Of a stretch of DNA of 64,000 nt, positions 1 through 64,000 are shown piece after piece. This DNA comes from Prevotella sp. (GTDB lineage: Bacteria; Bacteroidota; Bacteroidia; Bacteroidales; Bacteroidaceae), in assembly GCA_017645645.1 (NCBI GenBank), contig JAGCOB010000022.1, forward strand, positions 32,709 through 96,708, written 5' to 3'. The translations under genes and the position numbers were made by a program. The notes under the pieces are model-generated. The model saw only the letters and a list, made by a program, of their open reading frames with translations, searched no databases and was not told the origin of the DNA. Position 1 is the stretch's first letter, and every line of letters begins with the position of its first letter.

Positions 1-26
1 TTGATGTCGTTTTGTAAGATATTCAT
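1..26 (-). CDS. 5' end of a further envelope-sugar gene (partial)
   Basis: An ATG at 24-26 on the minus strand follows the rfbF stop by 29 bases and opens a frame (MNILQNDI) that runs off the window. Its place directly after a glucose-1-phosphate cytidylyltransferase suggests the next step of a CDP- or NDP-sugar pathway, such as a dehydratase or epimerase. Only eight codons are visible, so the product cannot be identified from sequence. Confidence 0.4.
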
Positions 27-55
27 TTTCGTTTGTTATTATTATTCCTATTTTC

Positions 56-829
56 TTATTTTATCAGTCGCCAAGGTGCTCTGTTCTCATCCCACATCTT
101 GTTTAACTTTTCACGGTCTCTGACGGTGTCCATGCACTGCCAGAATCCTTCGTGACGATAGGTCTTCAATTGTCCCTCTGCGGCCAGTCGCTCCAAAGGC
201 TCTGCCTCGAATGCTGTCTGATCATTTTCAATATAATCAAACACCTTAGGGCTAAGAACAAAGAAACCACCGTTAATCCAGCCTTGGTTTACCTGAGGTT
301 TTTCCTTGAAGGAGCGGACATAGTCCTCATCGTCTATCTGCAGTTCACCAAAACGAGCTGTCGGATGTACTGCTGTTACCATTGCCAAACACCCTGCCTG
401 ACGATAATTGCTTACCAACTGGGCGATATTGACGTCGCTGACAGCATCACCATAGGTCATCATGAAGTCCTCCTGACCTATAACATCCTTCAGCCTTCGA
501 ACTCGTCCGCCTGTAAGTGAATCAGGACCTGTATCAACAAGTGTTACCCGCCAGTCTCGGGCGTTCTCATTAATATATTGAATAGAACCATTGCTAAGGT
601 CAATGGTGAAGTCGTTGTTGCGAGCATAGTACTGCAGGAAATAGTCCTTGATAACCTCACCTTTATAGCCTAAGGCTATCACGAAATCCTTATAGCCATA
701 ATGGGCGTAGTGGTTCATGATATGCCATAAGATGGGTTTTCCGCCAATTTCAACCATTGGCTTGGGAATGAGTTTTGTGTACTCGGAAAGACGAGTGCCG
801 AAACCTCCGGCTAGAATGATGGTTTTCAT
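56..829 (-). CDS. rfbF: glucose-1-phosphate cytidylyltransferase
   Basis: The 257-residue protein is a sugar-nucleotide transferase expected to make CDP-glucose from CTP and glucose-1-phosphate in the cytoplasm, the entry to CDP-3,6-dideoxyhexoses or related O-antigen sugars. The N-terminus carries the nucleotide-binding signature GGFGTRL (about residues 8-14) and the PKPM sequence (about 22-25). Length and the continuation (EIGGKPILWHIM, GYKGEVIKDYF) fit RfbF rather than the longer glucose-1-phosphate thymidylyl- or uridylyltransferases. The start overlaps the stop of the upstream aminotransferase by 4 bases (ATGA), so the two are translationally coupled. The assignment rests on sequence family; choice of CTP over other nucleotides is inferred from overall similarity. 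Confidence 0.9.
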   Translation of the reverse strand: MKTIILAGGFGTRLSEYTKLIPKPMVEIGGKPILWHIMNHYAHYGYKDFVIALGYKGEVIKDYFLQYYARNNDFTIDLSNGSIQYINENARDWRVTLVDTGPDSLTGGRVRRLKDVIGQEDFMMTYGDAVSDVNIAQLVSNYRQAGCLAMVTAVHPTARFGELQIDDEDYVRSFKEKPQVNQGWINGGFFVLSPKVFDYIENDQTAFEAEPLERLAAEGQLKTYRHEGFWQCMDTVRDREKLNKMWDENRAPWRLIK

Positions 830-1935
830 AAGCTGTTGATAAGTTTACAGATTAATAATATGTCATCTTCACTGAGTTCCGGATGCATAGGTATGGAAAT
901 GATGTGGGCATAGACCTCATCGGTAACAGGCAGGTCTACGTCTTCATGGAAGTATGTGAGATGATGGTTGGGGGCATATTGTATGCCATATTGTATATCA
1001 TGTTCCTTCAGTTTTTGCTCCAATAGCGGACGTTTGCCGTCAAGAATCTGGAGAGCAAAAATATGGGGAACGATATCATGCTCGTAATCCATAGGTGTCA
1101 GTCTGACATAGGGCGTATTTTTCAGAAGCTCAGTATAGCGCTGGGCAATGTAACAGCGGCGAGGTGCGAATTCTTTTTCAAAGCGGGAAAGCTGCACTTG
1201 TCCGATAGCAGCAAAGATGTTACTCATATGATAGCGATAACCTTGCTCCACGACATCGAATTGCCAACTACGCTGACCGGCATAGCGTTTCTCGGAATCT
1301 TTCTGGACGCCTAATAGTCGGGCATCGCTCACCTTCTGGATAATTTCCTCGTCAGCAGTAAGGATTGCACCTCCTTCTCCTGTGGTAATGTTTTTTATTC
1401 CATCGAACGAGAAACAGACGACATCGCCCATAGCACCTATTTTCTGCCCATGATGAGTACAACCAAAACAATGGGCAGCATCTTCTACCAAACGCAGTCC
1501 ATACTCATGGGCAAAAGCCTGATAATCATGAGCAAGACTACAGTTACTTGCATAATAGACAGGCATAATGGCTGTAGTACGGGGAGTGATGCGACGCTTA
1601 GCATCTTCAAGGTCGAGTGTCAGCGTATCTGGGCGGATATCGCAGCTGACAGGTTTACAACCAGCTGCCGTGATGGCCTGATAAGTTGCTACAAATGTAA
1701 ATGAAGGAACCAAAACTTCGTCACCAGGTTTTGTTACAGCCCCTATAGCGAGATGCAACGCTGCCGTTCCACTGTTGACACAGATGGCACGACGACCTCC
1801 ACCAATATACTGTTCTAATTGGCGTTCAAACTCACCTACGGTGGCTCCCATGCCTAAGTAACCAATATCCTCAATGACGTGTGCTACGGCCTCTGATTCA
1901 GCCTTGCCTACAACCGATTTAGATAATCTAATCAT
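826..1935 (-). CDS. DegT/DnrJ/EryC1/StrS sugar aminotransferase
   Basis: A 369-residue PLP-dependent aminotransferase that acts on nucleotide-linked keto-sugars for envelope glycans. The PLP lysine is K181 in SFDGIKNITTGEGG, and VEDAAHCFG at 150-158 matches the aspartate that contacts the pyridine nitrogen. An open frame continues 41 codons upstream, but I place the start at the ATG ending at 1935. MIRLSKS begins the conserved domain, and the upstream extension would begin in front of the minus-strand promoter at 1957-1964. The gene leads the operon that continues into rfbF with a 4-base overlap. The exact sugar product cannot be read from sequence. Confidence 0.88.
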   Translation of the reverse strand: MIRLSKSVVGKAESEAVAHVIEDIGYLGMGATVGEFERQLEQYIGGGRRAICVNSGTAALHLAIGAVTKPGDEVLVPSFTFVATYQAITAAGCKPVSCDIRPDTLTLDLEDAKRRITPRTTAIMPVYYASNCSLAHDYQAFAHEYGLRLVEDAAHCFGCTHHGQKIGAMGDVVCFSFDGIKNITTGEGGAILTADEEIIQKVSDARLLGVQKDSEKRYAGQRSWQFDVVEQGYRYHMSNIFAAIGQVQLSRFEKEFAPRRCYIAQRYTELLKNTPYVRLTPMDYEHDIVPHIFALQILDGKRPLLEQKLKEHDIQYGIQYAPNHHLTYFHEDVDLPVTDEVYAHIISIPMHPELSEDDILLICKLINSL

Positions 1936-1956
1936 ATAGTATTTACTTTTTCGGTA

Positions 1957-2005
1957 CAAAGATACAGAAAAAAGAATAAAAGTACAAAAAATTATTGTAT
2001 CTTTG
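1957..2005. promoter_or_regulatory. divergent promoters, aminotransferase / licD
   Basis: Two Bacteroidota -7 boxes point outwards: TATCTTTG on the minus strand (1964 to 1957) for the aminotransferase-rfbF operon, and TATCTTTG on the plus strand (1998-2005) for licD. Each lies about 20 bases upstream of its start codon. Confidence 0.75.
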
Positions 2006-2025
2006 CAACCAAAGAGATTGAAATT

Positions 2026-2853
2026 ATGACAGATTACAAAATTGAAGACATACAAAAATGTATTTTAAACATTCTTGTGGCTGTTGATAAGGTATGCCGT
2101 GAAAACGGTATTCGCTATTGGCTTTCCGATGGAACCATGTTAGGTGCTGTACGACATGGAGGTTTCATACCATGGGATGATGATGCAGATATAGCCATGC
2201 CCCGTCCTGACTATGAGCGATTCGTTAAACATGCTGACGAATGGCTTCCGAAACCTTTCGAGTTGCAGACCTTTGAGAAAGATGAGAACTGTACCAGTGA
2301 ATTTCTGAAAGTAATCGACGGAAGCACCACACTCATTGAACGCTGGTCGCTTAACCAAGTAGGAGGTGTCTATATTGACGTATGTCCTATTGATGGTATT
2401 CCCGCACAAAAATGGCGTCGTAAGTTGCGTATCAATTTATATCACATGCTGAAGAGCTGGGTTTATCTGCGAAGCCGTGATCCTTACAAGCGAGGTCATG
2501 GGTATACATCATGGCTTCCTCGATTGCTACAGGCTACAGTTAAAAATATTACTTTGCAACGTTTGAAGAAACGAATCCAAACCGTTTATGATTACGAGAC
2601 GGCACCACTCGTTGCTGATTACGATAGCGGTGACCGCAGCACTATGCCACGAGAAGTCATGGGAAAACCGACCCCTATCATGTTCGAAGGGTGTGAGTTG
2701 ATGGGTGTGGAGCATCCTGATACATATCTGAAGTGTCTGTATGGTGATTATATGAAGTTACCGCCAGAAAATCAACGCCATATCCACGGTTTTGATTATG
2801 TAGATTTTGAACACTCTTTTCACGATTACCACGACACTAGAGTCTTCAAATGA
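2026..2853 (+). CDS. LicD family phosphotransferase
   Basis: A 275-residue LicD-type protein. The family decorates surface glycans with phosphodiester-linked groups (phosphocholine in Haemophilus and Streptococcus; other groups or sugar phosphates elsewhere). The hallmark stretch, residues 35-56, contains DGTMLGAVRHGG followed by IPWDDDAD, the metal-binding acidic cluster shared with nucleotidyltransferase folds. There is no signal peptide or membrane segment, so it acts at the cytoplasmic face. It diverges from the aminotransferase-rfbF operon and overlaps the following glycosyltransferase by 4 bases, so it probably modifies the same polysaccharide. The transferred group cannot be told from sequence. 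Confidence 0.87.
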   Translation: MTDYKIEDIQKCILNILVAVDKVCRENGIRYWLSDGTMLGAVRHGGFIPWDDDADIAMPRPDYERFVKHADEWLPKPFELQTFEKDENCTSEFLKVIDGSTTLIERWSLNQVGGVYIDVCPIDGIPAQKWRRKLRINLYHMLKSWVYLRSRDPYKRGHGYTSWLPRLLQATVKNITLQRLKKRIQTVYDYETAPLVADYDSGDRSTMPREVMGKPTPIMFEGCELMGVEHPDTYLKCLYGDYMKLPPENQRHIHGFDYVDFEHSFHDYHDTRVFK

Positions 2854-3911
2854 AGCATGTACTGGTAGATTTCTCACACCTGGCCGATATGAATGGCTTT
2901 GGCGAGATTGCCCGCAACTACGCCCCATTGTTAGCCAAGGCTCCGTTGGATGATATCCATCTGATTTTTATAGTACCAGATGCACTGGTGGGTAGTTATG
3001 GATCGCATATCGATTATATCCGCCGTAGCAAAAAGCGGGAGGACCTGCGGAAGTTAGGCAAGCATATCGACTTATGGCACGCTACCGACCAGCAGTACCA
3101 TCTTCGTGGGGGCGATAAACGGACTATCCAACTGTTGACCGTTCACGACCTGAACTTCCTGCGTGAGAAGACGGGGTTGCACCGTTGGCGCCATATCGTT
3201 CAGTTGAACTGGCGAATGCGTAAGAGTGATTACCTGACGTGTATCTCCCAGTATGTGAAGGACGATATTCTCCAGCACTACCACTTAGGCGATAAACCGC
3301 TGGATGTGATCTATAATGGTATCGCGAGTCACGAAGACGAGCCTAAGGTGCGCCCAGCCTTTATCGGCGATGACAACGAGCAGTTCTTCTTTACCATCGG
3401 ACAGATCCGTGAGAAGAAAAACTTCCAGACCTTAGTGCCTATGATGCACTATTTCCCTGATAAAAAACTCTATATTTGTGGTGACGACCACTTCGCCTTT
3501 GCCCAGGAGTTGCGGAAACTGATTGATGAACAAGGAGAGGGCCGCGTGGTAATGACGGGCAAGATTAAGGACGAGGAGAAACGCTGGTTGTATGCCCATG
3601 CCCAAGCCTTTCTCTTCCCCAGTCGTCTGGAGGGTTTCGGCATTCCTGTGTTGGAGGCTATGCGCTACCGTTGTAAGGTGTTCTCGTCGCGCTATAGTAG
3701 TCTGCCCGAGGTTTGCAGCAAATATGCCTCATATTTCGACGACTACACCCCAGAAGCCATGGCCAAAGTGGTACGCAAGGAGGTAGAAGTCTGGGATAAG
3801 CAGGGATCTCTGGCTACAGCTGCCCTTCAGTACTCCAAGGGCTTTAACTACGAATCGTATACGGAAGCATATATCCGGTTATACCGCAAGCTGCTTACAG
3901 AAGGTAAGTAG
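2850..3911 (+). CDS. glycosyltransferase family 4 (GT-B fold)
   Basis: A 353-residue GT-B glycosyltransferase of the family 4 / group 1 type, retaining, using a nucleotide-sugar donor at the inner membrane face. The C-terminal donor-binding half shows IREKKNFQTL near residue 190 and the signature EGFGIPVLEAM near residues 260-270, with the paired glutamates E-x7-E that hold the donor. It starts in the ATGA overlap with licD. Its last 33 bases overlap the antisense end of the convergent heptosyltransferase-like gene, so 3' transcripts may pair. Donor and acceptor are unknown. Confidence 0.86.
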   Translation: MKHVLVDFSHLADMNGFGEIARNYAPLLAKAPLDDIHLIFIVPDALVGSYGSHIDYIRRSKKREDLRKLGKHIDLWHATDQQYHLRGGDKRTIQLLTVHDLNFLREKTGLHRWRHIVQLNWRMRKSDYLTCISQYVKDDILQHYHLGDKPLDVIYNGIASHEDEPKVRPAFIGDDNEQFFFTIGQIREKKNFQTLVPMMHYFPDKKLYICGDDHFAFAQELRKLIDEQGEGRVVMTGKIKDEEKRWLYAHAQAFLFPSRLEGFGIPVLEAMRYRCKVFSSRYSSLPEVCSKYASYFDDYTPEAMAKVVRKEVEVWDKQGSLATAALQYSKGFNYESYTEAYIRLYRKLLTEGK

Positions 3912-4874
3912 CTTTTCCCATACTACTTCTATAGTCGCCTCGTTGGCTTCGATACCTTGAGCCACGATATCCATATCCTGAGGCAGCCATGTGGTCTTGC
4001 TGGCATAGGGCGAACAGATGACCAGCGAGGGCTTGCCCATGGCATAGACGATATGGCGCCCCCCACCCTCGTTGCCAAAATAGGCGGTGCAGTTAGCTGC
4101 CATAGCGGCGAGCTGACGAGGGCTCTTGGCCTCAATATTGAGAAAGAGAGGTGAAGGACAAGGAGCAAGAGGCAAGAGGTTAGAATATATACGTTGGGCG
4201 TTTTCTGCCTCGCGACCAGGAGCGAAATTAAAGATGAGTTGCAACTGGGGAAAGGTCGTGATTATACGACGCAGCACTTCCGTCATACGGTCTTCTGGCC
4301 ATGTTTTGTGTTCCAGCTTTGCTGTTACGCCTACCAGCATCACTGGACGACAGAAGTCGATGCCTTGTTGCTGCATATATTCCCTAAAATCAGCCTTCTC
4401 CTTTTCCGATATATAGAGCGAGAGATTTCTGTCTGTAATGGTTGGTTTCAGAGACGAGATTAACTTCAGGTTATGATCTATCATGCTCTCATCGTCTTCA
4501 CAACCCTTTATGAGGTAATTAAAAATGCCTCGGGTATAAGGCTTGCGAATACCGATGCGCCACTTGCTCCGAATCGAGAAAAGGGCAAAGAACATGGTGT
4601 TTAAGGTAGAACGCATATCGATAATAGCATCGTAACGTGTCTGGTGAACGATATGCCATACCTTTTTAATATAAATAAAGAAAGAATGGCGCTCGTCGTC
4701 ACTGAAAGTGATGATACGACTAATGGCAGGATGACCTTCGAATAAGGGTGCAATACGCTCGTTGAGCACAAAATGGATCTCCGCATCGGGGAAGCTCTTC
4801 TTCAGCGTGCTCAGCATAGAGGTGGCCAGGATGGCATCACCCATCTGTCGGAATCGTACAACGAGTATCTTCAT
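3879..4874 (-). CDS. glycosyltransferase family 9 (heptosyltransferase-like)
   Basis: A 331-residue member of the ADP-heptose:LPS heptosyltransferase family. It begins KILVVRFRQMGDAILATSML, the typical N-terminal strand-loop with RxxxMGDAI, and ends with FGNEGGGRHIVYAMGKPS, the donor-binding region that in WaaC/WaaF reads GxDSGxxH. It overlaps the upstream kinase-like gene by 4 bases, and a heptosyltransferase next to a core kinase fits LPS core assembly. A heptamer array (4147-4181) encodes residues 231-242, LLPLAPCPSPLF, which looks like an added loop between the two GT-B halves. The sugar could be heptose or another core sugar. Confidence 0.86.
   Translation of the reverse strand: MKILVVRFRQMGDAILATSMLSTLKKSFPDAEIHFVLNERIAPLFEGHPAISRIITFSDDERHSFFIYIKKVWHIVHQTRYDAIIDMRSTLNTMFFALFSIRSKWRIGIRKPYTRGIFNYLIKGCEDDESMIDHNLKLISSLKPTITDRNLSLYISEKEKADFREYMQQQGIDFCRPVMLVGVTAKLEHKTWPEDRMTEVLRRIITTFPQLQLIFNFAPGREAENAQRIYSNLLPLAPCPSPLFLNIEAKSPRQLAAMAANCTAYFGNEGGGRHIVYAMGKPSLVICSPYASKTTWLPQDMDIVAQGIEANEATIEVVWEKLLTFCKQLAV
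4147..4181. repeat. heptamer array in the GT9 gene
   Basis: Five 7-base units on the plus strand: AGAGGTG, AAGGACA, AGGAGCA, AGAGGCA, AGAGGTT. They lie inside the coding frame, in an expected interdomain loop. Confidence 0.6.
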
Positions 4875-5635
4875 AATTCCAGTTTGAATTCTATTTCACG
4901 TTTCTTCTGATAGTGCTGCCAGAAGTTGGCCCGAGCCTTCATGGTGATATCGACACAAGTGGCAGGATCGAAATGTCGCTCGCGGGCGTATGCCTCTACG
5001 AGAAGCTGGATAAAACGTTTTGGCCCCCACAGACGACAAAAGCTCTTGCATCCGTTCTCCATATCCACCACTCCAAAACGCATACGGTTGATATCAACAA
5101 TCGAGAAATGATACGTTCCGTCAACATCCTGATCCCAAAGAACATTCCCAGGAGAGAAGTCTAGATGGAGCACTTCCTGATCATGCATATAGGCCACATA
5201 TCTGGCCAAGGATTTGGCAATGGGTTCATAGACATCTGGGGTGGCATCGCCCAACTCATAGAGCAGATGACGATAAGGACATTGTAAACTGATGAAATAG
5301 CTTTGTTGCAAAAGTCCGATGACATTGCGATCCTCGATATAGGCGACGGCTTCAGGTGTCTCGATGCCCTTGGACAACAACCGTTCGGGATAGGTGAAGG
5401 CACGGATACCTTTGGGCTTTCGGATTCCCGTAGAATAGATGATGTTGTTCAGGAAGTTGGGCTTCTTGAAGCGTTTCACGTTAATCTGCGTACCATTGGG
5501 AGCCTCGAAACATTTGATGAGATTTCGTCGTCCACCATAGATATAAATGCCACCTTCATCCATGATGGCAGGGAGTTGTGCGATAAACTCGCGCAAATGC
5601 TCATATCGTGGATTTATGCTGATTTTTCTGCTCAT
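4871..5635 (-). CDS. LPS core kinase-like protein (Kdo/WaaP-type fold)
   Basis: A 254-residue kinase-fold protein of the lipopolysaccharide kinase (InaA/WaaP/KdkA) group, which phosphorylates Kdo or heptose of the LPS inner core at the cytoplasmic face. The catalytic loop is HLDFSPGN (H157, D159, N164) and the metal-binding DIN follows at 181-183, where protein kinases have DFG. The early segment NVKRFKKPN supplies a candidate ATP-binding lysine. It overlaps the acyltransferase gene upstream and the GT9 gene downstream by 4 bases each, forming a tight LPS-assembly operon with the MsbA-like exporter. Substrate (Kdo versus heptose) is not resolved. Confidence 0.83.
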   Translation of the reverse strand: MSRKISINPRYEHLREFIAQLPAIMDEGGIYIYGGRRNLIKCFEAPNGTQINVKRFKKPNFLNNIIYSTGIRKPKGIRAFTYPERLLSKGIETPEAVAYIEDRNVIGLLQQSYFISLQCPYRHLLYELGDATPDVYEPIAKSLARYVAYMHDQEVLHLDFSPGNVLWDQDVDGTYHFSIVDINRMRFGVVDMENGCKSFCRLWGPKRFIQLLVEAYARERHFDPATCVDITMKARANFWQHYQKKREIEFKLEL

Positions 5636-6585
5636 GATTCCTTGAATTCTTCTCGGAGGATAGCCTTTCCTTTTACCATGATATACTGACGGTCGAACTC
5701 CTCGTGGGTACGCTTCCAGCGGTTGTGTGTCCAGAGATAGTAAGAGGGTTCACGCGTGATGGTAGCCTCCAACATCTGAAAGAAACGACGGGTAATTTCG
5801 TTCTCGGGCTCTTGTGAGGCATGAGGCGACACGAGTTTGAAGGTACAGATGTATTGTCCGCGCTTGGGACGCTCCATCTCCACATAAAATACTGCATCGT
5901 CCATCTTCCTCATGATACGTTCGCCACCTGTAAACACAGGGGTATCATGGTTGAGGAAGGGCAACCATAGGTGGATATTATGCCAACGGGGAGCCTGATC
6001 GCTGATATAGCCGAAGAGCGAACGACGGTTCTCGCGCTTATAGGTGACAAGGTGGCGCAGGATCTCCTGCTTGGGGATACAGACACCGCCATGGGCCTTA
6101 CGGATATCGATAAACAACTGGTCGAAGGCATCGTTGTAAAGTGGGTGATAGATGAGTCCTGTAACGGTATCGGGATGACGTTGATAAGCCAGTTCTGTGG
6201 CCGACAGCCACTCCCAGTTACAGTAATGACCAAGGATAGCGGCACAGTCCTGTCCCTTGTCAAAGCACTGCTCCAACTGTTCAACACCACGGAACTCAAT
6301 ATGACGAAGCAACTTCTCGTTACTGATGTTCAGCAACTTTATCGTCTCGAAGATATAGTCGCATAACCAATGATAGAACTGTCTCTCCGTCTGTCGAAGG
6401 GTGGCCTCGTCTTGCCCAGGGAAGGACGTGGTAAGGTTGCGCCAAACCAATTTGCGGCGATACCGTACTATATAATATACTAGTACAAATATCATGTCCG
6501 ACAAAGCATAGAGTAATGCGAAAGGCAGGGCTGCCAACATTCGAAATAAGGTATAGAACAGTATATATTGGATTTTTGTCATCAT
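5632..6585 (-). CDS. lipid A lauroyl/myristoyl acyltransferase-like (LpxL/HtrB family)
   Basis: A 317-residue inner-membrane acyltransferase of the LpxL/LpxM group, which adds secondary acyl chains to lipid A. The catalytic H-x4-E motif is visible in GHYCNWEW, and an N-terminal hydrophobic helix (about residues 8-35) anchors it. The open frame extends 18 codons further upstream, but that would overlap the preceding ABC gene by 38 bases. I use the MM pair at 6580-6585, 16 bases after the ABC transporter stop (6582 is equally possible). The gene sits between the MsbA-like flippase and LPS core genes, consistent with lipid A maturation. Some family members act on other lipids. Confidence 0.87.
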   Translation of the reverse strand: MMTKIQYILFYTLFRMLAALPFALLYALSDMIFVLVYYIVRYRRKLVWRNLTTSFPGQDEATLRQTERQFYHWLCDYIFETIKLLNISNEKLLRHIEFRGVEQLEQCFDKGQDCAAILGHYCNWEWLSATELAYQRHPDTVTGLIYHPLYNDAFDQLFIDIRKAHGGVCIPKQEILRHLVTYKRENRRSLFGYISDQAPRWHNIHLWLPFLNHDTPVFTGGERIMRKMDDAVFYVEMERPKRGQYICTFKLVSPHASQEPENEITRRFFQMLEATITREPSYYLWTHNRWKRTHEEFDRQYIMVKGKAILREEFKES

Positions 6586-6601
6586 ACCGAATTCTCTGCG
6601 T

Positions 6602-8428
6602 TTAACTTTGTAGCTCATGTAACTTCCTGTAATAACCACTAGCTGCTAGCAATTCCTCATGGGTACCACGCTCCACTATCTGTCCCTCATGCAACACACA
6701 TATCTCATCGGCATTTTTGATGGTAGAAAGACGGTGGGCAATAGCTACGGTCGTACGCGTCTTCATCAGTCGCTCTAAAGCATCCTGTACCAAGCGCTCG
6801 CTCTCTGTATCAAGGGCCGACGTTGCCTCATCGAGAATAAGGATTGGTGGGTTCTTCAAGATAGCACGGGCAATGGATACACGCTGACGCTGTCCACCCG
6901 AAAGTCGTCCGCCACGATCACCGATATTTGTATCGAAGCCATGCTCGCTCTGCATGATGAAGTCGTAGGCATTGGCAATCTTTGCCGCCTCCTCAATCTG
7001 CTCCTGTGTGGCATTTTCCACACCGAAGGAGATATTATTTCTAAAGGAGTCGTTGAAGAGGATGGCTTCTTGGTTAACATTACCAATCAACTGGCGCAGG
7101 TCGTGAATACCAAGATTCTTCACGTTGATGTCATCAATCAACACCTCACCCTCCTGTACATCGTAATAACGGGGAATGAGGTCGACCATCGTCGACTTAC
7201 CACTACCAGACTGTCCTACAATCGCTATCGTCTTGCCCTTCGGAATAATCAAGTTGATATGACGGAGGATCCATTTTTCTCCATAGCGGAAGGAAACATC
7301 ACGGAACTCAATCTGATGATCGAAAGAAGCAATTTGCTTGGGCTGTGCAGATTCCTTGATGGTATTTTCTGCCTTTAGAATCTTATCGATACGCTCCATG
7401 GAAGCCAATCCCTTCGGAATATTGTATCCTGCCTTAGAGAACTCTTTCAGCGGCTGGATAATGGAGTAAAGGATTACCATATAATAGATGAAGGTAGGAC
7501 CTGTGATTGTCTGGGTGTTCAGCACGAGGATACCACCAAACCACAACACAATGATAATCATCACTGTACCAAGGAACTCACTCATCGGATGGGCCATCGA
7601 CTGACGGATGTTTACTCGCATTATATCATTACGGTACGACGAGTTGATCTTGTCAAAGCGCTTGTTCATCTTCTCTTCAGCACAGAAAGCCTTAATGATA
7701 CGGAGTCCCCCCAGCGTCTCTTCCACCTGACTCATCGTGTCGCTCCAAAGAGCCTGAGCCTTGATACTCTTCTGCTTCAGCTTACGACCCACCAACCCCA
7801 TGAACCATCCGAAGATCGGCACGAAGATAATCGTAAACAGAGTGAGCTGCCAGGATACTAAGAGAAGAGTAGAGAAATAGACAATGATAAGGATAGGATT
7901 CTTGAACAGCATGTCCAGACTCGACATGATGCTCGACTCTACCTCTTGCACGTCGCCACTCATACGGGCAATAATATCGCCCTTACGCTCCTCAGAGAAA
8001 AAACCTAAAGGTAGGGCGTTGATTTTCTGATAGAGCTGGTTGCGGATATCGCGTACCACACCTGTACGGATGGGGATAATGGTAGCTGAAGATAAAAAAT
8101 AAGCACCAGTCTTCAGGGCTGTAGTCAGGGCAAGGAACAAGCCAATAAGCAACAACGTGGTCGTCTGTCCGTACTCAGCGATGAGCAGGGTCACATAATA
8201 GTTCAGATTGTTCATCAGTACATCCTGAATATTACTCCAGTCCCATTCCATCAGAGCCGTTGCCGCCTCTGCATTGCCCGTCTGAAAGAGAATCTGCAAG
8301 ATAGGTATCAGGGCGGCAAACGAGAAGATGTTCAATACCGCTGACAAAAAGTTGAAAATAACCGACAATACTAGGTATTTCTTATATGGCGGCACAAACC
8401 GCCTGAGTACGTTTAGAAATTCTTTCAT
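6602..8428 (-). CDS. MsbA-like ABC exporter (permease-ATPase)
   Basis: A 608-residue half-transporter with six N-terminal membrane helices (to about residue 320) and a C-terminal ATPase. Walker A reads GQSGSGKST, the signature LSGGQRQR and Walker B ILILDEATSALD, all intact, so it can work as a homodimer. Its place between miaB and lipid A acyltransferase, core kinase and heptosyltransferase genes supports lipid A-core flipping across the inner membrane. The family also includes drug and peptide exporters, so this role is inferred from context. The start overlaps the miaB stop by 4 bases. Confidence 0.88.
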   Translation of the reverse strand: MKEFLNVLRRFVPPYKKYLVLSVIFNFLSAVLNIFSFAALIPILQILFQTGNAEAATALMEWDWSNIQDVLMNNLNYYVTLLIAEYGQTTTLLLIGLFLALTTALKTGAYFLSSATIIPIRTGVVRDIRNQLYQKINALPLGFFSEERKGDIIARMSGDVQEVESSIMSSLDMLFKNPILIIVYFSTLLLVSWQLTLFTIIFVPIFGWFMGLVGRKLKQKSIKAQALWSDTMSQVEETLGGLRIIKAFCAEEKMNKRFDKINSSYRNDIMRVNIRQSMAHPMSEFLGTVMIIIVLWFGGILVLNTQTITGPTFIYYMVILYSIIQPLKEFSKAGYNIPKGLASMERIDKILKAENTIKESAQPKQIASFDHQIEFRDVSFRYGEKWILRHINLIIPKGKTIAIVGQSGSGKSTMVDLIPRYYDVQEGEVLIDDINVKNLGIHDLRQLIGNVNQEAILFNDSFRNNISFGVENATQEQIEEAAKIANAYDFIMQSEHGFDTNIGDRGGRLSGGQRQRVSIARAILKNPPILILDEATSALDTESERLVQDALERLMKTRTTVAIAHRLSTIKNADEICVLHEGQIVERGTHEELLAASGYYRKLHELQS

Positions 8429-9744
8429 ACTTCTTCGCCTAATAAAGTTGCACTTGTAGAACCGACAATACGAACACGCACGATTTCACCAATATGATGA
8501 CAGCCCTTATCAAACACCACCATCTTATTCTGCTCGGTACGACCACAGAGTTGGCTGCGACTGCGCTTCGAGAAGCCTTCCACCAAGACATCAAACTCCT
8601 TCTCTTCATCCTTCTTGTTCTGTCGGGCGGAAATCTCCGTCTGCAAGGCTATCAATTCGTTGAGTCTGCGAATCTTCTCCTCCTCAGGGACATTATCGGG
8701 CAGATGTTTTGAGGCATACGTGCCCGGGCGCTCCGAGTATTTAAACATAAAGGCAGAGTCATAGCCTACCTCACGCATCAGATCAAGTGACAACCGATGG
8801 TCTTCCTCCGTCTCTGAGTGATAGCCTACGAAGATATCCGTAGAGAGTCCGCTGTCAGGAATGATACGCCGGATAGCCGCCACGCGGTCAAGATACCATT
8901 CACGGGTATATTTGCGGTTCATCAGTTTCAGGATCCTGTCTGATCCACTCTGTACGGGCAGATGGATATGCTTGCAGACATTCGGCATCTCCGCGATGAC
9001 ATGCAGTGTTTCGTCACTCATATCCTTGGGATGGGAAGTCGTGAAACGGATGCGCATCTCAGGAGCCTCTTCAGCAACCCTTCTAAGTAATCTGGGAAAG
9101 TCTAGAGATTCTAGAGTATCTAGATCTTCTAGACGATAGCTGTTCACGTTCTGACCCAACAATGTTACCTCCTTGAAACCTCGATCCCTCAGGTCACGCA
9201 CTTCGCGCAGAATACTCTCTACATCTCTGGAACGTTCCCTACCACGGGTATAGGGTACAATACAATAATGACAGAAATTGTTACAGCCGCGCATAATGCT
9301 GACAAAACCGCCTATCCTTGCTCCATGCAAACGCTGGGGAACGATGTCCTTATAGGTCTCAGATGTCGACAACTCGATGTTCATGGCCTTATGTCCCGTC
9401 TCTGCTTGTGCTATCAGGTCGGGCAAAGAGAGATAAGCATCGGGGCCTGCCACCAAGTCGCAATGATGGTTTTCGAGCAAGTCGTCTTTGACCCGTTCTG
9501 CCATACATCCTAAGACACCGATAATGAGTGGACGCTTACGCTTAATAGCATCCAAAGCCTCCAAGCGGTGGTAGATCTTCTGTTCGGCATTGTCACGTAC
9601 CGAACAGGTATTCAGAAAGACAGCATCCGCCTCGTCAAGATTCTCCGTAGTCTCATAGCCTGCCATCTGCATCACGCTCGCCACGACTTCCGAGTCGGCG
9701 ACATTCATCTGACAGCCATACGTCTCTATATAGAGTTTTTTCAT
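8425..9744 (-). CDS. miaB: tRNA-2-methylthio-N6-dimethylallyladenosine synthase
   Basis: A 439-residue radical-SAM methylthiotransferase that adds the 2-methylthio group to i6A37 of tRNAs. The N-terminal domain carries the three auxiliary-cluster cysteines (GCQMNVADSE, NTCSVRDNAE, GVLGCMAER). The radical-SAM cluster motif CxxxCxxC is in GCNNFCHYCIVPYTRGRE, and a C-terminal TRAM domain contains LCGRTEQNKMVVF. It heads the LPS operon downstream, with a TAACTTTG promoter 20 bases upstream of the start. A 9-base tandem array (9101-9136) adds LEDLDTLES just after the conserved GQNVNSYR, where family members naturally vary in length. Confidence 0.97.
   Translation of the reverse strand: MKKLYIETYGCQMNVADSEVVASVMQMAGYETTENLDEADAVFLNTCSVRDNAEQKIYHRLEALDAIKRKRPLIIGVLGCMAERVKDDLLENHHCDLVAGPDAYLSLPDLIAQAETGHKAMNIELSTSETYKDIVPQRLHGARIGGFVSIMRGCNNFCHYCIVPYTRGRERSRDVESILREVRDLRDRGFKEVTLLGQNVNSYRLEDLDTLESLDFPRLLRRVAEEAPEMRIRFTTSHPKDMSDETLHVIAEMPNVCKHIHLPVQSGSDRILKLMNRKYTREWYLDRVAAIRRIIPDSGLSTDIFVGYHSETEEDHRLSLDLMREVGYDSAFMFKYSERPGTYASKHLPDNVPEEEKIRRLNELIALQTEISARQNKKDEEKEFDVLVEGFSKRSRSQLCGRTEQNKMVVFDKGCHHIGEIVRVRIVGSTSATLLGEEV
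9101..9136. repeat. CTAG nonamer array in miaB
   Basis: Four 9-base units on the plus strand, each with TCTAG: TCTAGAGAT, TCTAGAGTA, TCTAGATCT, TCTAGACGA. The frame is kept and residues 203-214 of MiaB are encoded. Confidence 0.75.
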
Positions 9745-9763
9745 CTTTTTTCCTTTTTGCTTG

Positions 9764-9791
9764 CAAAGTTACAAAGATTTTTGTATTTTTG
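9764..9791. promoter_or_regulatory. divergent promoters, miaB operon / repeat protein
   Basis: TAACTTTG on the minus strand (9771 to 9764) faces miaB; TATTTTTG on the plus strand (9784-9791) faces the secreted repeat protein. Both match TAnnTTTG. Confidence 0.75.
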
Positions 9792-9823
9792 CACCGTTAT
9801 AAACCTTAAAACTTCAAGAAAGG

Positions 9824-10234
9824 ATGAAATTACTACGAGTTTTATTCGCCGCTTTGATGGTGATGATGGTATCAGGAGCAACTGCCCAAACGGTCTATAA
9901 CAGCAATGGAAGCAGTTGCGGAAAGATTGAGAGCAACGGTACTGTCCGTAACGGCAGCGGGAGCAGTATTGGAAAGATTGAGAGTGATGGTACCGTTCGC
10001 AATGGCAACGGTTCCTGCATCGGTAAGATTGACCGTGACGGAACAATCCGTAATAGCAGCGGTTCCAGCATCGGTAAGGTAGACAGCAACGGTACTGTAC
10101 GCAATGGCAACGGCTCCAGCATCGGTAAGGTGGAGAGTGACGGCACTGTCCGTAACGGTAACGGTTCCAGCATCGGTAAGGTATCTGGAGTACCCAAAGA
10201 GTGGGCTGCCGCCTATTTCTTCTTTTTCTTCTAA
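9824..10234 (+). CDS. secreted 17-residue-repeat protein, 5-fold beta-flower-like
   Basis: A 136-residue exported protein. A signal peptide (residues 1-22, ending GATAQ) is followed by five full copies of a 17-residue unit, NGxGSSIGKIESDGTVR (26-42, 43-59, 60-76, 77-93, 94-110), then a partial sixth. The tail is WAAAYFFFFF. The repeat pattern and poly-phenylalanine end match what I remember of the Bacteroidota family annotated as 5-fold beta-flower protein, whose cellular role is not known to me. DNA copies are very similar (51-base period), so copy number could change by recombination. It has its own promoter and is closed by a strong terminator, so it is monocistronic. Confidence 0.8.
   Translation: MKLLRVLFAALMVMMVSGATAQTVYNSNGSSCGKIESNGTVRNGSGSSIGKIESDGTVRNGNGSCIGKIDRDGTIRNSSGSSIGKVDSNGTVRNGNGSSIGKVESDGTVRNGNGSSIGKVSGVPKEWAAAYFFFFF
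9899..10153 (+). repeat. five 51-base coding repeats
   Basis: Five in-frame 51-base units encode the 17-residue repeats of the beta-flower-like protein. They share runs such as GGTTCCAGCATCGGTAAGGT at the DNA level, so they are recent or homogenised duplications. Confidence 0.85.
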
Positions 10235-10254
10235 GAGAAGGGCATCAAATACAA

Positions 10255-10291
10255 AAAAATCCTGCAAAGTATGGTGCTTTGCAGGATTTTT
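10255..10291 (+). terminator. rho-independent terminator of the repeat-protein gene
   Basis: A perfect 15-bp stem (AAAAATCCTGCAAAG with CTTTGCAGGATTTTT) and a 7-base loop. The flanking A and T runs make it effective in both directions. Confidence 0.9.
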
Positions 10292-10293
10292 CG

Positions 10294-10301
10294 TACCTTT
10301 G
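10294..10301 (+). promoter_or_regulatory. promoter of the DUF3737-patB-OPT operon
   Basis: TACCTTTG lies just after the preceding terminator and 24 bases before the DUF3737 start, in the extended context TTTTTCGTACCTTTG shared by several promoters here. Confidence 0.75.
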
Positions 10302-10324
10302 ACGGCACCTAACACAATAAGAAC

Positions 10325-11176
10325 ATGGAACTAATTAAAGACAAAGAATTTGGCGGAGAACGCCCTTTATTCACCATTCACGATACGCGACTGGAGAATA
10401 TTACCATCACAGATGGTGAAAGCGGTATCAAACAATGTCAGAACATCGAGGCAAGTCACTGCCGCTTTTATGGGAAGTACCCCTGGTGGCATGTTGACGG
10501 TGCCCTGATAGAAGACTGCTATTTCGCCTTGGATTCCCGTTCCGCCATCTGGTATACTAATGATCTGGTAATGCGTCGTTGTCGTATTGATGCTCCCAAG
10601 TTCTTCCGTGAAATGAGAAACGTCGAACTGGAGGACGTACAGATTTTAGATGCTGACGAGACGTTCTGGAAGGTCGATGGACTGAAACTGAAAAATGTCT
10701 GTCTGCATGGCGGGACGTATCCGTTCATGTTCTCGAAGAACATCTATATCGACGGACTGGAGAGTGATTCGAAATACGTATTCCAGTATTGTCAGAATGT
10801 GGAGGTGCATCATGCCAAGATCGTGACCAAAGACTCTTTCTGGGAATGCGAAAACGTGACAGTATATGATTCCGTCTTAGACGGTGAATATCTTGCATGG
10901 CACTCGAAGAACGTACGACTGGTGAACTGTCATCTGACTGGTGAGCAACTGCTTTGCTACACTGACAACCTCATTTTGGAAAACTGTACAATCGACAAGG
11001 CCTGTGACCGTATGTTTGAGTATTCCACTGTGAAGGCGGATATCCGCGGACATATTGAAAACATCAAGAATCCTACCAGTGGACATATTGTTGCGGACAG
11101 CATCGGTTCGATTACCATTGACGAAAACGTACGACAACCGAATGACTGTATGATAGAGGTGAGAGGTATGAAGTAA
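10325..11176 (+). CDS. DUF3737 family beta-helix protein
   Basis: A 283-residue cytoplasmic protein with no signal peptide, of the DUF3737 family. It is built of short irregular repeats of the parallel beta-helix type (NITITDGESGIKQCQNIEASHCRF, with similar NxxLENCxI and NVxVYDS patterns throughout), the fold of pectate lyases, without recognisable lyase catalytic residues. Five bases separate it from a PatB-type lyase gene, a pairing I recall from other genomes. Function is unknown. Its last codons (VRGMK, stop) are made from a heptamer array that also supplies the next gene's start. Confidence 0.88.
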   Translation: MELIKDKEFGGERPLFTIHDTRLENITITDGESGIKQCQNIEASHCRFYGKYPWWHVDGALIEDCYFALDSRSAIWYTNDLVMRRCRIDAPKFFREMRNVELEDVQILDADETFWKVDGLKLKNVCLHGGTYPFMFSKNIYIDGLESDSKYVFQYCQNVEVHHAKIVTKDSFWECENVTVYDSVLDGEYLAWHSKNVRLVNCHLTGEQLLCYTDNLILENCTIDKACDRMFEYSTVKADIRGHIENIKNPTSGHIVADSIGSITIDENVRQPNDCMIEVRGMK

Positions 11177-11185
11177 GAGGTATGA
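11158..11185 (+). repeat. heptamer array spanning a stop/start junction
   Basis: Four 7-base units: GGTGAGA, GGTATGA, AGTAAGA, GGTATGA. They include the TAA stop of DUF3737 (11174-11176), a purine-rich AAGAGG and the ATG of patB (11182). Confidence 0.7.
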
Positions 11186-12333
11186 AATATAACTTTGACG
11201 AACTCATTGAGAGAAGAGGCACTGGGTGTGTGAAATGGGATGAAAGTCATGCTGATGACATCATCCCTTTGTGGGTGGCCGACATGGACTTTGCGGTGGC
11301 TCCTGCGATACAGGAAGCCATACAACAGCGTGCAGCACATCCTGTCTTTGGCTACACCTATGTGCAAGATGACTACTACGATGCTATCATCTCGTGGTTT
11401 CAGCGTCGCCACCAGTGGGCCATCCAACGGGAGTGGATGCTCTATACCACAGGTGTCGTTCCTGCGATGTCGTGTACCATCAAGGCATTGACGATGCCTG
11501 GCGAGAAAGTGTTGATTCTCTCGCCTGACTATAACTGTTTCTTCTCCTCTATCCGCAACAACGGCTGTGAGGTGCTAGAGACTGTGCTACGACTCAATAA
11601 CAGATCACAAGGACAAAGGTTTGAGGTGGATTGGCAGGATTTTGAGACAAAATGTGCGGATGAGAAAACGACCGCCTTCTTGCTTTGTAACCCTCATAAC
11701 CCGACTGGACGTGTATGGACGAAAGAGGAATTAGGACAGATGCGTGATATCTGTCATCGGCATCATGTCCGTATTGTCAGTGACGAGATACATTGCGAAC
11801 TCATCATGCCAGGGTATCAGTTCTGTCCGATGGGTATCGTAGATGCTGAGGCCATCATTCTCAACTCACCATCCAAATCGTTCAATATCGCAGGACTGCA
11901 GATAGCGAATATCATCTGTCAGGATGCAGCTACTCGTCGACACATCAATCGCGCCATCAATATCAACGAAGTCTGCGATGTCAATCCCTTTGCTCCTGAG
12001 GCTGTCAAAGCAGCCTATAATGAAAGTGAGGAATGGATAGATGCCTTAAACCAATATCTGTATGATAATTACCAGACCCTATACGACTATGTCGTACAAC
12101 ATCTTCCCCAGTGGCGTGTGATGCCTTTGGAAGGCACCTATCTGGTCTGGGTGGATGTCTCTGCGTGTTGCAGCTCCGTTTCAACCTACACGGAACGACT
12201 ATTGGAAGAAGCACGTGTATGGATAAACCCAGGTACGATGTATGGGGCAGAAAGCGGTAAGGGCTATATCCGTATCAATATCGCCTGTCCACGCAGTCGC
12301 TTAGTTGAAGCATTGGAAAGAATAAAAAATTGA
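11182..12333 (+). CDS. PatB/MalY-type cystathionine beta-lyase / aminotransferase
   Basis: A 383-residue fold-type I PLP enzyme of the MalY/PatB branch, which cleaves C-S bonds of cystathionine or cysteine conjugates to pyruvate, ammonia and a thiol. The PLP lysine is in SPSKSFNIAGLQIAN, with SDEIHCELIM as the aspartate-containing loop and CNPHNPTGRVW as the conserved asparagine-proline turn. It has no signal peptide. It sits in an operon between DUF3737 and an OPT peptide transporter, so salvage of sulfur from imported peptides or conjugates is a reasonable inference. A true aminotransferase activity cannot be excluded. Confidence 0.88.
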   Translation: MKYNFDELIERRGTGCVKWDESHADDIIPLWVADMDFAVAPAIQEAIQQRAAHPVFGYTYVQDDYYDAIISWFQRRHQWAIQREWMLYTTGVVPAMSCTIKALTMPGEKVLILSPDYNCFFSSIRNNGCEVLETVLRLNNRSQGQRFEVDWQDFETKCADEKTTAFLLCNPHNPTGRVWTKEELGQMRDICHRHHVRIVSDEIHCELIMPGYQFCPMGIVDAEAIILNSPSKSFNIAGLQIANIICQDAATRRHINRAININEVCDVNPFAPEAVKAAYNESEEWIDALNQYLYDNYQTLYDYVVQHLPQWRVMPLEGTYLVWVDVSACCSSVSTYTERLLEEARVWINPGTMYGAESGKGYIRINIACPRSRLVEALERIKN

Positions 12334-12337
12334 AGAT

Positions 12338-14230
12338 ATGAAGAAAAATGAAGTAAACACATGGTCAGTGACCTGGGGTGTACTGATGGCAGTACTCTTC
12401 TCTGCGGCTGCTGCCTATTTAGGTTTGAAAGTAGGACAAGTATTTGAAGCAGCCATTCCCATTGCCATCATTGCGGTTGGTGTCTCTGCCGCAGCCAAGC
12501 GCTCCAACGCCCTACGTGAGAATGTCATTATCCAGAGTATTGGTGCCTGTTCCGGTGCCGTGGTGGCTGGAGCCATCTTCACCCTGCCTGCCATCTATAT
12601 CTTACAGGCAAAATATCCTGAGATGTCTGCCGACTTCCTAAAAATCTTTATCGCCTCGTTGTTAGGCGGTGTCCTTGGCATCCTGTTCCTCATCCCCTTC
12701 CGAAAGTATTTTGTGGAGGCACCCCAGGAGCAATTCCCCTTCCCAGAGGCGACGGCAACGACACAGGTATTGAAGAGTGGCGACAATGCAAACGGTTCGT
12801 CACAGGCCAAGCCTTTACTCTTTGCCGGTCTTATCGGTGGACTCTATGACTTTATCGTAGCCACCTTCGGCTGGTGGAACGAGAATGTCACCAGCCGAAT
12901 GATTCCCTATGGCGAGGATCTTGCAGAAAAGGCGAAGCTGGTGTTCAAAAACAATACAGGTGCGGCTGTCTTGGGTTTAGGTTATATCGTCGGTTTCCGC
13001 TATGCCCTTATCATTACCCTCGGCTCGCTGTTTGTCTGGTGGTTGTTCGTCCCAGCAATGGCATTTATCTTCCCTGACACTGTTCTTAACCAGTGGAACC
13101 CTGCCATTGATACGGCGGTAGGTGCTATGTCACCAGAGCAGATATTCACGTCGTATGGCAAGTCGATAGGTATTGGAGCCATTGCTATGGCAGGAATCAT
13201 CGGTATCATTAAGTCGTGGAGTGTTATCAAGAGTGCGATAGGACTGGCTGCAAAGGCTGGGGAAAGCCAACAGTCAACAGCTAATGGGCAAAAACCAATA
13301 GCTACCGACCTGCCTTTCAAATTCATCGCCATTGCTTCCGTCGTCACCATCATCATCATCTTCCTCTTTTTCTGGTTCGGGGTGATGAATGGTAATCTGC
13401 TATTTGCTGCTGTCGCTATCATCCTGACGGCTGTCATTGCCTTTCTGTTTACGACAGTGGCTGCCAATGCCATCGCCATTGTGGGCAGCAACCCTGTCAG
13501 TGGTATGACACTGATGACACTGATTCTCGCCTCTGTCGTCATGGTGGCAGTAGGGCTGAAAGGGACGGGGGGCATGGTCGCTGCCCTTATTATGGGCGGT
13601 GTAGTATGTACAGCACTCTCTATGGCAGGCTCTTTCATTACTGACCTGAAAATTGGTTATTGGACAGGGACACTTCCTAAGAAACAGGAGACGTGGAAGT
13701 TTCTGGGAACGTTGGTGTCTGCTGCCACTGTCGGTGGTGTGATGATGCTGCTGAACGAGACCTATGGTTTTGCTTCAGGAACTCTTGCAGCCCCACAGGC
13801 GAATGCTATGGCTGCTGTTATCGACCCGTTGATGAATGGAGTAGGTGCTCCTTGGATCTTATATGCTATCGGTGCTGCTATCGCTATCATCCTGACGCTT
13901 TGTAAGGTTCCTGCCCTCGCCTTCGCTTTGGGTATGTTCATTCCTTTGGAACTCAATGTGCCGTTGGTGATTGGCGGAGCCGTCAACTGGTATGTCACCA
14001 CTCGTAGTAAAGACGAAACCACCAACAAAGAACGTGGTGAGAAAGGTAACCTCATCGCCTCCGGCTTTATTGCCGGCGGTGCCCTGATGGGTGTTATCAG
14101 TGCCCTGCTACGTTTTGGCGGAATCCAGTTTGACTACGCGGAATGGTGGAGCAATCCTCTGAGTGAACTGCTCTCTCTGTTAGCGTATATCCTGTTGATT
14201 ATCTATTTCGTCAGGGCAACAAAGAAGTAA
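12338..14230 (+). CDS. OPT family oligopeptide transporter
   Basis: A 630-residue polytopic inner-membrane protein of the oligopeptide transporter (OPT) superfamily; the bacterial branch is presumed to import peptides or peptide-metal chelates with protons. Hydrophobic helices run through nearly the whole length, starting [26 protein letters not shown]. It starts 4 bases after patB. A hydrophilic loop around residues 309-322 ([15 protein letters not shown]) is encoded by a heptamer array (13265-13306). The last 28 bases overlap the convergent fucosidase gene. Confidence 0.9.
13265..13306 (+). repeat. heptamer array in the OPT transporter
   Basis: Six degenerate 7-base units: AGCCAAC, AGTCAAC, AGCTAAT, GGGCAAA, AACCAAT, AGCTACC, encoding a hydrophilic inter-helix loop. 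Confidence 0.5.
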
Positions 14231-16662
14231 CGTTTCCCCGGCTCTGTCACAATGTCATACTCATAGACTTTGCGGATAACGAGGGAAGGAGTTTCCTTGA
14301 GTTCCTCCGACAACAAAGGAGTCTTGATCAATGCAGGGGCATAGAGTGCATTCGGACAGGCACCCTGTGCCTCTTTCAAATTCTTGCCTTTCAAGGGAAC
14401 ATAGGAACGGATACGGAGGACACCACCGATGGTGGAGAGTACCTCTGCCTGCTGCAACGCTCCATCCTTCCACTGCATGCTGACCTCAAAGCCGCCACGG
14501 GCCCGCAAACCTTTTACTTGTCCTTCCGACCAAACATCAGGGAGGGCAGGCAACAGATGAACGGCACCGTCATGACTCTGCAACAACATCTCGGCAATAC
14601 CTGCGGCACAGCCGAAATTACCATCAATCTGGAAGGGTGGATGAGCGTCAAACAGGTTCGGATAGGTACGTCCGTCAGGATATTCCCTCATCTGCGAGTC
14701 ATCGGGCAGCAGATGAAGCATATTAGAAAGGATGCGAAAAGCATGGTTGCCGTCTAACATACGTGCCCAAAAATTAATCTTCCAACCTAAACTCCATCCC
14801 GTTGCCATATCGCCACGCTGATTCAATGTGTTGGCTGCTGCGGCAAAAAGTTCTGGATGAGTGTAGGGGGATATCTGATTGGAAGGATAAAGTCCATAAA
14901 GATGGGAGATATGACGATGCTCGTCTTTGGGATCATCCCCATCTTGCAACCATTCTTGCAATTGACCATATCGTCCTATCTGCATAGGCGGCAACTGACT
15001 GATGACCTGCTGAAGTTTTTGGGCATAAACCTCATCATTCTCTCCTAATATACGCATCGCCTTTAAAGTATTCGACAATACGTCAAATACTATCTGATTA
15101 TCCATTGTGGAACCTGCGGTCACTGTGGTTTGCTTACCCATCGGACCATGTTCTGGAGAGACGGTAGGTACTGTCATTAGCCATCCATATTGAGGGTGAC
15201 GCTGCATATAGTCTATCAGGAAGTCCGCTGCGCCCTTCATCACAGGATAATTCTCGCGTAGGAACTCCTTGTCGCCTGTAAACAGATAATGTTGCCACAG
15301 GTGTGTTGTCAACCAGGCTCCACCTGTTGGAAACATACCCCATGTGGTGCCATCGATTGGACCTGCTACACGCCACAGGTCTGTATTATGATGGGCTACC
15401 CATCCATCACAACCATACATTACCTGAGCCGTCTCTGCACCCGTATGACTCAGGTCGCGGATCATAGAGAACAGCGGTTGTTGCGTCTCTGCGAGATTAC
15501 CCACCAAAGCAGGCCAGTAGTTCATCTCAGCATTGATATTGATAGTATATTTCGAATCCCAAGGTGCATTGAATTTATCATTCCATACGCCTTGCAGGTT
15601 GGCAGGCTGTCCTCCTGGCTGGGAAGACGAGATGAGCAGATAACGTCCGTACTGGAACATCAATGCTACCATACCCATATCCTTGCTGCCAGCAAAATGA
15701 GCCAGACGCTCATCAGTAGGAAGGTTAGAGGCATCCTTTCCTCCTAACGACAGACTGACGCGCCGGTATTGCTCTTGGTATTTCTTTAGGTGACGAGCAT
15801 ACAACTCCTTGTAGTTCTTGTCGCTGACAGAGGCAATGGTCTGCTGCGTCAGTTCTGAAGGATGACCACTAATATCTTGATAATTTACAAAATTAGTGGC
15901 AGCGGTGATATAGATGGTTGCCTCAGTAGCGCCTTTGACTACTATCATATCAGGTGTGTTATCCCATTGACCGTCGCTCTTTACCAATGCACGGATTTCT
16001 GCTGTCAGTCCACCTGGGATTCCTTCTTGCTCTACGTTCTGCACAGTAGCAACTAACTCTCCATTTTTCACATGACTACTGTTCTTGAGTCCCGAGCACC
16101 AATGGGCTAACGAGAAGTCCAATTTTCCTTTTTTGTCTGCCTTCAGACGCATCACGATGACATTGTCAGTTTGTGAGGCAAAGACCTCACGCGTATAAGT
16201 AACACCATTCAGATTGTTTTTGAAAGTTGTGGTACAAACGGCATCTTCCAGATTCAATTCACGACGAAAATGGGAGGTCTGTTCGAAATCAATGCCACCA
16301 TATAATTCCAGTTTTCCCAACGGCAAGAAGCGCATGCCGTGAGGACCTTTGAAGAAATACTTGTCAATGATGGCATGCGCCTCCTCTTCCTTGCCTTCGA
16401 AAATCAGATCACGTACCTCTTGCAAATGTGCCTTCGCTTCAGGGCTGTTATTGTTGTGAGGTGAGCCACTCCAGAAAGTTTCCTCGTTCAACTGGATGGT
16501 CTCACCGTCTGTCTGTCCATATATCATCGCACCCAAATGGGAGTTACCGATGGGTAATGCCTCCAGCCAGTTTGTTGCAGGTTTGTCATACCAAAGCATT
16601 TCTTGCGCTTCCGCTGTCCCAAGCGTAGTTGATAATAATAAGGTTAGCAGGATTTTTTTCAT
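14203..16662 (-). CDS. GH95 alpha-L-fucosidase/galactosidase, exported
   Basis: An 819-residue glycoside hydrolase of family 95, which releases terminal alpha-1,2-fucose (in some members alpha-galactose) from host or plant glycans by inversion. A signal peptide occupies residues 1-19 (ending GTAEAQ). Family signatures follow: [15 protein letters not shown] near the N-terminus, [12 protein letters not shown] with catalytic-site asparagines, [10 protein letters not shown], and [14 protein letters not shown] near the C-terminus. There is no lipobox, so it is periplasmic or secreted. It ends the operon GNAT-parE-ctpA-GH95, 8 bases after ctpA, an unusual set of neighbours with no susC/susD pair nearby. 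Confidence 0.92.
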
Positions 16663-16670
16663 ATCTGAGT

Positions 16671-18248
16671 TTATTGATTCATTAATTCCAATGCACGTAA
16701 TACTATGTCATTCTTTTCATTGATAATGGAAAAATACTGACTGGTCTCCCACATATCACGAGCCACCAATGCTTTGAGTTGCAGACGCAGATAAGACAGT
16801 GTCTGTTGCAGTTCCTTGTCATCATTAGGTTTGATATTCTTTTCCGCTGCCTTTGCGATAATCTCGTCTATGACTTTCTGTGGAATCTCAAACTGTTGTT
16901 TGAAAAGTTCAAATGTGGGATATTGCTTCTTCAACTGCTTACGATGCTGATCAACATAATGCAGACTAGCATTAATGATGAACGAATGAGCTGAAAGTTC
17001 ACGATGAAAACGGGTATATTTCGTTGTATCCAACGGCACGTAATAGTCAGGCATGATACCACCTCCTCCATAGACCACTCGATGTTCTTTCAGCGTATAA
17101 TATTCAAGAGAATCTGCAAAATGGATACTATCGGCATGCATCAACTCACCACTCTTCAGACGGTTCATCACATCCATCGCATAGTCTTTTGTCTTTCCTT
17201 TCTCGTAAGGTTTCTGTATGCAACGCCCCGATGGTGTATAATAATGTGCTATTGTCAGACGTATCATGGAGCCATCTGGCATATCGATAGGTCGCTGTAC
17301 CAATCCCTTTCCAAAGGTGCGCCGCCCCACCACGATACCGCGGTCATGGTCTTGTATGGCACCTGTGACAATCTCTGCAGCAGAAGCAGAATAACTATCC
17401 ACCAAAACGATGACTTTTCCTTCTTCAAAAAGTCCATCCCCTTGTGCATGATAATCATTACGAGGAGCACGACGTCCTTGAGTATAGACAATCAAGTCAT
17501 CTTTACGAAGAAATTCATTAGCAATTTTGACTGCAGATTGAAGATAACCGCCACCATTCTCCTGCAAGTCGAGGATGAGTGACTGCATGCCTTCGCCAGA
17601 GAGTTTCATCAGACTCTCACAAAATTCTTCATGTGTCTGAGCCCCAAAATTGCCGATACGGATATAACCCACACCTGGACGAATCATATAGGTGGCATCT
17701 ATCGATTTCACTGGAATCTTATCACGAGTGATGACAAAACGAAGGGTATCAGCAATTCCACGACGAACGATACCCAAATTCACTTTCGTGCCTTTTGGAC
17801 CGCGCAAGCGACGCATGATCTCTTCCTTTGACATCGAAACACCAGCGATGGCGGTATCATTGACAGACACAATACGGTCACCAGCAAGGATGCCACGCTT
17901 TTCTGAAGGACCACCCACCACAGGCTGTACCACCAATAGCGTATCCTCCACCATATTAAACTGTACACCAATACCTTCGAAATTGCCTTGCAACGGCTCA
18001 TTGGCTGCTTTCACCTCCTTCGCCGTCATATAACTGCTATGAGGATCCAGTTTCTCTATCATCCCACGGATGCCGTCTTCTACCAGCTTCTGCTCGTCGA
18101 CACTGTCCACATAGAGATTACTGATGGCCATTTCTGCTATCTGTAATTTCCGCATGGGACTATCCTCACCCATGTTGATACGAATCTGGGCGGTTAAAGG
18201 TAAAATGGGGAAAAGACAAAAAAGTAAAAAAAGTATCTTTTTAATCAT
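16671..18248 (-). CDS. ctpA: carboxy-terminal processing protease (S41)
   Basis: A 525-residue S41 peptidase that trims envelope proteins in the periplasm. Order: signal peptide ([20 protein letters not shown]), N-terminal helical region, PDZ domain (about residues 75-165), and the protease core with the Ser-Lys dyad in DSYSASAAE and FGKGLVQ. The open frame extends 38 codons upstream, but I use the ATG ending at 18248. It begins a proper signal peptide and overlaps the parE stop by 8 bases, while the longer form would bury the signal peptide. Confidence 0.93.
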
Positions 18249-20205
18249 ATTCTTCCTCCTCAGGACGGTCTTCTTCGATAACAAGGTTATCAATAATAAA
18301 ATTCTGACGCTCCATGGTGTTCTTACCCATATAGTAGTCGAGCAGTTTCTGTACCTGATCATTCTTTTGAAGTGTCACCTGCTCCAGACGAATGTCGGGA
18401 CCGATAAAGCCGGCAAACTCCTCTGGTGATATCTCACCAAGACCTTTGAACCTGGTAATCTCAGGATCGGGTCCTAATTCCTGTATCGCCTTCATACGCT
18501 CCTCCTCACTATAGCAATAGCGCGTGATGAAATCACTTTTGGCTTTTGGCTGTTTGCTATTAGCTATTTTCTCGTCTTCCTGTGCCAACACCTTCTTGTT
18601 CTTGACTTTCGTCCTGCGGTTACGAACACGGAACAAAGGTGTTTGTAACACATATACATGTCCTTTTTTCACGAGTTCCGGGAAGAACTGCAAAAAGAAA
18701 GTGATAATCAGCAGACGGATATGCATACCGTCATCATCAGCATCAGTAGCTACTATCACCTTATTATATCTAAGAGTGTCCAGCCCTTCCTCGATATCCA
18801 AAGCAGCCTGCAGCAAATTAAACTCCTCATTCTCATATACCACCTTCTTCGTCAGTCCATAGCAGTTCAAGGGTTTTCCTCGCAGTGAGAATACAGCCTG
18901 TGTATTCACGTCACGACTCTTGGTGATGCTTCCACTGGCAGAGTCACCCTCCGTAATAAAGATACTTGACTCCTCCTTACGGTCATTCTTTGCATCAGAA
19001 AAATGGATACGACAATCGCGCAGTTTACGATTATGCAGGTTAGCCTTTTTTGCACGTTCACGGGCGAGCTTTGTCACACCAGCCATTGCCTTACGCTCAC
19101 GCTCACTTTCCTTAATCTTCTGCTCCAACACCTCTACGACATCCGCATGAATATGCAAGTAGTTGTCCACCTCTTGTTTGACAAAGTCACCGATATATTT
19201 ATTGATGCTGACACCATCGGGCGACATCGTCGTAGAGCCGAGTTTGATCTTCGTCTGACTCTCAAAGATAGGTTCTTCCACATTGATGGAGATAGCAGCA
19301 ACGATTCCTGTACGGATATCCCCATATTCATACTTGTTGAAAAAGTCCTTGATAGTACGGGCTATATGCTCCTTAAAGGCACTCTGGTGTGTTCCGCCCT
19401 GAGTGGTATGCTGACCGTTGACAAAAGAGTAGTATTCCTCACCATACTGGTTGGCATGAGTAAAGGCTATCTCGATGTCCTCGCCCTGAAGATGCACGAT
19501 AGGATAGAGGGCATCATTCGTCATACGGTCTTTCAGCAGATCCTCCAGTCCATGACGGGAGAGGATACGACGACCATTATACATAATCGTCAGGCCGATA
19601 TTCAAATAGGTATAGTTACGGAGCATGTTCTCCACTATCTCGTCATGGAACTGGTAGTTCTGGAACTTCGTATTGTCTGGTTCGAAATAGATATAGGTAC
19701 CGTTCTCGTCCTGCGAAGGCTCTGTTACATCACTAATAAGTTCACCACACTCAAAGACCGCCTTGCGCACCTTCCCCTCACGATAACTATGTACTTCGAA
19801 ACGACTACTCAGCGCATTGACAGCCTTCACACCGACTCCATTCAGTCCGATGGATTTCTTAAATGCCTTAGAGTCAAACTTACCACTAGTGTTCAGGATA
19901 CTTACCGATTCGATGAGTTTTCCCTGTGGGATGCCTCGCCCATAGTCACGGACAGAAATACGAAGGTTGTCTTCCACCATTACCTCAATACGGTCGCCTG
20001 CCTTCATCTTGAACTCGTCTATCGAGTTGTCGAACACTTCCTTCAGCAACACATAGATACCATCCTCTGCGGAGGAACCGTCACCCAGTCTACCGATATA
20101 CATACCAGGACGCAGCCGGATATGCTGTAGTCCCGTGAGGGTTTGTATATTACCTTCGTCGTAGTTGACGACATTCTCTTCCATGATATTCTTATCTCCT
20201 GCCAT
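18241..20205 (-). CDS. parE: DNA topoisomerase IV subunit B
   Basis: A 654-residue type IIA topoisomerase ATPase subunit that decatenates replicated chromosomes with ParC (not in this window). The GHKL ATPase appears first ([35 protein letters not shown]), then the transducer, then TOPRIM with [17 protein letters not shown] and the metal-binding DADDDG. Length and TOPRIM context fit ParE better than GyrB, though the two are close. A heptamer array (18536-18570) encodes about residues 545-556 ([11 protein letters not shown]) in a TOPRIM-proximal linker. It follows the acetyltransferase gene by 8 bases. Confidence 0.88.
18536..18570. repeat. heptamer array in parE
   Basis: Five 7-base units on the plus strand: CTTTTGG, CTTTTGG, CTGTTTG, CTATTAG, CTATTTT. 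The unit is a circular shift of GGCTTTT found at 47777 and 62628. Confidence 0.7.
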
Positions 20206-20213
20206 ATCTCTGT

Positions 20214-21368
20214 TTAAATTCTTTTCTTAAAACAACGACGACGCTTATGCTGCTCATGCTCTAAGTACTGCCATTGGCTCTGTACTTTCTCATTCGTCTC
20301 CATCTCGACATTCGTCTCACCCCACTTGAAACCATATTTCTGATACCATGGGATGAGGTCATAGAAAAGAAGGGCATTGGCACCTTTCTGCTGATATTCC
20401 GGGAGGATACCCACCAGCATCAGGTCGACACACTCGGCCTTATGGAACTTCAAGGCGCGCAGACAATGCCACCAGCCGAAAGGGAATAGTCTGCCATTTT
20501 TGCATTTCTGCAAGGCTCTTGTCATGGAGGAGATACTGATACCCACGCCTACCACCTCATGATTGGGCGTGTTCCAGTCTTCTATCAAGCATAACAGGTT
20601 CATGTCAAGCAAGGGGAAATACATTTTCAGGTATTCGTCTATCTGCGCCTCCGTCATCTGTGAATAGCCATAGAGATTGCTGAAGGTCTTGTTGACGACA
20701 TCAAGAACCTTGCGTCCTATCTGTTCCTTGCCAAAGACCTGACTGCGCTTGGGGTGTACGGGATGGAGGTTATAGCGCTTCATCACCATCTCGGCAATCT
20801 TCTTATATTTCTCAGGCATGTCACCTTTGGGGACGATGAGCTTGAACTCCACATAATCATTGTCTTTCTCCCAACCACCCAACTGTTCCATGTGCTTGGG
20901 ATAATAGTCGTAGTTATAGATAGTAGCCATAGTACCCAACTGGTCGAAACCTTCAATCAGCATACCTTCCGGATCCATATCCGTGAAGCCCAATGGTCCT
21001 ACCATCTCAGTCATGCCTTTCTCTTTCCCCCATTGCTCCACAGCAGTCATCAAGGCACGTGACACTTCCATATCATCAATAAAATCTATCCACCCAAAAC
21101 GCACACTCTTACGCTCCCATCGTTCGTTGGCACGATGATTGATAATACCAGCGATACGCCCTACCACCTTCCCATCCTTATAGGCGAGGAAATACTCTGC
21201 CTCACAAAATTCGAAGGCAGCATTCTTATCTTTTCTCAACGTATGCACTTCATCGGTATGCAAGTTGGGGGCATCATAAGGGTTATTCCGATATAAGTCG
21301 TAATGAAACTGGATGAAGGTTTCCAGGCTTTTCTTGTCGGTGACTTTCCTTATTTCTACTGATGACAT
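20214..21368 (-). CDS. GNAT-fold acyltransferase-like protein
   Basis: A 384-residue protein common in Bacteroidota, with an N-terminal GNAT-like half ([22 protein letters not shown] looks like the beta-strand and bulge region) and a second similar half ending near [24 protein letters not shown], which resembles an acetyl-CoA pyrophosphate loop (Q/RxxGxG/A). Tandem acyltransferase folds are therefore likely. No substrate can be named. A TATCTTTG promoter lies 28 bases upstream and the gene leads the parE-ctpA-GH95 operon. Confidence 0.75.
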
Positions 21369-21395
21369 GTTGATTCCTTGCTAATAATTATTTGG

Positions 21396-21403
21396 CAAAG
21401 ATA
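21396..21403 (-). promoter_or_regulatory. promoter of the GNAT-parE-ctpA-GH95 operon
   Basis: TATCTTTG on the minus strand, in the context TTTTTTCGTATCTTTGCC. Confidence 0.7.
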
Positions 21404-21430
21404 CGAAAAAACAAGAAAAACCCCAAATAT

Positions 21431-22687
21431 TTAACCTATTTTACGGCAAACAAACAATTTATGGGAATCGTCTGGCAGCGTCGTCGCAAAGATATACACG
21501 TCTCCACCATCCTTCAGTTTGAGTTTTTTACGCAACGCCTCTACACTCATAGGGAAGTTACGTATAGCGATATTCGCCCTTTCAATTCCTTGTAACGCTG
21601 TTTTGAGTCCTTGTTTGTTCATCGAGGTCACAGCCTCAACGCGGAACTGTCTACCAGGGAAATCCCTGACTTCATGGTCGGAAATGAAGAGATGGGAGTT
21701 CATCGACAACTGTCTGACACCAAACCTTTCCTCCACTTGGGCGAAACATCCTGCCTTCATGATACTGGCATTCGGTTCAAAGAGTAAAACTTTCTCTTTT
21801 GTTCCACCCCATGGAACACTTTGTTCCACCCCATGGAACATTTCGTTCCACCCCATGGAACACTTTGTTCCACCCCATGGAACAACCCGGAACTTCTGAT
21901 CATTGTTCACACAAGTCAATGAAATCTGCTCCGTAGACCCCTTCCTAATGACCAAAACAAGTTCTTTGCATTCGTTATCGACACTGACTATATGGACTTC
22001 ATGAACATGATTTCCTAAATCCCTCACCGCCTTCTGCCAGTCGAGCATGGGAGAGAGTTTCAAGAGGATGGTATCTGCCTTTTCCAATAACAAAGGCATC
22101 AGTTCGATGACATTGGGCGTACAGTCCTTGATATCATACGTACGACAGCCGTGTTCATCCCTTCGTGCAGGATCGAGGAAAACCACATCGGCATGATCCA
22201 TCTTCTTCAAATATTCCTCTGCCTCGCCATTCACAACCTCTGCCTCCAACCCCAACACCTGGAAATTATGCCGTGCCATCTCACAAAGTCCTGAATTGCG
22301 CTCAACATAGATCCTCTTCATAAACGAGCAGGACATAAAAGAGAAGTCAACACCAAAGCCGCCTGTAAGGTCAACGAAACTCTGATTGCCGCCATTTATT
22401 TCGTTATGACGGTATAACGTTATATCGTTATCACGAAAGGCGGCAAGTTGTGCCTTATACCTCGCCGTCTGTTCCGAGGAACATTGTTCCATATTTAAGT
22501 GAGGTGGATAGATGATACCATCGACTGCTGCCCATGACGGCAACTTCTTGCGTGCCGTCTGCCATCCCGCAATCTGTTGGAGAGCCATTGGCATATCTAC
22601 TCCCTCGACTTTGCCTCTAAGGGCAAGCCGATGCACATCCTCATTGCGATGTTGCTCAAAAAACTGCCATGTCAAATCATTCATCAT
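21431..22687 (-). CDS. THUMP-like class I SAM methyltransferase
   Basis: A 418-residue protein with a Rossmann methyltransferase core and a C-terminal THUMP-like domain, a Bacteroidota family (PG_1098-like) presumed to modify RNA. The SAM-binding glycine motif reads VDLTGGFGVDFSFM and motif IV reads VVFLDPARRD. The open frame runs 12 codons further upstream, but the promoter at 22693-22700 lies inside that extension. I therefore start at the MM pair (22687 or 22684), which leaves almost no leader. Residues 85-95 come from an octamer array and 268-295 from a 22-base palindromic array, both without disturbing the frame overall. Confidence 0.82.
   Translation of the reverse strand: MMNDLTWQFFEQHRNEDVHRLALRGKVEGVDMPMALQQIAGWQTARKKLPSWAAVDGIIYPPHLNMEQCSSEQTARYKAQLAAFRDNDITLYRHNEINGGNQSFVDLTGGFGVDFSFMSCSFMKRIYVERNSGLCEMARHNFQVLGLEAEVVNGEAEEYLKKMDHADVVFLDPARRDEHGCRTYDIKDCTPNVIELMPLLLEKADTILLKLSPMLDWQKAVRDLGNHVHEVHIVSVDNECKELVLVIRKGSTEQISLTCVNNDQKFRVVPWGGTKCSMGWNEMFHGVEQSVPWGGTKEKVLLFEPNASIMKAGCFAQVEERFGVRQLSMNSHLFISDHEVRDFPGRQFRVEAVTSMNKQGLKTALQGIERANIAIRNFPMSVEALRKKLKLKDGGDVYIFATTLPDDSHKLFVCRKIG
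21801..21883. repeat. 22-base palindromic tandem array in a methyltransferase gene
   Basis: Four identical 17-base units GTTCCACCCCATGGAAC (21801, 21823, 21845, 21867), separated by 5-base spacers ACTTT, ATTTC, ACTTT. Each unit is a hairpin with 6-bp arms GTTCCA/TGGAAC. Because 22 is not a multiple of 3, successive copies are read in different frames (VPWGGTK, SMGWNEM, FHGVEQS, then VPWGGTK again). Confidence 0.95.
22402..22433. repeat. octamer array in the same methyltransferase gene
   Basis: Four 8-base units: CGTTATGA, CGGTATAA, CGTTATAT, CGTTATCA. Three extra copies equal 24 bases, which preserves the frame. Confidence 0.65.
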
Positions 22688-22688
22688 C

Positions 22689-22776
22689 GTTGCAAAAGTA
22701 CGAATAAGTAAGCGAGTTTCCAAGAAAAAGTATTTATTTATTTTGTTATTTACATACTTATTCGTACTTTTGTAAC
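22689..22776. promoter_or_regulatory. divergent promoters inside a 22-bp inverted repeat
   Basis: Arms 22689-22710 and 22755-22776 are inverted repeats matching at 21 of 22 positions. Each contains TTATTCGTACTTTTG, so each arm is a promoter: TACTTTTG on the minus strand (22700 to 22693) for the methyltransferase and on the plus strand (22765-22772) for the ABC-dusB operon. The 44 bases between are AT-rich. Confidence 0.8.
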
Positions 22777-22795
22777 CGATATCAATATTGCTGAT

Positions 22796-24577
22796 ATGCT
22801 AAAAACCCTTTATCAACAAATCAAACAATACAGGACGGCAGCCTTGCTCACGCCAGCTTTCACGGCGTTGGAGGTGCTGATGGATGTGCTGATTCCCTAT
22901 GTCACTGCCTCGCTCATCGACAAGGGTATCAATGCCGGGGATATGGAGAACGTCTATTTCTATGGAGCCATCATGCTCGGCATGGCGTTCCTGAGTCTCG
23001 CCTTCGGCATCATCGGAGGACGTTTCTCTGCCTACGCCTCTACGGGTTTTGCCGCCAATTTGCGCTTGGCGATGTATCAGAACATCCAGCGTTTTGCCTT
23101 CTCGGACATCGACAAGTACGCCACGTCTGGACTGATTACCCGTATGACGACAGATGTCAACTCGTTGCAGAGTGCCTTCCAGCAGGTTCTGGGTATCAGC
23201 GTGCGAGCCCCCTTCAAACTCGTACTGTCTATCCTGATGTGCCTGGTCATCGATGCCCGTCTGTCGCTGATATTCCTCGTCGCCCTCATCATCCTGAGTT
23301 TCTCCTTGTACCATATCATCTCACGCGTGGCGAGACTGTTCCAACAGGTGTTTGTGAAGTACGACGAACTGAACCAGAGTGTGCAGGAGAACGTGACAGG
23401 TATCCGCTTGGTGAAGGCGTTTGTGCGTGAGGACTACGAGAACGAGAAGTTCGCCCGTGCTGCCGAGAATCTCTATAAGTTATATGTCAAGGCAGAGAGT
23501 CTCATGGCATGGAATCACCCCATCATGAACATGGTGGTATATGGCTGTATCATCGCCCTCTCGTGGATGGGCGCCCATTATATCGTGGATGGCACGTTGA
23601 CAACGGGTGAGTTGACTTCCCTCTTCACGTATATCATGTCGATTCTGATGTCGCTGATGATGCTCTCGATGGTGTTTGTGATGCTGACCCAGAGTGCAGC
23701 CTCTGCCAAGCGTGTCGCAGAGATTATCGAGGAAGAGCCTGACATCGTGAATCCTGAGCATCCCGTCTTTGAGATTGCCGACGGAAGCCTTGAGTTCCGA
23801 AACGTCCGCTTCGACTATGTGACGAATAAAGATAGAAAGACTAAGGTCGAAGGCCACAAGCGCAGCGCCCTCTTCAATATCAACTTCAATATTCAAAGTG
23901 GTGAGACCATCGGTGTCATTGGTGGTACTGGCTCTGGTAAGTCCACGCTCATCAGTCTCATCAGTCGCCTCTACGACCCCACCCAGGGAGAGGTCTTCGT
24001 GGGAGGACGTAACGTGAAAGACTACGACCTCACCGCCCTGCGTCATGCCGTATCGGTGGTGTTGCAACAGAATATCCTGTTTAGCGGCAGTGTCCTTGAC
24101 AACCTGCGTTGGGGTAATCCCGATGCGACGTTGGAGGAGTGTCGCAAGGCTTGTCAGATGGCACAGGCGGACGACTTTGTCAGTGCGATGCCCGAAGGCT
24201 ACGATACCCATATCGAACAAGGCGGTACGAATGTCAGTGGCGGTCAGAAACAACGTCTGTGTATCGCCCGTGCCTTGCTCAAGCATCCGAAGATACTCAT
24301 CCTCGACGACTCCACCTCTGCCTGTGATACCGCTACCGATGCGAAGATACGCGAAGCGTTCCATACCCAACTGCCTGACATGACGAAGGTCATCATCGCC
24401 CAGCGCATCCTCAGCGTCAAGGACTGTGACCGCATCCTCGTCATGGACAACGGTGTCGTGACAGGCTTCGATACCCACGAGAACCTGCTCAAGAACAACA
24501 CGCTCTATCAGGAGATATATGCTATCCAGAACGAGAATGTCGGAGACTTCGACGAAGTGAAAGGAGGTGCCGCATGA
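22796..24577 (+). CDS. ABC exporter half with degenerate ATPase site
   Basis: A 593-residue permease-ATPase half-transporter: six membrane helices to about residue 310, then the ATPase. Walker A is GGTGSGKST, the signature VSGGQKQR, and the Walker B end reads ILILDDSTSACD, so the catalytic glutamate is replaced by aspartate. This is the known pattern for the weaker half of heterodimeric exporters (TM287/288, MdlA/B type). The next gene overlaps by 4 bases and supplies the intact site. It opens the operon running to dusB. Substrate is unknown; drugs, lipids or peptides are all possible. Confidence 0.9.
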   Translation: MLKTLYQQIKQYRTAALLTPAFTALEVLMDVLIPYVTASLIDKGINAGDMENVYFYGAIMLGMAFLSLAFGIIGGRFSAYASTGFAANLRLAMYQNIQRFAFSDIDKYATSGLITRMTTDVNSLQSAFQQVLGISVRAPFKLVLSILMCLVIDARLSLIFLVALIILSFSLYHIISRVARLFQQVFVKYDELNQSVQENVTGIRLVKAFVREDYENEKFARAAENLYKLYVKAESLMAWNHPIMNMVVYGCIIALSWMGAHYIVDGTLTTGELTSLFTYIMSILMSLMMLSMVFVMLTQSAASAKRVAEIIEEEPDIVNPEHPVFEIADGSLEFRNVRFDYVTNKDRKTKVEGHKRSALFNINFNIQSGETIGVIGGTGSGKSTLISLISRLYDPTQGEVFVGGRNVKDYDLTALRHAVSVVLQQNILFSGSVLDNLRWGNPDATLEECRKACQMAQADDFVSAMPEGYDTHIEQGGTNVSGGQKQRLCIARALLKHPKILILDDSTSACDTATDAKIREAFHTQLPDMTKVIIAQRILSVKDCDRILVMDNGVVTGFDTHENLLKNNTLYQEIYAIQNENVGDFDEVKGGAA

Positions 24578-26403
24578 GACAACCGTCATTCGGACCGCCA
24601 CGCGAACGGTCACAAGCGGGTTTCCAGAAAGTAGACAAGCAGAAGCGTGCCACCCTCCTCAGGATGTTCTCCTTCGTCTTCAAACACTACAAATGGGCTA
24701 TCGTCGTGGTCCTTGCCTGTGTTCTCATCTCCTCGCTGACCTCGCTGGTGTCCTCGCTGTTTACCAAGACACTCATCGACGACTATATCGTGCCACTGAC
24801 ACAGGTGGACAACCCCGAATACCACTCGTTGGCACAGACCTTGTTTATCTTAGGGCTTATCCTGTTCTTCGGCACCATCTGCTCCTACACCTACAACCGA
24901 CTGATGATACATGTCAGTCAGGGTACGATGCTGCGCCTCCGCAAGACTATCTTCGAGAAGATGCAACACCTGCCCGTCAGTTACTTCGACCAGCGGTCAC
25001 ACGGTGATATCATGTCCGTCTATACCAACGATGTGGACTCCCTGCGTCAGATGATTTCCACGGCGATGGCACAGGTCTTCTCGTCCGTCATCACCATCGT
25101 CGCCACCTTCACCTCCATGATTGTGCTGAGCGTTCCCCTGACGCTGGTGAGTATCCTCATGGCTGTCGTGATGATGATTGCCACCACCCAACTCGGCAAA
25201 CGTTCACGCAGTCATTTTCGTACCCAACAGCAACGCTTGGCAAGTGTCAACGGCTTCATCGAGGAGATGATGACAGGTCAGAAGGTCGTCAAGATATTCT
25301 GTCATGAACAACAGGCGCTCCGCGACTTCGAGGACATCAACGAACAACTGCGTTCCTCTGCCTATCACGCCAACCGCATCGCGAACATCGTCATGCCCGT
25401 CAATGGGGGTATCAGCAACTTCGGCTTCGTCCTCCTCGCCACCGTCGGAGCAGCCATAGCCCTCAGTCAATGTTCAATGTTCTATGTTCAATGTTCAATT
25501 TCTTTAGGTACCATCGTTGCGTTCTTGCAACTCAACAAAAGTTTCACCCGTCCTATCTCTCAAGTCAGCCAACAGATCAACAGCGTGCTCAACGCCTCCG
25601 TAGGTGCCGAGCGTGTCTTCGCCTTAGGCGATGCGGAGCCAGAGGTGGACGAGGGAACCACCGAACTCACCGACCCGAAGGGTGATGTGGACTTCACAGA
25701 CGTGGACTTCGGATATATCCCTGAGAAACAGGTACTCTTCGACATCGACATCAACACCAATCCGGGACAGAAGATTGCCTTCGTGGGAGGCACAGGTGCT
25801 GGCAAGACCACCATCATCAACCTCATCAACCGCTTCTACGAGATACAGAACGGGCGTATCCTCTACGACGGCATCCCCATCACCGACATCCGCAAAGAGT
25901 CGCTGCGTAAGGGCATGAGCATCGTCCTTCAAGAGACACACCTCTTCACGGGTACTGTCTTGGAGAATATCCGTTACGGCAAACTCGATGCCACCGACGA
26001 GGAATGTATCAAGGCAGCTCAGTTGGTCGGTGCCGACGACTTCATCCGCCGTCTCCCCAACGGCTATCAGACACCACTCAGCGGTGACGGTGGCAATCTC
26101 AGTCAGGGCGAACGCCAGTTACTCGCTATTGCCCGCGCTGCCGTTGCCAATCCCCCTGTCCTCATCCTCGACGAGGCGACATCCAGTATCGACACCCGTA
26201 CCGAACAACTCGTACAACGGGGCATGGACACCATCATGCAGGGGCGCACCACCTTTGTCATCGCCCACCGCCTCTCCACTGTCCGTAATGCCGACCAGAT
26301 CATCGTCCTCGACCACGGACACATCATCGAGCAGGGCACCCACGACCAACTCATCGCCCTCAAAGGCAAATACTATCAACTCTATACAGGAAATACAATT
26401 TAA
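24574..26403 (+). CDS. ABC exporter half with intact ATPase site
   Basis: A 609-residue partner of the preceding half-transporter. It has six membrane helices after a basic N-terminus, Walker A GGTGAGKTT, signature LSQGERQ and Walker B VLILDEATSSID with the catalytic glutamate present. Together the pair should form one canonical and one degenerate nucleotide site. A heptamer array (25465-25499) encodes residues 298-309, LSQCSMFYVQCS, in or beside the last membrane helix region before the conserved ISLGTIVAFLQL. Codon use in both halves is rich in C-ending codons compared with flanking genes. Confidence 0.9.
   Translation: MRQPSFGPPRERSQAGFQKVDKQKRATLLRMFSFVFKHYKWAIVVVLACVLISSLTSLVSSLFTKTLIDDYIVPLTQVDNPEYHSLAQTLFILGLILFFGTICSYTYNRLMIHVSQGTMLRLRKTIFEKMQHLPVSYFDQRSHGDIMSVYTNDVDSLRQMISTAMAQVFSSVITIVATFTSMIVLSVPLTLVSILMAVVMMIATTQLGKRSRSHFRTQQQRLASVNGFIEEMMTGQKVVKIFCHEQQALRDFEDINEQLRSSAYHANRIANIVMPVNGGISNFGFVLLATVGAAIALSQCSMFYVQCSISLGTIVAFLQLNKSFTRPISQVSQQINSVLNASVGAERVFALGDAEPEVDEGTTELTDPKGDVDFTDVDFGYIPEKQVLFDIDINTNPGQKIAFVGGTGAGKTTIINLINRFYEIQNGRILYDGIPITDIRKESLRKGMSIVLQETHLFTGTVLENIRYGKLDATDEECIKAAQLVGADDFIRRLPNGYQTPLSGDGGNLSQGERQLLAIARAAVANPPVLILDEATSSIDTRTEQLVQRGMDTIMQGRTTFVIAHRLSTVRNADQIIVLDHGHIIEQGTHDQLIALKGKYYQLYTGNTI
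25465..25499 (+). repeat. heptamer array in the ABC exporter
   Basis: Five 7-base units: AGTCAAT, GTTCAAT, GTTCTAT, GTTCAAT, GTTCAAT, which add two cysteines to a membrane-proximal segment. Confidence 0.75.
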
Positions 26404-26407
26404 GCAA

Positions 26408-27700
26408 ATGGAACAACTATTACATTATGTATGGAAACACAAGATGTTTCCATTACAAGAACTAAGGACTACCGACGACCGTGTCGTGGAAGTAATTGAC
26501 CCCGGACTGCACAATCACAATAGCGGTCCCGACTTCTTTAATGCGAAGGTGAAGATTAACCAAACACTCTGGGTTGGCAATGTAGAGATTCACGACAAGT
26601 CGAGTGACTGGTATCAGCACGGACATGACAAAGACAAGGCTTATGACAATGTCGTCCTTCATGTCACGGGCAATGCCGATGCGGAAGTGATGAATACCCA
26701 AGGACAGTTTATCCCACAAATGTTATTGGAAGTGCCTTCGCACGTTAGGGAGAATTACGAGGAACTGCTACGTACAGACCAGTATCCACCTTGTTATCAA
26801 ATCATTCCCTCACTGACAGCACTCACTGTTCACTCATGGATGGCTGCCTTGCAGACAGAACGGCTGGAACAGAAGATGGAGGCGATACGCCGTCGCGCTG
26901 AACGGATGAACGGCTCATGGGAGGATGCTTATTTCATGACCCTTGCCCGCAACTACGGTTTCGGCATCAACGGGGATGCCTTTGAGGAATGGGCAACACA
27001 CATCCCTTTCTCTGCCATCGCCCATCACCGTGACGATCTTTTTCAAATTGAGGCGATCTTCTTAGGACAGGCAGGACTGTTGGATGTCGAGGCGATTCCT
27101 GAGCATTATCAGCAACAGGCACTCAACGAGGGATATTTCGCCAAACTGCGCAACGAATATTTGTATCTTGCTCATAAGTTTTCGCTACAGCCGATGGACT
27201 ATAAGTTATGGAAGTTCTTACGATTGCGCCCCCAAAATTTTCCGCATATCCGTCTGGCACAACTCGCCAATCTTTACTACGAACATAAGACAGGACTCTC
27301 GCAACTGATAGCATGCAAAAATGTCTTTGCCCTACAAGACCTGATGGGCACAAAGGTGACACCTTACTGGGAGACCCATTATACTTTCGGGTCTATGAGT
27401 GACCCCAACGAGAAGAATCTCTCTCCCTTTTCCCTCAACTTGCTGATGATTAATACCTGTATCCCTATGTTCTTTGCATACGGACGACATACGGCACAGG
27501 AAGAACTTTGTGACCGTGCCTTCGCCTTGTTAGAACAACTCAAGGCAGAGAACAACTATATCATCCGTCTCTGGAAAGAATGTGGACTGGAAGTTAAGAA
27601 TGCTGGAGACTCCCAAGCATTGATACAACTGAAAAAAGAATATTGCGACAAAAAGGACTGTCTCCGTTGTCGCATCGGCTATGAATATTTAAAAAGATAA
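26408..27700 (+). CDS. DUF2851 family protein
   Basis: A 430-residue cytoplasmic protein of the DUF2851 family, widespread in Bacteroidota and of unknown function. Conserved features visible: EQLLHYVWKHKMFP at the start, VVEVIDPGLHNHNSGPDFFNAKVKI, and VGNVEIHDKSSDWYQHGHDKD. The acidic and histidine residues in that last stretch resemble a nuclease-like metal site, but this is speculation. The C-terminus has paired cysteines (CDKKDCLRCRIGYEYLKR). The frame is open far upstream inside the ABC gene; I place the start at 26408, 4 bases after the ABC stop, where homology-like sequence begins. Confidence 0.85.
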   Translation: MEQLLHYVWKHKMFPLQELRTTDDRVVEVIDPGLHNHNSGPDFFNAKVKINQTLWVGNVEIHDKSSDWYQHGHDKDKAYDNVVLHVTGNADAEVMNTQGQFIPQMLLEVPSHVRENYEELLRTDQYPPCYQIIPSLTALTVHSWMAALQTERLEQKMEAIRRRAERMNGSWEDAYFMTLARNYGFGINGDAFEEWATHIPFSAIAHHRDDLFQIEAIFLGQAGLLDVEAIPEHYQQQALNEGYFAKLRNEYLYLAHKFSLQPMDYKLWKFLRLRPQNFPHIRLAQLANLYYEHKTGLSQLIACKNVFALQDLMGTKVTPYWETHYTFGSMSDPNEKNLSPFSLNLLMINTCIPMFFAYGRHTAQEELCDRAFALLEQLKAENNYIIRLWKECGLEVKNAGDSQALIQLKKEYCDKKDCLRCRIGYEYLKR

Positions 27701-27703
27701 GAT

Positions 27704-28111
27704 ATGAAAAAGTACTGTTTCGAAACAAAAATGGAGGTGCGCGACTACGAATGCGACATCGAAGGAATTGTGAATAATGCCAATTACGTACATTATTGCG
27801 AACATACACGTCATCTTTTTCTGCAACAATGCGGACTGAGTTTCGCAGAAATGCATGAGAAAGGAGTAGATGCCGTCGTGGCACGAATGAAACTGGAATA
27901 CAAAGTACCTTTGCGCCCAGACGACGAGTTCTATTCCCGTCTGTGGTTAGAGAAGCAAGGCATCAAGTATATCTTCCATCAAGACCTTTTCCGAGCATCC
28001 GATGAGGCACTGTGTTTCCGAGGGGAGATCATACTGGTATGCTTAGTGAACGGTCAACTTTCAAATAGTGAAGAGTACGACAAGGCTTTTGCCAAATATA
28101 TTGAAGGATGA
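27704..28111 (+). CDS. YbgC/FadM-type acyl-CoA thioesterase
   Basis: A 135-residue single hot-dog domain of the 4-hydroxybenzoyl-CoA thioesterase family. The active-site aspartate and helix start are in YECDIEGIVNNANYVHYCEHTR, which is typical. The family hydrolyses short to medium acyl-CoAs or thioesters in the cytoplasm. It lies 3 bases after DUF2851 and overlaps dprA by 4 bases. Physiological substrate is not known. Confidence 0.9.
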   Translation: MKKYCFETKMEVRDYECDIEGIVNNANYVHYCEHTRHLFLQQCGLSFAEMHEKGVDAVVARMKLEYKVPLRPDDEFYSRLWLEKQGIKYIFHQDLFRASDEALCFRGEIILVCLVNGQLSNSEEYDKAFAKYIEG

Positions 28112-29187
28112 CAAGTGAAGAGATATACTATACCATTGCGCTGACGCGGATGACGGGCTTCAACCAGGCAATGGCTCTGCAACTGTATCAGACATTGGGC
28201 AGTGGTAAGGCTGTTTATGAGCAACGTCAGGACTTAGGCAACTGGGACGATGCACTGCGACGGGCTGCTACTGAGATGGAGTTCATCGAGAAGAACGGTA
28301 TCCAGACACTGACACTGAACGACGCAGCCTATCCCCAACGATTGAAGGAGTGTGCAGATGCACCCATCATCTTATATTATAAAGGTGTAGCAGACCTAAA
28401 TAGGCAAAAGGTCATCAATATCGTGGGAACGCGACAATGTACCACTTACGGACAGGATCTTGTACGCCGCTTTGTGAGTGACCTGCGTCGTCTGTGTCCT
28501 GACGTACTGATTGTCAGTGGACTCGCCTACGGTATCGATATTTGCGCCCATCGTCAAGCATTGGCAGAAGGCTATGAGACTGTGGGAGTATTAGCACACG
28601 GACTGGACCAAATATACCCGCACCACCATCGTGACACGGCGGTGGAGATGGTGCGAAAGGGTGGATTATTGACAGAGTATATGAGTCAGACGGAGGCGCT
28701 ACCTAACAACTTCCGACTGCGCAACCGTATCGTGGCAGGAATGTCGGATGCGACGATCCTCGTAGAGAGTGCATATAAGGGTGGTGGACTGATTACCTGT
28801 CGCATTGCCCAAGAGTATGGACGTGACGTGTTTGCCTTTCCTGGTGCCGTAGGTGCGCCCTATAGCGAGGGATGCAATCGTATGATTCGCAACAACACGG
28901 CAGCTCTCATCACATCGGCACAGGATTTCGTGGAGGCGATGGGTTGGGAAAATGGAAAGTTGAAAGTTGATAGTTTAAAGTTTAAAGAAGGAGACCTCTT
29001 TCCGGACCTCACACCAGAGGAACAAAGTATTGTAGGGTTGTTGCAAAAGACGAACGACCTGCAACTGAATATGATATCGGTACAAACGAATATCCCTATC
29101 GGACAACTTACTGCCCTGTTGTTCTCGCTGGAGATGAAAGGGGTGGTAAGACCATTGGCAGGAGGTACGTATCATCTTTTAAATTAA
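28108..29187 (+). CDS. dprA: DNA-processing protein DprA
   Basis: A 359-residue DprA/Smf protein, which binds incoming single-stranded DNA and loads RecA during natural transformation. The Rossmann-like core has NIVGTRQCTTYG, VSGLAYGIDICAHRQAL, LPNNFRLRNRIVAGMSDATILVE and FAFPGAVGAPYSEGCN. A C-terminal winged helix (about 300-359) follows. Residues 283-292 of the linker between them (GKLKVDSLKFK) come from a heptamer array (28958-28985). Ribosome and transcription coupling with the thioesterase gene is shown by the ATGA overlap. Confidence 0.95.
   Translation: MTSEEIYYTIALTRMTGFNQAMALQLYQTLGSGKAVYEQRQDLGNWDDALRRAATEMEFIEKNGIQTLTLNDAAYPQRLKECADAPIILYYKGVADLNRQKVINIVGTRQCTTYGQDLVRRFVSDLRRLCPDVLIVSGLAYGIDICAHRQALAEGYETVGVLAHGLDQIYPHHHRDTAVEMVRKGGLLTEYMSQTEALPNNFRLRNRIVAGMSDATILVESAYKGGGLITCRIAQEYGRDVFAFPGAVGAPYSEGCNRMIRNNTAALITSAQDFVEAMGWENGKLKVDSLKFKEGDLFPDLTPEEQSIVGLLQKTNDLQLNMISVQTNIPIGQLTALLFSLEMKGVVRPLAGGTYHLLN
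28958..28985 (+). repeat. heptamer array in dprA
   Basis: Four 7-base units: AGTTGAA, AGTTGAT, AGTTTAA, AGTTTAA, in the linker between the Rossmann and winged-helix domains. Close relatives occur at 33235 and 62176. Confidence 0.75.
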
Positions 29188-29200
29188 AAACGTTAAAATA

Positions 29201-30151
29201 ATGAAGATTGGTAATATAGAATTAGGAGAGCGTCCTGTGTTCCTGGCACCGATGGAGGATGTGACGGACATTGGGTTCCGACTGCTGTGTAAGCGGTTCG
29301 GGGCGTCGATGGTGTACACGGAGTTCGTATCGGCAGAGGCGTTGGTGAGAGATGTGAAGTCGACCATCAAGAAACTAACCATCGCTGAAGAGGAACGTCC
29401 TGTGGGTATTCAGATATACGGCAGGGACGTGGAGGCGATGGTGGAGGCTGCAAAGATAGTGGAACAGGCGGGTCCCGATGTGATAGACCTGAATTTCGGC
29501 TGTCCTGTGAAGAAGGTGGCAGGAAAGGGTGCGGGTGCGGGGATGCTGCAGAATATCCCGAAGATGCTGGAGATAACACGGAAGGTGGTGGATGCCGTGA
29601 GACTGCCTGTGACAGCGAAGACTCGCTTGGGATGGAACCACGAGCAACTGATCATCACGGAACTGGCAGAGCAGTTGCAAGACTGTGGTATTCAGGCGCT
29701 GACGATACATGGACGTACGCGTTCACAGATGTACACAGGAGAGGCGGACTGGACACTGATAGGCGAGGTGAAGCGGAACCCCCGTATCCATATCCCTATC
29801 ATCGGCAATGGAGATATCAAGTCGTTGGACGATGCCGACCGTGCCTTTGACACGTATGGCGTGGATGCGGTGATGATAGGGCGTGCCACCTTCGGTTGTC
29901 CGTGGATTTTCAGCAAGAAGCCGTTGACGTTGGACGAGAAGATAGATGTGTTGGAGGAGCAGTTGCGTATCAACGTGGAGCGCATCGACGAGTATCGGGG
30001 TATCCTGCATACCCGTCGCCATTTGGCTGCCTCACCAGTGTTTAAGGGGATTCCTAACTTCCGACAGACGAGGATTGCGATGCTTCGTGCCGAGACCATG
30101 GACGGACTCATCGGCATTCTCGAGGAATGTCGAAGGGAGTTAAAGAGTTAA
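29201..30151 (+). CDS. dusB: tRNA-dihydrouridine synthase B
   Basis: A 316-residue FMN-dependent enzyme that reduces uridines in the tRNA D-loop. A TIM barrel begins with LAPMEDVTDIGFRLLCKRFGA. The catalytic cysteine is in DLNFGCPVKKVAGKGAGAG, followed by VTAKTRLGW and TIHGRTRSQMYTGEADW, with the phosphate-binding GNGDIKSLDDA. It ends the operon that begins with the ABC exporter and is followed by a terminator. Confidence 0.93.
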   Translation: MKIGNIELGERPVFLAPMEDVTDIGFRLLCKRFGASMVYTEFVSAEALVRDVKSTIKKLTIAEEERPVGIQIYGRDVEAMVEAAKIVEQAGPDVIDLNFGCPVKKVAGKGAGAGMLQNIPKMLEITRKVVDAVRLPVTAKTRLGWNHEQLIITELAEQLQDCGIQALTIHGRTRSQMYTGEADWTLIGEVKRNPRIHIPIIGNGDIKSLDDADRAFDTYGVDAVMIGRATFGCPWIFSKKPLTLDEKIDVLEEQLRINVERIDEYRGILHTRRHLAASPVFKGIPNFRQTRIAMLRAETMDGLIGILEECRRELKS

Positions 30152-30164
30152 GACATAAACTATG

Positions 30165-30202
30165 AAGAATCCCTGCGAGTCTTTCGACTGGCAGGGATTC
30201 TT
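30165..30202. terminator. terminator after dusB (possibly bidirectional)
   Basis: A 12-bp stem (AAGAATCCCTGC with GCAGGGATTCTT) with a 14-base loop, then TTTT in the plus direction. In the minus direction it would end the small transcript read from 30368. Confidence 0.85.
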
Positions 30203-30204
30203 TT

Positions 30205-30360
30205 ATCCTCTCAATCTTTCTAACTTTCAAAAACAAGCTCGCGTTATTTCTTAAGCATTGAAATAGCTTTTGAAGCGAGCGATACGACGACATAATTCAA
30301 AATAATCATAATCTTCCTTTTTTTGTTATACCTGAAATCTTTTTCTGTCTTTTGACGATG
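30205..30360 (-). ncRNA. candidate small structured RNA or small-peptide transcript
   Basis: Downstream of a well-formed minus-strand promoter (30361-30368) and upstream of the dusB hairpin lies about 150 bases with two nested stems: GCGAGC (30275-30280) with GCTCGC (30237-30242), and GAAATA (30260-30265) with TATTTC (30245-30250). A 21-codon frame (30309 to 30244, MIILNYVVVSLASKAISMLKK) starts 4 bases after AGGAAG. Either the peptide or the RNA could be the product. This is inference from promoter, structure and terminator; no known RNA family is recognised. Confidence 0.4.
30244..30309 (-). CDS. possible 21-residue hydrophobic peptide
   Basis: ATG at 30307-30309 preceded by a purine-rich AAAGGAAG; the product is hydrophobic with a basic end (SMLKK), as in small membrane peptides. 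It lies entirely within the candidate transcript from the promoter at 30361-30368. Very short frames arise by chance, so confidence is low. Confidence 0.25.
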   Translation of the reverse strand: MIILNYVVVSLASKAISMLKK

Positions 30361-30368
30361 CAAAATTA
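30361..30368 (-). promoter_or_regulatory. promoter of the candidate small transcript
   Basis: TAATTTTG with TTG 20 bases upstream, matching the Bacteroidota -33/-7 arrangement. No larger gene lies downstream on this strand. Confidence 0.6.
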
Positions 30369-30440
30369 CTAATTGTGTGCGAACACAGCAAGGGCCCCTA
30401 TAAAAAATATTCAGAAAATATGTTCTTCTTGATATAGGTC

Positions 30441-30461
30441 AAAGGGAAAGAGAGAAAGAGT
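30441..30461. repeat. short heptamer run after the C_GCAxxG gene
   Basis: Three 7-base units AAAGGGA, AAGAGAG, AAAGAGT abut the stop codon of the gene at 30461. Confidence 0.35.
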
Positions 30462-30943
30462 TACTTATTCTTGAGATAAGTGGCAAAAATACGAGCCGCA
30501 CTCTCAACCTTGGCAGCACAAGGACGCGTCTTGTAATATTCTGCAGTACGCGGAGAGGCAACATAACTCGATACGGCTTTCTCGACGCCCTTCAGACCTA
30601 ATATCTCCGAGCAAATTAGACTACCGTTTTCTGCCTTTGATTGGGCTAACAGCTCTTGGACGACCTTATAGCATGCCGATTTACCTTCACGGTCACTGCC
30701 TTCCGTCTGACCACAATCCAGTCCGACGAGGATAACCAATGCTGAGACAGCCCCACACATCATCCGCATACGACCCACACCGCCGCCAAAGCCAGCCGCC
30801 ACACGCAAGGCTGTCTCCTTATCCAACCCATACAGGTCGGCAAAGGCTGCCACGACACTCTGACAACAGCCATAGCCCTCCATGAAATTATCTACGGCAC
30901 GAGATACGCGTTGCTCTAAATGCTCATTGCTTAACTCAACCAT
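30461..30943 (-). CDS. C_GCAxxG_C_C family protein
   Basis: A 160-residue protein of the C_GCAxxG_C_C family, small presumed redox or metal-binding proteins of anaerobes. The conserved cysteines are visible: GYGCCQSVVAAF, then GFGGGVGRMRMMCGAVSAL, then GLDCG, ACYKVVQ, ICSEILG and RPCAAKV. No signal peptide is present, so it is cytoplasmic. It is alone behind its own TAACTTTG promoter. Function is not established. Confidence 0.85.
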   Translation of the reverse strand: MVELSNEHLEQRVSRAVDNFMEGYGCCQSVVAAFADLYGLDKETALRVAAGFGGGVGRMRMMCGAVSALVILVGLDCGQTEGSDREGKSACYKVVQELLAQSKAENGSLICSEILGLKGVEKAVSSYVASPRTAEYYKTRPCAAKVESAARIFATYLKNK

Positions 30944-30967
30944 GAACTATTTGTCATTTTCAGTTGG

Positions 30968-30975
30968 CAAAGTTA
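30968..30975 (-). promoter_or_regulatory. promoter of the C_GCAxxG gene
   Basis: TAACTTTG on the minus strand, 25 bases from the start codon. Confidence 0.7.
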
Positions 30976-31071
30976 CAAAGATTCCAGTAACATCACAAAT
31001 AATAGGTATTTTTCTCTGTTAATTGTTCTTAAATAGGAGGTTTCGGGTTTGGATAGTTGAAATTATCAGCG

Positions 31072-31079
31072 TAAATTTG
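31072..31079 (+). promoter_or_regulatory. promoter of the IscU-like/GGGtGRT operon
   Basis: TAAATTTG followed by a 40-base AT-rich leader before the start at 31122. Confidence 0.7.
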
Positions 31080-31121
31080 CAAAATATAGACACATTTATT
31101 TAATTCTAATTAGAAATAACA

Positions 31122-31823
31122 ATGATTTATTCAACGGAAGTGAAGAACATGTGTAGCGTCTGTAAAGGCGCATACCATGGACCTGCACCCATTCCCGAGG
31201 AGGGCAAATGGATTCAGGCAAAGGAGATTAAGGACATTTCGGGTTACACACATGGTATTGGCTGGTGTGCACCTCAGCAGGGTGCTTGTAAGCTGAGCCT
31301 CAACGTGAAGGACGGTATCATCCAGGAGGCTCTGGTGGAGACCATCGGTTGTACAGGTATGACCCACTCTGCCGCTATGGCAAGTGAGATCCTTCCTGGC
31401 AAGACGCTGTTGGAGGCACTGAATACCGACCTGGTATGTGATGCTATCAACACCGCTATGCGTGAGTTGTTCCTGCAGATTGTCTATGGTCGCACACAGA
31501 GTGCTTTCTCTGAGGGCGGTCTGGCTATCGGTGCTGGTCTGGAGGATCTCGGTAAGGGTCTTCGTTCACAGACTGGTACACTCTATGGCACTGTTGCCAA
31601 GGGTACCCGTTACTTGGAGCTGACAGAGGGTTACATCACCAAGATGTTCCTCGATGCCAACAATGAGGTTTGCGGTTACGAGTACGTACACCTCGGCAAG
31701 ATGATGGAAGCCATCAAGGGTGGCATGGATGCCAACGAGGCTATGAAAAAGAACACCGGCTCTTATGGTCGTACGACTGAGGAGCAGGGTGCAGTGAAGG
31801 CTATTGACCCACGTAAGGAATAA
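31122..31823 (+). CDS. iron-sulfur scaffold-like protein paired with GGGtGRT protein
   Basis: A 233-residue protein related to the NifU/IscU scaffold fold. The cysteine-bearing segments are MCSVCKGAYHG, GWCAPQQGACKL and ETIGCTGMTHSAAMASEIL; the last resembles the cluster-binding GCxAS stretch of IscU. The middle and C-terminal parts (GYITKMFLDANNEVCGYEYVHLG) are particular to this family. Codon choice is strongly biased to preferred codons, as in highly expressed genes. It is followed after 13 bases by the GGGtGRT gene, a pairing I know from other anaerobes. Whether it assembles clusters for that partner is unproven. Confidence 0.8.
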   Translation: MIYSTEVKNMCSVCKGAYHGPAPIPEEGKWIQAKEIKDISGYTHGIGWCAPQQGACKLSLNVKDGIIQEALVETIGCTGMTHSAAMASEILPGKTLLEALNTDLVCDAINTAMRELFLQIVYGRTQSAFSEGGLAIGAGLEDLGKGLRSQTGTLYGTVAKGTRYLELTEGYITKMFLDANNEVCGYEYVHLGKMMEAIKGGMDANEAMKKNTGSYGRTTEEQGAVKAIDPRKE

Positions 31824-31836
31824 GGAGGATACGACT

Positions 31837-32853
31837 ATGATAAGAAAAGTACAGTTTGAGAGTCAAGAGCGCCGTATCAACCAAGTTCTTGCTGCTCTGA
31901 AAGAGAATGGCATCAATAGTATTGAGGAAGCCAACGAGATTTGTGATAAAGCTGGTGTTGACCCCTACCAGATTTGTGAGGACACCCAGCGCATCTGTTT
32001 CGAGAACGCTAAGTGGGCATACGTCTGTGGTGCCGCTATCGCTATTAAGAAGGGTGTGAAGAATGCCGCTGACGCTGCCGAGGCTATCGGTATCGGTCTG
32101 CAGAGCTTCTGTATCCCCGGATCTGTTGCTGACGACCGTAAGGTAGGTATCGGACACGGTAACCTTGCTGCCCGTCTGCTCCGTGAGGAGACAGAGTGCT
32201 TCGCCTTCCTGGCAGGTCACGAGTCTTTCGCTGCCGCTGAGGGTGCCATCAAGATTGCCGAGATGGCTAACAAGGTTCGCCAGAAGCCTCTCCGCGTTAT
32301 CCTGAACGGTCTTGGAAAGGATGCTGCACAGATCATCAGCCGTATCAACGGTTTCACATACGTACAGACTCAGTTCGACTACTTCACCTCTGAGTTGAAG
32401 GTTGTCAAGGAGATTCCTTATGGCAACAACCCCAGTCGTCTGAAGGTAAAGTGCTATGGTGCTGACGATGTCCGTGAAGGTGTCGCTATCCTGTGGAAGG
32501 AGAATGTGGACGTATCCATCACGGGTAACTCTACCAACCCCACCCGTTTCCAGCACCCTGTAGCTGGTACCTATAAGAAGGAGCGCACCCTCGCTGGTAA
32601 GCCTTACTTCTCTGTAGCATCAGGTGGTGGTACAGGTCGTACCCTTCACCCCGACAACATGGCTGCCGGTCCTGCCTCTTACGGTATGACAGACACCATG
32701 GGTCGTATGCACTCTGACGCTCAGTTTGCAGGTTCTTCTTCTGTTCCTGCTCACGTAGAGATGATGGGCTTCCTGGGTATCGGTAACAACCCAATGGTAG
32801 GTGCTACCGTTGCTATCGCCGTTGCCATCGACCTGGCGTTGAACAAGAAGTAA
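31837..32853 (+). CDS. GGGtGRT protein
   Basis: A 338-residue protein of the family named for its motif, here SGGGTGRTLHPDNMAAGPASY. It is conserved in many anaerobes and has no firmly known activity. Other conserved blocks are GIGHGNLAARLLREETECF and AGSSSVPAHVEMMGFLGIGNNPMVGAT. The frame opens 11 codons upstream, but the ATG at 31837 is chosen because AAGGAGG (31822-31828), one of the few clear Shine-Dalgarno sequences here, lies 8 bases before it. Codon bias suggests abundant expression, and a strong terminator follows. Confidence 0.9.
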   Translation: MIRKVQFESQERRINQVLAALKENGINSIEEANEICDKAGVDPYQICEDTQRICFENAKWAYVCGAAIAIKKGVKNAADAAEAIGIGLQSFCIPGSVADDRKVGIGHGNLAARLLREETECFAFLAGHESFAAAEGAIKIAEMANKVRQKPLRVILNGLGKDAAQIISRINGFTYVQTQFDYFTSELKVVKEIPYGNNPSRLKVKCYGADDVREGVAILWKENVDVSITGNSTNPTRFQHPVAGTYKKERTLAGKPYFSVASGGGTGRTLHPDNMAAGPASYGMTDTMGRMHSDAQFAGSSSVPAHVEMMGFLGIGNNPMVGATVAIAVAIDLALNKK

Positions 32854-32874
32854 ACTTCTTTCAATATCAACAAG

Positions 32875-32900
32875 AAAGCCTCGCCAATCGGCGGGGCTTT
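32875..32900 (+). terminator. terminator of the GGGtGRT operon
   Basis: An 11-bp stem (AAAGCCTCGCC with GGCGGGGCTTT, one G-U pair) with a 4-base loop, followed by T residues. The opposite strand may also use it for the Dabb gene. Confidence 0.85.
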
Positions 32901-32909
32901 TTGTGTTTT

Positions 32910-32927
32910 ACTAGTATGACTAGATTT
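32910..32927. repeat. two CTAG nonamers at the Dabb stop
   Basis: ACTAGTATG and ACTAGATTT; the minus-strand TAG stop (32920-32922) of the Dabb gene falls in the second unit. Confidence 0.45.
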
Positions 32928-33225
32928 CAAAATCCAAGCAGCTACGTTGCACGGTGTAAGGTCTTACCTTCCCATTAGCTACCGCCACATGTTCAGGATG
33001 AACGGCATAGCCTTTCAGTGCCTCTTCGCTTTCGAGGGTACTGTCGAGCATGACGTCGGCATTCGAAGAAGCCAGACGCCCATCGATATGTACTTTGACA
33101 TCCAGAAGTCCTGGTACTTTTCCTACCAAGCCTTCCAAACCTGCTTTAATACCTGCCTTAACGGCTTTCTTCTCTTCTTCTGAGAGTTCTGGATTCAATG
33201 TCCAGAGAATAATGTGCTTAACCAT
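32920..33225 (-). CDS. Dabb (stress-responsive A/B barrel) domain protein
   Basis: A 101-residue single-domain protein of the dimeric alpha+beta barrel (Dabb) family. It starts VKHIILWTLNPELSEEEK, with the conserved histidine after the first strand, and ends with the typical HPEHVAVANGKVRPYTV. The fold occurs in small stress proteins and some cyclases; no substrate is evident. It follows rluA by 26 bases on the same strand, with a heptamer array at the junction. Confidence 0.88.
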   Translation of the reverse strand: MVKHIILWTLNPELSEEEKKAVKAGIKAGLEGLVGKVPGLLDVKVHIDGRLASSNADVMLDSTLESEEALKGYAVHPEHVAVANGKVRPYTVQRSCLDFEI

Positions 33226-33234
33226 AATTTATAA

Positions 33235-33255
33235 AGTTTAGTGTTTAGAGTTTAA
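33235..33255. repeat. heptamer array at the rluA/Dabb junction
   Basis: Three 7-base units AGTTTAG, TGTTTAG, AGTTTAA on the plus strand, running into the rluA stop codon at 33252. The unit matches the dprA array. Confidence 0.55.
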
Positions 33256-34625
33256 AGAAAGGGGATGGGTGAGACAAGATGCATCTCTTCGCCAGTGACA
33301 GGATGACGAAACCATATCTGTTCGGCATGCAGATACAACCGATCGGCTTTGGTACCATAGAGTTCATCACCCTTGATGGGTCTGCCGAGTCCTTCGGGAT
33401 GAGCGCAGTGGATGCGCAACTGGTGAGTACGTCCTGTCTGTGGATAGAGTGCAACGGTATTCTCGTTCAGAAACTCATAGTCCGTAATAGCACGCTTACC
33501 GTGTTCATAATCCACGATCTGGCGCGGACGATTCATCGGGTCAGGACGGAGAGGAAGGGAGATGCGTCCTTTCTTCTCAAGAACATCTAGACGGTCTAGT
33601 ATCTCTAGACTCTCTAGTACAGCGACATACCGTTTCTTTACTTGATGTTTCACAAATTGCTCCTGTAAGGAGTGATAGACCTCCAACGACTTTGCCACGA
33701 TAAGCAACCCTGACGTCCACATATCCAACCGATGGGCAATGATGGCATCAGGATAACGCTGTCGCATCACAGTTTCTACACTATATTCCTCTACTCGACC
33801 GGGTGTACTCAGCATTCCCGACGGTTTGTCAACCACCAAAAGATTATCGTCCTCATAAATCGTCTTGACTTCTAAATGGGGAAAGCCCTGCATTTCTGGG
33901 TTATCATCTACATCGAGTCCTTCCATCATCCAAGTGAGAATGGGCTTGCATTTCCCTCGACAAGCAGGATAGAAGTTACCATGCTGGCGCAGTTCTTCCT
34001 TCGTAGACTGTCCCCACCAGAACTCTGCCATACAGACAGGTTTCAGATGTTGTTGATACGCATACTGCAAGAGTTTAGGAGCGCAACAATCACCGGTACC
34101 GCCTGGGGGTAATGGGAACTTACGACGCAGTTTCTCCTTATTATAATATGACTGCCAGATATCCACCAAATCTTTCGATTCTCCTCTTGCATTCAGTAAC
34201 TGATACTGGTGAAACAACCATAACTGTAAGTCTTGGGACATCCCCCTAGTACTACTAGCATTACTAGTACTACTAGTTTCTCTAGATATTCTAGAGATCT
34301 CACGTTCCATGGTCTTGAAATGGCCGTCTGGCTGTTGGGCATCATAGACTGGCGGTACGAAATACTCCCAGTCATTCCTTCCTGCCAACAAACCGCTATA
34401 AGCGGCAAGAAAACCAAGTCCCCCATTAACCCCATCACACTCCACCACAAGTACGCCGAACATCTTCCCACGGTCGGCATCCTCCTTGATCTCCACATGA
34501 GCGGCAATATATGTCTGCACCTCCTTAGCCGCCATTTCACATAGCGGATGCGGCTCGTAGCAGAACGGATAGGTAAACCGCTCAGGAGCCTGGACATCAG
34601 TATTTAGCGGATGCAGAAATCCCAT
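33252..34625 (-). CDS. RluA-family pseudouridine synthase with long N-terminal extension
   Basis: A 457-residue protein. The C-terminal half is an RluA-type pseudouridine synthase (catalytic aspartate in AHRLDMWTSGLL; also DKPSGMLSTPG and LYPQTGRTHQLRIH). The first 200 residues or so form an extension typical of Bacteroidota members, with cysteine-containing CCAPKLL and RGKCKPI. The frame runs a further 99 codons upstream, but the promoter TACCTTTG (34640 to 34633) lies inside that stretch. The ATG ending at 34625 is therefore used, seven bases from the promoter box. Two CTAG nonamer arrays encode residues 109-126 and 335-346. rRNA or tRNA target is not assigned. Confidence 0.88.
   Translation of the reverse strand: MGFLHPLNTDVQAPERFTYPFCYEPHPLCEMAAKEVQTYIAAHVEIKEDADRGKMFGVLVVECDGVNGGLGFLAAYSGLLAGRNDWEYFVPPVYDAQQPDGHFKTMEREISRISRETSSTSNASSTRGMSQDLQLWLFHQYQLLNARGESKDLVDIWQSYYNKEKLRRKFPLPPGGTGDCCAPKLLQYAYQQHLKPVCMAEFWWGQSTKEELRQHGNFYPACRGKCKPILTWMMEGLDVDDNPEMQGFPHLEVKTIYEDDNLLVVDKPSGMLSTPGRVEEYSVETVMRQRYPDAIIAHRLDMWTSGLLIVAKSLEVYHSLQEQFVKHQVKKRYVAVLESLEILDRLDVLEKKGRISLPLRPDPMNRPRQIVDYEHGKRAITDYEFLNENTVALYPQTGRTHQLRIHCAHPEGLGRPIKGDELYGTKADRLYLHAEQIWFRHPVTGEEMHLVSPIPFL
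33586..33621. repeat. CTAG nonamer array in rluA (C-terminal domain)
   Basis: Four units TCTAGACGG, TCTAGTATC, TCTAGACTC, TCTAGTACA, in frame, encoding LESLEILDRLDV. Confidence 0.75.
34245..34298. repeat. CTAG nonamer array in rluA (N-terminal extension)
   Basis: Six 9-base units: CCTAGTACT, ACTAGCATT, ACTAGTACT, ACTAGTTTC, TCTAGATAT, TCTAGAGAT, in frame, giving a serine/threonine-rich linker (ISRISRETSSTSNASSTR). Confidence 0.8.
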
Positions 34626-34632
34626 CTGTCTG

Positions 34633-34705
34633 CAAAGGTACGAAATTATTTTGAAAAAGAAATACCTTTTTCTTTCGTCTTTGTTCTCCCTTATTCGTAC
34701 CTTTG
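34633..34705. promoter_or_regulatory. divergent promoters, rluA / uracil permease
   Basis: TACCTTTG on the minus strand (34640 to 34633) and on the plus strand (34698-34705, context CTTATTCGTACCTTTGCAGG). The minus box is only 7 bases from the rluA ATG. Confidence 0.78.
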
Positions 34706-34745
34706 CAGGCGAAAATAATATTATTACTAAAATAAACAAGAATAT

Positions 34746-36065
34746 ATGGAACCGCAAAATGCCATTTACGACGCACGCCAACTGGGACTGCCCCGCATGA
34801 TGATACTGGGTGTGCAACATCTGTTTGCCATGTTTGGAGCAACGGTGCTCGTGCCATTGCTGACAGGTCTGGACGTATCTGTAACACTGTTGTTTGCAGG
34901 AATAGGAACCCTGATGTTCCATTTCATCTCGAAGTGGAACGTGCCTGCTTTCCTTGGATCATCATTTGCCTTCCTGGGGGGATATGCCTCGGTGAAGGAA
35001 ATGGGTATGGCACAGGGACTCTCTGAGACGTTGGCTTTAGATTATGCCTGTCTGGGTGTGGCTTGTGCCGGACTGATGTATTTCGTCATGGCTGCCCTCA
35101 TCAAGTCGTTTGGTGTGAAGAAGATCCTGAAGTTTTTTCCACCCGTAGTGACAGGTCCTATCGTGATAGCCATTGGTCTGGTGCTTTCTGGTTCTGCCAT
35201 CAACAACTGTCAGACCAACTGGTTGCTAGCCATCATCGCCATAGTCACCGTGATAGTGGCGTCTATCTGGGGCAAGGGCATTGTTAAGATCATCCCTGTA
35301 CTGTTGGGTGTCATCGTGTCGTATGTCATTGCCGCCTGTATGGGTGAGGTCGACTTTGCACCACTGGGTGAGGCGGCATGGGTGGGTTTCCCGATAGAAA
35401 AGGAGCATACGATATGGGCGGTGTTTGAACACGGCAACACGTCACTGATGCTGTCGACAATCCTGGCAGTCATGCCTATTGCCTTTGCGACGATTATGGA
35501 ACATATCGGTGATATGTTTGCCATCAGTTCTACCGTTGGCAAGGACTTTCTGGCAGAGCCAGGTCTGCACCGTACACTGACGGGAGACGGCGTTGCTACG
35601 GCTTTAGCCTCCATCTTTGGTGCCCCCGCCAACACCACTTACGGCGAGAATACAGGTGTGCTGAACCTGACCAAAGTGTTCGATCCGAAGGTGATACGCA
35701 TAGCTGCCTGTCTGGCTATCATCCTGGCGTTCTGTCCTAAGTTCGCCAGTCTGATACAACTGATGCCTGCTGCTACCATCGGTGGTGTCAGCCTGATACT
35801 CTATGGCATGATTTCTGCGGTAGGTGTGCGTAATCTGGTTGAGGAGAAGGTAGACCTGAAGAGCTCGCGCAACGTGTTTGTCGCAGCACTCATCCTGGTA
35901 CTGGCCATCGGTGTGAAATATGGTGCCAATGATGATATCGCCATAGGACCCATCCACCTGTCCGGACTCGCCATTGCCGCCATCGTAGGCATCTTCCTCA
36001 ATGCCATCATGCCTGACAAGCTGGGAATGAAGGTAAAATCGTTCAAGGGTAAGGAGAAGTCATAA
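34746..36065 (+). CDS. uraA: uracil/xanthine permease (NCS2 family)
   Basis: A 439-residue inner-membrane nucleobase transporter of the UraA type, proton-linked uracil uptake being the usual role. It shows about 14 hydrophobic segments, the N-terminal QHLFAMFGATVLVPLLTGLD typical of UraA, and APANTTYGENTGVLNLTKV near residue 295, where UraA has its substrate-binding glutamate region. It has its own promoter 40 bases upstream and leads pectate lyase-like and helicase genes. Confidence 0.92.
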   Translation: MEPQNAIYDARQLGLPRMMILGVQHLFAMFGATVLVPLLTGLDVSVTLLFAGIGTLMFHFISKWNVPAFLGSSFAFLGGYASVKEMGMAQGLSETLALDYACLGVACAGLMYFVMAALIKSFGVKKILKFFPPVVTGPIVIAIGLVLSGSAINNCQTNWLLAIIAIVTVIVASIWGKGIVKIIPVLLGVIVSYVIAACMGEVDFAPLGEAAWVGFPIEKEHTIWAVFEHGNTSLMLSTILAVMPIAFATIMEHIGDMFAISSTVGKDFLAEPGLHRTLTGDGVATALASIFGAPANTTYGENTGVLNLTKVFDPKVIRIAACLAIILAFCPKFASLIQLMPAATIGGVSLILYGMISAVGVRNLVEEKVDLKSSRNVFVAALILVLAIGVKYGANDDIAIGPIHLSGLAIAAIVGIFLNAIMPDKLGMKVKSFKGKEKS

Positions 36066-36067
36066 GA

Positions 36068-36095
36068 CTATACATAACCATCTATACATAAACTA
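36068..36095 (+). repeat. 14-base direct repeat between uraA and the lyase gene
   Basis: CTATACATAACCAT and CTATACATAAACTA in tandem; 14 is twice 7, so it may belong to the heptamer class. Confidence 0.4.
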
Positions 36096-36106
36096 CTAAG
36101 ACAAAA

Positions 36107-38878
36107 ATGAAAAAACTACTAGCAACTACGTTTCTGCTCTGCTGCACCGTGATGGTGGCGGCACAGCGAATTGACTTCAGCTTCAGTAATGCACAAGAAG
36201 CACAGACCCATGAACCCGGCTACATTGAATGGAAAATTTCTAAAAGCCCTTCGTCATCCATGACCCTCGACAACGGTATGGAAATTACCATCTCTGCCGC
36301 AGGCAAAGCCGATGTACTGAGAGACCAGTGGAACAAGAACACCTGTAACAAGGGCAGGGATACGGAACAGACTGGTCTGCGCCTGTTAGGCGATGGTGTG
36401 GTGGCTTTCATTGCCGATGGCGACAACACCCCGACAAGTACCAACACTCCCACCTCTATCGAAATCATGATCAAGGGTATGACGGCAGGCAGTCATACTG
36501 CGATGGCATATCACGTATGGAAAGATGTCAAGACAGGTGAGATGCCTAAGATCAAGGTGGAGCTGAAAGTCAATGACGGTGAATATGTCGTCAAACAAGA
36601 TAACGTTGACTTTGTCAATGTCAAGGATCCGGTAGAAAGTCTGAAGATGGCTGATGCCACCTTCTCATACGTCGACTTCAACATTAATGAGGGAGACATT
36701 GTGTATCTCAAATACACCACCATCGTAGCGTCAGGTAAGACTTACCAGACCACCAACGTGATGCTCAACGGTCTGCTTTTCGATACGTCACCTTTTGTAT
36801 CACAGGATCCCGTACCCACAAACCGTGACTACCACGTCGATGCCGACAACGGCTCTTGTACTGTGGCATGGACAGCAGGACCAACGGCTGCTAAACACCG
36901 TCTGTTCTTTGGTACCGATGAGAACGAGGTAGAGACTGCGACCTCACCGATATACGAGGGTACCAATACCGAGTATACTGTTAACGGTCTGCTCTCCAAG
37001 AATTATTACTATTGGCGTGTCGATGAGGTAGAAGCCAACGGCACCGTACATAAAGGACTGGTATGGTCGTTCCGTCCCCGCCAACTTGCCTTCCCTGAGG
37101 CGGAGGGCTACGGCAAGTATGCACAAGGTGGACGTGGCGGTATTGTCTATCATGTCACCAACCTCAGCGGTGATGTCAATACACCTGGCTCGTTGCTCTA
37201 TGGACTGGTCAATATCGACCAACCCCGATATATCGTCTTTGACGTGAGTGGTATCATTGAACTTGACTTCAATTCCTATTTCACCAAGCCCAATGCCTAT
37301 ATCGCCGGACAGACAGCTCCTGGCAAGGGCATTTGCATCAAGTCATCGAACATCAATATCGGCTCTGATGTCATTGCCCGTCATATCCGCTTCAAGCGAG
37401 GACTGGGTGTCTATGGTGAGAATACGGGTAATGCCATGGGCATGAGTGGTGCCAACCATGCCATCGTCGACCACTGCACTGCCGCCTGGGGAACTGATGA
37501 GACGGTCAGCGGACGCGGTGCCAAGAATGTCTCTTTCCAGTATTCTGTCATCTCAGAGGCTTTGGGTATTGCCGGTCATAAGAACTACAGCGACGGTACC
37601 AACCATGGCTATGCGGCAACTATCGACGGTCAGATAGGCTCATGGCACCATAACCTCCTCGTCAACTGTAATGGTCGTAACTGGAGTATGGGTGGCGGTA
37701 TGGATGCCAATAATATCCCCATTGGCGGACTGGACCTATTTAATAATGTATGCTATAACTGGAAAAGCCGTACCACCGATGGCAACTGCCACGCAGTGAA
37801 CTTTGTCAATAACTACTATAAGATGGGTGAGGCCACTAGCCATAAGGTGCTCTTCACACAAGACTTTGAAGGCGGCATCAATGATGCTGGTATTGACCAA
37901 GCCTATATTAACGGTAATATCCGAGAGGCTAAAAATCACTCACTGACCATTCAGGAGTATGCCCTCGACAAGAAAGATGACATCTTTAATGCCCGTGCCA
38001 GCAATGGTGGCAAACTGCCTACTACTTATGACTATCAGGTGAGTACACCGCTCTTCGAGTCGTATGCCACCATCCACTCCGCCAAGGATGCCTTGAAGAT
38101 CGTGACCAGTTACAGCGGTGCCACTATGCCTCAGCGTGACGAGCACCATCTGCGTAACATCAAGGAGACGCTGAGCGACACTTGGACATACAAAGGCTCG
38201 AAGTCGGGCATCAAGGGAGAAATTGACACTGAGGAAGATATTACAGAGCACGCAGCCGGTAAAGGCTGGGAAGCTTATCCCGAAGAAACACGTGCTGCCG
38301 ACTGGGATACCGACCAGGACGGTATGCCCGACTGGTATGAGAAAGTAATTGGCAGTGATCCTGATACCGCCAATCAGAACGATGACCCTGACGGAGATGG
38401 CTGGACACTCTTGGAAGATTATCTGGAGTTCATGGCTCACCCCTATCTCATCGTAGAGCCTAACACCACCCGGCAACTTGATGTGAAGCCTTTCTTTGCT
38501 GGATTCTATGGACAGAATAGCAACTACGACAAGGCTGCTCCTACCTACACCGTCCATTACGACGGCAGTCTCGTCAATGCCAGTGTCAGCGGCTCCGTCG
38601 TCAATGTCACAACCCATAACGAAGGAGGCATTGTTGTCATCAAGGTTACTGTCAATGACGGTGAGACCCAATGGATACAGCCTATCAACGTTGCCGTGAC
38701 TGGTGAGACTACTGGCATCCCATCTGTATGGAGCGAAGACAATATCGAGGTTGCCAAGCGTGAGTTCTTCACCACCGATGGCAAACAGGTCCGTCAGATG
38801 CAGTCACATGGCATTTACATCATGAAGGTCACGGATACCAAAGGCAACATTCATACGATGAAGATTATCAAGAACTAA
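36107..38878 (+). CDS. secreted pectate lyase-like enzyme (PL1-type beta-helix)
   Basis: A 923-residue exported protein. Order: signal peptide (1-19), a jelly-roll-like domain (about 20-230), a fibronectin-III-like domain (about 235-325), then a parallel beta-helix of the PL1 pectate lyase type, from FPEAEGYGKYAQGGRGGIVYHVTNL through VIARHIRFKRG and HAIVDHCTAAWGTDE. A calcium-binding-like segment (DTDQDGMPDWYE, DDPDGDGWTLLEDY) and a short C-terminal sorting-like tail (GIYIMKVTDTKG) follow. It should cleave pectin-type galacturonans outside the cell. No SusC/SusD pair or other pectin genes are nearby, so it is an orphan between a uracil permease and a helicase. Confidence 0.85.
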   Translation: MKKLLATTFLLCCTVMVAAQRIDFSFSNAQEAQTHEPGYIEWKISKSPSSSMTLDNGMEITISAAGKADVLRDQWNKNTCNKGRDTEQTGLRLLGDGVVAFIADGDNTPTSTNTPTSIEIMIKGMTAGSHTAMAYHVWKDVKTGEMPKIKVELKVNDGEYVVKQDNVDFVNVKDPVESLKMADATFSYVDFNINEGDIVYLKYTTIVASGKTYQTTNVMLNGLLFDTSPFVSQDPVPTNRDYHVDADNGSCTVAWTAGPTAAKHRLFFGTDENEVETATSPIYEGTNTEYTVNGLLSKNYYYWRVDEVEANGTVHKGLVWSFRPRQLAFPEAEGYGKYAQGGRGGIVYHVTNLSGDVNTPGSLLYGLVNIDQPRYIVFDVSGIIELDFNSYFTKPNAYIAGQTAPGKGICIKSSNINIGSDVIARHIRFKRGLGVYGENTGNAMGMSGANHAIVDHCTAAWGTDETVSGRGAKNVSFQYSVISEALGIAGHKNYSDGTNHGYAATIDGQIGSWHHNLLVNCNGRNWSMGGGMDANNIPIGGLDLFNNVCYNWKSRTTDGNCHAVNFVNNYYKMGEATSHKVLFTQDFEGGINDAGIDQAYINGNIREAKNHSLTIQEYALDKKDDIFNARASNGGKLPTTYDYQVSTPLFESYATIHSAKDALKIVTSYSGATMPQRDEHHLRNIKETLSDTWTYKGSKSGIKGEIDTEEDITEHAAGKGWEAYPEETRAADWDTDQDGMPDWYEKVIGSDPDTANQNDDPDGDGWTLLEDYLEFMAHPYLIVEPNTTRQLDVKPFFAGFYGQNSNYDKAAPTYTVHYDGSLVNASVSGSVVNVTTHNEGGIVVIKVTVNDGETQWIQPINVAVTGETTGIPSVWSEDNIEVAKREFFTTDGKQVRQMQSHGIYIMKVTDTKGNIHTMKIIKN

Positions 38879-40776
38879 TGTCCCAACAGAACTCGCCCAT
38901 ACAAGCCCTCCAACAACAACGGCTGCTGCTCGAGCTGGAGTACCAGACGGAGAAGGAGGCGTTCCGCAAACAAACGGAGGAGACGGGTATTGAGCGAAAG
39001 GTCAAAAGGGGTGATGCATGGTATCCGCTGAAAGTGGGCAAGAGTTATTATAACTCACTCAACCAACTGGCGATAGAGGTTTTCCGCACTGCCGAACAGG
39101 AGATAGAGCATACCTTCGAGTTTGGTAAAACGGTGATGTTCTTTCATCTGGACGACAACAAAGTTAAATACCTGTCGTTTTCTTCCACCGTCAGTTATGT
39201 GGATGGCGACCGTATGGTGTGTATCCTGCCTAACGAAGGCTATTCCGTCACTTTACAGCATACGGAGAACCTTGGCGTACAACTCTCGTTTGACGAGACG
39301 AGTTACCGTTTGATGATGGAAGCCCTCGACCGTGCTGTCAAGGGGAAGGGACGCTTGGGCGAGTTGCGCGACCTCTTCTATTCCCGTCGACCTGTGGAGA
39401 CCTTTGTCTTCCAACCCATGCATTTCCCTTATCTGAATCCGACACAAGAGAATGCTGTCAACCAGGTATTGAAGACCAAGGATGTGGCTATCGTACATGG
39501 TCCTCCTGGCACTGGTAAGACAACGACGCTCGTAGAGGCCATTCGTGAGACGTTGATGCGAGAGAGTCAGGTGCTGGTCTGTGCACAGAGTAATATGGCT
39601 GTCGACTGGATTTCAGAGAAACTCGTCGACAGGGGGATTAACGTATTACGTATCGGCAATCCTACCCGTGTCAACGATAAGATGCTGTCGTTCACTTATG
39701 AGCGACGCTTCGAGGCACATCCTGACTATCCCCACCTGTGGGCAATCCGTAAGGCGATTCGGGAACTACGCAGTCATCGTAAACGAGGCGACGAGAAATT
39801 CCATCAGAAGTTAGAGAGTCTGAAGAGTCGTGCCACCGAGTTGGAAATCCGTATCAACAACGAATTGTTCGGTGAGGCTCGTGTCATTGCCTGTACATTG
39901 GTGGGGGCAGCCAATCGCCTGTTGGACGGACAGAAGTTCAGCACGCTGTTTATCGACGAGGCGGCACAGGCATTGGAGGCGGCATGTTGGATTCCCATGC
40001 GACGTGTCAGTCGTGTCATCCTCGCTGGCGACCATTGTCAATTGCCTCCTACCGTTAAAAGTATCGCAGCGCTGAAGGCTGGTCTCGGCAAAACACTCAT
40101 GGAGCGACTGGTAGAGACACATCCAGAGGCAGTGACGCTGCTGAAGATACAATACCGCATGAATGACGATATCATGCGTTTCTCGTCCAACTATTTCTAT
40201 GACGGACAGATAGAGAGTGCCCCCACCGTAAAGTATCGCGGCATCCTTGACCTCGATGTGGCAATGGAGTGGATTAGCCCCTCCGAGAACTCAGAGAGTT
40301 CAGAGTACTCGGAGAACTCCTTCAAAGAACAATTCATCGGCGAATCCTTCGGCCGCATCAACAAAGACGAGGCAGAGCTGACGCTGAACACCCTCCAGCA
40401 GTATTTTGAACGCATTGGCAAGCAACGCTTGTTAGATGAGCGCATTGATGTGGGAATCATCTCTCCCTATCGTGCCCAAGTGCAATATCTCCGTCAACTC
40501 TTGATGAAGCGCGAGTTCTTTAAACCCTTCCGTCGTCAGATCAGTGTGAATACCGTTGACGGCTTCCAGGGACAGGAACGTGACATCATCGTCCTCTCCA
40601 TGGTCCGTTCCAATGATGACGGACAGATCGGTTTCCTTCGTGACCTTCGTCGCATGAATGTAGCCATCACCAGAGCCCGTATGAAAGTCATCATCCTCGG
40701 CAATGCCCCCACACTCACCCGCCATCCCTTCTATCGCCAACTCTGGAAATATGTGCAGTCGCTGAAAGGGCTGTGA
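38878..40776 (+). CDS. UPF1-like superfamily 1 helicase
   Basis: A 632-residue SF1 helicase of the UPF1/DNA2/IGHMBP2 branch. Motifs in order: Walker A GPPGTGKTT (about 205-213), motif II FIDEAAQALEAACW, GDHCQLPPTV, motif IV region KIQYRMND, motif V VDGFQGQERDIIVLSMVRSN and motif VI RRMNVAITRARMKVI. It probably unwinds DNA or RNA in the cytoplasm. Its ATG overlaps the preceding stop by one base (TAATG). A nonamer array encodes about residues 469-480 (ENSESSEYSENS), a low-complexity loop between motifs. Confidence 0.9.
   Translation: MSQQNSPIQALQQQRLLLELEYQTEKEAFRKQTEETGIERKVKRGDAWYPLKVGKSYYNSLNQLAIEVFRTAEQEIEHTFEFGKTVMFFHLDDNKVKYLSFSSTVSYVDGDRMVCILPNEGYSVTLQHTENLGVQLSFDETSYRLMMEALDRAVKGKGRLGELRDLFYSRRPVETFVFQPMHFPYLNPTQENAVNQVLKTKDVAIVHGPPGTGKTTTLVEAIRETLMRESQVLVCAQSNMAVDWISEKLVDRGINVLRIGNPTRVNDKMLSFTYERRFEAHPDYPHLWAIRKAIRELRSHRKRGDEKFHQKLESLKSRATELEIRINNELFGEARVIACTLVGAANRLLDGQKFSTLFIDEAAQALEAACWIPMRRVSRVILAGDHCQLPPTVKSIAALKAGLGKTLMERLVETHPEAVTLLKIQYRMNDDIMRFSSNYFYDGQIESAPTVKYRGILDLDVAMEWISPSENSESSEYSENSFKEQFIGESFGRINKDEAELTLNTLQQYFERIGKQRLLDERIDVGIISPYRAQVQYLRQLLMKREFFKPFRRQISVNTVDGFQGQERDIIVLSMVRSNDDGQIGFLRDLRRMNVAITRARMKVIILGNAPTLTRHPFYRQLWKYVQSLKGL
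40285..40320 (+). repeat. nonamer array in the helicase
   Basis: Four 9-base units: GAGAACTCA, GAGAGTTCA, GAGTACTCG, GAGAACTCC, in frame, encoding a serine/glutamate-rich loop. Confidence 0.75.
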
Positions 40777-40840
40777 TCTATCTGGGGTTGTTGGGATGAA
40801 AAAGTTTTCAAAATATTTTGTTTTGTTCTTACTTATTCGT

Positions 40841-41044
40841 ATCTTTGCCACCAGAGTGGGAAAGACTCGCTCCTGCAGAAGAAGCATTTCTGCTATGAGG
40901 AAAATATAAACTAAAACGTAAAATGATGAAAAGACCTGATAACCTAATGATTCTTACTTTCATCAGTTTGAGATAGTTGGTGGCTGTCCGCACGATTACG
41001 TATTGGGGGTAGATTTTAAAAATAATCATTAGAAGCATAGCGAT
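40841..41044 (+). promoter_or_regulatory. promoter and long leader of the LRR protein gene
   Basis: TATCTTTG (40841-40848, preceded by ACTTATTCG) would give a leader near 190 bases, far longer than others in the window. It contains small hairpins GAGT/ACTC (40855-40869) and GCAGAA/TTCTGC (40876-40894) and a 17-codon frame at 40923 (MMKRPDNLMILTFISLR). Regulation through this leader is possible but unproven. Confidence 0.5.
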
Positions 41045-44000
41045 ATGAAGAAGCTAACCTTATTAATAATAACACTTGGCATAGCAATAGCAGGTTATGC
41101 TCAGGATGTCATCTATCTGATAGGTAGTGACGGTGTGATGGAGGCCAATCATGCCTCGGCAACGTTGACAAAGAACGAAAATGCACCCTATACCTTTACT
41201 GGTGAAGTGACAATCAGTCAAAATGACGTAGAACTTGTCATTACCACCCAGTTGGCAGAGTCGGCTGACGACTGGGAAAGCATTGGAAACTATTGTTTCT
41301 CAGGATACGATGAGATGAACTTTGGCGTTTACGATTGGGGGACTGGCTGTGGGTCACCTCTTCACAGATACAATGATTCTGATGTTCATAGATTCAGATT
41401 TCATGTTGAAGACAATGCAGGTATCTCCTTGCCGTATACTTTTTGGGTGAAATTGTGGCTGAAAAGTCCGTATGGATATGAAATAGGTAATATTGATTTC
41501 TATCGTTCAAAGAGCGATGCCCCAAGTGATGACAACACCGAGGTGCCTGACATCGACCTGACAACGGGTGCTCACTTTACTGTCAACTTGCCCGAGGCTG
41601 GTACGCTGAAACAGAGGCTGACCTCTGCAGTGTTTACCACCGATTACGATTTGGTAGACTTCTTAACTATCAAGGGCAAGATGGGTGGTGCCGACATCGC
41701 TTATCTGAATAAGCAGGAGGGACTCGTTTCGCAGTTGCAGTACCTTGATCTGTCAGATGTGGAACTGGTGTATGACGATGAGGTTTACCTTGAGAGAACA
41801 TACCAGACCAATGGCGGAACCTATGGTGGCATCCAGACCTACCAGAATGATATTTATACGCTCTCGGCAGAGAACAAAGACGAAGCAGGACCTAACGATA
41901 ATTACGGTACAGCCGTTATCGTCACCTCCACCTATCGCCGTCGCAATGACTTGGAGTATGCCTTCAACGGAATGAAACATCTGAAGCAGATTAAATTGCC
42001 TAAGACGCAGAAAGCCATAGGGGCAAGGATATTATCTGGTGTTGAAAACTTGGAGAAGGTAACCCTGCCTACAGCACCAACACATATCGGCGACTATGCA
42101 TTCGGTGGCAAGGCATTGAAGGGTGTCAACTTGCCAGAGTCTGTTGAGAGTCTGGGTAAATACGCCTTAAAGGGTGTGTCGTTCCGCTCGATAGATGTCA
42201 ACCGTTTAGTGCAGCTGGGCGAGGGTTGTTTATTACAGACAAATATCACCAGTGCACAGTTGAGCAGCAAGATTACGAACATACCAGCCAAGGCTTTTGC
42301 TGGCTGTAAATCACTAATGAGTGTTGTTATTCCCGGCTCTGTAGTGACAGTTGAAGAAGCCGCCTTTGCGCACAGTGGCGTGAATTCTCTCACGATAAAC
42401 GAAGGAGTCAAGAAGATTGGCAAGGATGCCTTTACGGGTTGTCCATGGTTGACAGACGTCACTGTGGCGAACACAATAGAGGAAGTTGGTTATAATGCTT
42501 TCTCGGGCAGAGATATGGTTGATGACGGATATGGATATTATTTCGGTAGTGAGGAGCCAACGATCTGGCTTGACAGTCAACCTGCCGAGGACGGCGTGAA
42601 GTACATTGGTAAGGTTGCCTATCTGTTTACTGGTGGTAACGAAATCAAGATAAAGGAAGGTACGGTTAGCGTCGTTGACAATTTCATACGACAAAGTGCT
42701 GAGGCCACAGAATACTCGGATTATGAGTATGATGATCAGTTCTACGGAGTCATTACCACTATCACCTTGCCCTCCACACTCCGCATTTTAGGTGATGAGT
42801 GTTTCGTCTATCTACCAATCAGCAGTATTACCCTGCCTGATGCTTTAGAGAAACTGGGTAAGTTGACTTTCTGTGGCTGCAGCAAGCTAAGCCGCATCAC
42901 CATCCCTGCCAACGTGACATATCTTGGCGAGCGCACTTTCGAGGGATCAGGACTTATACGAGTAAACTATAATGCCATTGATGCTCCTTATCCATATATA
43001 GACAAGGAATGGGGTAGGAGTGGTTATCCAGATGTGTTCCCAGAGAGTGTGGCACGTGTCATCATTGGTGAGGGCGTAAAGCATATTCCTGCCGGACTGT
43101 TCTCCAGATGTAAGAACATCACCCGCGTGCAGATGCCAAGCACGGTGGAGAGCATCGGAGCGTATGCTTTCAATGGTTGTACGTCATTGGAATCCATCGA
43201 CCTGCCGTCTTCGTTGAAGGAAATTGGTACAGATGCATTAATTTGTGGAAACCTCCAGACCGTAATATCCTATCTCAAGGAACCGTTCGCTTTGACAACT
43301 CCAACTATAGTAGAATATACGAGTGAGGAATATGACGAAGAGGAAAAAGAATGGCATTATTATCCTTCCATAGAGGTGATCTGTTACACTCCTTTTGGAC
43401 ATCAAGTCTATACCTACCATAAGGATGATCCGGACATTATTACATATCATGATAGTAAGCTTCCATTACTGAAGGTTCCCTGTGGTTCGCTCGCGGCCTA
43501 TCAGAATGATCCATCATGGGCAAGCATCTTCGAGAAAATAGAGGAATTCGAGAGCGCATCGGACACGGAGGCCATTGCAGAGAGCTCCACCATCAGCGTC
43601 AGTCAGAGTGTCACCGATGAGACCGATCTCAGCGGCTCTATTGTGGACGGCATCTATGTCACCTTAGATACTGAGGACAGCGGTGACGGCTACAATGCTG
43701 ATGAAGGCTGTCTCATCATCAATTCCATTACTACCGAAGAGGGATTGACGGCGGCAACAGCCGACGATGCCGACGACCTGACAGTGAAGAACCTGTTTAA
43801 TGGACTTATTTTTGAGGTGCCTGCCGGAACGGGAAAGATCATTGTTGACTGCCAGACATTGGGACAGAATACCGTATATGAGAAGATAGGCAATGCAGAG
43901 CCGAAGAAGGTTTTTGCAGGTAGCCGTCAGCAGATAACCGTTCCCTATGATGTGGAAGACGATACTCATATTTATGTCTATGCCGCTAAGATTCCAGCAG

Positions 44001-44329
44001 AGGCAAACAGCATAGTCCAGCGAGCAGCATACGCTAACGACGATGCCGTGAAACTCTACGGTATGACCATCCAGGTAGATAGCAAGACTGCCATCCTCGG
44101 TGATGCCAACAGGGACGGACAAGTGAACGTGACAGATATCGTGGCAACGGTGAACTATATCATGGTCAAGCCGTCGGCAGACTTCAACTTCAAGAATGCC
44201 GACGTCAACAAGGACGGCGAAGTGAACGTGACGGACATCGTGGGTATGGTGAACATCATCATGAAAGGTAGTACGCAGAATGCACGTGAAGCCATGAGTG
44301 TCCTGCGGAGGAGCGGATTCATATTCTAA
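41045..44329 (+). CDS. BspA-type leucine-rich-repeat surface protein with dockerin-like tail
   Basis: A 1094-residue exported protein. A signal peptide (1-19, ending GYAQ) is followed by an N-terminal beta-rich region (to about 165). From about residue 300 to 760 come BspA-type LRR_5 repeats (IGDYAFGGKALKGVNLPESV, KIGKDAFTGCPWLTDVTV, SIGAYAFNGCTSLESIDLP). The C-terminus (about 1020-1075) holds two dockerin-like calcium repeats, GDANRDGQVNVTDIVATVNYIM and ADVNKDGEVNVTDIVGMVNIIM. BspA proteins of this group bind host or bacterial surfaces. The dockerin-like tail lacks any cohesin gene nearby. Tyrosine- and aspartate-rich stretches between repeats are irregular insertions. Confidence 0.9.
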   Translation: MKKLTLLIITLGIAIAGYAQDVIYLIGSDGVMEANHASATLTKNENAPYTFTGEVTISQNDVELVITTQLAESADDWESIGNYCFSGYDEMNFGVYDWGTGCGSPLHRYNDSDVHRFRFHVEDNAGISLPYTFWVKLWLKSPYGYEIGNIDFYRSKSDAPSDDNTEVPDIDLTTGAHFTVNLPEAGTLKQRLTSAVFTTDYDLVDFLTIKGKMGGADIAYLNKQEGLVSQLQYLDLSDVELVYDDEVYLERTYQTNGGTYGGIQTYQNDIYTLSAENKDEAGPNDNYGTAVIVTSTYRRRNDLEYAFNGMKHLKQIKLPKTQKAIGARILSGVENLEKVTLPTAPTHIGDYAFGGKALKGVNLPESVESLGKYALKGVSFRSIDVNRLVQLGEGCLLQTNITSAQLSSKITNIPAKAFAGCKSLMSVVIPGSVVTVEEAAFAHSGVNSLTINEGVKKIGKDAFTGCPWLTDVTVANTIEEVGYNAFSGRDMVDDGYGYYFGSEEPTIWLDSQPAEDGVKYIGKVAYLFTGGNEIKIKEGTVSVVDNFIRQSAEATEYSDYEYDDQFYGVITTITLPSTLRILGDECFVYLPISSITLPDALEKLGKLTFCGCSKLSRITIPANVTYLGERTFEGSGLIRVNYNAIDAPYPYIDKEWGRSGYPDVFPESVARVIIGEGVKHIPAGLFSRCKNITRVQMPSTVESIGAYAFNGCTSLESIDLPSSLKEIGTDALICGNLQTVISYLKEPFALTTPTIVEYTSEEYDEEEKEWHYYPSIEVICYTPFGHQVYTYHKDDPDIITYHDSKLPLLKVPCGSLAAYQNDPSWASIFEKIEEFESASDTEAIAESSTISVSQSVTDETDLSGSIVDGIYVTLDTEDSGDGYNADEGCLIINSITTEEGLTAATADDADDLTVKNLFNGLIFEVPAGTGKIIVDCQTLGQNTVYEKIGNAEPKKVFAGSRQQITVPYDVEDDTHIYVYAAKIPAEANSIVQRAAYANDDAVKLYGMTIQVDSKTAILGDANRDGQVNVTDIVATVNYIMVKPSADFNFKNADVNKDGEVNVTDIVGMVNIIMKGSTQNAREAMSVLRRSGFIF

Positions 44330-44959
44330 TAACCGTGCGCGGGTTAGGCGGCACCTATCTATGCGATAGATGCCGCCCGTCTCAACTAAAGATAGTTTTT
44401 GTCCTCCAAAAACAAAGGAATGCCCCTTAGGCTTTACTTCTCTTCAGAAAAAGGATTGTGTTTCAAAAGATTTCTGTGAACAATCTTAACAAAACTCCCA
44501 AAATTTAAGGGCTCTTTTCAATTTTATTTGCTGTTGGTCGCAAATGAGCGAAATATAGGGCTTTTTGGTAATGCGCTCATACTAAGAGGGTTATCAGTAT
44601 TTGAGGTAAAACAATCCATAAAATAGAGGCAAAAAGGGTTGAAAAGTGCCGTTTTTTAACTGTTTTTCGTATAGAAAGGAGGCACCTTTCGGGTCGTTTG
44701 ATGCCTTCAAACGGGTAGTTAGGTGCCGACTAACTACCCTTTAGGTATATCCTAACTCTTTTTTTGCTCAAAATAAGCGTTTTGAGGGCTAGGAATTTTC
44801 TAGAAGCTCCAAAAATCCATACATAATTTTCGACAAATTTTCTTTACATTCCAACGTTTGTCTACTCCTTTTTTTTCGAAAATTCACTGCCAAATTCTTC
44901 CTTGTTTCAGAAATAATCCTTACTTTTGCAGCACCTAACAATTAAAAAACAAAAGAACT
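44330..44959. other. 630-base gene-free structured stretch
   Basis: No supported frame lies here. It holds an interrupted stem GGCGGCA/TGCCGCC with inner TCTAT/ATAGA (44347-44377), a 7-bp hairpin CGTTTGA/TCAAACG (44695-44713) directly abutting a 10-bp hairpin GGGTAGTTAG/CTAACTACCC (44713-44739), and TTAGG/CCTAA followed by seven T (44741-44765), like a terminator. GGCAC at 44681-44685 can pair with GTGCC in the second loop, a possible pseudoknot. The promoter of the next operon is at 44921-44928. Confidence 0.55.
44921..44928 (+). promoter_or_regulatory. promoter of the seven-gene envelope operon
   Basis: TACTTTTG, 31 bases before the start at 44960. The following genes are spaced from -7 to 23 bases with no terminator until 51587. 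Confidence 0.75.
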
Positions 44960-45199
44960 ATGGGTCTTATTTATTCACTTCTTATAGGATGTTTAGCTGG
45001 TTTTTGTGCCGGCAAGTTGATGAAAGGCGGAGGTTTTGGTCTGATCATGAACCTGGTCCTTGGTCTGTTTGGCGGTGCCCTCGGTGGCTGGTTATTCGAT
45101 CTGCTCGGTATTGAATGGGGTGGTCTTCTGGGACAACTCGGTACAGCCATTATCGGTGCTGTTGCCATCCTTTGGGTTGCCTCGCTAATAAAAAAATAG
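44960..45199 (+). CDS. GlsB/YeaQ/YmgE family membrane protein
   Basis: A 79-residue protein with three hydrophobic segments and glycine-rich turns (GCLAGFCAGKLMKGGGFG, LVLGLFGGALGGWLFDLLG), typical of the transglycosylase-associated/GlsB stress family of the inner membrane. Its role is poorly understood; some members are stress-induced. It leads the envelope operon. Confidence 0.9.
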   Translation: MGLIYSLLIGCLAGFCAGKLMKGGGFGLIMNLVLGLFGGALGGWLFDLLGIEWGGLLGQLGTAIIGAVAILWVASLIKK

Positions 45200-45204
45200 A
45201 CGAT

Positions 45205-46005
45205 ATGAAAAGATTGTTATTATCTATTGTCGTGATGATATCCATTACAACAAGTTATGCACAAAAAATGCTGGTACTCTACTATTCCGAGACCGGCACG
45301 ACGAAGACGGTGGCAGAAGAGTTGCAGAAGCAACTGAATGCTGATATCGAGGGTATTGAGGCCGTTGAGCCTTATTCCGGCAATTTCCAGGAGACGATAC
45401 AACGCGGACAGCGTGAGATGCAGAGCGGCAACTGGCCCGCCATCAAACCCCTGCAGAAGAATGTTGCAGATTACGACATTATCTTCCTCGGCTATCCCAT
45501 CTGGTTTGGCACCTATGCCAATCCCATTGTCACCCTCGTCAAGGAGAACGATTTCGCAGGGAAGACCATCGTACCGTTCTGCAGCTTCGGCAGCGGAGGT
45601 CTGAACACGTCGACGGAAGCCCTGAAGAAGGCACTGCCCAAGGCTACGATCAAGAACGGCTATGGTGTCCGCACCGCTCGTGTGGCAGCAGCCCCCAAGG
45701 AACTTGACCGTTTCCTGAAGGAGAACGGATATAAGGAAGGAAAGATTGAGAAATTGCCAGACTACTCCAACCAGCAGCCATTGACAGCCCACGAGCGACA
45801 GATGTTCGAGGCTGCCTGCTCCAGTTATCAGTTCCCACTCGGAACCCCTGTATCAGTAGGCAAGCGTAAGACTCCTGACAGCTTAGACTACAAATACACT
45901 GTCACTGGTCGTGGTATGAATGGTGAGGAAACAACCTCCATCATCTACGTCACCGTTCCCGATGCCGACCGTAACAATCCAGAGTTCACGGAAGTGGTGC
46001 GATAA
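45205..46005 (+). CDS. flavodoxin-domain protein with signal peptide
   Basis: A 266-residue protein. The open frame begins earlier, but I use the ATG at 45205, 5 bases after the preceding stop, because it begins a good signal peptide (KRLLLSIVVMISITTSYAQ). The flavodoxin domain follows at once: LVLYYSETGTTKTVAEEL is the FMN phosphate loop, and DIIFLGYPIWFGTYANP and VPFCSFGSGGLNTS are the FMN ring loops. A C-terminal extension of about 60 residues (from PLTAHERQM) has no assignment. FMN loading and electron donor outside the cytoplasm are unexplained; Bacteroidota do carry such predicted exported flavodoxins. Confidence 0.87.
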   Translation: MKRLLLSIVVMISITTSYAQKMLVLYYSETGTTKTVAEELQKQLNADIEGIEAVEPYSGNFQETIQRGQREMQSGNWPAIKPLQKNVADYDIIFLGYPIWFGTYANPIVTLVKENDFAGKTIVPFCSFGSGGLNTSTEALKKALPKATIKNGYGVRTARVAAAPKELDRFLKENGYKEGKIEKLPDYSNQQPLTAHERQMFEAACSSYQFPLGTPVSVGKRKTPDSLDYKYTVTGRGMNGEETTSIIYVTVPDADRNNPEFTEVVR

Positions 46006-46024
46006 AGGAAGAAATACATAGAAA

Positions 46025-46606
46025 ATGAAGAAATTCTTGATTGGTGCTATCCTGCTGGTGGTAGTGATAGCGATGGCAAAGACAGTTCCCGACAAGAAAG
46101 CCCATAAGAAGGCGATGATGGAGGCTGTCAAGGCGTATGTGAATGACGAGGCAGAAGAGAAATATGGCGACAATATCCTGACAGACTTAGGAAAGGGTAT
46201 CGTCAACAAGACCATTGAAGTCGCCCTGAACTCGAAACTGGAAGTCAACAACTACCTGATCTTCAACACAACCTCCGTAGAAGTGGATGATGAGACAAAG
46301 ACGCTGTCGCTGGGTGTGTTCGGTCATGTCTTTACGTTTGACAAAGAGATGCTGCGCGATGCCTTAGAGGCTTCTGCCAAGGAGAAGGCAGAGAAGAAGA
46401 GTGAGCGCAAGGCTGCCAAGGAGGCTGCCAAAGAAGCCAAGAAACTGGAGAAGCAGAAACGTAAAGAGGAGAAGAAACGTGAGAAAGAGGCTCGCAAGGA
46501 GCAGAAGCGTCATGACAAAGCTGCCAACAAGTCTGCCAAGAAACTTATCAAGTCCGTTAAAAAGACGATGAAGGAAAACAAGAAAAAGGCAGAAGAAGAG
46601 GACTAA
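46025..46606 (+). CDS. membrane-anchored lysine-rich protein (DUF4359-like)
   Basis: A 193-residue protein with an N-terminal membrane segment (LIGAILLVVVIAMAKTV) and a short globular region (about 30-115) resembling DUF4359. Residues 118-193 are extremely rich in lysine, alanine and glutamate (EKKSERKAAKEAAKEAKKLE), predicted as a long charged helix or coiled coil. The tail could bind nucleic acid or acidic polymers. Function is unknown; it belongs to the operon by spacing (19 bases after the flavodoxin). Confidence 0.7.
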   Translation: MKKFLIGAILLVVVIAMAKTVPDKKAHKKAMMEAVKAYVNDEAEEKYGDNILTDLGKGIVNKTIEVALNSKLEVNNYLIFNTTSVEVDDETKTLSLGVFGHVFTFDKEMLRDALEASAKEKAEKKSERKAAKEAAKEAKKLEKQKRKEEKKREKEARKEQKRHDKAANKSAKKLIKSVKKTMKENKKKAEEED

Positions 46607-46629
46607 TCAATAACAAGAAGACATAAAGA

Positions 46630-47772
46630 ATGAAAAAATACCTGATCATTGCCTTTGCCGTATTAGGCATGGCATCCTGTAGTGAGAAGAAGTTCCATGT
46701 AGAGGGAAACATCACCAATGCCAAGGACTCCGTGCTCTATTTCGAGAATGTGGGACTGGAACAAATCAATGTTGTTGACTCCGTGAAACTCGACGAGGAC
46801 GGTGCCTTCGCTTTTGCACAGCCTCAGAACGATGCTCCTGAGTTCTACCGCCTCCGTATCAGTGACCAGATTATCAACGTGAGCATCGACTCTACGGAAA
46901 CGGTGACCATCAAGGCACAATATCCGCAGATGGCGACGCAGTATGAGGTCAGCGGTAGTGACGACTGTGCGAAGATCAAGGAGCTGACACTGAAGCAGAT
47001 CGACCTGCAGAACCGTGCCATTGCCATACAGCGTAACCAAGACCTGACCATCGACGAGTCGAACGACAGTATCCTGAACATGATTAAAGCCTATAAGCAG
47101 GATGTGAAGACAAACTATATCCTCAAGGCACCCAATCGTTCCTATTCCTATTTCGCCCTCTTCCAGGCTATCGGTAACATGCTGATCTTCAATCCCCGTT
47201 CCAACAAGGATGACATCAAGGTATTCGCTGCCGTTGCCACCAGTTGGGACACCTATCACCCCCATTCTGAGCGTGGCGCTAACCTGCATAACATCACCAT
47301 CGAGGGTATGAAGAATATCCGCATTGCAGAGGCTAACGCTTCCCAAACAATTGATGCCAGCAAGATATCGACAACAGGACTGATTGATATTGCCCTCTAT
47401 GACAACAAAGGACAACTACGCCGTCTGACAGACCTGAATGGTAAGGTGGTACTGCTTGATTTCCACCTCTTCGGACTGGAAAACTCTCCAGAGCGTATCC
47501 TGATGTTGCGTGAGCTCTATAACAAATACCACGAACAGGGACTGGAGATCTATCAGGTGTCACTGGATACTGACGAGCATTTCTGGAAACAGCAGACGGC
47601 TGCCCTGCCATGGATCAGCGTTCGCGACCCGCAAAGCATGGAGTCCCAGACACTGATTCTCTATAACATCCAGGGACTGCCTGACTACTTCCTCATCAGT
47701 CGTGACAACTCGCTCTATAAGCGCGGAACAGAGGTAAAGGATATCGAGACGGAGATCAAGAGTCTGCTGTAA
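46630..47772 (+). CDS. lipoprotein with DUF4369 and thioredoxin-like domain lacking CxxC
   Basis: A 380-residue lipoprotein; the lipobox is LGMASC near residue 17. An N-terminal DUF4369-like beta domain (KFHVEGNITNAKDSVLYFENV) and a helical middle precede a TlpA/AhpC-type thioredoxin fold from about residue 255. At the position of WCxxC it reads LLDFHLFGLENSPE, so both redox cysteines are absent. The domain is therefore unlikely to do thiol exchange and may be a binding module. Its stop overlaps the next start (TAATG). Confidence 0.85.
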   Translation: MKKYLIIAFAVLGMASCSEKKFHVEGNITNAKDSVLYFENVGLEQINVVDSVKLDEDGAFAFAQPQNDAPEFYRLRISDQIINVSIDSTETVTIKAQYPQMATQYEVSGSDDCAKIKELTLKQIDLQNRAIAIQRNQDLTIDESNDSILNMIKAYKQDVKTNYILKAPNRSYSYFALFQAIGNMLIFNPRSNKDDIKVFAAVATSWDTYHPHSERGANLHNITIEGMKNIRIAEANASQTIDASKISTTGLIDIALYDNKGQLRRLTDLNGKVVLLDFHLFGLENSPERILMLRELYNKYHEQGLEIYQVSLDTDEHFWKQQTAALPWISVRDPQSMESQTLILYNIQGLPDYFLISRDNSLYKRGTEVKDIETEIKSLL

Positions 47773-48278
47773 TGAGGGCTGTTAGCTTTTGGCTATTAGC
47801 TTTTGGCTTTTGGCTGACAAGTGTGGATGTCTTTAGTCAGGAAAGGGGAGGCTTCTCCTTGGAGCAGAAGAATGACACACTGTCAGTGCTGACGCTGAAG
47901 ACAGACTCCACCTGTGACCGATGGGAACTGCCCTACCCTGTCTACCAGTTCTGTACGGGTGATGTCGATGGTGACGGGAGTATTGATGCGATGGTGGGTG
48001 TCATCAAGAGCACCCGCTATTTCAAGGAGAAAGGACGACGCCTGTTTATCTTCAAGAACTACCACGGACTGGTGCGTCCATTGTGGATGGGATCGAAGTT
48101 AGGCGGTATCCTGGAGGACTTCCGGTTCACAGACGGGAAGATACAGAGCCTGGAGCGCACGACAGACGGGAAATACGTGGTGGCGGAATACCGCTGGGCA
48201 CATTTCGGCATGGGCTTTGAGCGTTTCCTACTGAAGAATGTGACAAGGGAAGAAGCAATAAAAACATTTAATAACTAA
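47772..48278 (+). CDS. small exported protein with VCBS/FG-GAP-like motif
   Basis: A 168-residue protein. Its signal peptide core (VSFWLLAFGFWLTS) is made by a heptamer array (47777-47818). The mature part contains GDVDGDGSIDAMVGV, a calcium-binding-like turn resembling an FG-GAP/VCBS repeat. Family and role are not recognised with confidence. The start overlaps the preceding stop by one base. Confidence 0.7.
   Translation: MRAVSFWLLAFGFWLTSVDVFSQERGGFSLEQKNDTLSVLTLKTDSTCDRWELPYPVYQFCTGDVDGDGSIDAMVGVIKSTRYFKEKGRRLFIFKNYHGLVRPLWMGSKLGGILEDFRFTDGKIQSLERTTDGKYVVAEYRWAHFGMGFERFLLKNVTREEAIKTFNN
47777..47818 (+). repeat. heptamer array forming a signal peptide core
   Basis: Six 7-base units: GGCTGTT, AGCTTTT, GGCTATT, AGCTTTT, GGCTTTT, GGCTGAC, encoding residues 3-16. 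The unit GGCTTTT also occurs in parE and ribF. Confidence 0.8.
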
Positions 48279-48294
48279 ATAAACCATTTTGCCT

Positions 48295-50694
48295 ATGAAG
48301 AAGTTAGTATTAACCATGATGGTACTTGCCTTCGCCTGGAATGCAAGTGCACAGAAGGAGTCACGTCCCGTCATCATCCCCGGCAAGGCGAAGATTGACG
48401 TGGAACAGTTGAACAAGAAACTGCCTCTTAACATCAATGTGGAGAACCTCTCCCTGGAGGAGACACGTATCCTGCGCAATGCTGTGTCTGCACGTCAGGG
48501 CTACCTTTTTATGAGTGCCGACCTGCGTGGTATCTTCAGTGCCACTTCCTGGTATGATTCTATCATGGTTGACCGCTACTACAAAGAGGAGGAAGGCAAG
48601 GCAAAACCTATCAAGTACACTCCAGCCGAACAGGCTTTCGTCAAGAAGCTACAAGCTCACGAGGCACAGTTGAAGGCACATAACAACATCGCTCCTGCCG
48701 GGATGATGACGAATATGGACAATATCGTCAATACCTTCCAGTTGCAGGACTTCAACCAGCGGCTCTACAACGCCATCGGAAAGAACGGCTTTGCCATCGT
48801 GCCAGGTAAGGAAGACCAGCTCTTCCATATCTATGAACGCAACGACTACCATGAGTTCCCCAGTTTTGTGACCACAGACCTCTTCCTGCAGGCTTTCCAC
48901 ATGTATTTCGACTGCCTGTTGAAGGAGACGGAGCAACAGAAGTTCTCACCGATGGTCACTGACTTCGCAAAGAAGAACTACGACCTCATGATGCAGAAGG
49001 CTGCTACGGCTACTGATCCGAAGATGAAGGCTGCCGCAGAATACAATGCCGCCTACTATGCCATCGCCTATGCCCTGAATACGGGTAAGGCTTTGTTGCC
49101 TGTTGCCGCTACCTATACAGACCTGGCAAAACAAGAGGTCAAGAATGTCAACGATGCCGATACGAGATATTCAGAGTTCTTGGGTTATGTACCTGAGAAG
49201 AGGATGCCTAAGTTCATCTATAACATCTATCGTCCACGTGGCCACTATACCCGTAACGAGACACTGAAACAGTATTTCCGTGCAATGATGTGGTTGCAGA
49301 ATGTCCCCTTCGGCACCGATAAGGACGACCAGTTGCGTGCTGCCCTGCTGTTGGCACAGACCATTGGCAGCAATCCAGCACTGACGACACTCTATAAGAA
49401 TATGACAGAGCCTATCACTTATCTGATGGGTATGCCTGACGATGTGAGCATCCTGCAGGTCTATGGAGAGATGCAGAAGAACGGTGCCACCCTGGAACAA
49501 CTCTATAACGACAATAAGAAGTTCGAAGCTATCCGCAAGGCTTTAGAGGAACTCGCCAAGAAGCAGACACGTATCAAGCCCAAGTTCCAGTCATCCAGTG
49601 CGTTCAAGATTTGTCTGATGCCTCAGCGTTACTTCCCAGACAACGAAGTATTGCAGGAGATGGTCGACTATGAGACCAAGCCCACCCTACGTGGTGTTCC
49701 CAAGGGTCTTGATGTCTTTGCTGCCATTGGCATCACTTCCGCTGAACGTCTCTTGTTGGGAGAACTCAACGAACAGGGCAGATGGAATAAGTATACGGAG
49801 AACCTGAACGCCATGAAACAGCGGATGGGTGAAATCAACTGGAAAGAGACCGTTGCCAATCGCTGGATATATGCCATGAAGGATGTGAACAGCAAGAACG
49901 CCAAATATCCGAAGTTCATGCAGTCGCCCCAGTGGGAGAAGAAAAACCTGAACACCTCCCTTGCCTCATGGGCAGAGTTGAAACACGACGCGATCCTTTA
50001 TGCCAAACAGCCGATGGGTGCCGAGTGTGGCGGCGGTGGTGTTCCTGATCCCATCACCAAGGGATATGTGGAGCCGAACGTCGCCTACTGGACAAAAGCC
50101 ATCGAACTGATTGACGAGACGATGGCAGTGATGAAACGCTTCGACCTCGTGACGGAGAAAGCCACTACAGCGACAGAAGACCTGCGCGACAAAGCGGAGT
50201 TCCTGTTGAACTGCAGTAAGAAGGAATTGGCAGGACAGAAACTCTCTAACGAGGAATACCAGCAGATAGAGGTTATCGGTTCTGCCTTCGAGAACATCAC
50301 CCTCAACCTCATCAAGGAACCCGACCAGTATCTGATGGGATGGGGTGACGTACAGGGTGCCGACAAGTCGATAGCCGTCGTTGCTGATGTCTATACAGCC
50401 AATGCAGGTAACAACCCTGCCCAGTCGGTATTGTACGAGGCTGTAGGTCCTGCTCATGAGATCTACGTGGTCGTTGAGATCGAAGGTTATCTCTATCTCA
50501 CCCGTGGTGCCGTCCTCTCCTATCGTGAATTCGAGGAGGCTATTGATGCACCACGTACCACTGACGAGGAATGGCAGCAGCAGTTGGAGTCACAGCCTGA
50601 GAAGGGCATCCCCGACTGGATGAAGGAAATCCTTGTACCTCTCGATGGCAAGAGCATCGACAACGAGCATATCTTCTATAGCTCCGGATGCTAA
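48295..50694 (+). CDS. DUF3160 / YARHG-type exported protein
   Basis: A 799-residue exported protein with signal peptide (KKLVLTMMVLAFAWNASAQ). A YARHG-like segment lies about residues 55-90 (TRILRNAVSARQGYLFMSADLRGIF), followed by a large DUF3160 domain to the end (FVTTDLFLQAFHMYFDCLL, GHYTRNETLKQYFRAMMWL). The start is the ATG at 48295; an in-frame TTG two codons upstream is less likely. DUF3160 proteins are large periplasmic or surface proteins of unknown function, so only location is inferred. It overlaps the CapA-type gene by 7 bases. Confidence 0.85.
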   Translation: MKKLVLTMMVLAFAWNASAQKESRPVIIPGKAKIDVEQLNKKLPLNINVENLSLEETRILRNAVSARQGYLFMSADLRGIFSATSWYDSIMVDRYYKEEEGKAKPIKYTPAEQAFVKKLQAHEAQLKAHNNIAPAGMMTNMDNIVNTFQLQDFNQRLYNAIGKNGFAIVPGKEDQLFHIYERNDYHEFPSFVTTDLFLQAFHMYFDCLLKETEQQKFSPMVTDFAKKNYDLMMQKAATATDPKMKAAAEYNAAYYAIAYALNTGKALLPVAATYTDLAKQEVKNVNDADTRYSEFLGYVPEKRMPKFIYNIYRPRGHYTRNETLKQYFRAMMWLQNVPFGTDKDDQLRAALLLAQTIGSNPALTTLYKNMTEPITYLMGMPDDVSILQVYGEMQKNGATLEQLYNDNKKFEAIRKALEELAKKQTRIKPKFQSSSAFKICLMPQRYFPDNEVLQEMVDYETKPTLRGVPKGLDVFAAIGITSAERLLLGELNEQGRWNKYTENLNAMKQRMGEINWKETVANRWIYAMKDVNSKNAKYPKFMQSPQWEKKNLNTSLASWAELKHDAILYAKQPMGAECGGGGVPDPITKGYVEPNVAYWTKAIELIDETMAVMKRFDLVTEKATTATEDLRDKAEFLLNCSKKELAGQKLSNEEYQQIEVIGSAFENITLNLIKEPDQYLMGWGDVQGADKSIAVVADVYTANAGNNPAQSVLYEAVGPAHEIYVVVEIEGYLYLTRGAVLSYREFEEAIDAPRTTDEEWQQQLESQPEKGIPDWMKEILVPLDGKSIDNEHIFYSSGC

Positions 50695-51587
50695 CGAGTC
50701 TGATATCCATGTTGATGATGGTAAGCGTGAGTGACACGCTTACCATCACTTTTACTGGCGATTTATTGCTGGACCGGGGTGTCCGTCAACACATTGAACA
50801 TCGCGGTGTCGACCACCTCTTCTCCCCCTTTGTCGACTCCGTCTTCCAGTCAAGTGATCTCGTGGTGGCAAACTTAGAGTGTCCTGCCACAAAGATCGTA
50901 CAACCGAACTTCAAACAGTTTATCTTCCGTGCCGAACCAGAATGGCTAAATACACTGAAGGCACATGGTATCACACATCTCAACCTCGCCAACAACCATA
51001 GCATCGACCAAGGAAGGGCTGGGTTGGCAGACACGAAAAAGAACATAGAGGAGGCAGGCATGATACCTGTGGGGGCAGGCAGTAATATGCAAGAAGCAGT
51101 ACAACCTGTGTTATTAGCCTCATCGCCTCGAAAGGTGTGGCTGTTATCCTCGCTGCGCATGCCTCTGGAGAACTTCTCCTATCTGCCCGACAAACCGTGT
51201 GTCAGTCAGGAGAGCATCGACTCCCTCACCACAAGGGTCAAGACACTGAGAGATCATGACCCTCAGTGCTATATCATTGTTTCCCTGCACTGGGGAGGGG
51301 AGCACACCCTGAAACCTATTCCGTCACAGCGACAACAAGCCCACGACATAATAGACGCTGGTGCCGATGCCCTGATCTGTCACCATACCCATACACTCCA
51401 GACCATTGAGGAGTATCAGGGAAAACCTATCTACTACAGTATCGGTAACTTCATCTTCGACCAGAAGAAGCCTATCAACAGTCGTGCCTGTATGGTAAAG
51501 GTGTCTATCACAAAAGAATCGTCCCATTTCGAGACGATTCCTATCATGATAGGCAACTGCGTTCCTTATCAAGCTGATATCCCGTAG
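50688..51587 (+). CDS. CapA-type metallophosphatase-fold protein
   Basis: A 299-residue protein of the CapA/PgsA family (calcineurin-like metal-binding fold), named for poly-gamma-glutamate capsule synthesis but common in genomes without that polymer. Motifs: TFTGDLLLDRGV, VVANLECP, NLANNHSIDQGRAG, SLHWGGEH and CHHTHTLQ, the usual metal ligands. The N-terminus is short and hydrophobic and may be a signal anchor; the start could be 50688, 50709 or the MM pair at 50715. A 14-bp hairpin covers these starts. Confidence 0.85.
   Translation: MLTSLISMLMMVSVSDTLTITFTGDLLLDRGVRQHIEHRGVDHLFSPFVDSVFQSSDLVVANLECPATKIVQPNFKQFIFRAEPEWLNTLKAHGITHLNLANNHSIDQGRAGLADTKKNIEEAGMIPVGAGSNMQEAVQPVLLASSPRKVWLLSSLRMPLENFSYLPDKPCVSQESIDSLTTRVKTLRDHDPQCYIIVSLHWGGEHTLKPIPSQRQQAHDIIDAGADALICHHTHTLQTIEEYQGKPIYYSIGNFIFDQKKPINSRACMVKVSITKESSHFETIPIMIGNCVPYQADIP
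50716..50748 (+). promoter_or_regulatory. perfect 14-bp hairpin over the capA start region
   Basis: TGATGGTAAGCGTG pairs with CACGCTTACCATCA around a 5-base loop AGTGA. It contains one candidate start codon and abuts the others, so it could restrict initiation or end transcription from the DUF3160 gene (CTTTTAC follows). Confidence 0.6.
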
Positions 51588-51592
51588 ACAAG

Positions 51593-52417
51593 CTAAAAAC
51601 TATTGAGCCACGCTTTCAATTCCAGCATCATCTCGAAATGATAGGGGAACGACTGCAGGATACCGAAGCCATGTCCTCCTGAGGGATAACTGTGGAAAGA
51701 GGCTGGTACTCCACAATGACTCAGTTCCTCGTAATAACTGATTGCATTGACAGGAGATACTGCCTTGTCGTCATTAGCAAGGGCAATAAAGGCACGAGGT
51801 GTGGAATACTTCACATGTTGCTCATTGCAATACTCGTTCACCAGTCTACGCTTGGGTTTCTTTCCTAACAGGTTATCACGGGAGCCTTGGTGGGTCATGC
51901 CCTGTTCCATGGAAATGACTGGATAGAACAATATCTGGAAGTTAGGAGCGGCTTCACCTGTGGAATGTGTGGCAATGGTAGAGGCGAGATGTCCTCCTGC
52001 CGAGAACCCCATGATACCCACCTCCTTGGGATTGATTTCCCAGGCTACAGACATCCTGCGTACCAGACGCATCGCCTCTTCGGCATCCTCAATAGGCACT
52101 TTATAAACACCATGTGGCATGCGGTATTTCAGCACGATCACTGCGATACCCTGCGCATTGAAGAACGGTGCCCAGGCAGTACCTTCCTTCTCAAAGGCAA
52201 GATGGGAATAGCCTCCACCTGGACAGATAACAACAGCACGACCAGTGGCTACTTCCTTCTTGGGAAGGAATACCGTTACCTTTGCCAAGTCATTCGGGTC
52301 ACCATTCGATGTCTTGGGAGCTCCCTCCCACAAATCCATCTCAACTCCCTGCTGTGCAAAGGCTGACGATGACATGAATAACATCGACCAGACGAATAGA
52401 ATTTTCTGTATTTTCAT
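51593..52417 (-). CDS. exported alpha/beta-hydrolase esterase
   Basis: A 274-residue secreted or periplasmic esterase/lipase-type hydrolase with a signal peptide (1-21, ending AFAQ). The oxyanion motif is CPGGGYSHLAFE, the nucleophile elbow GFSAGGHLAS, and the acid and base of the triad fit DDKAVSP and GGHGFG. It resembles acetyl-xylan-esterase-like hydrolases of polysaccharide degraders. It diverges from a sialate O-acetylesterase gene, so the pair may remove acetyl groups from glycans; substrate is inferred. Confidence 0.87.
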   Translation of the reverse strand: MKIQKILFVWSMLFMSSSAFAQQGVEMDLWEGAPKTSNGDPNDLAKVTVFLPKKEVATGRAVVICPGGGYSHLAFEKEGTAWAPFFNAQGIAVIVLKYRMPHGVYKVPIEDAEEAMRLVRRMSVAWEINPKEVGIMGFSAGGHLASTIATHSTGEAAPNFQILFYPVISMEQGMTHQGSRDNLLGKKPKRRLVNEYCNEQHVKYSTPRAFIALANDDKAVSPVNAISYYEELSHCGVPASFHSYPSGGHGFGILQSFPYHFEMMLELKAWLNSF

Positions 52418-52439
52418 AATTTCTTGTGATTGATGCTTG

Positions 52440-52466
52440 CAAAGATACGAAAAATCATTATCTTTG
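52440..52466. promoter_or_regulatory. divergent promoters of the two esterase genes
   Basis: TATCTTTG on the minus strand (52447 to 52440) and on the plus strand (52459-52466). Confidence 0.75.
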
Positions 52467-52495
52467 CACCATCATTCGACTAAAAACTTTTAACG

Positions 52496-53956
52496 ATGTA
52501 TAAACGAATTCTATCATTGGCTGTTCTTGCCTCCCTTGCTTTCCATGCACAGGCAAAAGTAAAGTTGTCACACCTTGTAGGCGACAACATGGTGATCCAA
52601 CAAAATACGAACGTGCGTCTGTGGGGATGGGCGAAGCCTAACAGTACCGTTACGGCAACAACTTCCTGGAGTCAGGAAAAGAGTACGGTCAAGGCAGGAA
52701 AGGACGGACAGTTTCTTCTGACGGTCAAGTCGCCCAAGGCATCCTATACTCCTTTGAGCATTACCTTCAACGATGGCGACGAAGCCGTAACCATTAATAA
52801 TGTACTCGCGGGCGAGGTTTGGGTTTGTGCAGGTCAGTCGAATATGGAGATGCCTGTCAAAGGCTTCGGCATGTGTCCTGTGAAAGACTATAATTATCAT
52901 ATCCTTGATGCCGTCAACTCGAAAGGGGTACGTAGCATCAAGATTCCCAGTGTGATGGCGGCAAAGCCTCTCAACGATGCCCAATGTGAGTGGCGCGTTT
53001 GCAGTCCCAAGGCTGTGGGTGAGTTCTCTGCTACGGGTTATTTCTTCGCCCGTCTGCTTAGCCGTACCCTCGACATCCCTGTTGGCATCATCGAAGCTAA
53101 CAAGGGCGGCACACGTGTAGAGAGCTGGTTGACGAAGGAGAACTTAGAGAAATACACCAATGACCCCACCGATTCTGTGGAGATCTGTAAGAAATGGGCG
53201 GAGTGGGACTACCATCGTTCTTTGCTTTGGGGTAACGGCACTTTCAACCCTATCTTAAACAGTACCATCAAAGGTATCATCTATTATCAGGGCTGTTCGA
53301 ATGTAGGTGACCCTGGCGACCAGTATTCGCAGCGCATGAAAATATTGGTGGACCAGTGGCGCAGTCAGTTCAAACTCGGTGAGATACCTTTCTATTTTGT
53401 GGAGATAGCCCCCTGGGCATATGATGACGGAGATATCAACGCCATCAGTGGAGCCCTGTTGCGCGAACAGCAGTACAAAGCATCCAAGATCATTCCCAAC
53501 AGTTCGCTGGTATGCACCAACGACCTCGTCTATCCCTATGAGTTCTCGCAGATTCATCCTGCACAGAAACAACCTGTTGGTGAGCGACTCGCCTTCACGG
53601 CATTACATCGTGCCTACGGCTATGAATACATCCAGTATAAGAGTTCGTCGTTCAAGGATATGACCATCAAGGGCGACACTATCTTAATCCACACGGAGGA
53701 TAACTACTGGTGTGATGCGCCCTTTGAACAGATGCAGGGCTTTGAGATTGCCGGAGAGGACAAAGTATTCTATCCTGCTGAGGCTAAACATTTCTGGCAG
53801 GCAGGCGGTGGCTACTGGGACGAGGCCATTGCCATTACCTCACCCAAGGTCAAGAAACCTGTTGCCGTACGTTATTGCTTCAAGAACTTCCAACTAGGTA
53901 ATGTCAAGAACGGAGGAAACCTGCCTTTGTTCCCCTTTAGAACGGACTCATGGTAA
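52496..53956 (+). CDS. sialate O-acetylesterase family (SASA)
   Basis: A 486-residue exported SGNH-type esterase. Signal peptide about residues 1-20 (ending FHAQAK). The Sialic-acid-specific acetylesterase (DUF303) region shows GEVWVCAGQSNMEMP, with the GQSNM serine nucleophile near residue 112, ANKGGTRVESWL and IIYYQGCSNVGDP. It should remove O-acetyl groups from sialic acid or other acetylated sugars. A Nudix gene overlaps its end by 7 bases. Confidence 0.92.
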   Translation: MYKRILSLAVLASLAFHAQAKVKLSHLVGDNMVIQQNTNVRLWGWAKPNSTVTATTSWSQEKSTVKAGKDGQFLLTVKSPKASYTPLSITFNDGDEAVTINNVLAGEVWVCAGQSNMEMPVKGFGMCPVKDYNYHILDAVNSKGVRSIKIPSVMAAKPLNDAQCEWRVCSPKAVGEFSATGYFFARLLSRTLDIPVGIIEANKGGTRVESWLTKENLEKYTNDPTDSVEICKKWAEWDYHRSLLWGNGTFNPILNSTIKGIIYYQGCSNVGDPGDQYSQRMKILVDQWRSQFKLGEIPFYFVEIAPWAYDDGDINAISGALLREQQYKASKIIPNSSLVCTNDLVYPYEFSQIHPAQKQPVGERLAFTALHRAYGYEYIQYKSSSFKDMTIKGDTILIHTEDNYWCDAPFEQMQGFEIAGEDKVFYPAEAKHFWQAGGGYWDEAIAITSPKVKKPVAVRYCFKNFQLGNVKNGGNLPLFPFRTDSW

Positions 53957-54480
53957 AAGAGCATCCTTTAGAGAAATTTGCTTACTGTCCTATCTGTGGC
54001 AGTAAGCATTTTGTCATCAATAACTTCAAGAGCAAGCGATGTGAGGACTGCGGCTTCGTCTATTATGCGAATCCCTGTGCCGCCACTGCTGCCCTTATCG
54101 TCAACGACAGGAAGGAACTGTTAGTGGTGCGTCGTGCCAAGGAGCCTGCCAAGGGCACCCTTGACCTGCCTGGCGGTTTCGTGGATATGTACGAGACGGC
54201 AGAGGAGGGCATGCGACGGGAGATCAAGGAGGAGACGGGACTAGATATTGACAAAATAGAGTATCTTTTCTCCAGTCCTAATGTCTATATGTATAGCGGT
54301 CTTGGTGTACACACCATTGATATGGACTTCTTGGTACACGTCCCTAACGACTGTTCAGTACGTGCTGCCGACGATGCTGCGGAATGCCTATGGATACCCA
54401 TTCAAGACATCCGCCCTGAAGAGTTCGGACTCCTTAGTATCCGTCATGCCGTAGAGCGATTCTTGGAGCAAAACCGTTAA
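53950..54480 (+). CDS. Nudix hydrolase with zinc ribbon
   Basis: A 176-residue Nudix hydrolase. A zinc-ribbon-like pair of CxxC (CPICGSKHF, CEDCGFVYY) precedes the Nudix domain. The Nudix box fits GX5EX7REUXEEXGU (GFVDMYETAEEGMRREIKEE), with flanking GGF. The layout resembles NudC (NAD pyrophosphatase) but is shorter, so an NAD- or nucleotide-derivative substrate is a guess. The start overlaps the esterase stop. Confidence 0.88.
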   Translation: MVKEHPLEKFAYCPICGSKHFVINNFKSKRCEDCGFVYYANPCAATAALIVNDRKELLVVRRAKEPAKGTLDLPGGFVDMYETAEEGMRREIKEETGLDIDKIEYLFSSPNVYMYSGLGVHTIDMDFLVHVPNDCSVRAADDAAECLWIPIQDIRPEEFGLLSIRHAVERFLEQNR

Positions 54481-54529
54481 TAAAAGCAAAAAACTACTAT
54501 ATATATAAGGTGTAACCAAAACTTTTCTC

Positions 54530-54537
54530 TACTTTTG
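54530..54537 (+). promoter_or_regulatory. promoter of the topA operon
   Basis: TACTTTTG, 27 bases before the topA start. Confidence 0.75.
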
Positions 54538-54564
54538 CAGCCCGAAACTTAATTTTATCAAGAT

Positions 54565-56877
54565 ATGCAAAAGAATTTAGTGATTGTGGAGTCGCCTGCC
54601 AAGGCTAAGACAATCGAAAAGTTTTTGGGTAACGACTTCAAGGTCATGTCCAGTTATGGACACATCCGTGACTTGAAGAAAAAGGAGATGAGTATCGACA
54701 CTACGACGCTCGAACCCGAATATGAGATTCCCGAGGAAAAGGAAAAACTCGTCAAGGAACTGAAATCCAACGCCAAGAAGGCTGAGAAGATATGGCTCGC
54801 ATCCGATGAAGACCGTGAGGGAGAAGCTATCTCCTGGCATCTCTGTGAGGTGCTGGGACTGGATGAGGAGAAGACGAACCGTATCGTGTTCCACGAAATT
54901 ACCAAACCAGCTATCTTGGAGGCTATCGAACATCCACGTCATCTGGATATGAATCTGGTGAATGCCCAGCAGGCTCGTCGTGTACTCGACCGTCTGGTAG
55001 GCTTTAAACTCTCGCCCGTATTGTGGCGTAAGGTGAAGCCCGCGCTCTCAGCAGGTCGTGTACAGAGCGTTGCCGTCCGACTAATCGTGGAGCGTGAGCG
55101 TGAGATACAGAATTTCAAGAGTGAGCCTTTCTACAGCGTAAACGGTATCTTCGCCATCACCAATGCCGACGGCTCACAGACAGAGGTAAGAGCATTGCTC
55201 GGTACTCGTTTCAAGACCCATGAGGAGGTAGAACTGTTCCTGGAGAAATGCAAGGAGGCTACCTATACCGTTGAGAGTGTCAGCAAGAAGCCGATGAAGC
55301 GTACCCCTGCACCTCCCTTCACAACCTCCACACTCCAACAGGAGGCTGCCCGTAAACTGGGATTCACCGTCAGTCAGACAATGATGGTGGCACAGCATCT
55401 GTATGAGAACGGACGCATCACTTATATGCGTACTGACTCTGTCAACCTCTCCGGTCTCTGTATCAATGCCAGCAAGGAGGAGATTAAGAACCTCTATGGC
55501 GAGGAATACAGCAAGCCTCGCCAGTACCGTACCAATGCCAAGGGTGCTCAGGAGGCACACGAGGCTATCCGTCCTACCTATATGAACCAGACGGAGATAG
55601 AGGGTACCATTCAGGAGAAGAAATTATATGACCTCATCTGGAAGCGCACCATTGCCAGTCAGATGGCAGATGCGGAGATTGAAAAGACGACAGTCAATAT
55701 CACTGTCAGCGGTACTGACGAGCTGTTTATTGCCCAAGGTGAGGTTGTGAAGTTCGACGGTTTCATCAAGGTTTATCGTGAGTCACTTGACGATGAGGAG
55801 CTGCAAGAGGAGGAGCTGAGCCATATCCTGCCTCCACTGAAGAAAGGTCAGGAACTGACTCGCAGGGAGATACAGGCTACAGAGCGTTTCAGTCAGGGAC
55901 CTGTCCGCTATACGGAGGCATCTCTGGTACATAAACTGGAAGAGCTGGGCATCGGTCGTCCCTCTACTTATGCGCCTACCATCTCCACCATCCAACAACG
56001 TGATTATGTACACAAAGGTGACAAGAAAGGCGAAGAGCGCACCTATACGATTGATGTCCTGAAAGGCAAGCAGATCAAACAGTCTGTCCGCAAGGAGATG
56101 GCTGGCTCCGACAAGGGAAAACTCTTGCCTACTGATATCGGTATTGTCGTCAACGACTTCCTGATGGAGCATTTCACAGACATCATGGACTATAACTTCA
56201 CAGCAAAGGTGGAGCGTGACTTCGATAAGATTGCAGAAGGCAATGAGAAATGGACAAGTATGATGAAGCATTTCTACAAGAGTTTCGAACCTACTGTAGA
56301 AAAGACCATCAATGCCCGTCAGGAACACAAGGCCGGAGAACGTCAATTGGGTACCGACCCCAAGAGCGGACGTCCTGTGTTTGTCAAAATCGGCCGTTTC
56401 GGACCTGTTGTCCAGATAGGTTCTGCCGATGATAGTGAGAAGCCCCAGTTTGCCCAGTTACCCAGTGAGATGAGTATGGAGACACTGACACTGGAGGAGG
56501 CACTGGAACTTTTCAAACTGCCTCGTACCGTCGGAAACTTCGAAGGCCATCCTGTCGTCATCGGTACGGGTCGCTTCGGTCCCTATATCCTCCATCAGAA
56601 GAAATACACCTCTCTTCCTAAGGGTACTGATCCAATGACGGTAACCCTAGATGAGGCCGTCGCACTGATCAACGAGAAGCGCCAACAGGAGGAGAAACGT
56701 CATTTGAAAACCTTCTCAGAGGATAGTAAACTGGAAATCATCGACGGTCGTTACGGTCCCTATCTGTCTTATAACGGTAAGAACTTCCGTTTGCCGAAGA
56801 ACATGCACCAGCGTGCTGCTGAACTGACCTACGACGAGTGCATGAATATCGTCAACGCACCTGCCAAGAAAAAATGA
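54565..56877 (+). CDS. topA: DNA topoisomerase I
   Basis: A 770-residue type IA topoisomerase that relaxes negative supercoils. The TOPRIM segment is at the start (VIVESPAKAKTIEKFLG, with DEDREGEAISWHL as metal site), followed by SAGRVQSVAVRLIVERE and the active-site tyrosine in RITYMRTDSVNLS. The C-terminal third lacks cysteine zinc ribbons and instead carries repeated GRFGPYI-type motifs (KIGRFGPVVQIG, GTGRFGPYILHQ, DGRYGPYLSYNG), as in other Bacteroidota TopA. The stop overlaps aroK by 4 bases. Confidence 0.96.
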   Translation: MQKNLVIVESPAKAKTIEKFLGNDFKVMSSYGHIRDLKKKEMSIDTTTLEPEYEIPEEKEKLVKELKSNAKKAEKIWLASDEDREGEAISWHLCEVLGLDEEKTNRIVFHEITKPAILEAIEHPRHLDMNLVNAQQARRVLDRLVGFKLSPVLWRKVKPALSAGRVQSVAVRLIVEREREIQNFKSEPFYSVNGIFAITNADGSQTEVRALLGTRFKTHEEVELFLEKCKEATYTVESVSKKPMKRTPAPPFTTSTLQQEAARKLGFTVSQTMMVAQHLYENGRITYMRTDSVNLSGLCINASKEEIKNLYGEEYSKPRQYRTNAKGAQEAHEAIRPTYMNQTEIEGTIQEKKLYDLIWKRTIASQMADAEIEKTTVNITVSGTDELFIAQGEVVKFDGFIKVYRESLDDEELQEEELSHILPPLKKGQELTRREIQATERFSQGPVRYTEASLVHKLEELGIGRPSTYAPTISTIQQRDYVHKGDKKGEERTYTIDVLKGKQIKQSVRKEMAGSDKGKLLPTDIGIVVNDFLMEHFTDIMDYNFTAKVERDFDKIAEGNEKWTSMMKHFYKSFEPTVEKTINARQEHKAGERQLGTDPKSGRPVFVKIGRFGPVVQIGSADDSEKPQFAQLPSEMSMETLTLEEALELFKLPRTVGNFEGHPVVIGTGRFGPYILHQKKYTSLPKGTDPMTVTLDEAVALINEKRQQEEKRHLKTFSEDSKLEIIDGRYGPYLSYNGKNFRLPKNMHQRAAELTYDECMNIVNAPAKKK

Positions 56878-57401
56878 GACGGATTATCCTCATTGGCTAT
56901 ATGGGGTCAGGGAAGACCACCATCGGCAAGGCTCTCTCCAAAGAGACCGGTATGATGTTCTATGACTTGGACTGGTATATCGAGAGCCGGATGCGCAAGA
57001 CGGTGGCACAGATTTTTGCCGAGCGTGGGGAAGAGGGATTCCGCCAGATAGAATACAACATGCTGCATGAGGTGGCGGAGTTTGAGAATGTCATCATCAG
57101 TTGCGGAGGCGGTACCCCCTGTTTCTTTGACAATATGGACTACCTGAACCAACAGGGAGACGTGTGCTACCTGAAAGCCACTCCGGAGGTGCTTTATGAC
57201 CACCTGTTGATGGGGAAGGTTGAACGCCCGTTGATCAAAGGGAAGAGTCCCGAGGAACTCATTACCTATATCACGGAACAAGTTGGAAAGCGTGAGGAGT
57301 TCTATACCAAGGCACGCTATACCCTCGATGTCAGTCTGATGGATAATTACGAGAAAATCCAGATCAGTGTATCCGCCCTGCGCGAACTATTAAAACTATA
57401 A
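56874..57401 (+). CDS. aroK: shikimate kinase
   Basis: A 175-residue P-loop kinase of the shikimate pathway, phosphorylating shikimate for aromatic amino acid synthesis. Walker A is GYMGSGKTTIG; DLDWYIESR supplies the shikimate-binding aspartates, and ISCGGGTPC the substrate glycine loop. The start is the ATG in the ATGA overlap with topA; the frame extends 12 codons upstream inside topA but lacks family sequence there. Confidence 0.94.
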   Translation: MRRIILIGYMGSGKTTIGKALSKETGMMFYDLDWYIESRMRKTVAQIFAERGEEGFRQIEYNMLHEVAEFENVIISCGGGTPCFFDNMDYLNQQGDVCYLKATPEVLYDHLLMGKVERPLIKGKSPEELITYITEQVGKREEFYTKARYTLDVSLMDNYEKIQISVSALRELLKL

Positions 57402-57402
57402 A

Positions 57403-57438
57403 ACTACAACTATAGGAACTATAGTCACTATAGGAACT
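57403..57438 (+). repeat. nonamer array between aroK and speA
   Basis: Four 9-base units: ACTACAACT, ATAGGAACT, ATAGTCACT, ATAGGAACT, directly after the aroK stop. It fills most of the intergenic gap. Confidence 0.7.
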
Positions 57439-57454
57439 CTATAAAATAAAGAAG

Positions 57455-59347
57455 ATGAAGAAATGGACGATTGAAGACTCCAAGGAGCTCTACAACATCA
57501 ATGGCTGGGGAACCAGTTACTTTGGTATCAATGACAAGGGTAATGTCTATGTGACTCCTTGCAAGGACGGTACTCAGATTGATATCCGCGAGGTGATGGA
57601 TGAACTGTCACTGCGTGATGTCCAGTCTCCTGTATTGCTGCGATTCCCTGACATTCTCGACAACCGTATCGAGAAGACGTGGAGTTGTTTCAAGAAAGCA
57701 GCGAAGGAGTATGACTACAAGGGTGAGAACTATGTGGTCTATCCTATCAAGGTCAATCAGATGCAGCCTGTCGTTGAGGAAATCATCTCTCATGGACGTA
57801 AGTTCAACCTCGGACTGGAGGCTGGTTCGAAACCTGAGCTGCATGCTGTCATCGCCATGCAGTGCCAGAGTGACTCCATTATCATCTGTAACGGTTATAA
57901 AGACCAAAGTTATATTGAACTTGCCTTGCTCGCCCAGAAGATGGGCAAGCAGATCTTCATCGTCGTAGAGAAGATGAACGAGTTGGAGATCATCGCCAAG
58001 GTCGCCAAGAAGTTGAATGTGCGTCCGAATATCGGCATCCGCATCAAACTGGCCTCCAGCGGTAGCGGCAAATGGGAAGAGAGCGGAGGCGATGCCTCTA
58101 AGTTCGGACTGACAAGTGCGGAGCTTTTGGAGGCTTTAGAGATGCTGGACAAGAAAGACATGCGTGACTGTCTGCGCCTCATCCATTTCCATATCGGTTC
58201 GCAGATTACGAAGATACGCCGTATCCAGACGGCTCTGAGAGAGGCCTCCCAGTTCTATATCCAACTGCATAAGATGGGCTATAATGTCGACTTTGTCGAC
58301 TGCGGTGGCGGCTTAGGCGTCGACTATGACGGCACCCGTTCTCCTTCTAGTGAGAGTTCTGTGAATTACTCCATTCAGGAGTATGTCAACGACTGTATCT
58401 ATACCTTTGTGGATGCCGCCAACAAGAACGAGCTGCCCCACCCCAATATCATCACGGAGAGTGGACGCTCACTGGCTGCCCACCATTCTGTATTAGTCAT
58501 CGATGTGCTGGAGACAGCCTCGTTGCCTGAGATGCCTGAAGAATTCGAACCTGACGAGAACAGTCATCAGTTAGTAAAAGACCTTTATGAGATTTGGGAC
58601 AACCTCTCACCTCGCAATGTCTTGGAAGACTGGCACGATGCGGAACAAATTCGTGAGGAGGTCCTTGACCTCTTCAGCCATGGTATCGTCGACCTGAAGA
58701 CCCGTGCCGAGATAGAGGCGATGTACTGGAGTGTATGCCATGAGATCAATGCACTGGCGAAGAACCTCAAGCATATCCCAGAGGAGTTGATGAACATCGA
58801 CAAGCTATTGGCAGACAAGTATTTCTGTAACTTCTCTTTGTTCCAGAGCCTCAGCGACTCCTGGGCAATTGACCAGTTATTCCCTATCATGCCTATCCAG
58901 CGTCTGACAGACCGTCCTACCCGTAACGCTACCCTACAGGATATCACCTGCGACTCTGACGGTAAGATTGCCAATTTTGTAACGAACCGCAACAACTCCC
59001 ATTCACTGCCCGTCCATCCCCTGAAGAAGAACGAGCCCTATTACCTTGGCGTCTTCCTCGTGGGAGCCTATCAAGAGATCCTAGGCGACATGCATAACCT
59101 ATTTGGCGATACCACTGCCGTTCATATCTCCGTCAAGGATAAGGGCTATCATATCGACCAGATTATCGATGGAGAGACCGTGGCAGAGGTTTTGGAATAT
59201 GTACAGTATGAGCCCAAGAAACTGGTACGCCAACTGGAAATCTGGGTGGCAAAGAGTGTGAAACAAGGAAAAATCACCCTCGAAGAGGGAAAGGAATTCC
59301 TTAGCAACTACCGCTCTGGGCTCTATGGATATACTTATTTGGAATAA
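57455..59347 (+). CDS. speA: biosynthetic arginine decarboxylase
   Basis: A 630-residue fold-type III PLP enzyme converting arginine to agmatine, the first step of polyamine synthesis. The PLP lysine is in VVYPIKVNQMQPVVEE, IRIKLASSGSGKWEESGGDASKFGL is a SpeA signature, and VDCGGGLGVDYDG supplies the phosphate-binding glycines. The two-domain length is typical. It precedes argB by 5 bases, placing arginine synthesis and decarboxylation in one transcript. Confidence 0.95.
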   Translation: MKKWTIEDSKELYNINGWGTSYFGINDKGNVYVTPCKDGTQIDIREVMDELSLRDVQSPVLLRFPDILDNRIEKTWSCFKKAAKEYDYKGENYVVYPIKVNQMQPVVEEIISHGRKFNLGLEAGSKPELHAVIAMQCQSDSIIICNGYKDQSYIELALLAQKMGKQIFIVVEKMNELEIIAKVAKKLNVRPNIGIRIKLASSGSGKWEESGGDASKFGLTSAELLEALEMLDKKDMRDCLRLIHFHIGSQITKIRRIQTALREASQFYIQLHKMGYNVDFVDCGGGLGVDYDGTRSPSSESSVNYSIQEYVNDCIYTFVDAANKNELPHPNIITESGRSLAAHHSVLVIDVLETASLPEMPEEFEPDENSHQLVKDLYEIWDNLSPRNVLEDWHDAEQIREEVLDLFSHGIVDLKTRAEIEAMYWSVCHEINALAKNLKHIPEELMNIDKLLADKYFCNFSLFQSLSDSWAIDQLFPIMPIQRLTDRPTRNATLQDITCDSDGKIANFVTNRNNSHSLPVHPLKKNEPYYLGVFLVGAYQEILGDMHNLFGDTTAVHISVKDKGYHIDQIIDGETVAEVLEYVQYEPKKLVRQLEIWVAKSVKQGKITLEEGKEFLSNYRSGLYGYTYLE

Positions 59348-59352
59348 CAAAA

Positions 59353-60129
59353 ATGAAAGAGAAACTGACAATAGTAAAAGTGGGAGGAGCTGTAGTCGAG
59401 GATGAACTGCAGCTCTCTCATCTGTTAAAGGACTTCAGTGCCATTGAAGGACGGAAGGTTTTGGTACATGGTGGTGGACGCAAGGCTACCAAGATGGCAG
59501 AACGCCTGGGTATCGAGACACAGATGGTGAACGGACGACGTATCACGGATGCCGCTATGCTGGAGGTCGTCACGATGGTGTATGGCGGACTCGTCAATAA
59601 GAACCTGATAGCACAATTGCAGGCAAACGGTGTCAATGCCCTTGGACTCACTGGTGCCGATGCCAATGCCATCCGCAGTCATAAACGCCCTCTGAAGGAC
59701 GGTATTGACTACGGCTTCGTCGGTGACGTAGACCAAGCTGACGGCATGATGCTGAGTCGACTCATCGAAGCCGGTATCACCCCAGTGATGGCACCCCTGA
59801 CCCACGACGGCGAGGGACATATCCTTAATACCAATGCCGATACGATAGCCTCGGAGACAGCAAAGGCACTGGCTAATATCTATGACGTGACGCTAATCTT
59901 TTCCTTTGAGAAGAAAGGCGTACTCCGTAACCCTGATGACGACGAGAGTGTGATTCCCGTGATCACCCATGAAGACTTTCAACAATACAAGGCTGACGGC
60001 ACCATCTCTGGCGGTATGCTGCCGAAAATAGAGAATGCTTTGAATGCTGTGGATGCCGGCGTCTCCAAAGTCATCATCACCCTTGCTACTGCTATTGACG
60101 GACAACACGGCACCATCATCAAAAAATAA
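59353..60129 (+). CDS. argB: acetylglutamate kinase
   Basis: A 258-residue amino-acid kinase phosphorylating N-acetylglutamate in arginine synthesis. Typical sequence: KVGGAVVEDELQLSHLLKDF, VLVHGGGRKATKMAERLGIE, VYGGLVNKNLIAQLQANG, NTNADTIASETAKALAN and GGMLPKIENALNAVDAGVSK. It lacks the N-terminal helix of arginine-inhibited forms. A sigma factor gene begins 3 bases after the stop. Confidence 0.94.
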   Translation: MKEKLTIVKVGGAVVEDELQLSHLLKDFSAIEGRKVLVHGGGRKATKMAERLGIETQMVNGRRITDAAMLEVVTMVYGGLVNKNLIAQLQANGVNALGLTGADANAIRSHKRPLKDGIDYGFVGDVDQADGMMLSRLIEAGITPVMAPLTHDGEGHILNTNADTIASETAKALANIYDVTLIFSFEKKGVLRNPDDDESVIPVITHEDFQQYKADGTISGGMLPKIENALNAVDAGVSKVIITLATAIDGQHGTIIKK

Positions 60130-60132
60130 AAA

Positions 60133-60636
60133 GTGGCTATCAGTTTCCAACACGACATCCTGCCGCTGAAGGACAAACTCTTCAGATTGGCTCTCCGCAT
60201 CACCCTCAATCCTGCGGAGGCTGAGGATGTGGTACAGGAAACGATGGTGAAGGTATGGAACCGACGTAACACCTGGGATACTATTGAGAATATAGAGACT
60301 TTCTGTCTGACGGTCTGCAGGAATCTTGCCTTGGACAAGACACGCCATCTGGGCAACCAGACACTCTCACTGGATACAGAGACGGAACCTACAGATAATA
60401 GCCATCACTCTAACCCAGAGGAACAAGTCATCCAACAGGACCGCATCCGATTGGTACGCCAACTTATTAACCAGTTGCCTGAGAAACAGCGGAGCTGTAT
60501 GCAACTGCGAAACATCGAGGGTAAGAGCTATAAGGATATTGCTACCATCCTTGAAATTACGGAGGAACAGGTGAAAATCAATATCTTTCGGGCCCGCCAG
60601 ACTATCCGAGAACAATTCAAGAATGCAGATACATAA
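60133..60636 (+). CDS. ECF-type RNA polymerase sigma factor
   Basis: A 167-residue extracytoplasmic-function sigma factor with domains 2 and 4 only. Domain 2 shows LRITLNPAEAEDVVQETMVKVW; domain 4 shows LPEKQRSCMQLRNIEGKSYKDIA followed by EEQVKINIFRARQTIRE. The start is a GTG at 60133; no in-frame ATG precedes the conserved region. It follows argB by 3 bases, and its probable anti-sigma factor comes after a promoter-like element. Target genes cannot be named from sequence. Confidence 0.9.
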   Translation: MAISFQHDILPLKDKLFRLALRITLNPAEAEDVVQETMVKVWNRRNTWDTIENIETFCLTVCRNLALDKTRHLGNQTLSLDTETEPTDNSHHSNPEEQVIQQDRIRLVRQLINQLPEKQRSCMQLRNIEGKSYKDIATILEITEEQVKINIFRARQTIREQFKNADT

Positions 60637-60653
60637 TTTTTTTTCGTTTTTCT

Positions 60654-60679
60654 TGTAACTTTTCCTTTCGTCATTCGTC
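60654..60679 (+). promoter_or_regulatory. ECF-type promoter between sigma and anti-sigma genes
   Basis: TGTAAC (60654-60659) and CGTC (60676-60679) are 16 bases apart, the usual spacing and composition of ECF promoters, and differ from TAnnTTTG. It lies 35 bases before the anti-sigma start. Confidence 0.6.
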
Positions 60680-60713
60680 TTCTATTATGTAGGGGCAAAA
60701 AATCCCGAACAAA

Positions 60714-61205
60714 ATGGACTACAAGTACATCGAACAACTCTTAGAACGCTACTGGGCAGCAGAAACCACCCTTGAGGAAGAGGGTATCCTGCGCACCTTC
60801 TTCAGCCAGAAGGATATTCCTGCTGAACTGGAGCCCTATCGCGCACTCTTCGTCTATGAGACGACAGAAGCAGAAGCCCACCATCTGGGTGAGGATTTCG
60901 ATGAACGGATGCTTGCCATGATCCAAGAAGAGACAACAACTACCGTAAAGGCTCAGGTGATTCCGATGAGACAACGTCTCATGCCACTCTTCAAGGCAGC
61001 AGCAGTCGTAGCCATTATCCTGACGATTGGCGGAGCATTGCAACGCCCATGGGATGCCAGTTGGAACGATCCGCGCATCGAGTATGCCAACAGCTATACC
61101 CTGCAGGTCGACTCTGCCGATGTGACACCTATGCAGGCTGAAAACATCACAGAGATGCCTGCCGACACTGCCAAGGTTATCCCGACAGCGGTGGCAAAAG
61201 ATTAA
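60714..61205 (+). CDS. probable anti-sigma factor, single-pass membrane protein
   Basis: A 163-residue protein with a cytoplasmic N-terminal segment (about 1-92), one membrane helix (AAAVVAIILTIGGAL, about 100-114) and a periplasmic tail. Position straight after an ECF sigma gene and this topology suggest an anti-sigma factor or sensor that releases the sigma by envelope signals. The N-terminus (YKYIEQLLERYWAAETTLEEEGIL) is common in Bacteroidota proteins of this context. No HxxxCxxC zinc motif is present. Confidence 0.7.
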   Translation: MDYKYIEQLLERYWAAETTLEEEGILRTFFSQKDIPAELEPYRALFVYETTEAEAHHLGEDFDERMLAMIQEETTTTVKAQVIPMRQRLMPLFKAAAVVAIILTIGGALQRPWDASWNDPRIEYANSYTLQVDSADVTPMQAENITEMPADTAKVIPTAVAKD

Positions 61206-61313
61206 CGAAAATTTTCTATGCTTTCTCTATAATTAATATCATGTTTAGTTAAAACAAACCAAAGAAACTGTGAAGTTTCTGTTCTCTCAAATTTTTCATA
61301 ACATACTAACGAT

Positions 61314-61358
61314 AGCGGACTGCCAGTCATCGATTGACGAGCAGTCCGCTGATTTTTT
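61314..61358 (+). terminator. terminator of the topA-anti-sigma operon
   Basis: A 10-bp stem (AGCGGACTGC with GCAGTCCGCT) closing a 17-base loop that can itself fold, then GATTTTTTAT. The 108 bases between 61206 and 61313 hold nothing recognised. Confidence 0.88.
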
Positions 61359-61373
61359 ATAGGATATTGTCCC

Positions 61374-62177
61374 CTACTCCGCCCTACGCATTCCGAGATA
61401 GAGCTGATAGATGGCAGGCAGACAGATCAGCAGGGAGAAGAAGACGGCAAGATAGACATGAAGTTCGGAGCCTTTGAAAAGGTCGATGAGTTTCATGTCT
61501 TTGTCTGGATAGGCATGATAGATAATATATGCTGCTGAGTTGTTGGCCCAGTGGTATGCCATACCAGGCAGGATAGAGCCTGTACGCCAATACATCCAAC
61601 CTAACAACCACCCTGCCAGGAAGGCAAAAGGCATCTGTACAGGGTTCATGTGAATCAAGGCAAAGAGTACTGCCGATACCGATATGGCACCATAGACACG
61701 ATTATTCGCTGTTGATTGTTTGTCAATGCCATTGTCCCATCCTAATAAGGTACGCAGGATAGCACCTCGGAAGACGACCTCCTCAGCCAAGGGAGCCAAT
61801 ATGCCGATGACCAGATACCCCCAATAGTCGCCCAGCAACATCTCCTGCTGGTCTTCTATCCAGTTAGGCAGTTCCGGCATATTCTCCTGCAACCATGAGA
61901 TAGGAATGATTAAACCTAAGGCTGCGATGATTGACCATATCAATACCAACCATTGCTTAGTGGCCATCCAACGGGGAGATACCTCTGCCCATCGTGACAA
62001 AAGGAAGATGGTAAGAATCAAAGCACTGCATACTGCCATCGACACAACCATCTCTGCAACAGTCAAGTCCGTATTATCTGTCACTTGTTGCCATATTGCA
62101 TGCACTATTAAACCTGCCATCGCCTGCATGGCAACGAATATCAAGGCATATAAAAAAGCATTTATGATTTTCTTCAT
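61374..62177 (-). CDS. CPBP family intramembrane metalloprotease
   Basis: A 267-residue polytopic membrane protein of the CPBP/ABI family (CAAX-protease and bacteriocin-processing type). The motifs are EEVVFRGAIL (first Glu pair and arginine), FALIHMN (histidine) and MAYHWANNSAAY (second histidine). Seven or eight hydrophobic segments are visible. Substrate is unknown; relatives process prenylated or bacteriocin-like proteins or act in stress. Start and ribF stop overlap by 4 bases within an AGTTTAA-type repeat. Confidence 0.9.
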   Translation of the reverse strand: MKKIINAFLYALIFVAMQAMAGLIVHAIWQQVTDNTDLTVAEMVVSMAVCSALILTIFLLSRWAEVSPRWMATKQWLVLIWSIIAALGLIIPISWLQENMPELPNWIEDQQEMLLGDYWGYLVIGILAPLAEEVVFRGAILRTLLGWDNGIDKQSTANNRVYGAISVSAVLFALIHMNPVQMPFAFLAGWLLGWMYWRTGSILPGMAYHWANNSAAYIIYHAYPDKDMKLIDLFKGSELHVYLAVFFSLLICLPAIYQLYLGMRRAE

Positions 62178-63121
62178 AACTTTAAACTATGAACTGTATT
62201 TGCGTCTTCTTTAAGTTGTTCCTTCAGCTCCTCCTCGTTGTCGAATTGACGTTCCTCGCGCAGCCGTTCAATGAAGCTCACCGTTATCTCCTGTCCATAG
62301 AGGTCACCCTCATAGTCGAGGATATGTACCTCTAAGGTCTGCGAATGCTCACCAAAAGTAGGACGAGTGCCGATGTTCATCATACCAACAAACATCTTCC
62401 TTCTTCCTTCTTCCATCAGACATCTCACTGCATAGACACCAGAGGCTGGAATGAGTTTACGAGGGTCGTTAAGTTGCAGGTTTGCCGTTGGGAAACCTAA
62501 TGTAGTACCGATGTGCTCACCCCTGACGACTTTGCCTGTCAGACGATATGGATAACTCAGACATTCCGCTGCCTCACTTACATTACCTTCTGCCAACAAT
62601 TGTCGGATAAGGGAGGAACTGATTTCTGGCTTTTGGCTTTTGGCTTTTAGCTTTTGGCTAACAGCAGGCAGCTGCTCTACTTCCATCCCTATCTCTTTCC
62701 CATATCGAACATAGTCTTCGAAAGTATCATGACGATTATGACCGAAGCGGTTGTCATAGCCTGTCATCAGTACCTTCACGCCCAACTGGTTAGCCATCAG
62801 TTGCATGAAATCGCGTGCCGTAAGATTTGCCATCTCCTTCGTGAAGGGAAGCACCACGCAATAGTCGATACCCGTCTCTTCCAACAGCCTCATCCGCTCG
62901 TCGAAGGTCGTCAACAACTGGGGCTTCCAGTCTGTCTGTACCACCTCCCGTGGATGCTGGTCGAAGGTAATCACCATCGATGCCAGTTGGTGTGCCTTGG
63001 CATAGTCACAGATATGGCTGAGCACAAAGCGATGCCCCTTGTGTACTCCGTCGAACATGCCGATGGTGGCGACACAAGGTATTGCCTGTTGTTCATTTCC
63101 TTTGAGTATCAACGTCTCCAT
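62174..63121 (-). CDS. ribF: bifunctional riboflavin kinase / FAD synthetase
   Basis: A 315-residue enzyme making FMN and FAD from riboflavin. The N-terminal adenylyltransferase has GMFDGVHKGHRFVLSHI (HxGH-like nucleotidyl motif); the C-terminal flavokinase has GFPTANLQLN and MNIGTRPTFGEHSQTLEVHILD. The frame extends 13 codons upstream, but the promoter TACCTTTG (63137 to 63130) lies within that extension, so I start at the ATG ending at 63121. Heptamer arrays encode residues 153-164 (SQKLKAKSQKPE, between domains) and 236-242. Confidence 0.92.
   Translation of the reverse strand: METLILKGNEQQAIPCVATIGMFDGVHKGHRFVLSHICDYAKAHQLASMVITFDQHPREVVQTDWKPQLLTTFDERMRLLEETGIDYCVVLPFTKEMANLTARDFMQLMANQLGVKVLMTGYDNRFGHNRHDTFEDYVRYGKEIGMEVEQLPAVSQKLKAKSQKPEISSSLIRQLLAEGNVSEAAECLSYPYRLTGKVVRGEHIGTTLGFPTANLQLNDPRKLIPASGVYAVRCLMEEGRRKMFVGMMNIGTRPTFGEHSQTLEVHILDYEGDLYGQEITVSFIERLREERQFDNEEELKEQLKEDANTVHSLKL
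62176..62197. repeat. heptamer run at the ribF/CPBP junction
   Basis: On the minus strand, CAGTTCA, TAGTTTA, AAGTTAT: three units of the AGTTTAA kind covering the ribF C-terminus (HSLKL) and the ATG of the CPBP gene. Confidence 0.45.
62394..62414. repeat. heptamer array in ribF (flavokinase domain)
   Basis: Three units ATCTTCC, TTCTTCC, TTCTTCC, encoding EEGRRKM. Confidence 0.55.
62628..62662. repeat. heptamer array in ribF (inter-domain linker)
   Basis: Five units GGCTTTT, GGCTTTT, GGCTTTT, AGCTTTT, GGCTAAC, encoding SQKLKAKSQKPE on the minus strand. Confidence 0.8.
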
Positions 63122-63129
63122 TGCAGGTG

Positions 63130-63137
63130 CAAAGGTA
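63130..63137 (-). promoter_or_regulatory. promoter of the ribF-CPBP operon
   Basis: TACCTTTG on the minus strand, eight bases from the ribF ATG. Confidence 0.7.
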
Positions 63138-63190
63138 GTGTAATTCGAGAGAAAAGCCAAAAAAAGTTTGGAGAATTCGATTATTTGCCG

Positions 63191-63198
63191 TACCTTTG
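63191..63198 (+). promoter_or_regulatory. promoter of the tRNA gene
   Basis: TACCTTTG, 11 bases before the tRNA 5' end. Confidence 0.7.
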
Positions 63199-63209
63199 CA
63201 CTCCGAATC

Positions 63210-63283
63210 GGACTTGTAGCTCAGTTGGTTAGAGCAACAGACTCATAATCTGGAGGTCCCAGGTTCAAGCCCTGGCTGGTCCA
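63210..63283 (+). tRNA. tRNA with CAT anticodon (tRNA-Met, or Ile2)
   Basis: A 74-base cloverleaf: acceptor GGACTTG/CTGGTCC with one T-T mismatch, D stem GCTC/GAGC, anticodon loop CTCATAA, T stem CCAGG/CCTGG with loop TTCAAGC. The 3' CCA is not fully encoded. CAT reads methionine, or isoleucine AUA if the C is modified to lysidine; I favour elongator methionine from overall resemblance. Confidence 0.92.
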
Positions 63284-63305
63284 CAAAATCAAGTTGGTGA
63301 TTTTG

Positions 63306-63340
63306 AGAGAGTTACGCAAGAAGCGTGACTCTCTTTTTTT
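63306..63340 (+). terminator. terminator after the tRNA
   Basis: A 12-bp stem (AGAGAGTTACGC with GCGTGACTCTCT, one G-U pair), loop AAGAA, followed by seven T. Confidence 0.88.
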
Positions 63341-63720
63341 GCCCTTATATATACTTTGGGAACAAACAGGGAACAAAGACTCATTTTCTAATAGTAATAA
63401 AATTGAACGTTTTTAGCGTTCTTTAGCTATCATGTGATAGTTTATTTGAAGATTAAGACTTCCTAAAACGCCTTGAACCAGTGCTGTTAAATTTTCAAAA
63501 ATGGCCATTCTGACGGTCTTTCTGTTTGTCGGATTGTTATCTCGGCTTGACAAATCCACTATGCTTATATTACTCGCACTCGACATTTAAAAAGTAAAAG
63601 AATTAAACACAAAGAAGCCCGTCAACTGACCTCGAACTTTTAACTAATGCCATAAGCGGTCGGCTTTCGAGCGTGACGGGTGCTTCTTCTGTCAAATATG
63701 ACGTAAAGAATAACTTCTAT
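63341..63720. other. 380-base gene-free stretch with element-edge features
   Basis: No frame is supported. It contains two direct copies of GGGAACAAA (63358-63366 and 63369-63377) and an imperfect inverted repeat around 63614-63693 (AAGAAGCCCGTCA ... TGACGGGTGCTTCTT) that may terminate the minus-strand gene beyond. Location directly after a tRNA is typical of integration sites. Confidence 0.4.
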
Positions 63721-64000
63721 CTACATGCTGAATAAATCCTGCTGTACAGGCTTCTGTTTGCGTTTTGTGGGCGCATTCATTGGCTCCAATGACCATCCGA
63801 ACTCCTTCAGATTGACTCTGAGCGCATACTTAATAATGCTATTCCGGCGGTAGGCATCGGTGCCGCTTTTGAATTTCGACTGTTTCTCTTTGTCTTGGAT
63901 TACCTGAATCACCTGCATGTAACTATCGTAGCTCCTGCCAGCCTTCAAACGGATCTGTTTCATGTAATAAAGCACTTCATCTTCATGCAGATAATGGCCG
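63721..64000 (-). CDS. C-terminal part of an unidentified protein with clamp-binding-like tail (partial)
   Basis: The frame is open to the window edge (visible 92 residues, starting GHYLHEDEVLYYMKQ), so the start is outside. The visible part is basic and helical (IRLKAGRSYDSYMQVIQ, SGTDAYRRNSIIKYALRV) and ends PVQQDLFSM. QQDLF matches the loose form of the beta-sliding-clamp binding pentapeptide (Q-x-D/S-L-F), suggesting a DNA replication or repair function. Composition differs from the housekeeping genes to the left. No family is recognised. Confidence 0.55.
   Translation of the reverse strand, partial: GHYLHEDEVLYYMKQIRLKAGRSYDSYMQVIQVIQDKEKQSKFKSGTDAYRRNSIIKYALRVNLKEFGWSLEPMNAPTKRKQKPVQQDLFSM

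Follow-up and report, generated by a model that had tools for sequence, protein, structure and literature searches.

Heptamer arrays of the STRR type are known in cyanobacteria. Arrays of this type use few units and are mostly intergenic. The account of TAACTGA direct repeats in PMC4679880 describes a single unit, placed mostly just upstream of start codons, in Beggiatoaceae, cyanobacteria and five Bacteroidetes. As PMC4692102 presents them, the GGGAATC/GGGGATT heptamers of Xanthomonas and Nostoc are G-rich, thought to form quadruplexes and over-represented between genes. Tandem repeats of the archaeal Borgs are, in the description of PMC9879509, near perfect, with a unit unique to each locus and a length divisible by 3 within genes. 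Rickettsia palindromic elements and PARCEL are palindromic and form one family each according to PMC2996958, and PINSR of Prevotella intermedia appears in PMC4755523 as a single family of 188 bp intergenic repeats.

Here we report that rumen Prevotella genomes hold many tandem arrays of about 30 bases, drawn from a small common set of repeat words. An earlier note on the window (the whole stretch of 64,000 nucleotides analysed, apparently part of a rumen Prevotella MAG) had described about twenty short arrays; beyond that note, we observed a restricted vocabulary of units, different arrays at fixed codon positions and patchy loads. In a subset of Prevotella these arrays form a genome-wide population, mostly 24-35 bp long and made of 7-, 8- or 9-base units, which often consist of a constant core and a variable spacer.

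Our reference sample was 464 kb of the window's own genome (G000; 2.085 Mb, 64% complete, 29 contigs), with genes called by simple ORF scoring (coding fraction 0.915). The tandem-repeat scan proposed in the earlier note, run over these 464 kb, returned 48 period-7 arrays with a TRF score of at least 40 against none in shuffles, and 12 of period 8 and 13 of period 9 against 0.2 each. Non-redundant arrays scoring at least 30, with periods up to 24, numbered 276 against 78.4 in Markov-4 shuffles. Enrichment over codon-preserving shuffles was likewise found: 358 CDS (355 plus three window genes that the ORF scoring had missed) gave 103 array matches, against 9.2 when synonymous codons were permuted within each gene with the protein kept and 3.2 when codon order was permuted, in a test spanning periods 5-30 in which a single array may count at two periods. 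Artefacts of assembling metagenome bins might be suspected from the incomplete, fragmented window genome, yet nine arrays lie in 21 kb of Prevotella sp. tf2-5, a record not titled as a MAG, others occur in assemblies of two or three contigs (G111, G010), and orthologous arrays agree across separately named records; we regard this explanation as practically negligible.

Each of the 21 places listed in the window was read in register and scored for how well it matched itself at its stated period. The scores were set against six order-4 Markov shuffles of the whole window, the chance figure being the number of equal-scoring places per 64 kb in the shuffles. The list is partly borne out. Eleven had no chance equal (0.00; 18536, 25465, 28958, 47777, 62394, 62628, 22402, 34245, 57403, 36068 and 21801) and three were rare by chance (9101, 0.33; 33235, 0.50; 33586, 0.83); two were marginal (4147, 1.17; 40285, 3.0) and five did not exceed chance (11158 and 13265, 13.5 each; 32910, 45; 62176, 49; 30441, 426). 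TRF at a score of at least 30 recovered 15 of the 21. Relatives lend support to some of the weak places: those at 40285, 32910 and 13265 are described in the table, and the stretch at 11158 is shorter in L191 and L189. The places at 30441 and 62176 are without support. The 22-base palindromic units are a class separate from the 7-, 8- and 9-base arrays, with which they had been grouped.

Table. Repeat arrays in the window and the corresponding places in related loci (L numbers)
Position	Strand	Array	Location	Remark	Same place in relatives
9101..9136	-	TCTAGANNN x4	MiaB-like radical-SAM gene (8425-9744)	read as RLEDLDTLESLD (Leu-Glu/Asp-X)	other spacers in L190; about two units in L191; absent in L189
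13265..13306	+	degenerate AGCCAAC heptamers	OPT transporter gene (12338-14230)	weak alone	9-base TCNGANNNN arrays instead in L190, L191, L189 (by eye)
18536..18568	-	GGCTNTT heptamers	GyrB/ParE-type gene (18241-20205), near C-terminus		no array in L196, L189, L069
21798..21884	-	22-base palindromic unit (GTTCCACCCCATGGAAC + spacer) x4	PG_1098/THUMP-like gene (21431-22723)	frame open	no alignment spans the stretch
22402..22435	-	CGTTATNN, 8-base	PG_1098/THUMP-like gene (21431-22723)		AGCCAAT heptamers in L196; nothing in L192
25467..25499	+	GTTCAAT x4.7	ABC transporter gene (24574-26403)		TGTCAAT in L193; ACATCTC in L041/L198; none in L058
28947..28987	+	AAAGTTG/AAAGTTT	dprA (28108-29187)		GGTAAGA-type in L053 and L049; missing in L044, L047, L058
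32910..32927	.	two ACTAGTNNN-type units	intergenic	alone not above chance	six units in L040; CCTAGG version in L042; none in L044 and L117
33235..33254	.	AGTTTAG	intergenic		other units
33586..33622	-	TCTAGNNNN x4	RluA-family pseudouridine synthase gene, site A	read as VLESLEILDRLDVLE (Leu-Glu/Asp-X)	
34245..34300	-	ACTAGTNNN/TCTAGANNN x6	RluA-family gene, site B	read as ISRISRETSSTSNASST; frame differs from site A	
40281..40320	+	TCNGANNNN	AAA_11/AAA_12 helicase gene (38878-40776)	read as SENSESSEYSENS	similar in L039 and L041; shorter in L040 and L051; heptamers in L049; absent in L047, L044, L046, L058
47778..47815	+	GGCTNTT heptamers	gene of 168-aa protein (47772-48278)	signal-peptide-like start (MRAVSFWLLAFGFWL)	other sequence in L039
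57385..57438	.	AACTATAGG-type, 9-base	between shikimate kinase and arginine decarboxylase genes		absent in L058
62395..62414	-	TTCTTCC heptamers	ribF-like gene (62174-63160)		
62627..62659	-	GGCTTTT x4.7	ribF-like gene (62174-63160)	read as SQKLKAKSQKP	

Elsewhere in the window, the dispersed stretch near 34631-34743 resembles divergent promoters carrying TAnnTTTG boxes.

The same orthologous position carries different arrays in different species. In the RluA-family gene, whose array sites are flanked by invariant columns, site A holds 14 units in 20 of 80 sequences, a count in which the window's own array falls below threshold, and site B 18 units in 30 of 80; one of the 80 named loci gave no ORF in this survey. 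With CTAG variants pooled, 12 and 14 units are left. Period itself can change between species, with heptamer and 9-base arrays exchanged at 13265 and 8-base and heptamer arrays at 22402. As the earlier note had suggested, aligning orthologues revealed presence, absence and variation: among 81 pairwise comparisons (run in both directions unless starting from the window or L026), 24 had the same unit and 6 a unit that differs by a single base; 29 had a different unit or period, which is an upper figure because some CTAG arrays differ in spacers only, and 22 no array. Within the genus, residues at array positions differ or are missing. On the claim that coding arrays keep the frame, each of the 15 array places tested in the window's genes falls within a reading frame uninterrupted by stops. 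The difference in length from empty orthologous places is a multiple of three for 8 of 17, with coding and non-coding places pooled.

Units also recur at distant loci. The 57 period-7 arrays of the sample use 29 units and form 58 identical-unit pairs, against 1.6 for random genomic heptamers; 51 arrays gave 34 such pairs against 3.2 with letters permuted, and within CDS 36 arrays gave 31 against 0.7 for heptamers able to be stop-free. These counts bear out the argument made from the window that the shared units are not accounted for by slippage of arbitrary local sequence. Sharing with the named loci is partly descent, as these are orthologous to the window. The arrays occupy gene junctions and variable segments of conserved proteins. 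Their description as protein-linker insertions covers only part of the population: 39 of the 57 are in CDS, 12 are intergenic and 6 stand at gene edges; in G028 the arrays are mostly intergenic (6 of 31 in CDS).

The sharing is at the DNA level. AAAAGCC/AACAGCC encodes PTANSQQ/KSQKP linkers in seven CDS and WLLAVGCWLL-type N-termini in three, so that a single unit, depending on its orientation, yields either hydrophilic linkers or signal-peptide-like starts. In MiaB and RluA site A the CTAG arrays are translated as Leu-Glu/Asp-X, in RluA site B as Ser-Arg/Thr-Ser-X, and all eight array leucine codons in MiaB and site A are CTA, a codon that accounts for 317 of 7439 leucine codons in long ORFs. 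Use in both orientations, differing frames and CTA-only leucine all argue against sharing at the protein level. Selection on proteins for low-complexity linkers is a very improbable origin of the repeats: the position of the RluA sites between invariant columns and the several TCN codons of a Ser-Glu-X array would suit it, but the same units stand outside genes, one unit serves two opposite chemistries, and permuting synonymous codons removes nearly all arrays. It is contradicted for the heptamers; some 9-base Ser-Glu-X arrays could fit.

Loads are all or none. CTAG-N5 arrays occur in 65 of 120 Prevotella genomes and are at zero in 55, and loads of two unrelated units correlate across the 120 (odds ratio 6.1); for one of the units examined, GAGAGTT, the reversed-pattern control is void because it reads the same backwards. 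In G000, CTAG is avoided genome-wide (observed/expected 0.24) and is nevertheless stacked at multiples of nine, with 28, 20, 13 and 7 pairs at spacings 9, 18, 27 and 36. Avoidance was rejected as the simple cause of zero loads, since G024 (0.89) has no CTAG-N5 match and G000 has 45. Within CTAG arrays, information is low at the middle three positions of the spacer, at 0.17-0.31 bits for the window's genome and 0.07-0.13 among the named loci, where 63 of 95 five-base spacers are distinct; those of G010 are less random (33 of 65). Loss of MutL was discarded as a driver, MutL_C being present in 108 of the 120 genomes, in all 56 near-complete ones and in G000.

CTAG stacked in a genome that otherwise avoids it might point to selected binding sites, in DNA or RNA, with arrays serving as multi-site platforms for a nucleoid- or promoter-type factor while spacers drift freely. 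At 33586 four TCTAG cores are constant between G000 and L039 while the spacers change, 9 of the 57 period-7 arrays sit between two inverted promoter-like boxes, and one array of this promoter type is equally long in three species although each has a unit of its own there. However, the fourth species in that example has no array and a shorter spacer, one core at 34245 is altered in L039 (TCTAG to TCTGG), a single genome contains many units unrelated to one another, closely comparable places in related species have lost their array or carry another, and the window genes that bear arrays are largely housekeeping genes with no common theme. We consider such sites an unlikely explanation.

The earlier note held that a copying or templated-insertion mechanism would be needed. 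A trans-acting enzyme that copied or templated pieces of about 30 bp into new sites would make the arrays tiny mobile cassettes and would account for the shared vocabulary, the all-or-none and correlated loads, and the replacement of one array by another of different period. No support was found for verbatim copying between loci: in families of 4 to 18 arrays from two genomes, the order of variant units is shared no more than by chance (in the window's genome, 3, 1 and 1 shared variant pairs against 8.2, 6.7 and 3.5 expected from pooled units), and likeness to other loci ends within about three bases of the array ends. Phase was not accepted as the mark of a defined cassette: in favour, a preferred start is seen in GTTGAGCG (8 of 10) and AGAGGTG (6 of 9), some of these being orthologues, and GGCT is the preferred end in 7 of 14 GGCTNTT arrays, but GGCTNTT starts spread over all seven phases. 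Reverse transcriptase does not track loads (p 0.28 for CTAG, 0.59 for GAGAGTT), and 16 genomes with CTAG counts of at least 20 have no RVT_1 match; Y1 transposase genes, the RAYT type of REP/REPIN systems, are weakly associated with GAGAGTT loads (odds ratio 2.8, p 0.009) and do not track those of CTAG (p 0.14). No match to either gene turned up in the window genome, which is 64% complete. Mobile cassettes are likewise unlikely, and we assign the same low probability to a sequence-specific trans-acting activity that would write, overwrite and erase cassettes of about 30 bp at tolerant sites in genes and promoters, with word sets differing by lineage.

Empty orthologous places also speak, if weakly, for a local seed or remnant. 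In 15 of 17 cases (two were dropped for sharing one empty place with a third, and two of the 15 share one) they matched the array's own unit at 5.80 of 7 bases against 5.26 (p 0.003), with four exact matches against 1.0 expected, a result without direction, as an empty place may be what a lost array has left behind. A cruder tie-counting measure on all 17 cases gave no seed signal, other units being at least as good with a frequency of 0.49. The change from GTTCAAT in the window to TGTCAAT in L193 runs through the whole array at equal length; together with the few shared variant pairs, we count it for homogenisation in place. The need for copying or templated insertion is not supported.

We tentatively favour, as quite possible if short of probable, the growth, loss and homogenisation in place of a biased set of units at tolerant sites. 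A short tract resembling a preferred unit, lying at a position in a protein or spacer that is open to any sequence of roughly this size, would grow by slippage-type duplication and then be homogenised; it could later shrink or vanish and another array take over the place, with selection merely filtering frame, length and encoded peptide. Growth would be biased to certain units, differently in each genome, and a sequence-specific property of replication or repair is the leading candidate for the source of the bias. Against this, neither the shared vocabulary nor the all-or-none loads of a single unit among congeners follow from plain slippage, duplication of units alone does not give low-information CTAG spacers, and array lengths cluster (44 of the 57 period-7 arrays at 24-35 bp, 33 being commonest).

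If our reading of the arrays is true, a group of rumen bacteria uses shared DNA words to rewrite short segments of housekeeping proteins, of signal-peptide-like starts and of promoter spacers, fast enough for the changes to show between related species. They would then offer a natural system for the birth of short bacterial tandem arrays and the choice of their words, and for how proteins absorb insertions made at the DNA level. Caution would also be due before a function is assigned to linker residues of array-bearing proteins.

In comparison with known systems, the Prevotella arrays resemble STRR-type and TAACTGA repeats in being dispersed 7-base arrays, above chance (48 against 0) and patchy across genomes, with no mechanism evident from the account in PMC4679880. 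Unlike TAACTGA, they comprise dozens of units and several periods, are swapped at the same site between species and, in the window's genome, lie largely inside genes; 29 units among 57 arrays, 39 of them in CDS, likewise depart from the few, mostly intergenic units of STRR. The Xanthomonas and Nostoc heptamers share with them conserved and variable positions and, mostly, about four units per array (PMC4692102, as described there), but the Prevotella units are mixed and mostly not G-rich. Borg repeats are described as similarly fast-evolving and present both within and between genes (PMC9879509), whereas Prevotella units are common to several loci and 7-base units occur within genes. In-frame insertion at assorted, typically unstructured protein places is a likeness to Rickettsia palindromic elements and PARCEL as PMC2996958 portrays them; here the units are many, unrelated and in tandem, and the heptamers are not palindromic. 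Set beside simple-sequence contingency loci, in which copy number differs from strain to strain and switches a gene by phase variation, the Prevotella units are degenerate and their host genes largely housekeeping. With PINSR, on the description in PMC4755523, they have in common that a repeat has been amplified within a Prevotella lineage and is limited to it.

The window is a 64-kb part of a 64%-complete genome (2.085 Mb, 29 contigs). A search with one window protein placed it nearest, among named records, to genomes of rumen Prevotella and Prevotellaceae: RUG12503 was closest (about 91-93% DNA identity), followed by RUG14585 and Prevotella sp. tf2-5. A 464-kb sample of this genome, made up of the window and twenty further 20-kb stretches, contained 276 non-redundant arrays with periods no longer than 24 and scores of at least 30, compared with 78.4 in order-4 Markov shuffles; at a score of at least 40, the counts were 48 versus 0 for period 7, 12 versus 0.2 for period 8 and 13 versus 0.2 for period 9. 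With a second finder, the density of period-7 arrays in the window's genome was 106 per Mb, and that in its control 0. The earlier note had proposed codon-preserving shuffles as a control, and the arrays outnumber those of the shuffles: 358 CDS (428 kb, periods 5-30) held 103 hits, compared with 9.2 when synonymous codons were permuted within each gene, keeping the proteins, and 3.2 when codon order was permuted (for period 7 alone 38, 0.8 and 0.0, respectively). In 100-kb samples of four further genomes from the genus, period-7 arrays were almost absent, numbering 0, 0, 0 and 1. Within the window, Tandem Repeats Finder reported 38 rows at a score of at least 30. The 21 individual arrays listed in the earlier note were read in register and scored against six Markov shuffles: 11 had no equal by chance, three were rare by chance, two were marginal and five did not rise above chance.

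The units fall into a few structural classes. Heptamers include GGCTNTT, GTTCAAT, GTTGAGA, AGTTTAG, ATTGATA and AAATGAG, and 44 of 57 period-7 arrays are 24-35 bp long; among the 8-base units are CGTTATNN and TTTCGNNA; many units of 9 bases are built from a core plus a spacer (TCTAGANNN, ACTAGTNNN, CTATAGNNN, TCNGANNNN), and many of 22 bases from a palindrome plus a spacer. In the compared genome G028, inverted ATATCAAACGGG-like ends are found on some 22-base palindromic arrays; another such family there has the centre AGTAAAATAGGCTATTTTACT.

Identical units recur at different loci, as had been claimed from inspection of the sequence. Among 51 period-7 arrays there were 34 identical-unit pairs, against 3.2 with unit letters permuted; the 57 arrays of the other finder gave 58, where heptamers drawn at random from the genome gave 1.6, and the 36 inside CDS gave 31 against 0.7 for heptamers able to be stop-free. 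Sharing extended to the compared loci orthologous to the window region (103 versus 19.4 pairs, partly by descent) and to G028 (34 versus 2.8). The AAAAGCC/AACAGCC unit occurs in genes in both orientations, one encoding hydrophilic PTANSQQ or KAKSQKP at relative positions 0.26-0.85 (seven CDS), the opposite one WLLAVGCWLL or AVSFWLLAFGFWL at 0.01-0.02 (three CDS), which, judged from position alone, would be the expected place of a signal peptide. Likewise, CTAG arrays encode Leu-Glu/Asp-X at RluA site A as well as in a MiaB-like gene, and Ser-Arg-X and Thr-Ser-X at RluA site B, where they are read in a different frame. Since one unit yields differing peptides according to orientation or frame, the recurring entity is a DNA word and not a peptide.

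Coordinates of array places and other repeat features in the window and in compared loci
Feature	Location	Unit or motif	Remark
RluA site A	window 33586-33622		RluA-family pseudouridine synthase gene
RluA site B	window 34245-34300		RluA-family pseudouridine synthase gene
In-frame 8-base array and second, inverted array	L116:10298-10338, 10373-10403	CGGGGGTA	in-frame array at RluA site B
22-base palindromic arrays of G028	L151:4573-4685; L152:12626-12716; L157:7219-7331	AACAAAGTTAATAACATTGTTC type
Dispersed promoter-like pairs	window 34631-34743; L026:11622-11690; L026:19343-19430	CAAAGGTAC ... GTACCTTTG	many matches in related genomes
51-base unit	window 9919-10180		about five copies; overlaps small ORF (9824-10234)

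At fixed places, one array is replaced by another in other sequences. Across 80 RluA-family sequences (one from the window, the others from 79 of the 80 orthologous loci), site A held arrays in 20, with 14 units (12 with CTAG variants pooled), periods of 7 and 9 and open-frame segments of 33-114 bp; site B held arrays in 30, with 18 units (14 pooled), periods of 7, 8 and 9 and segments of 36-165 bp. The weak heptamers of the OPT transporter correspond to 9-base arrays in three relatives, and the 8-base array of the PG_1098-like gene to AGCCAAT heptamers in one relative and to nothing in another. In the ABC transporter, a relative with 93% identity at this place has TGTCAAT instead of GTTCAAT in an array of unchanged length, and tf2-5 has ACATCTC. 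Over 81 pairwise comparisons, the unit was kept in 24, differed by one base in six, was absent with its array in 22 and was another unit or period in 29, the last an upper figure, as some CTAG arrays differ in spacers only and some pairs were compared in both directions.

The 57 period-7 arrays divide into 39 in CDS, 12 intergenic and six at gene edges, while in G028 only 6 of 31 are in CDS, the majority lying outside genes and several forming inverted pairs. Nine of the 57 are flanked by inverted CAAAnnTA and TAnnTTTG boxes, which match the Bacteroidetes promoter box. Between such boxes, one 33-bp array is built of AGTTTAG in the window's genome; its counterparts in G084 and G085 consist of AAACTAT and TTTTCAA, respectively, and are constant in length within a base; a fourth species, G086, has no array there and is 21 bases shorter. 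The dispersed CAAAGGTAC ... GTACCTTTG pairs are possibly mobile bidirectional promoters. The window's genome avoids CTAG (observed/expected 0.24) and yet stacks it at multiples of 9. In its CTAG arrays, each of the three central spacer bases carries 0.17-0.31 bits (0.07-0.13 in the orthologous loci). That arrays are binding sites kept by selection seems to us unlikely. Other words depleted in the 464-kb sample besides CTAG (0.24) are GGCC (0.26) and GATC (0.43; 0.16 in G028).

Among 120 genomes of the genus, 65, that of the window being one of them, have triple matches to CTAG-N5 (the CTAG core with a five-base spacer), with a maximum of 213, and 55 have none; the reversed control gave 0 to 5. 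GAGAGTT arrays occur in 58 of the 120, and the two co-occur (44 genomes have both and 41 have neither; odds ratio 6.1, kinship ignored). In G010, CTAG arrays are often flanked by GAGAGTT and AACTCTC arrays, and L267 and L268 carry, whole or in part, a composite of GAGAGTT array, GCCCGTC, CTAG-N5 array, GACGGGC and inverted AACTCTC array. Across the order, 18 of 295 genomes had CTAG matches, the window's own included; besides it, only G333 (120), G367 (103) and G311 (38), from other families, exceeded 10, the remainder having zero to six. Reverse transcriptase genes (57 of 120 genomes) were not associated with array loads, nor Y1 transposase genes (72 of 120) with CTAG, the latter showing a weak association with GAGAGTT (p 0.009, 120 genomes); neither gene was found in the window's 64%-complete genome. 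Loss of MutL was rejected, MutL being present in all 56 near-complete genomes.

The recurrence of units had suggested a copying mechanism, but whole-array copying predicts a common order of variant units between loci, and none was seen beyond chance; that arrays are cassettes copied into new places is improbable in our estimation. We tentatively favour, at somewhat below even chances, arrays born, homogenised and lost in place at tolerant sites. Empty orthologous places slightly resembled the unit by permutation (5.80 versus 5.26 of 7 bases matched, p 0.003; four exact versus 1.0 expected; 15 cases), and showed no resemblance by tie-counting (0.49, 17 cases); a seed and the remnant of a vanished array would be alike in this respect. 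Birth in place would also involve a strong, lineage-specific word bias, which it leaves unexplained.

Among the matches listed in a search of the open-access literature (titles and abstract openings), we found no description of arrays of this kind in Prevotella. A 2025 survey names Bacteroidota as a phylum with high short-tandem-repeat density, CDS included, and the words Prevotella and heptamer are absent from its main text as available (PMC12699852); in the part available of a P. intermedia paper, tandem repeats appear only as a figure track (PMC4349605). As far as the accessible portions of their reports go, the repeats akin to the present arrays are TAACTGA arrays (PMC4679880), GGGAATC arrays (PMC4692102), the repeats of Borgs (PMC9879509) and palindromic coding elements (PMC2996958); PINSR (PMC4755523), a repeat of P. 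intermedia, is distinct. The Prevotella arrays resemble such known repeats while forming a variant of their own, without description in the literature searched.
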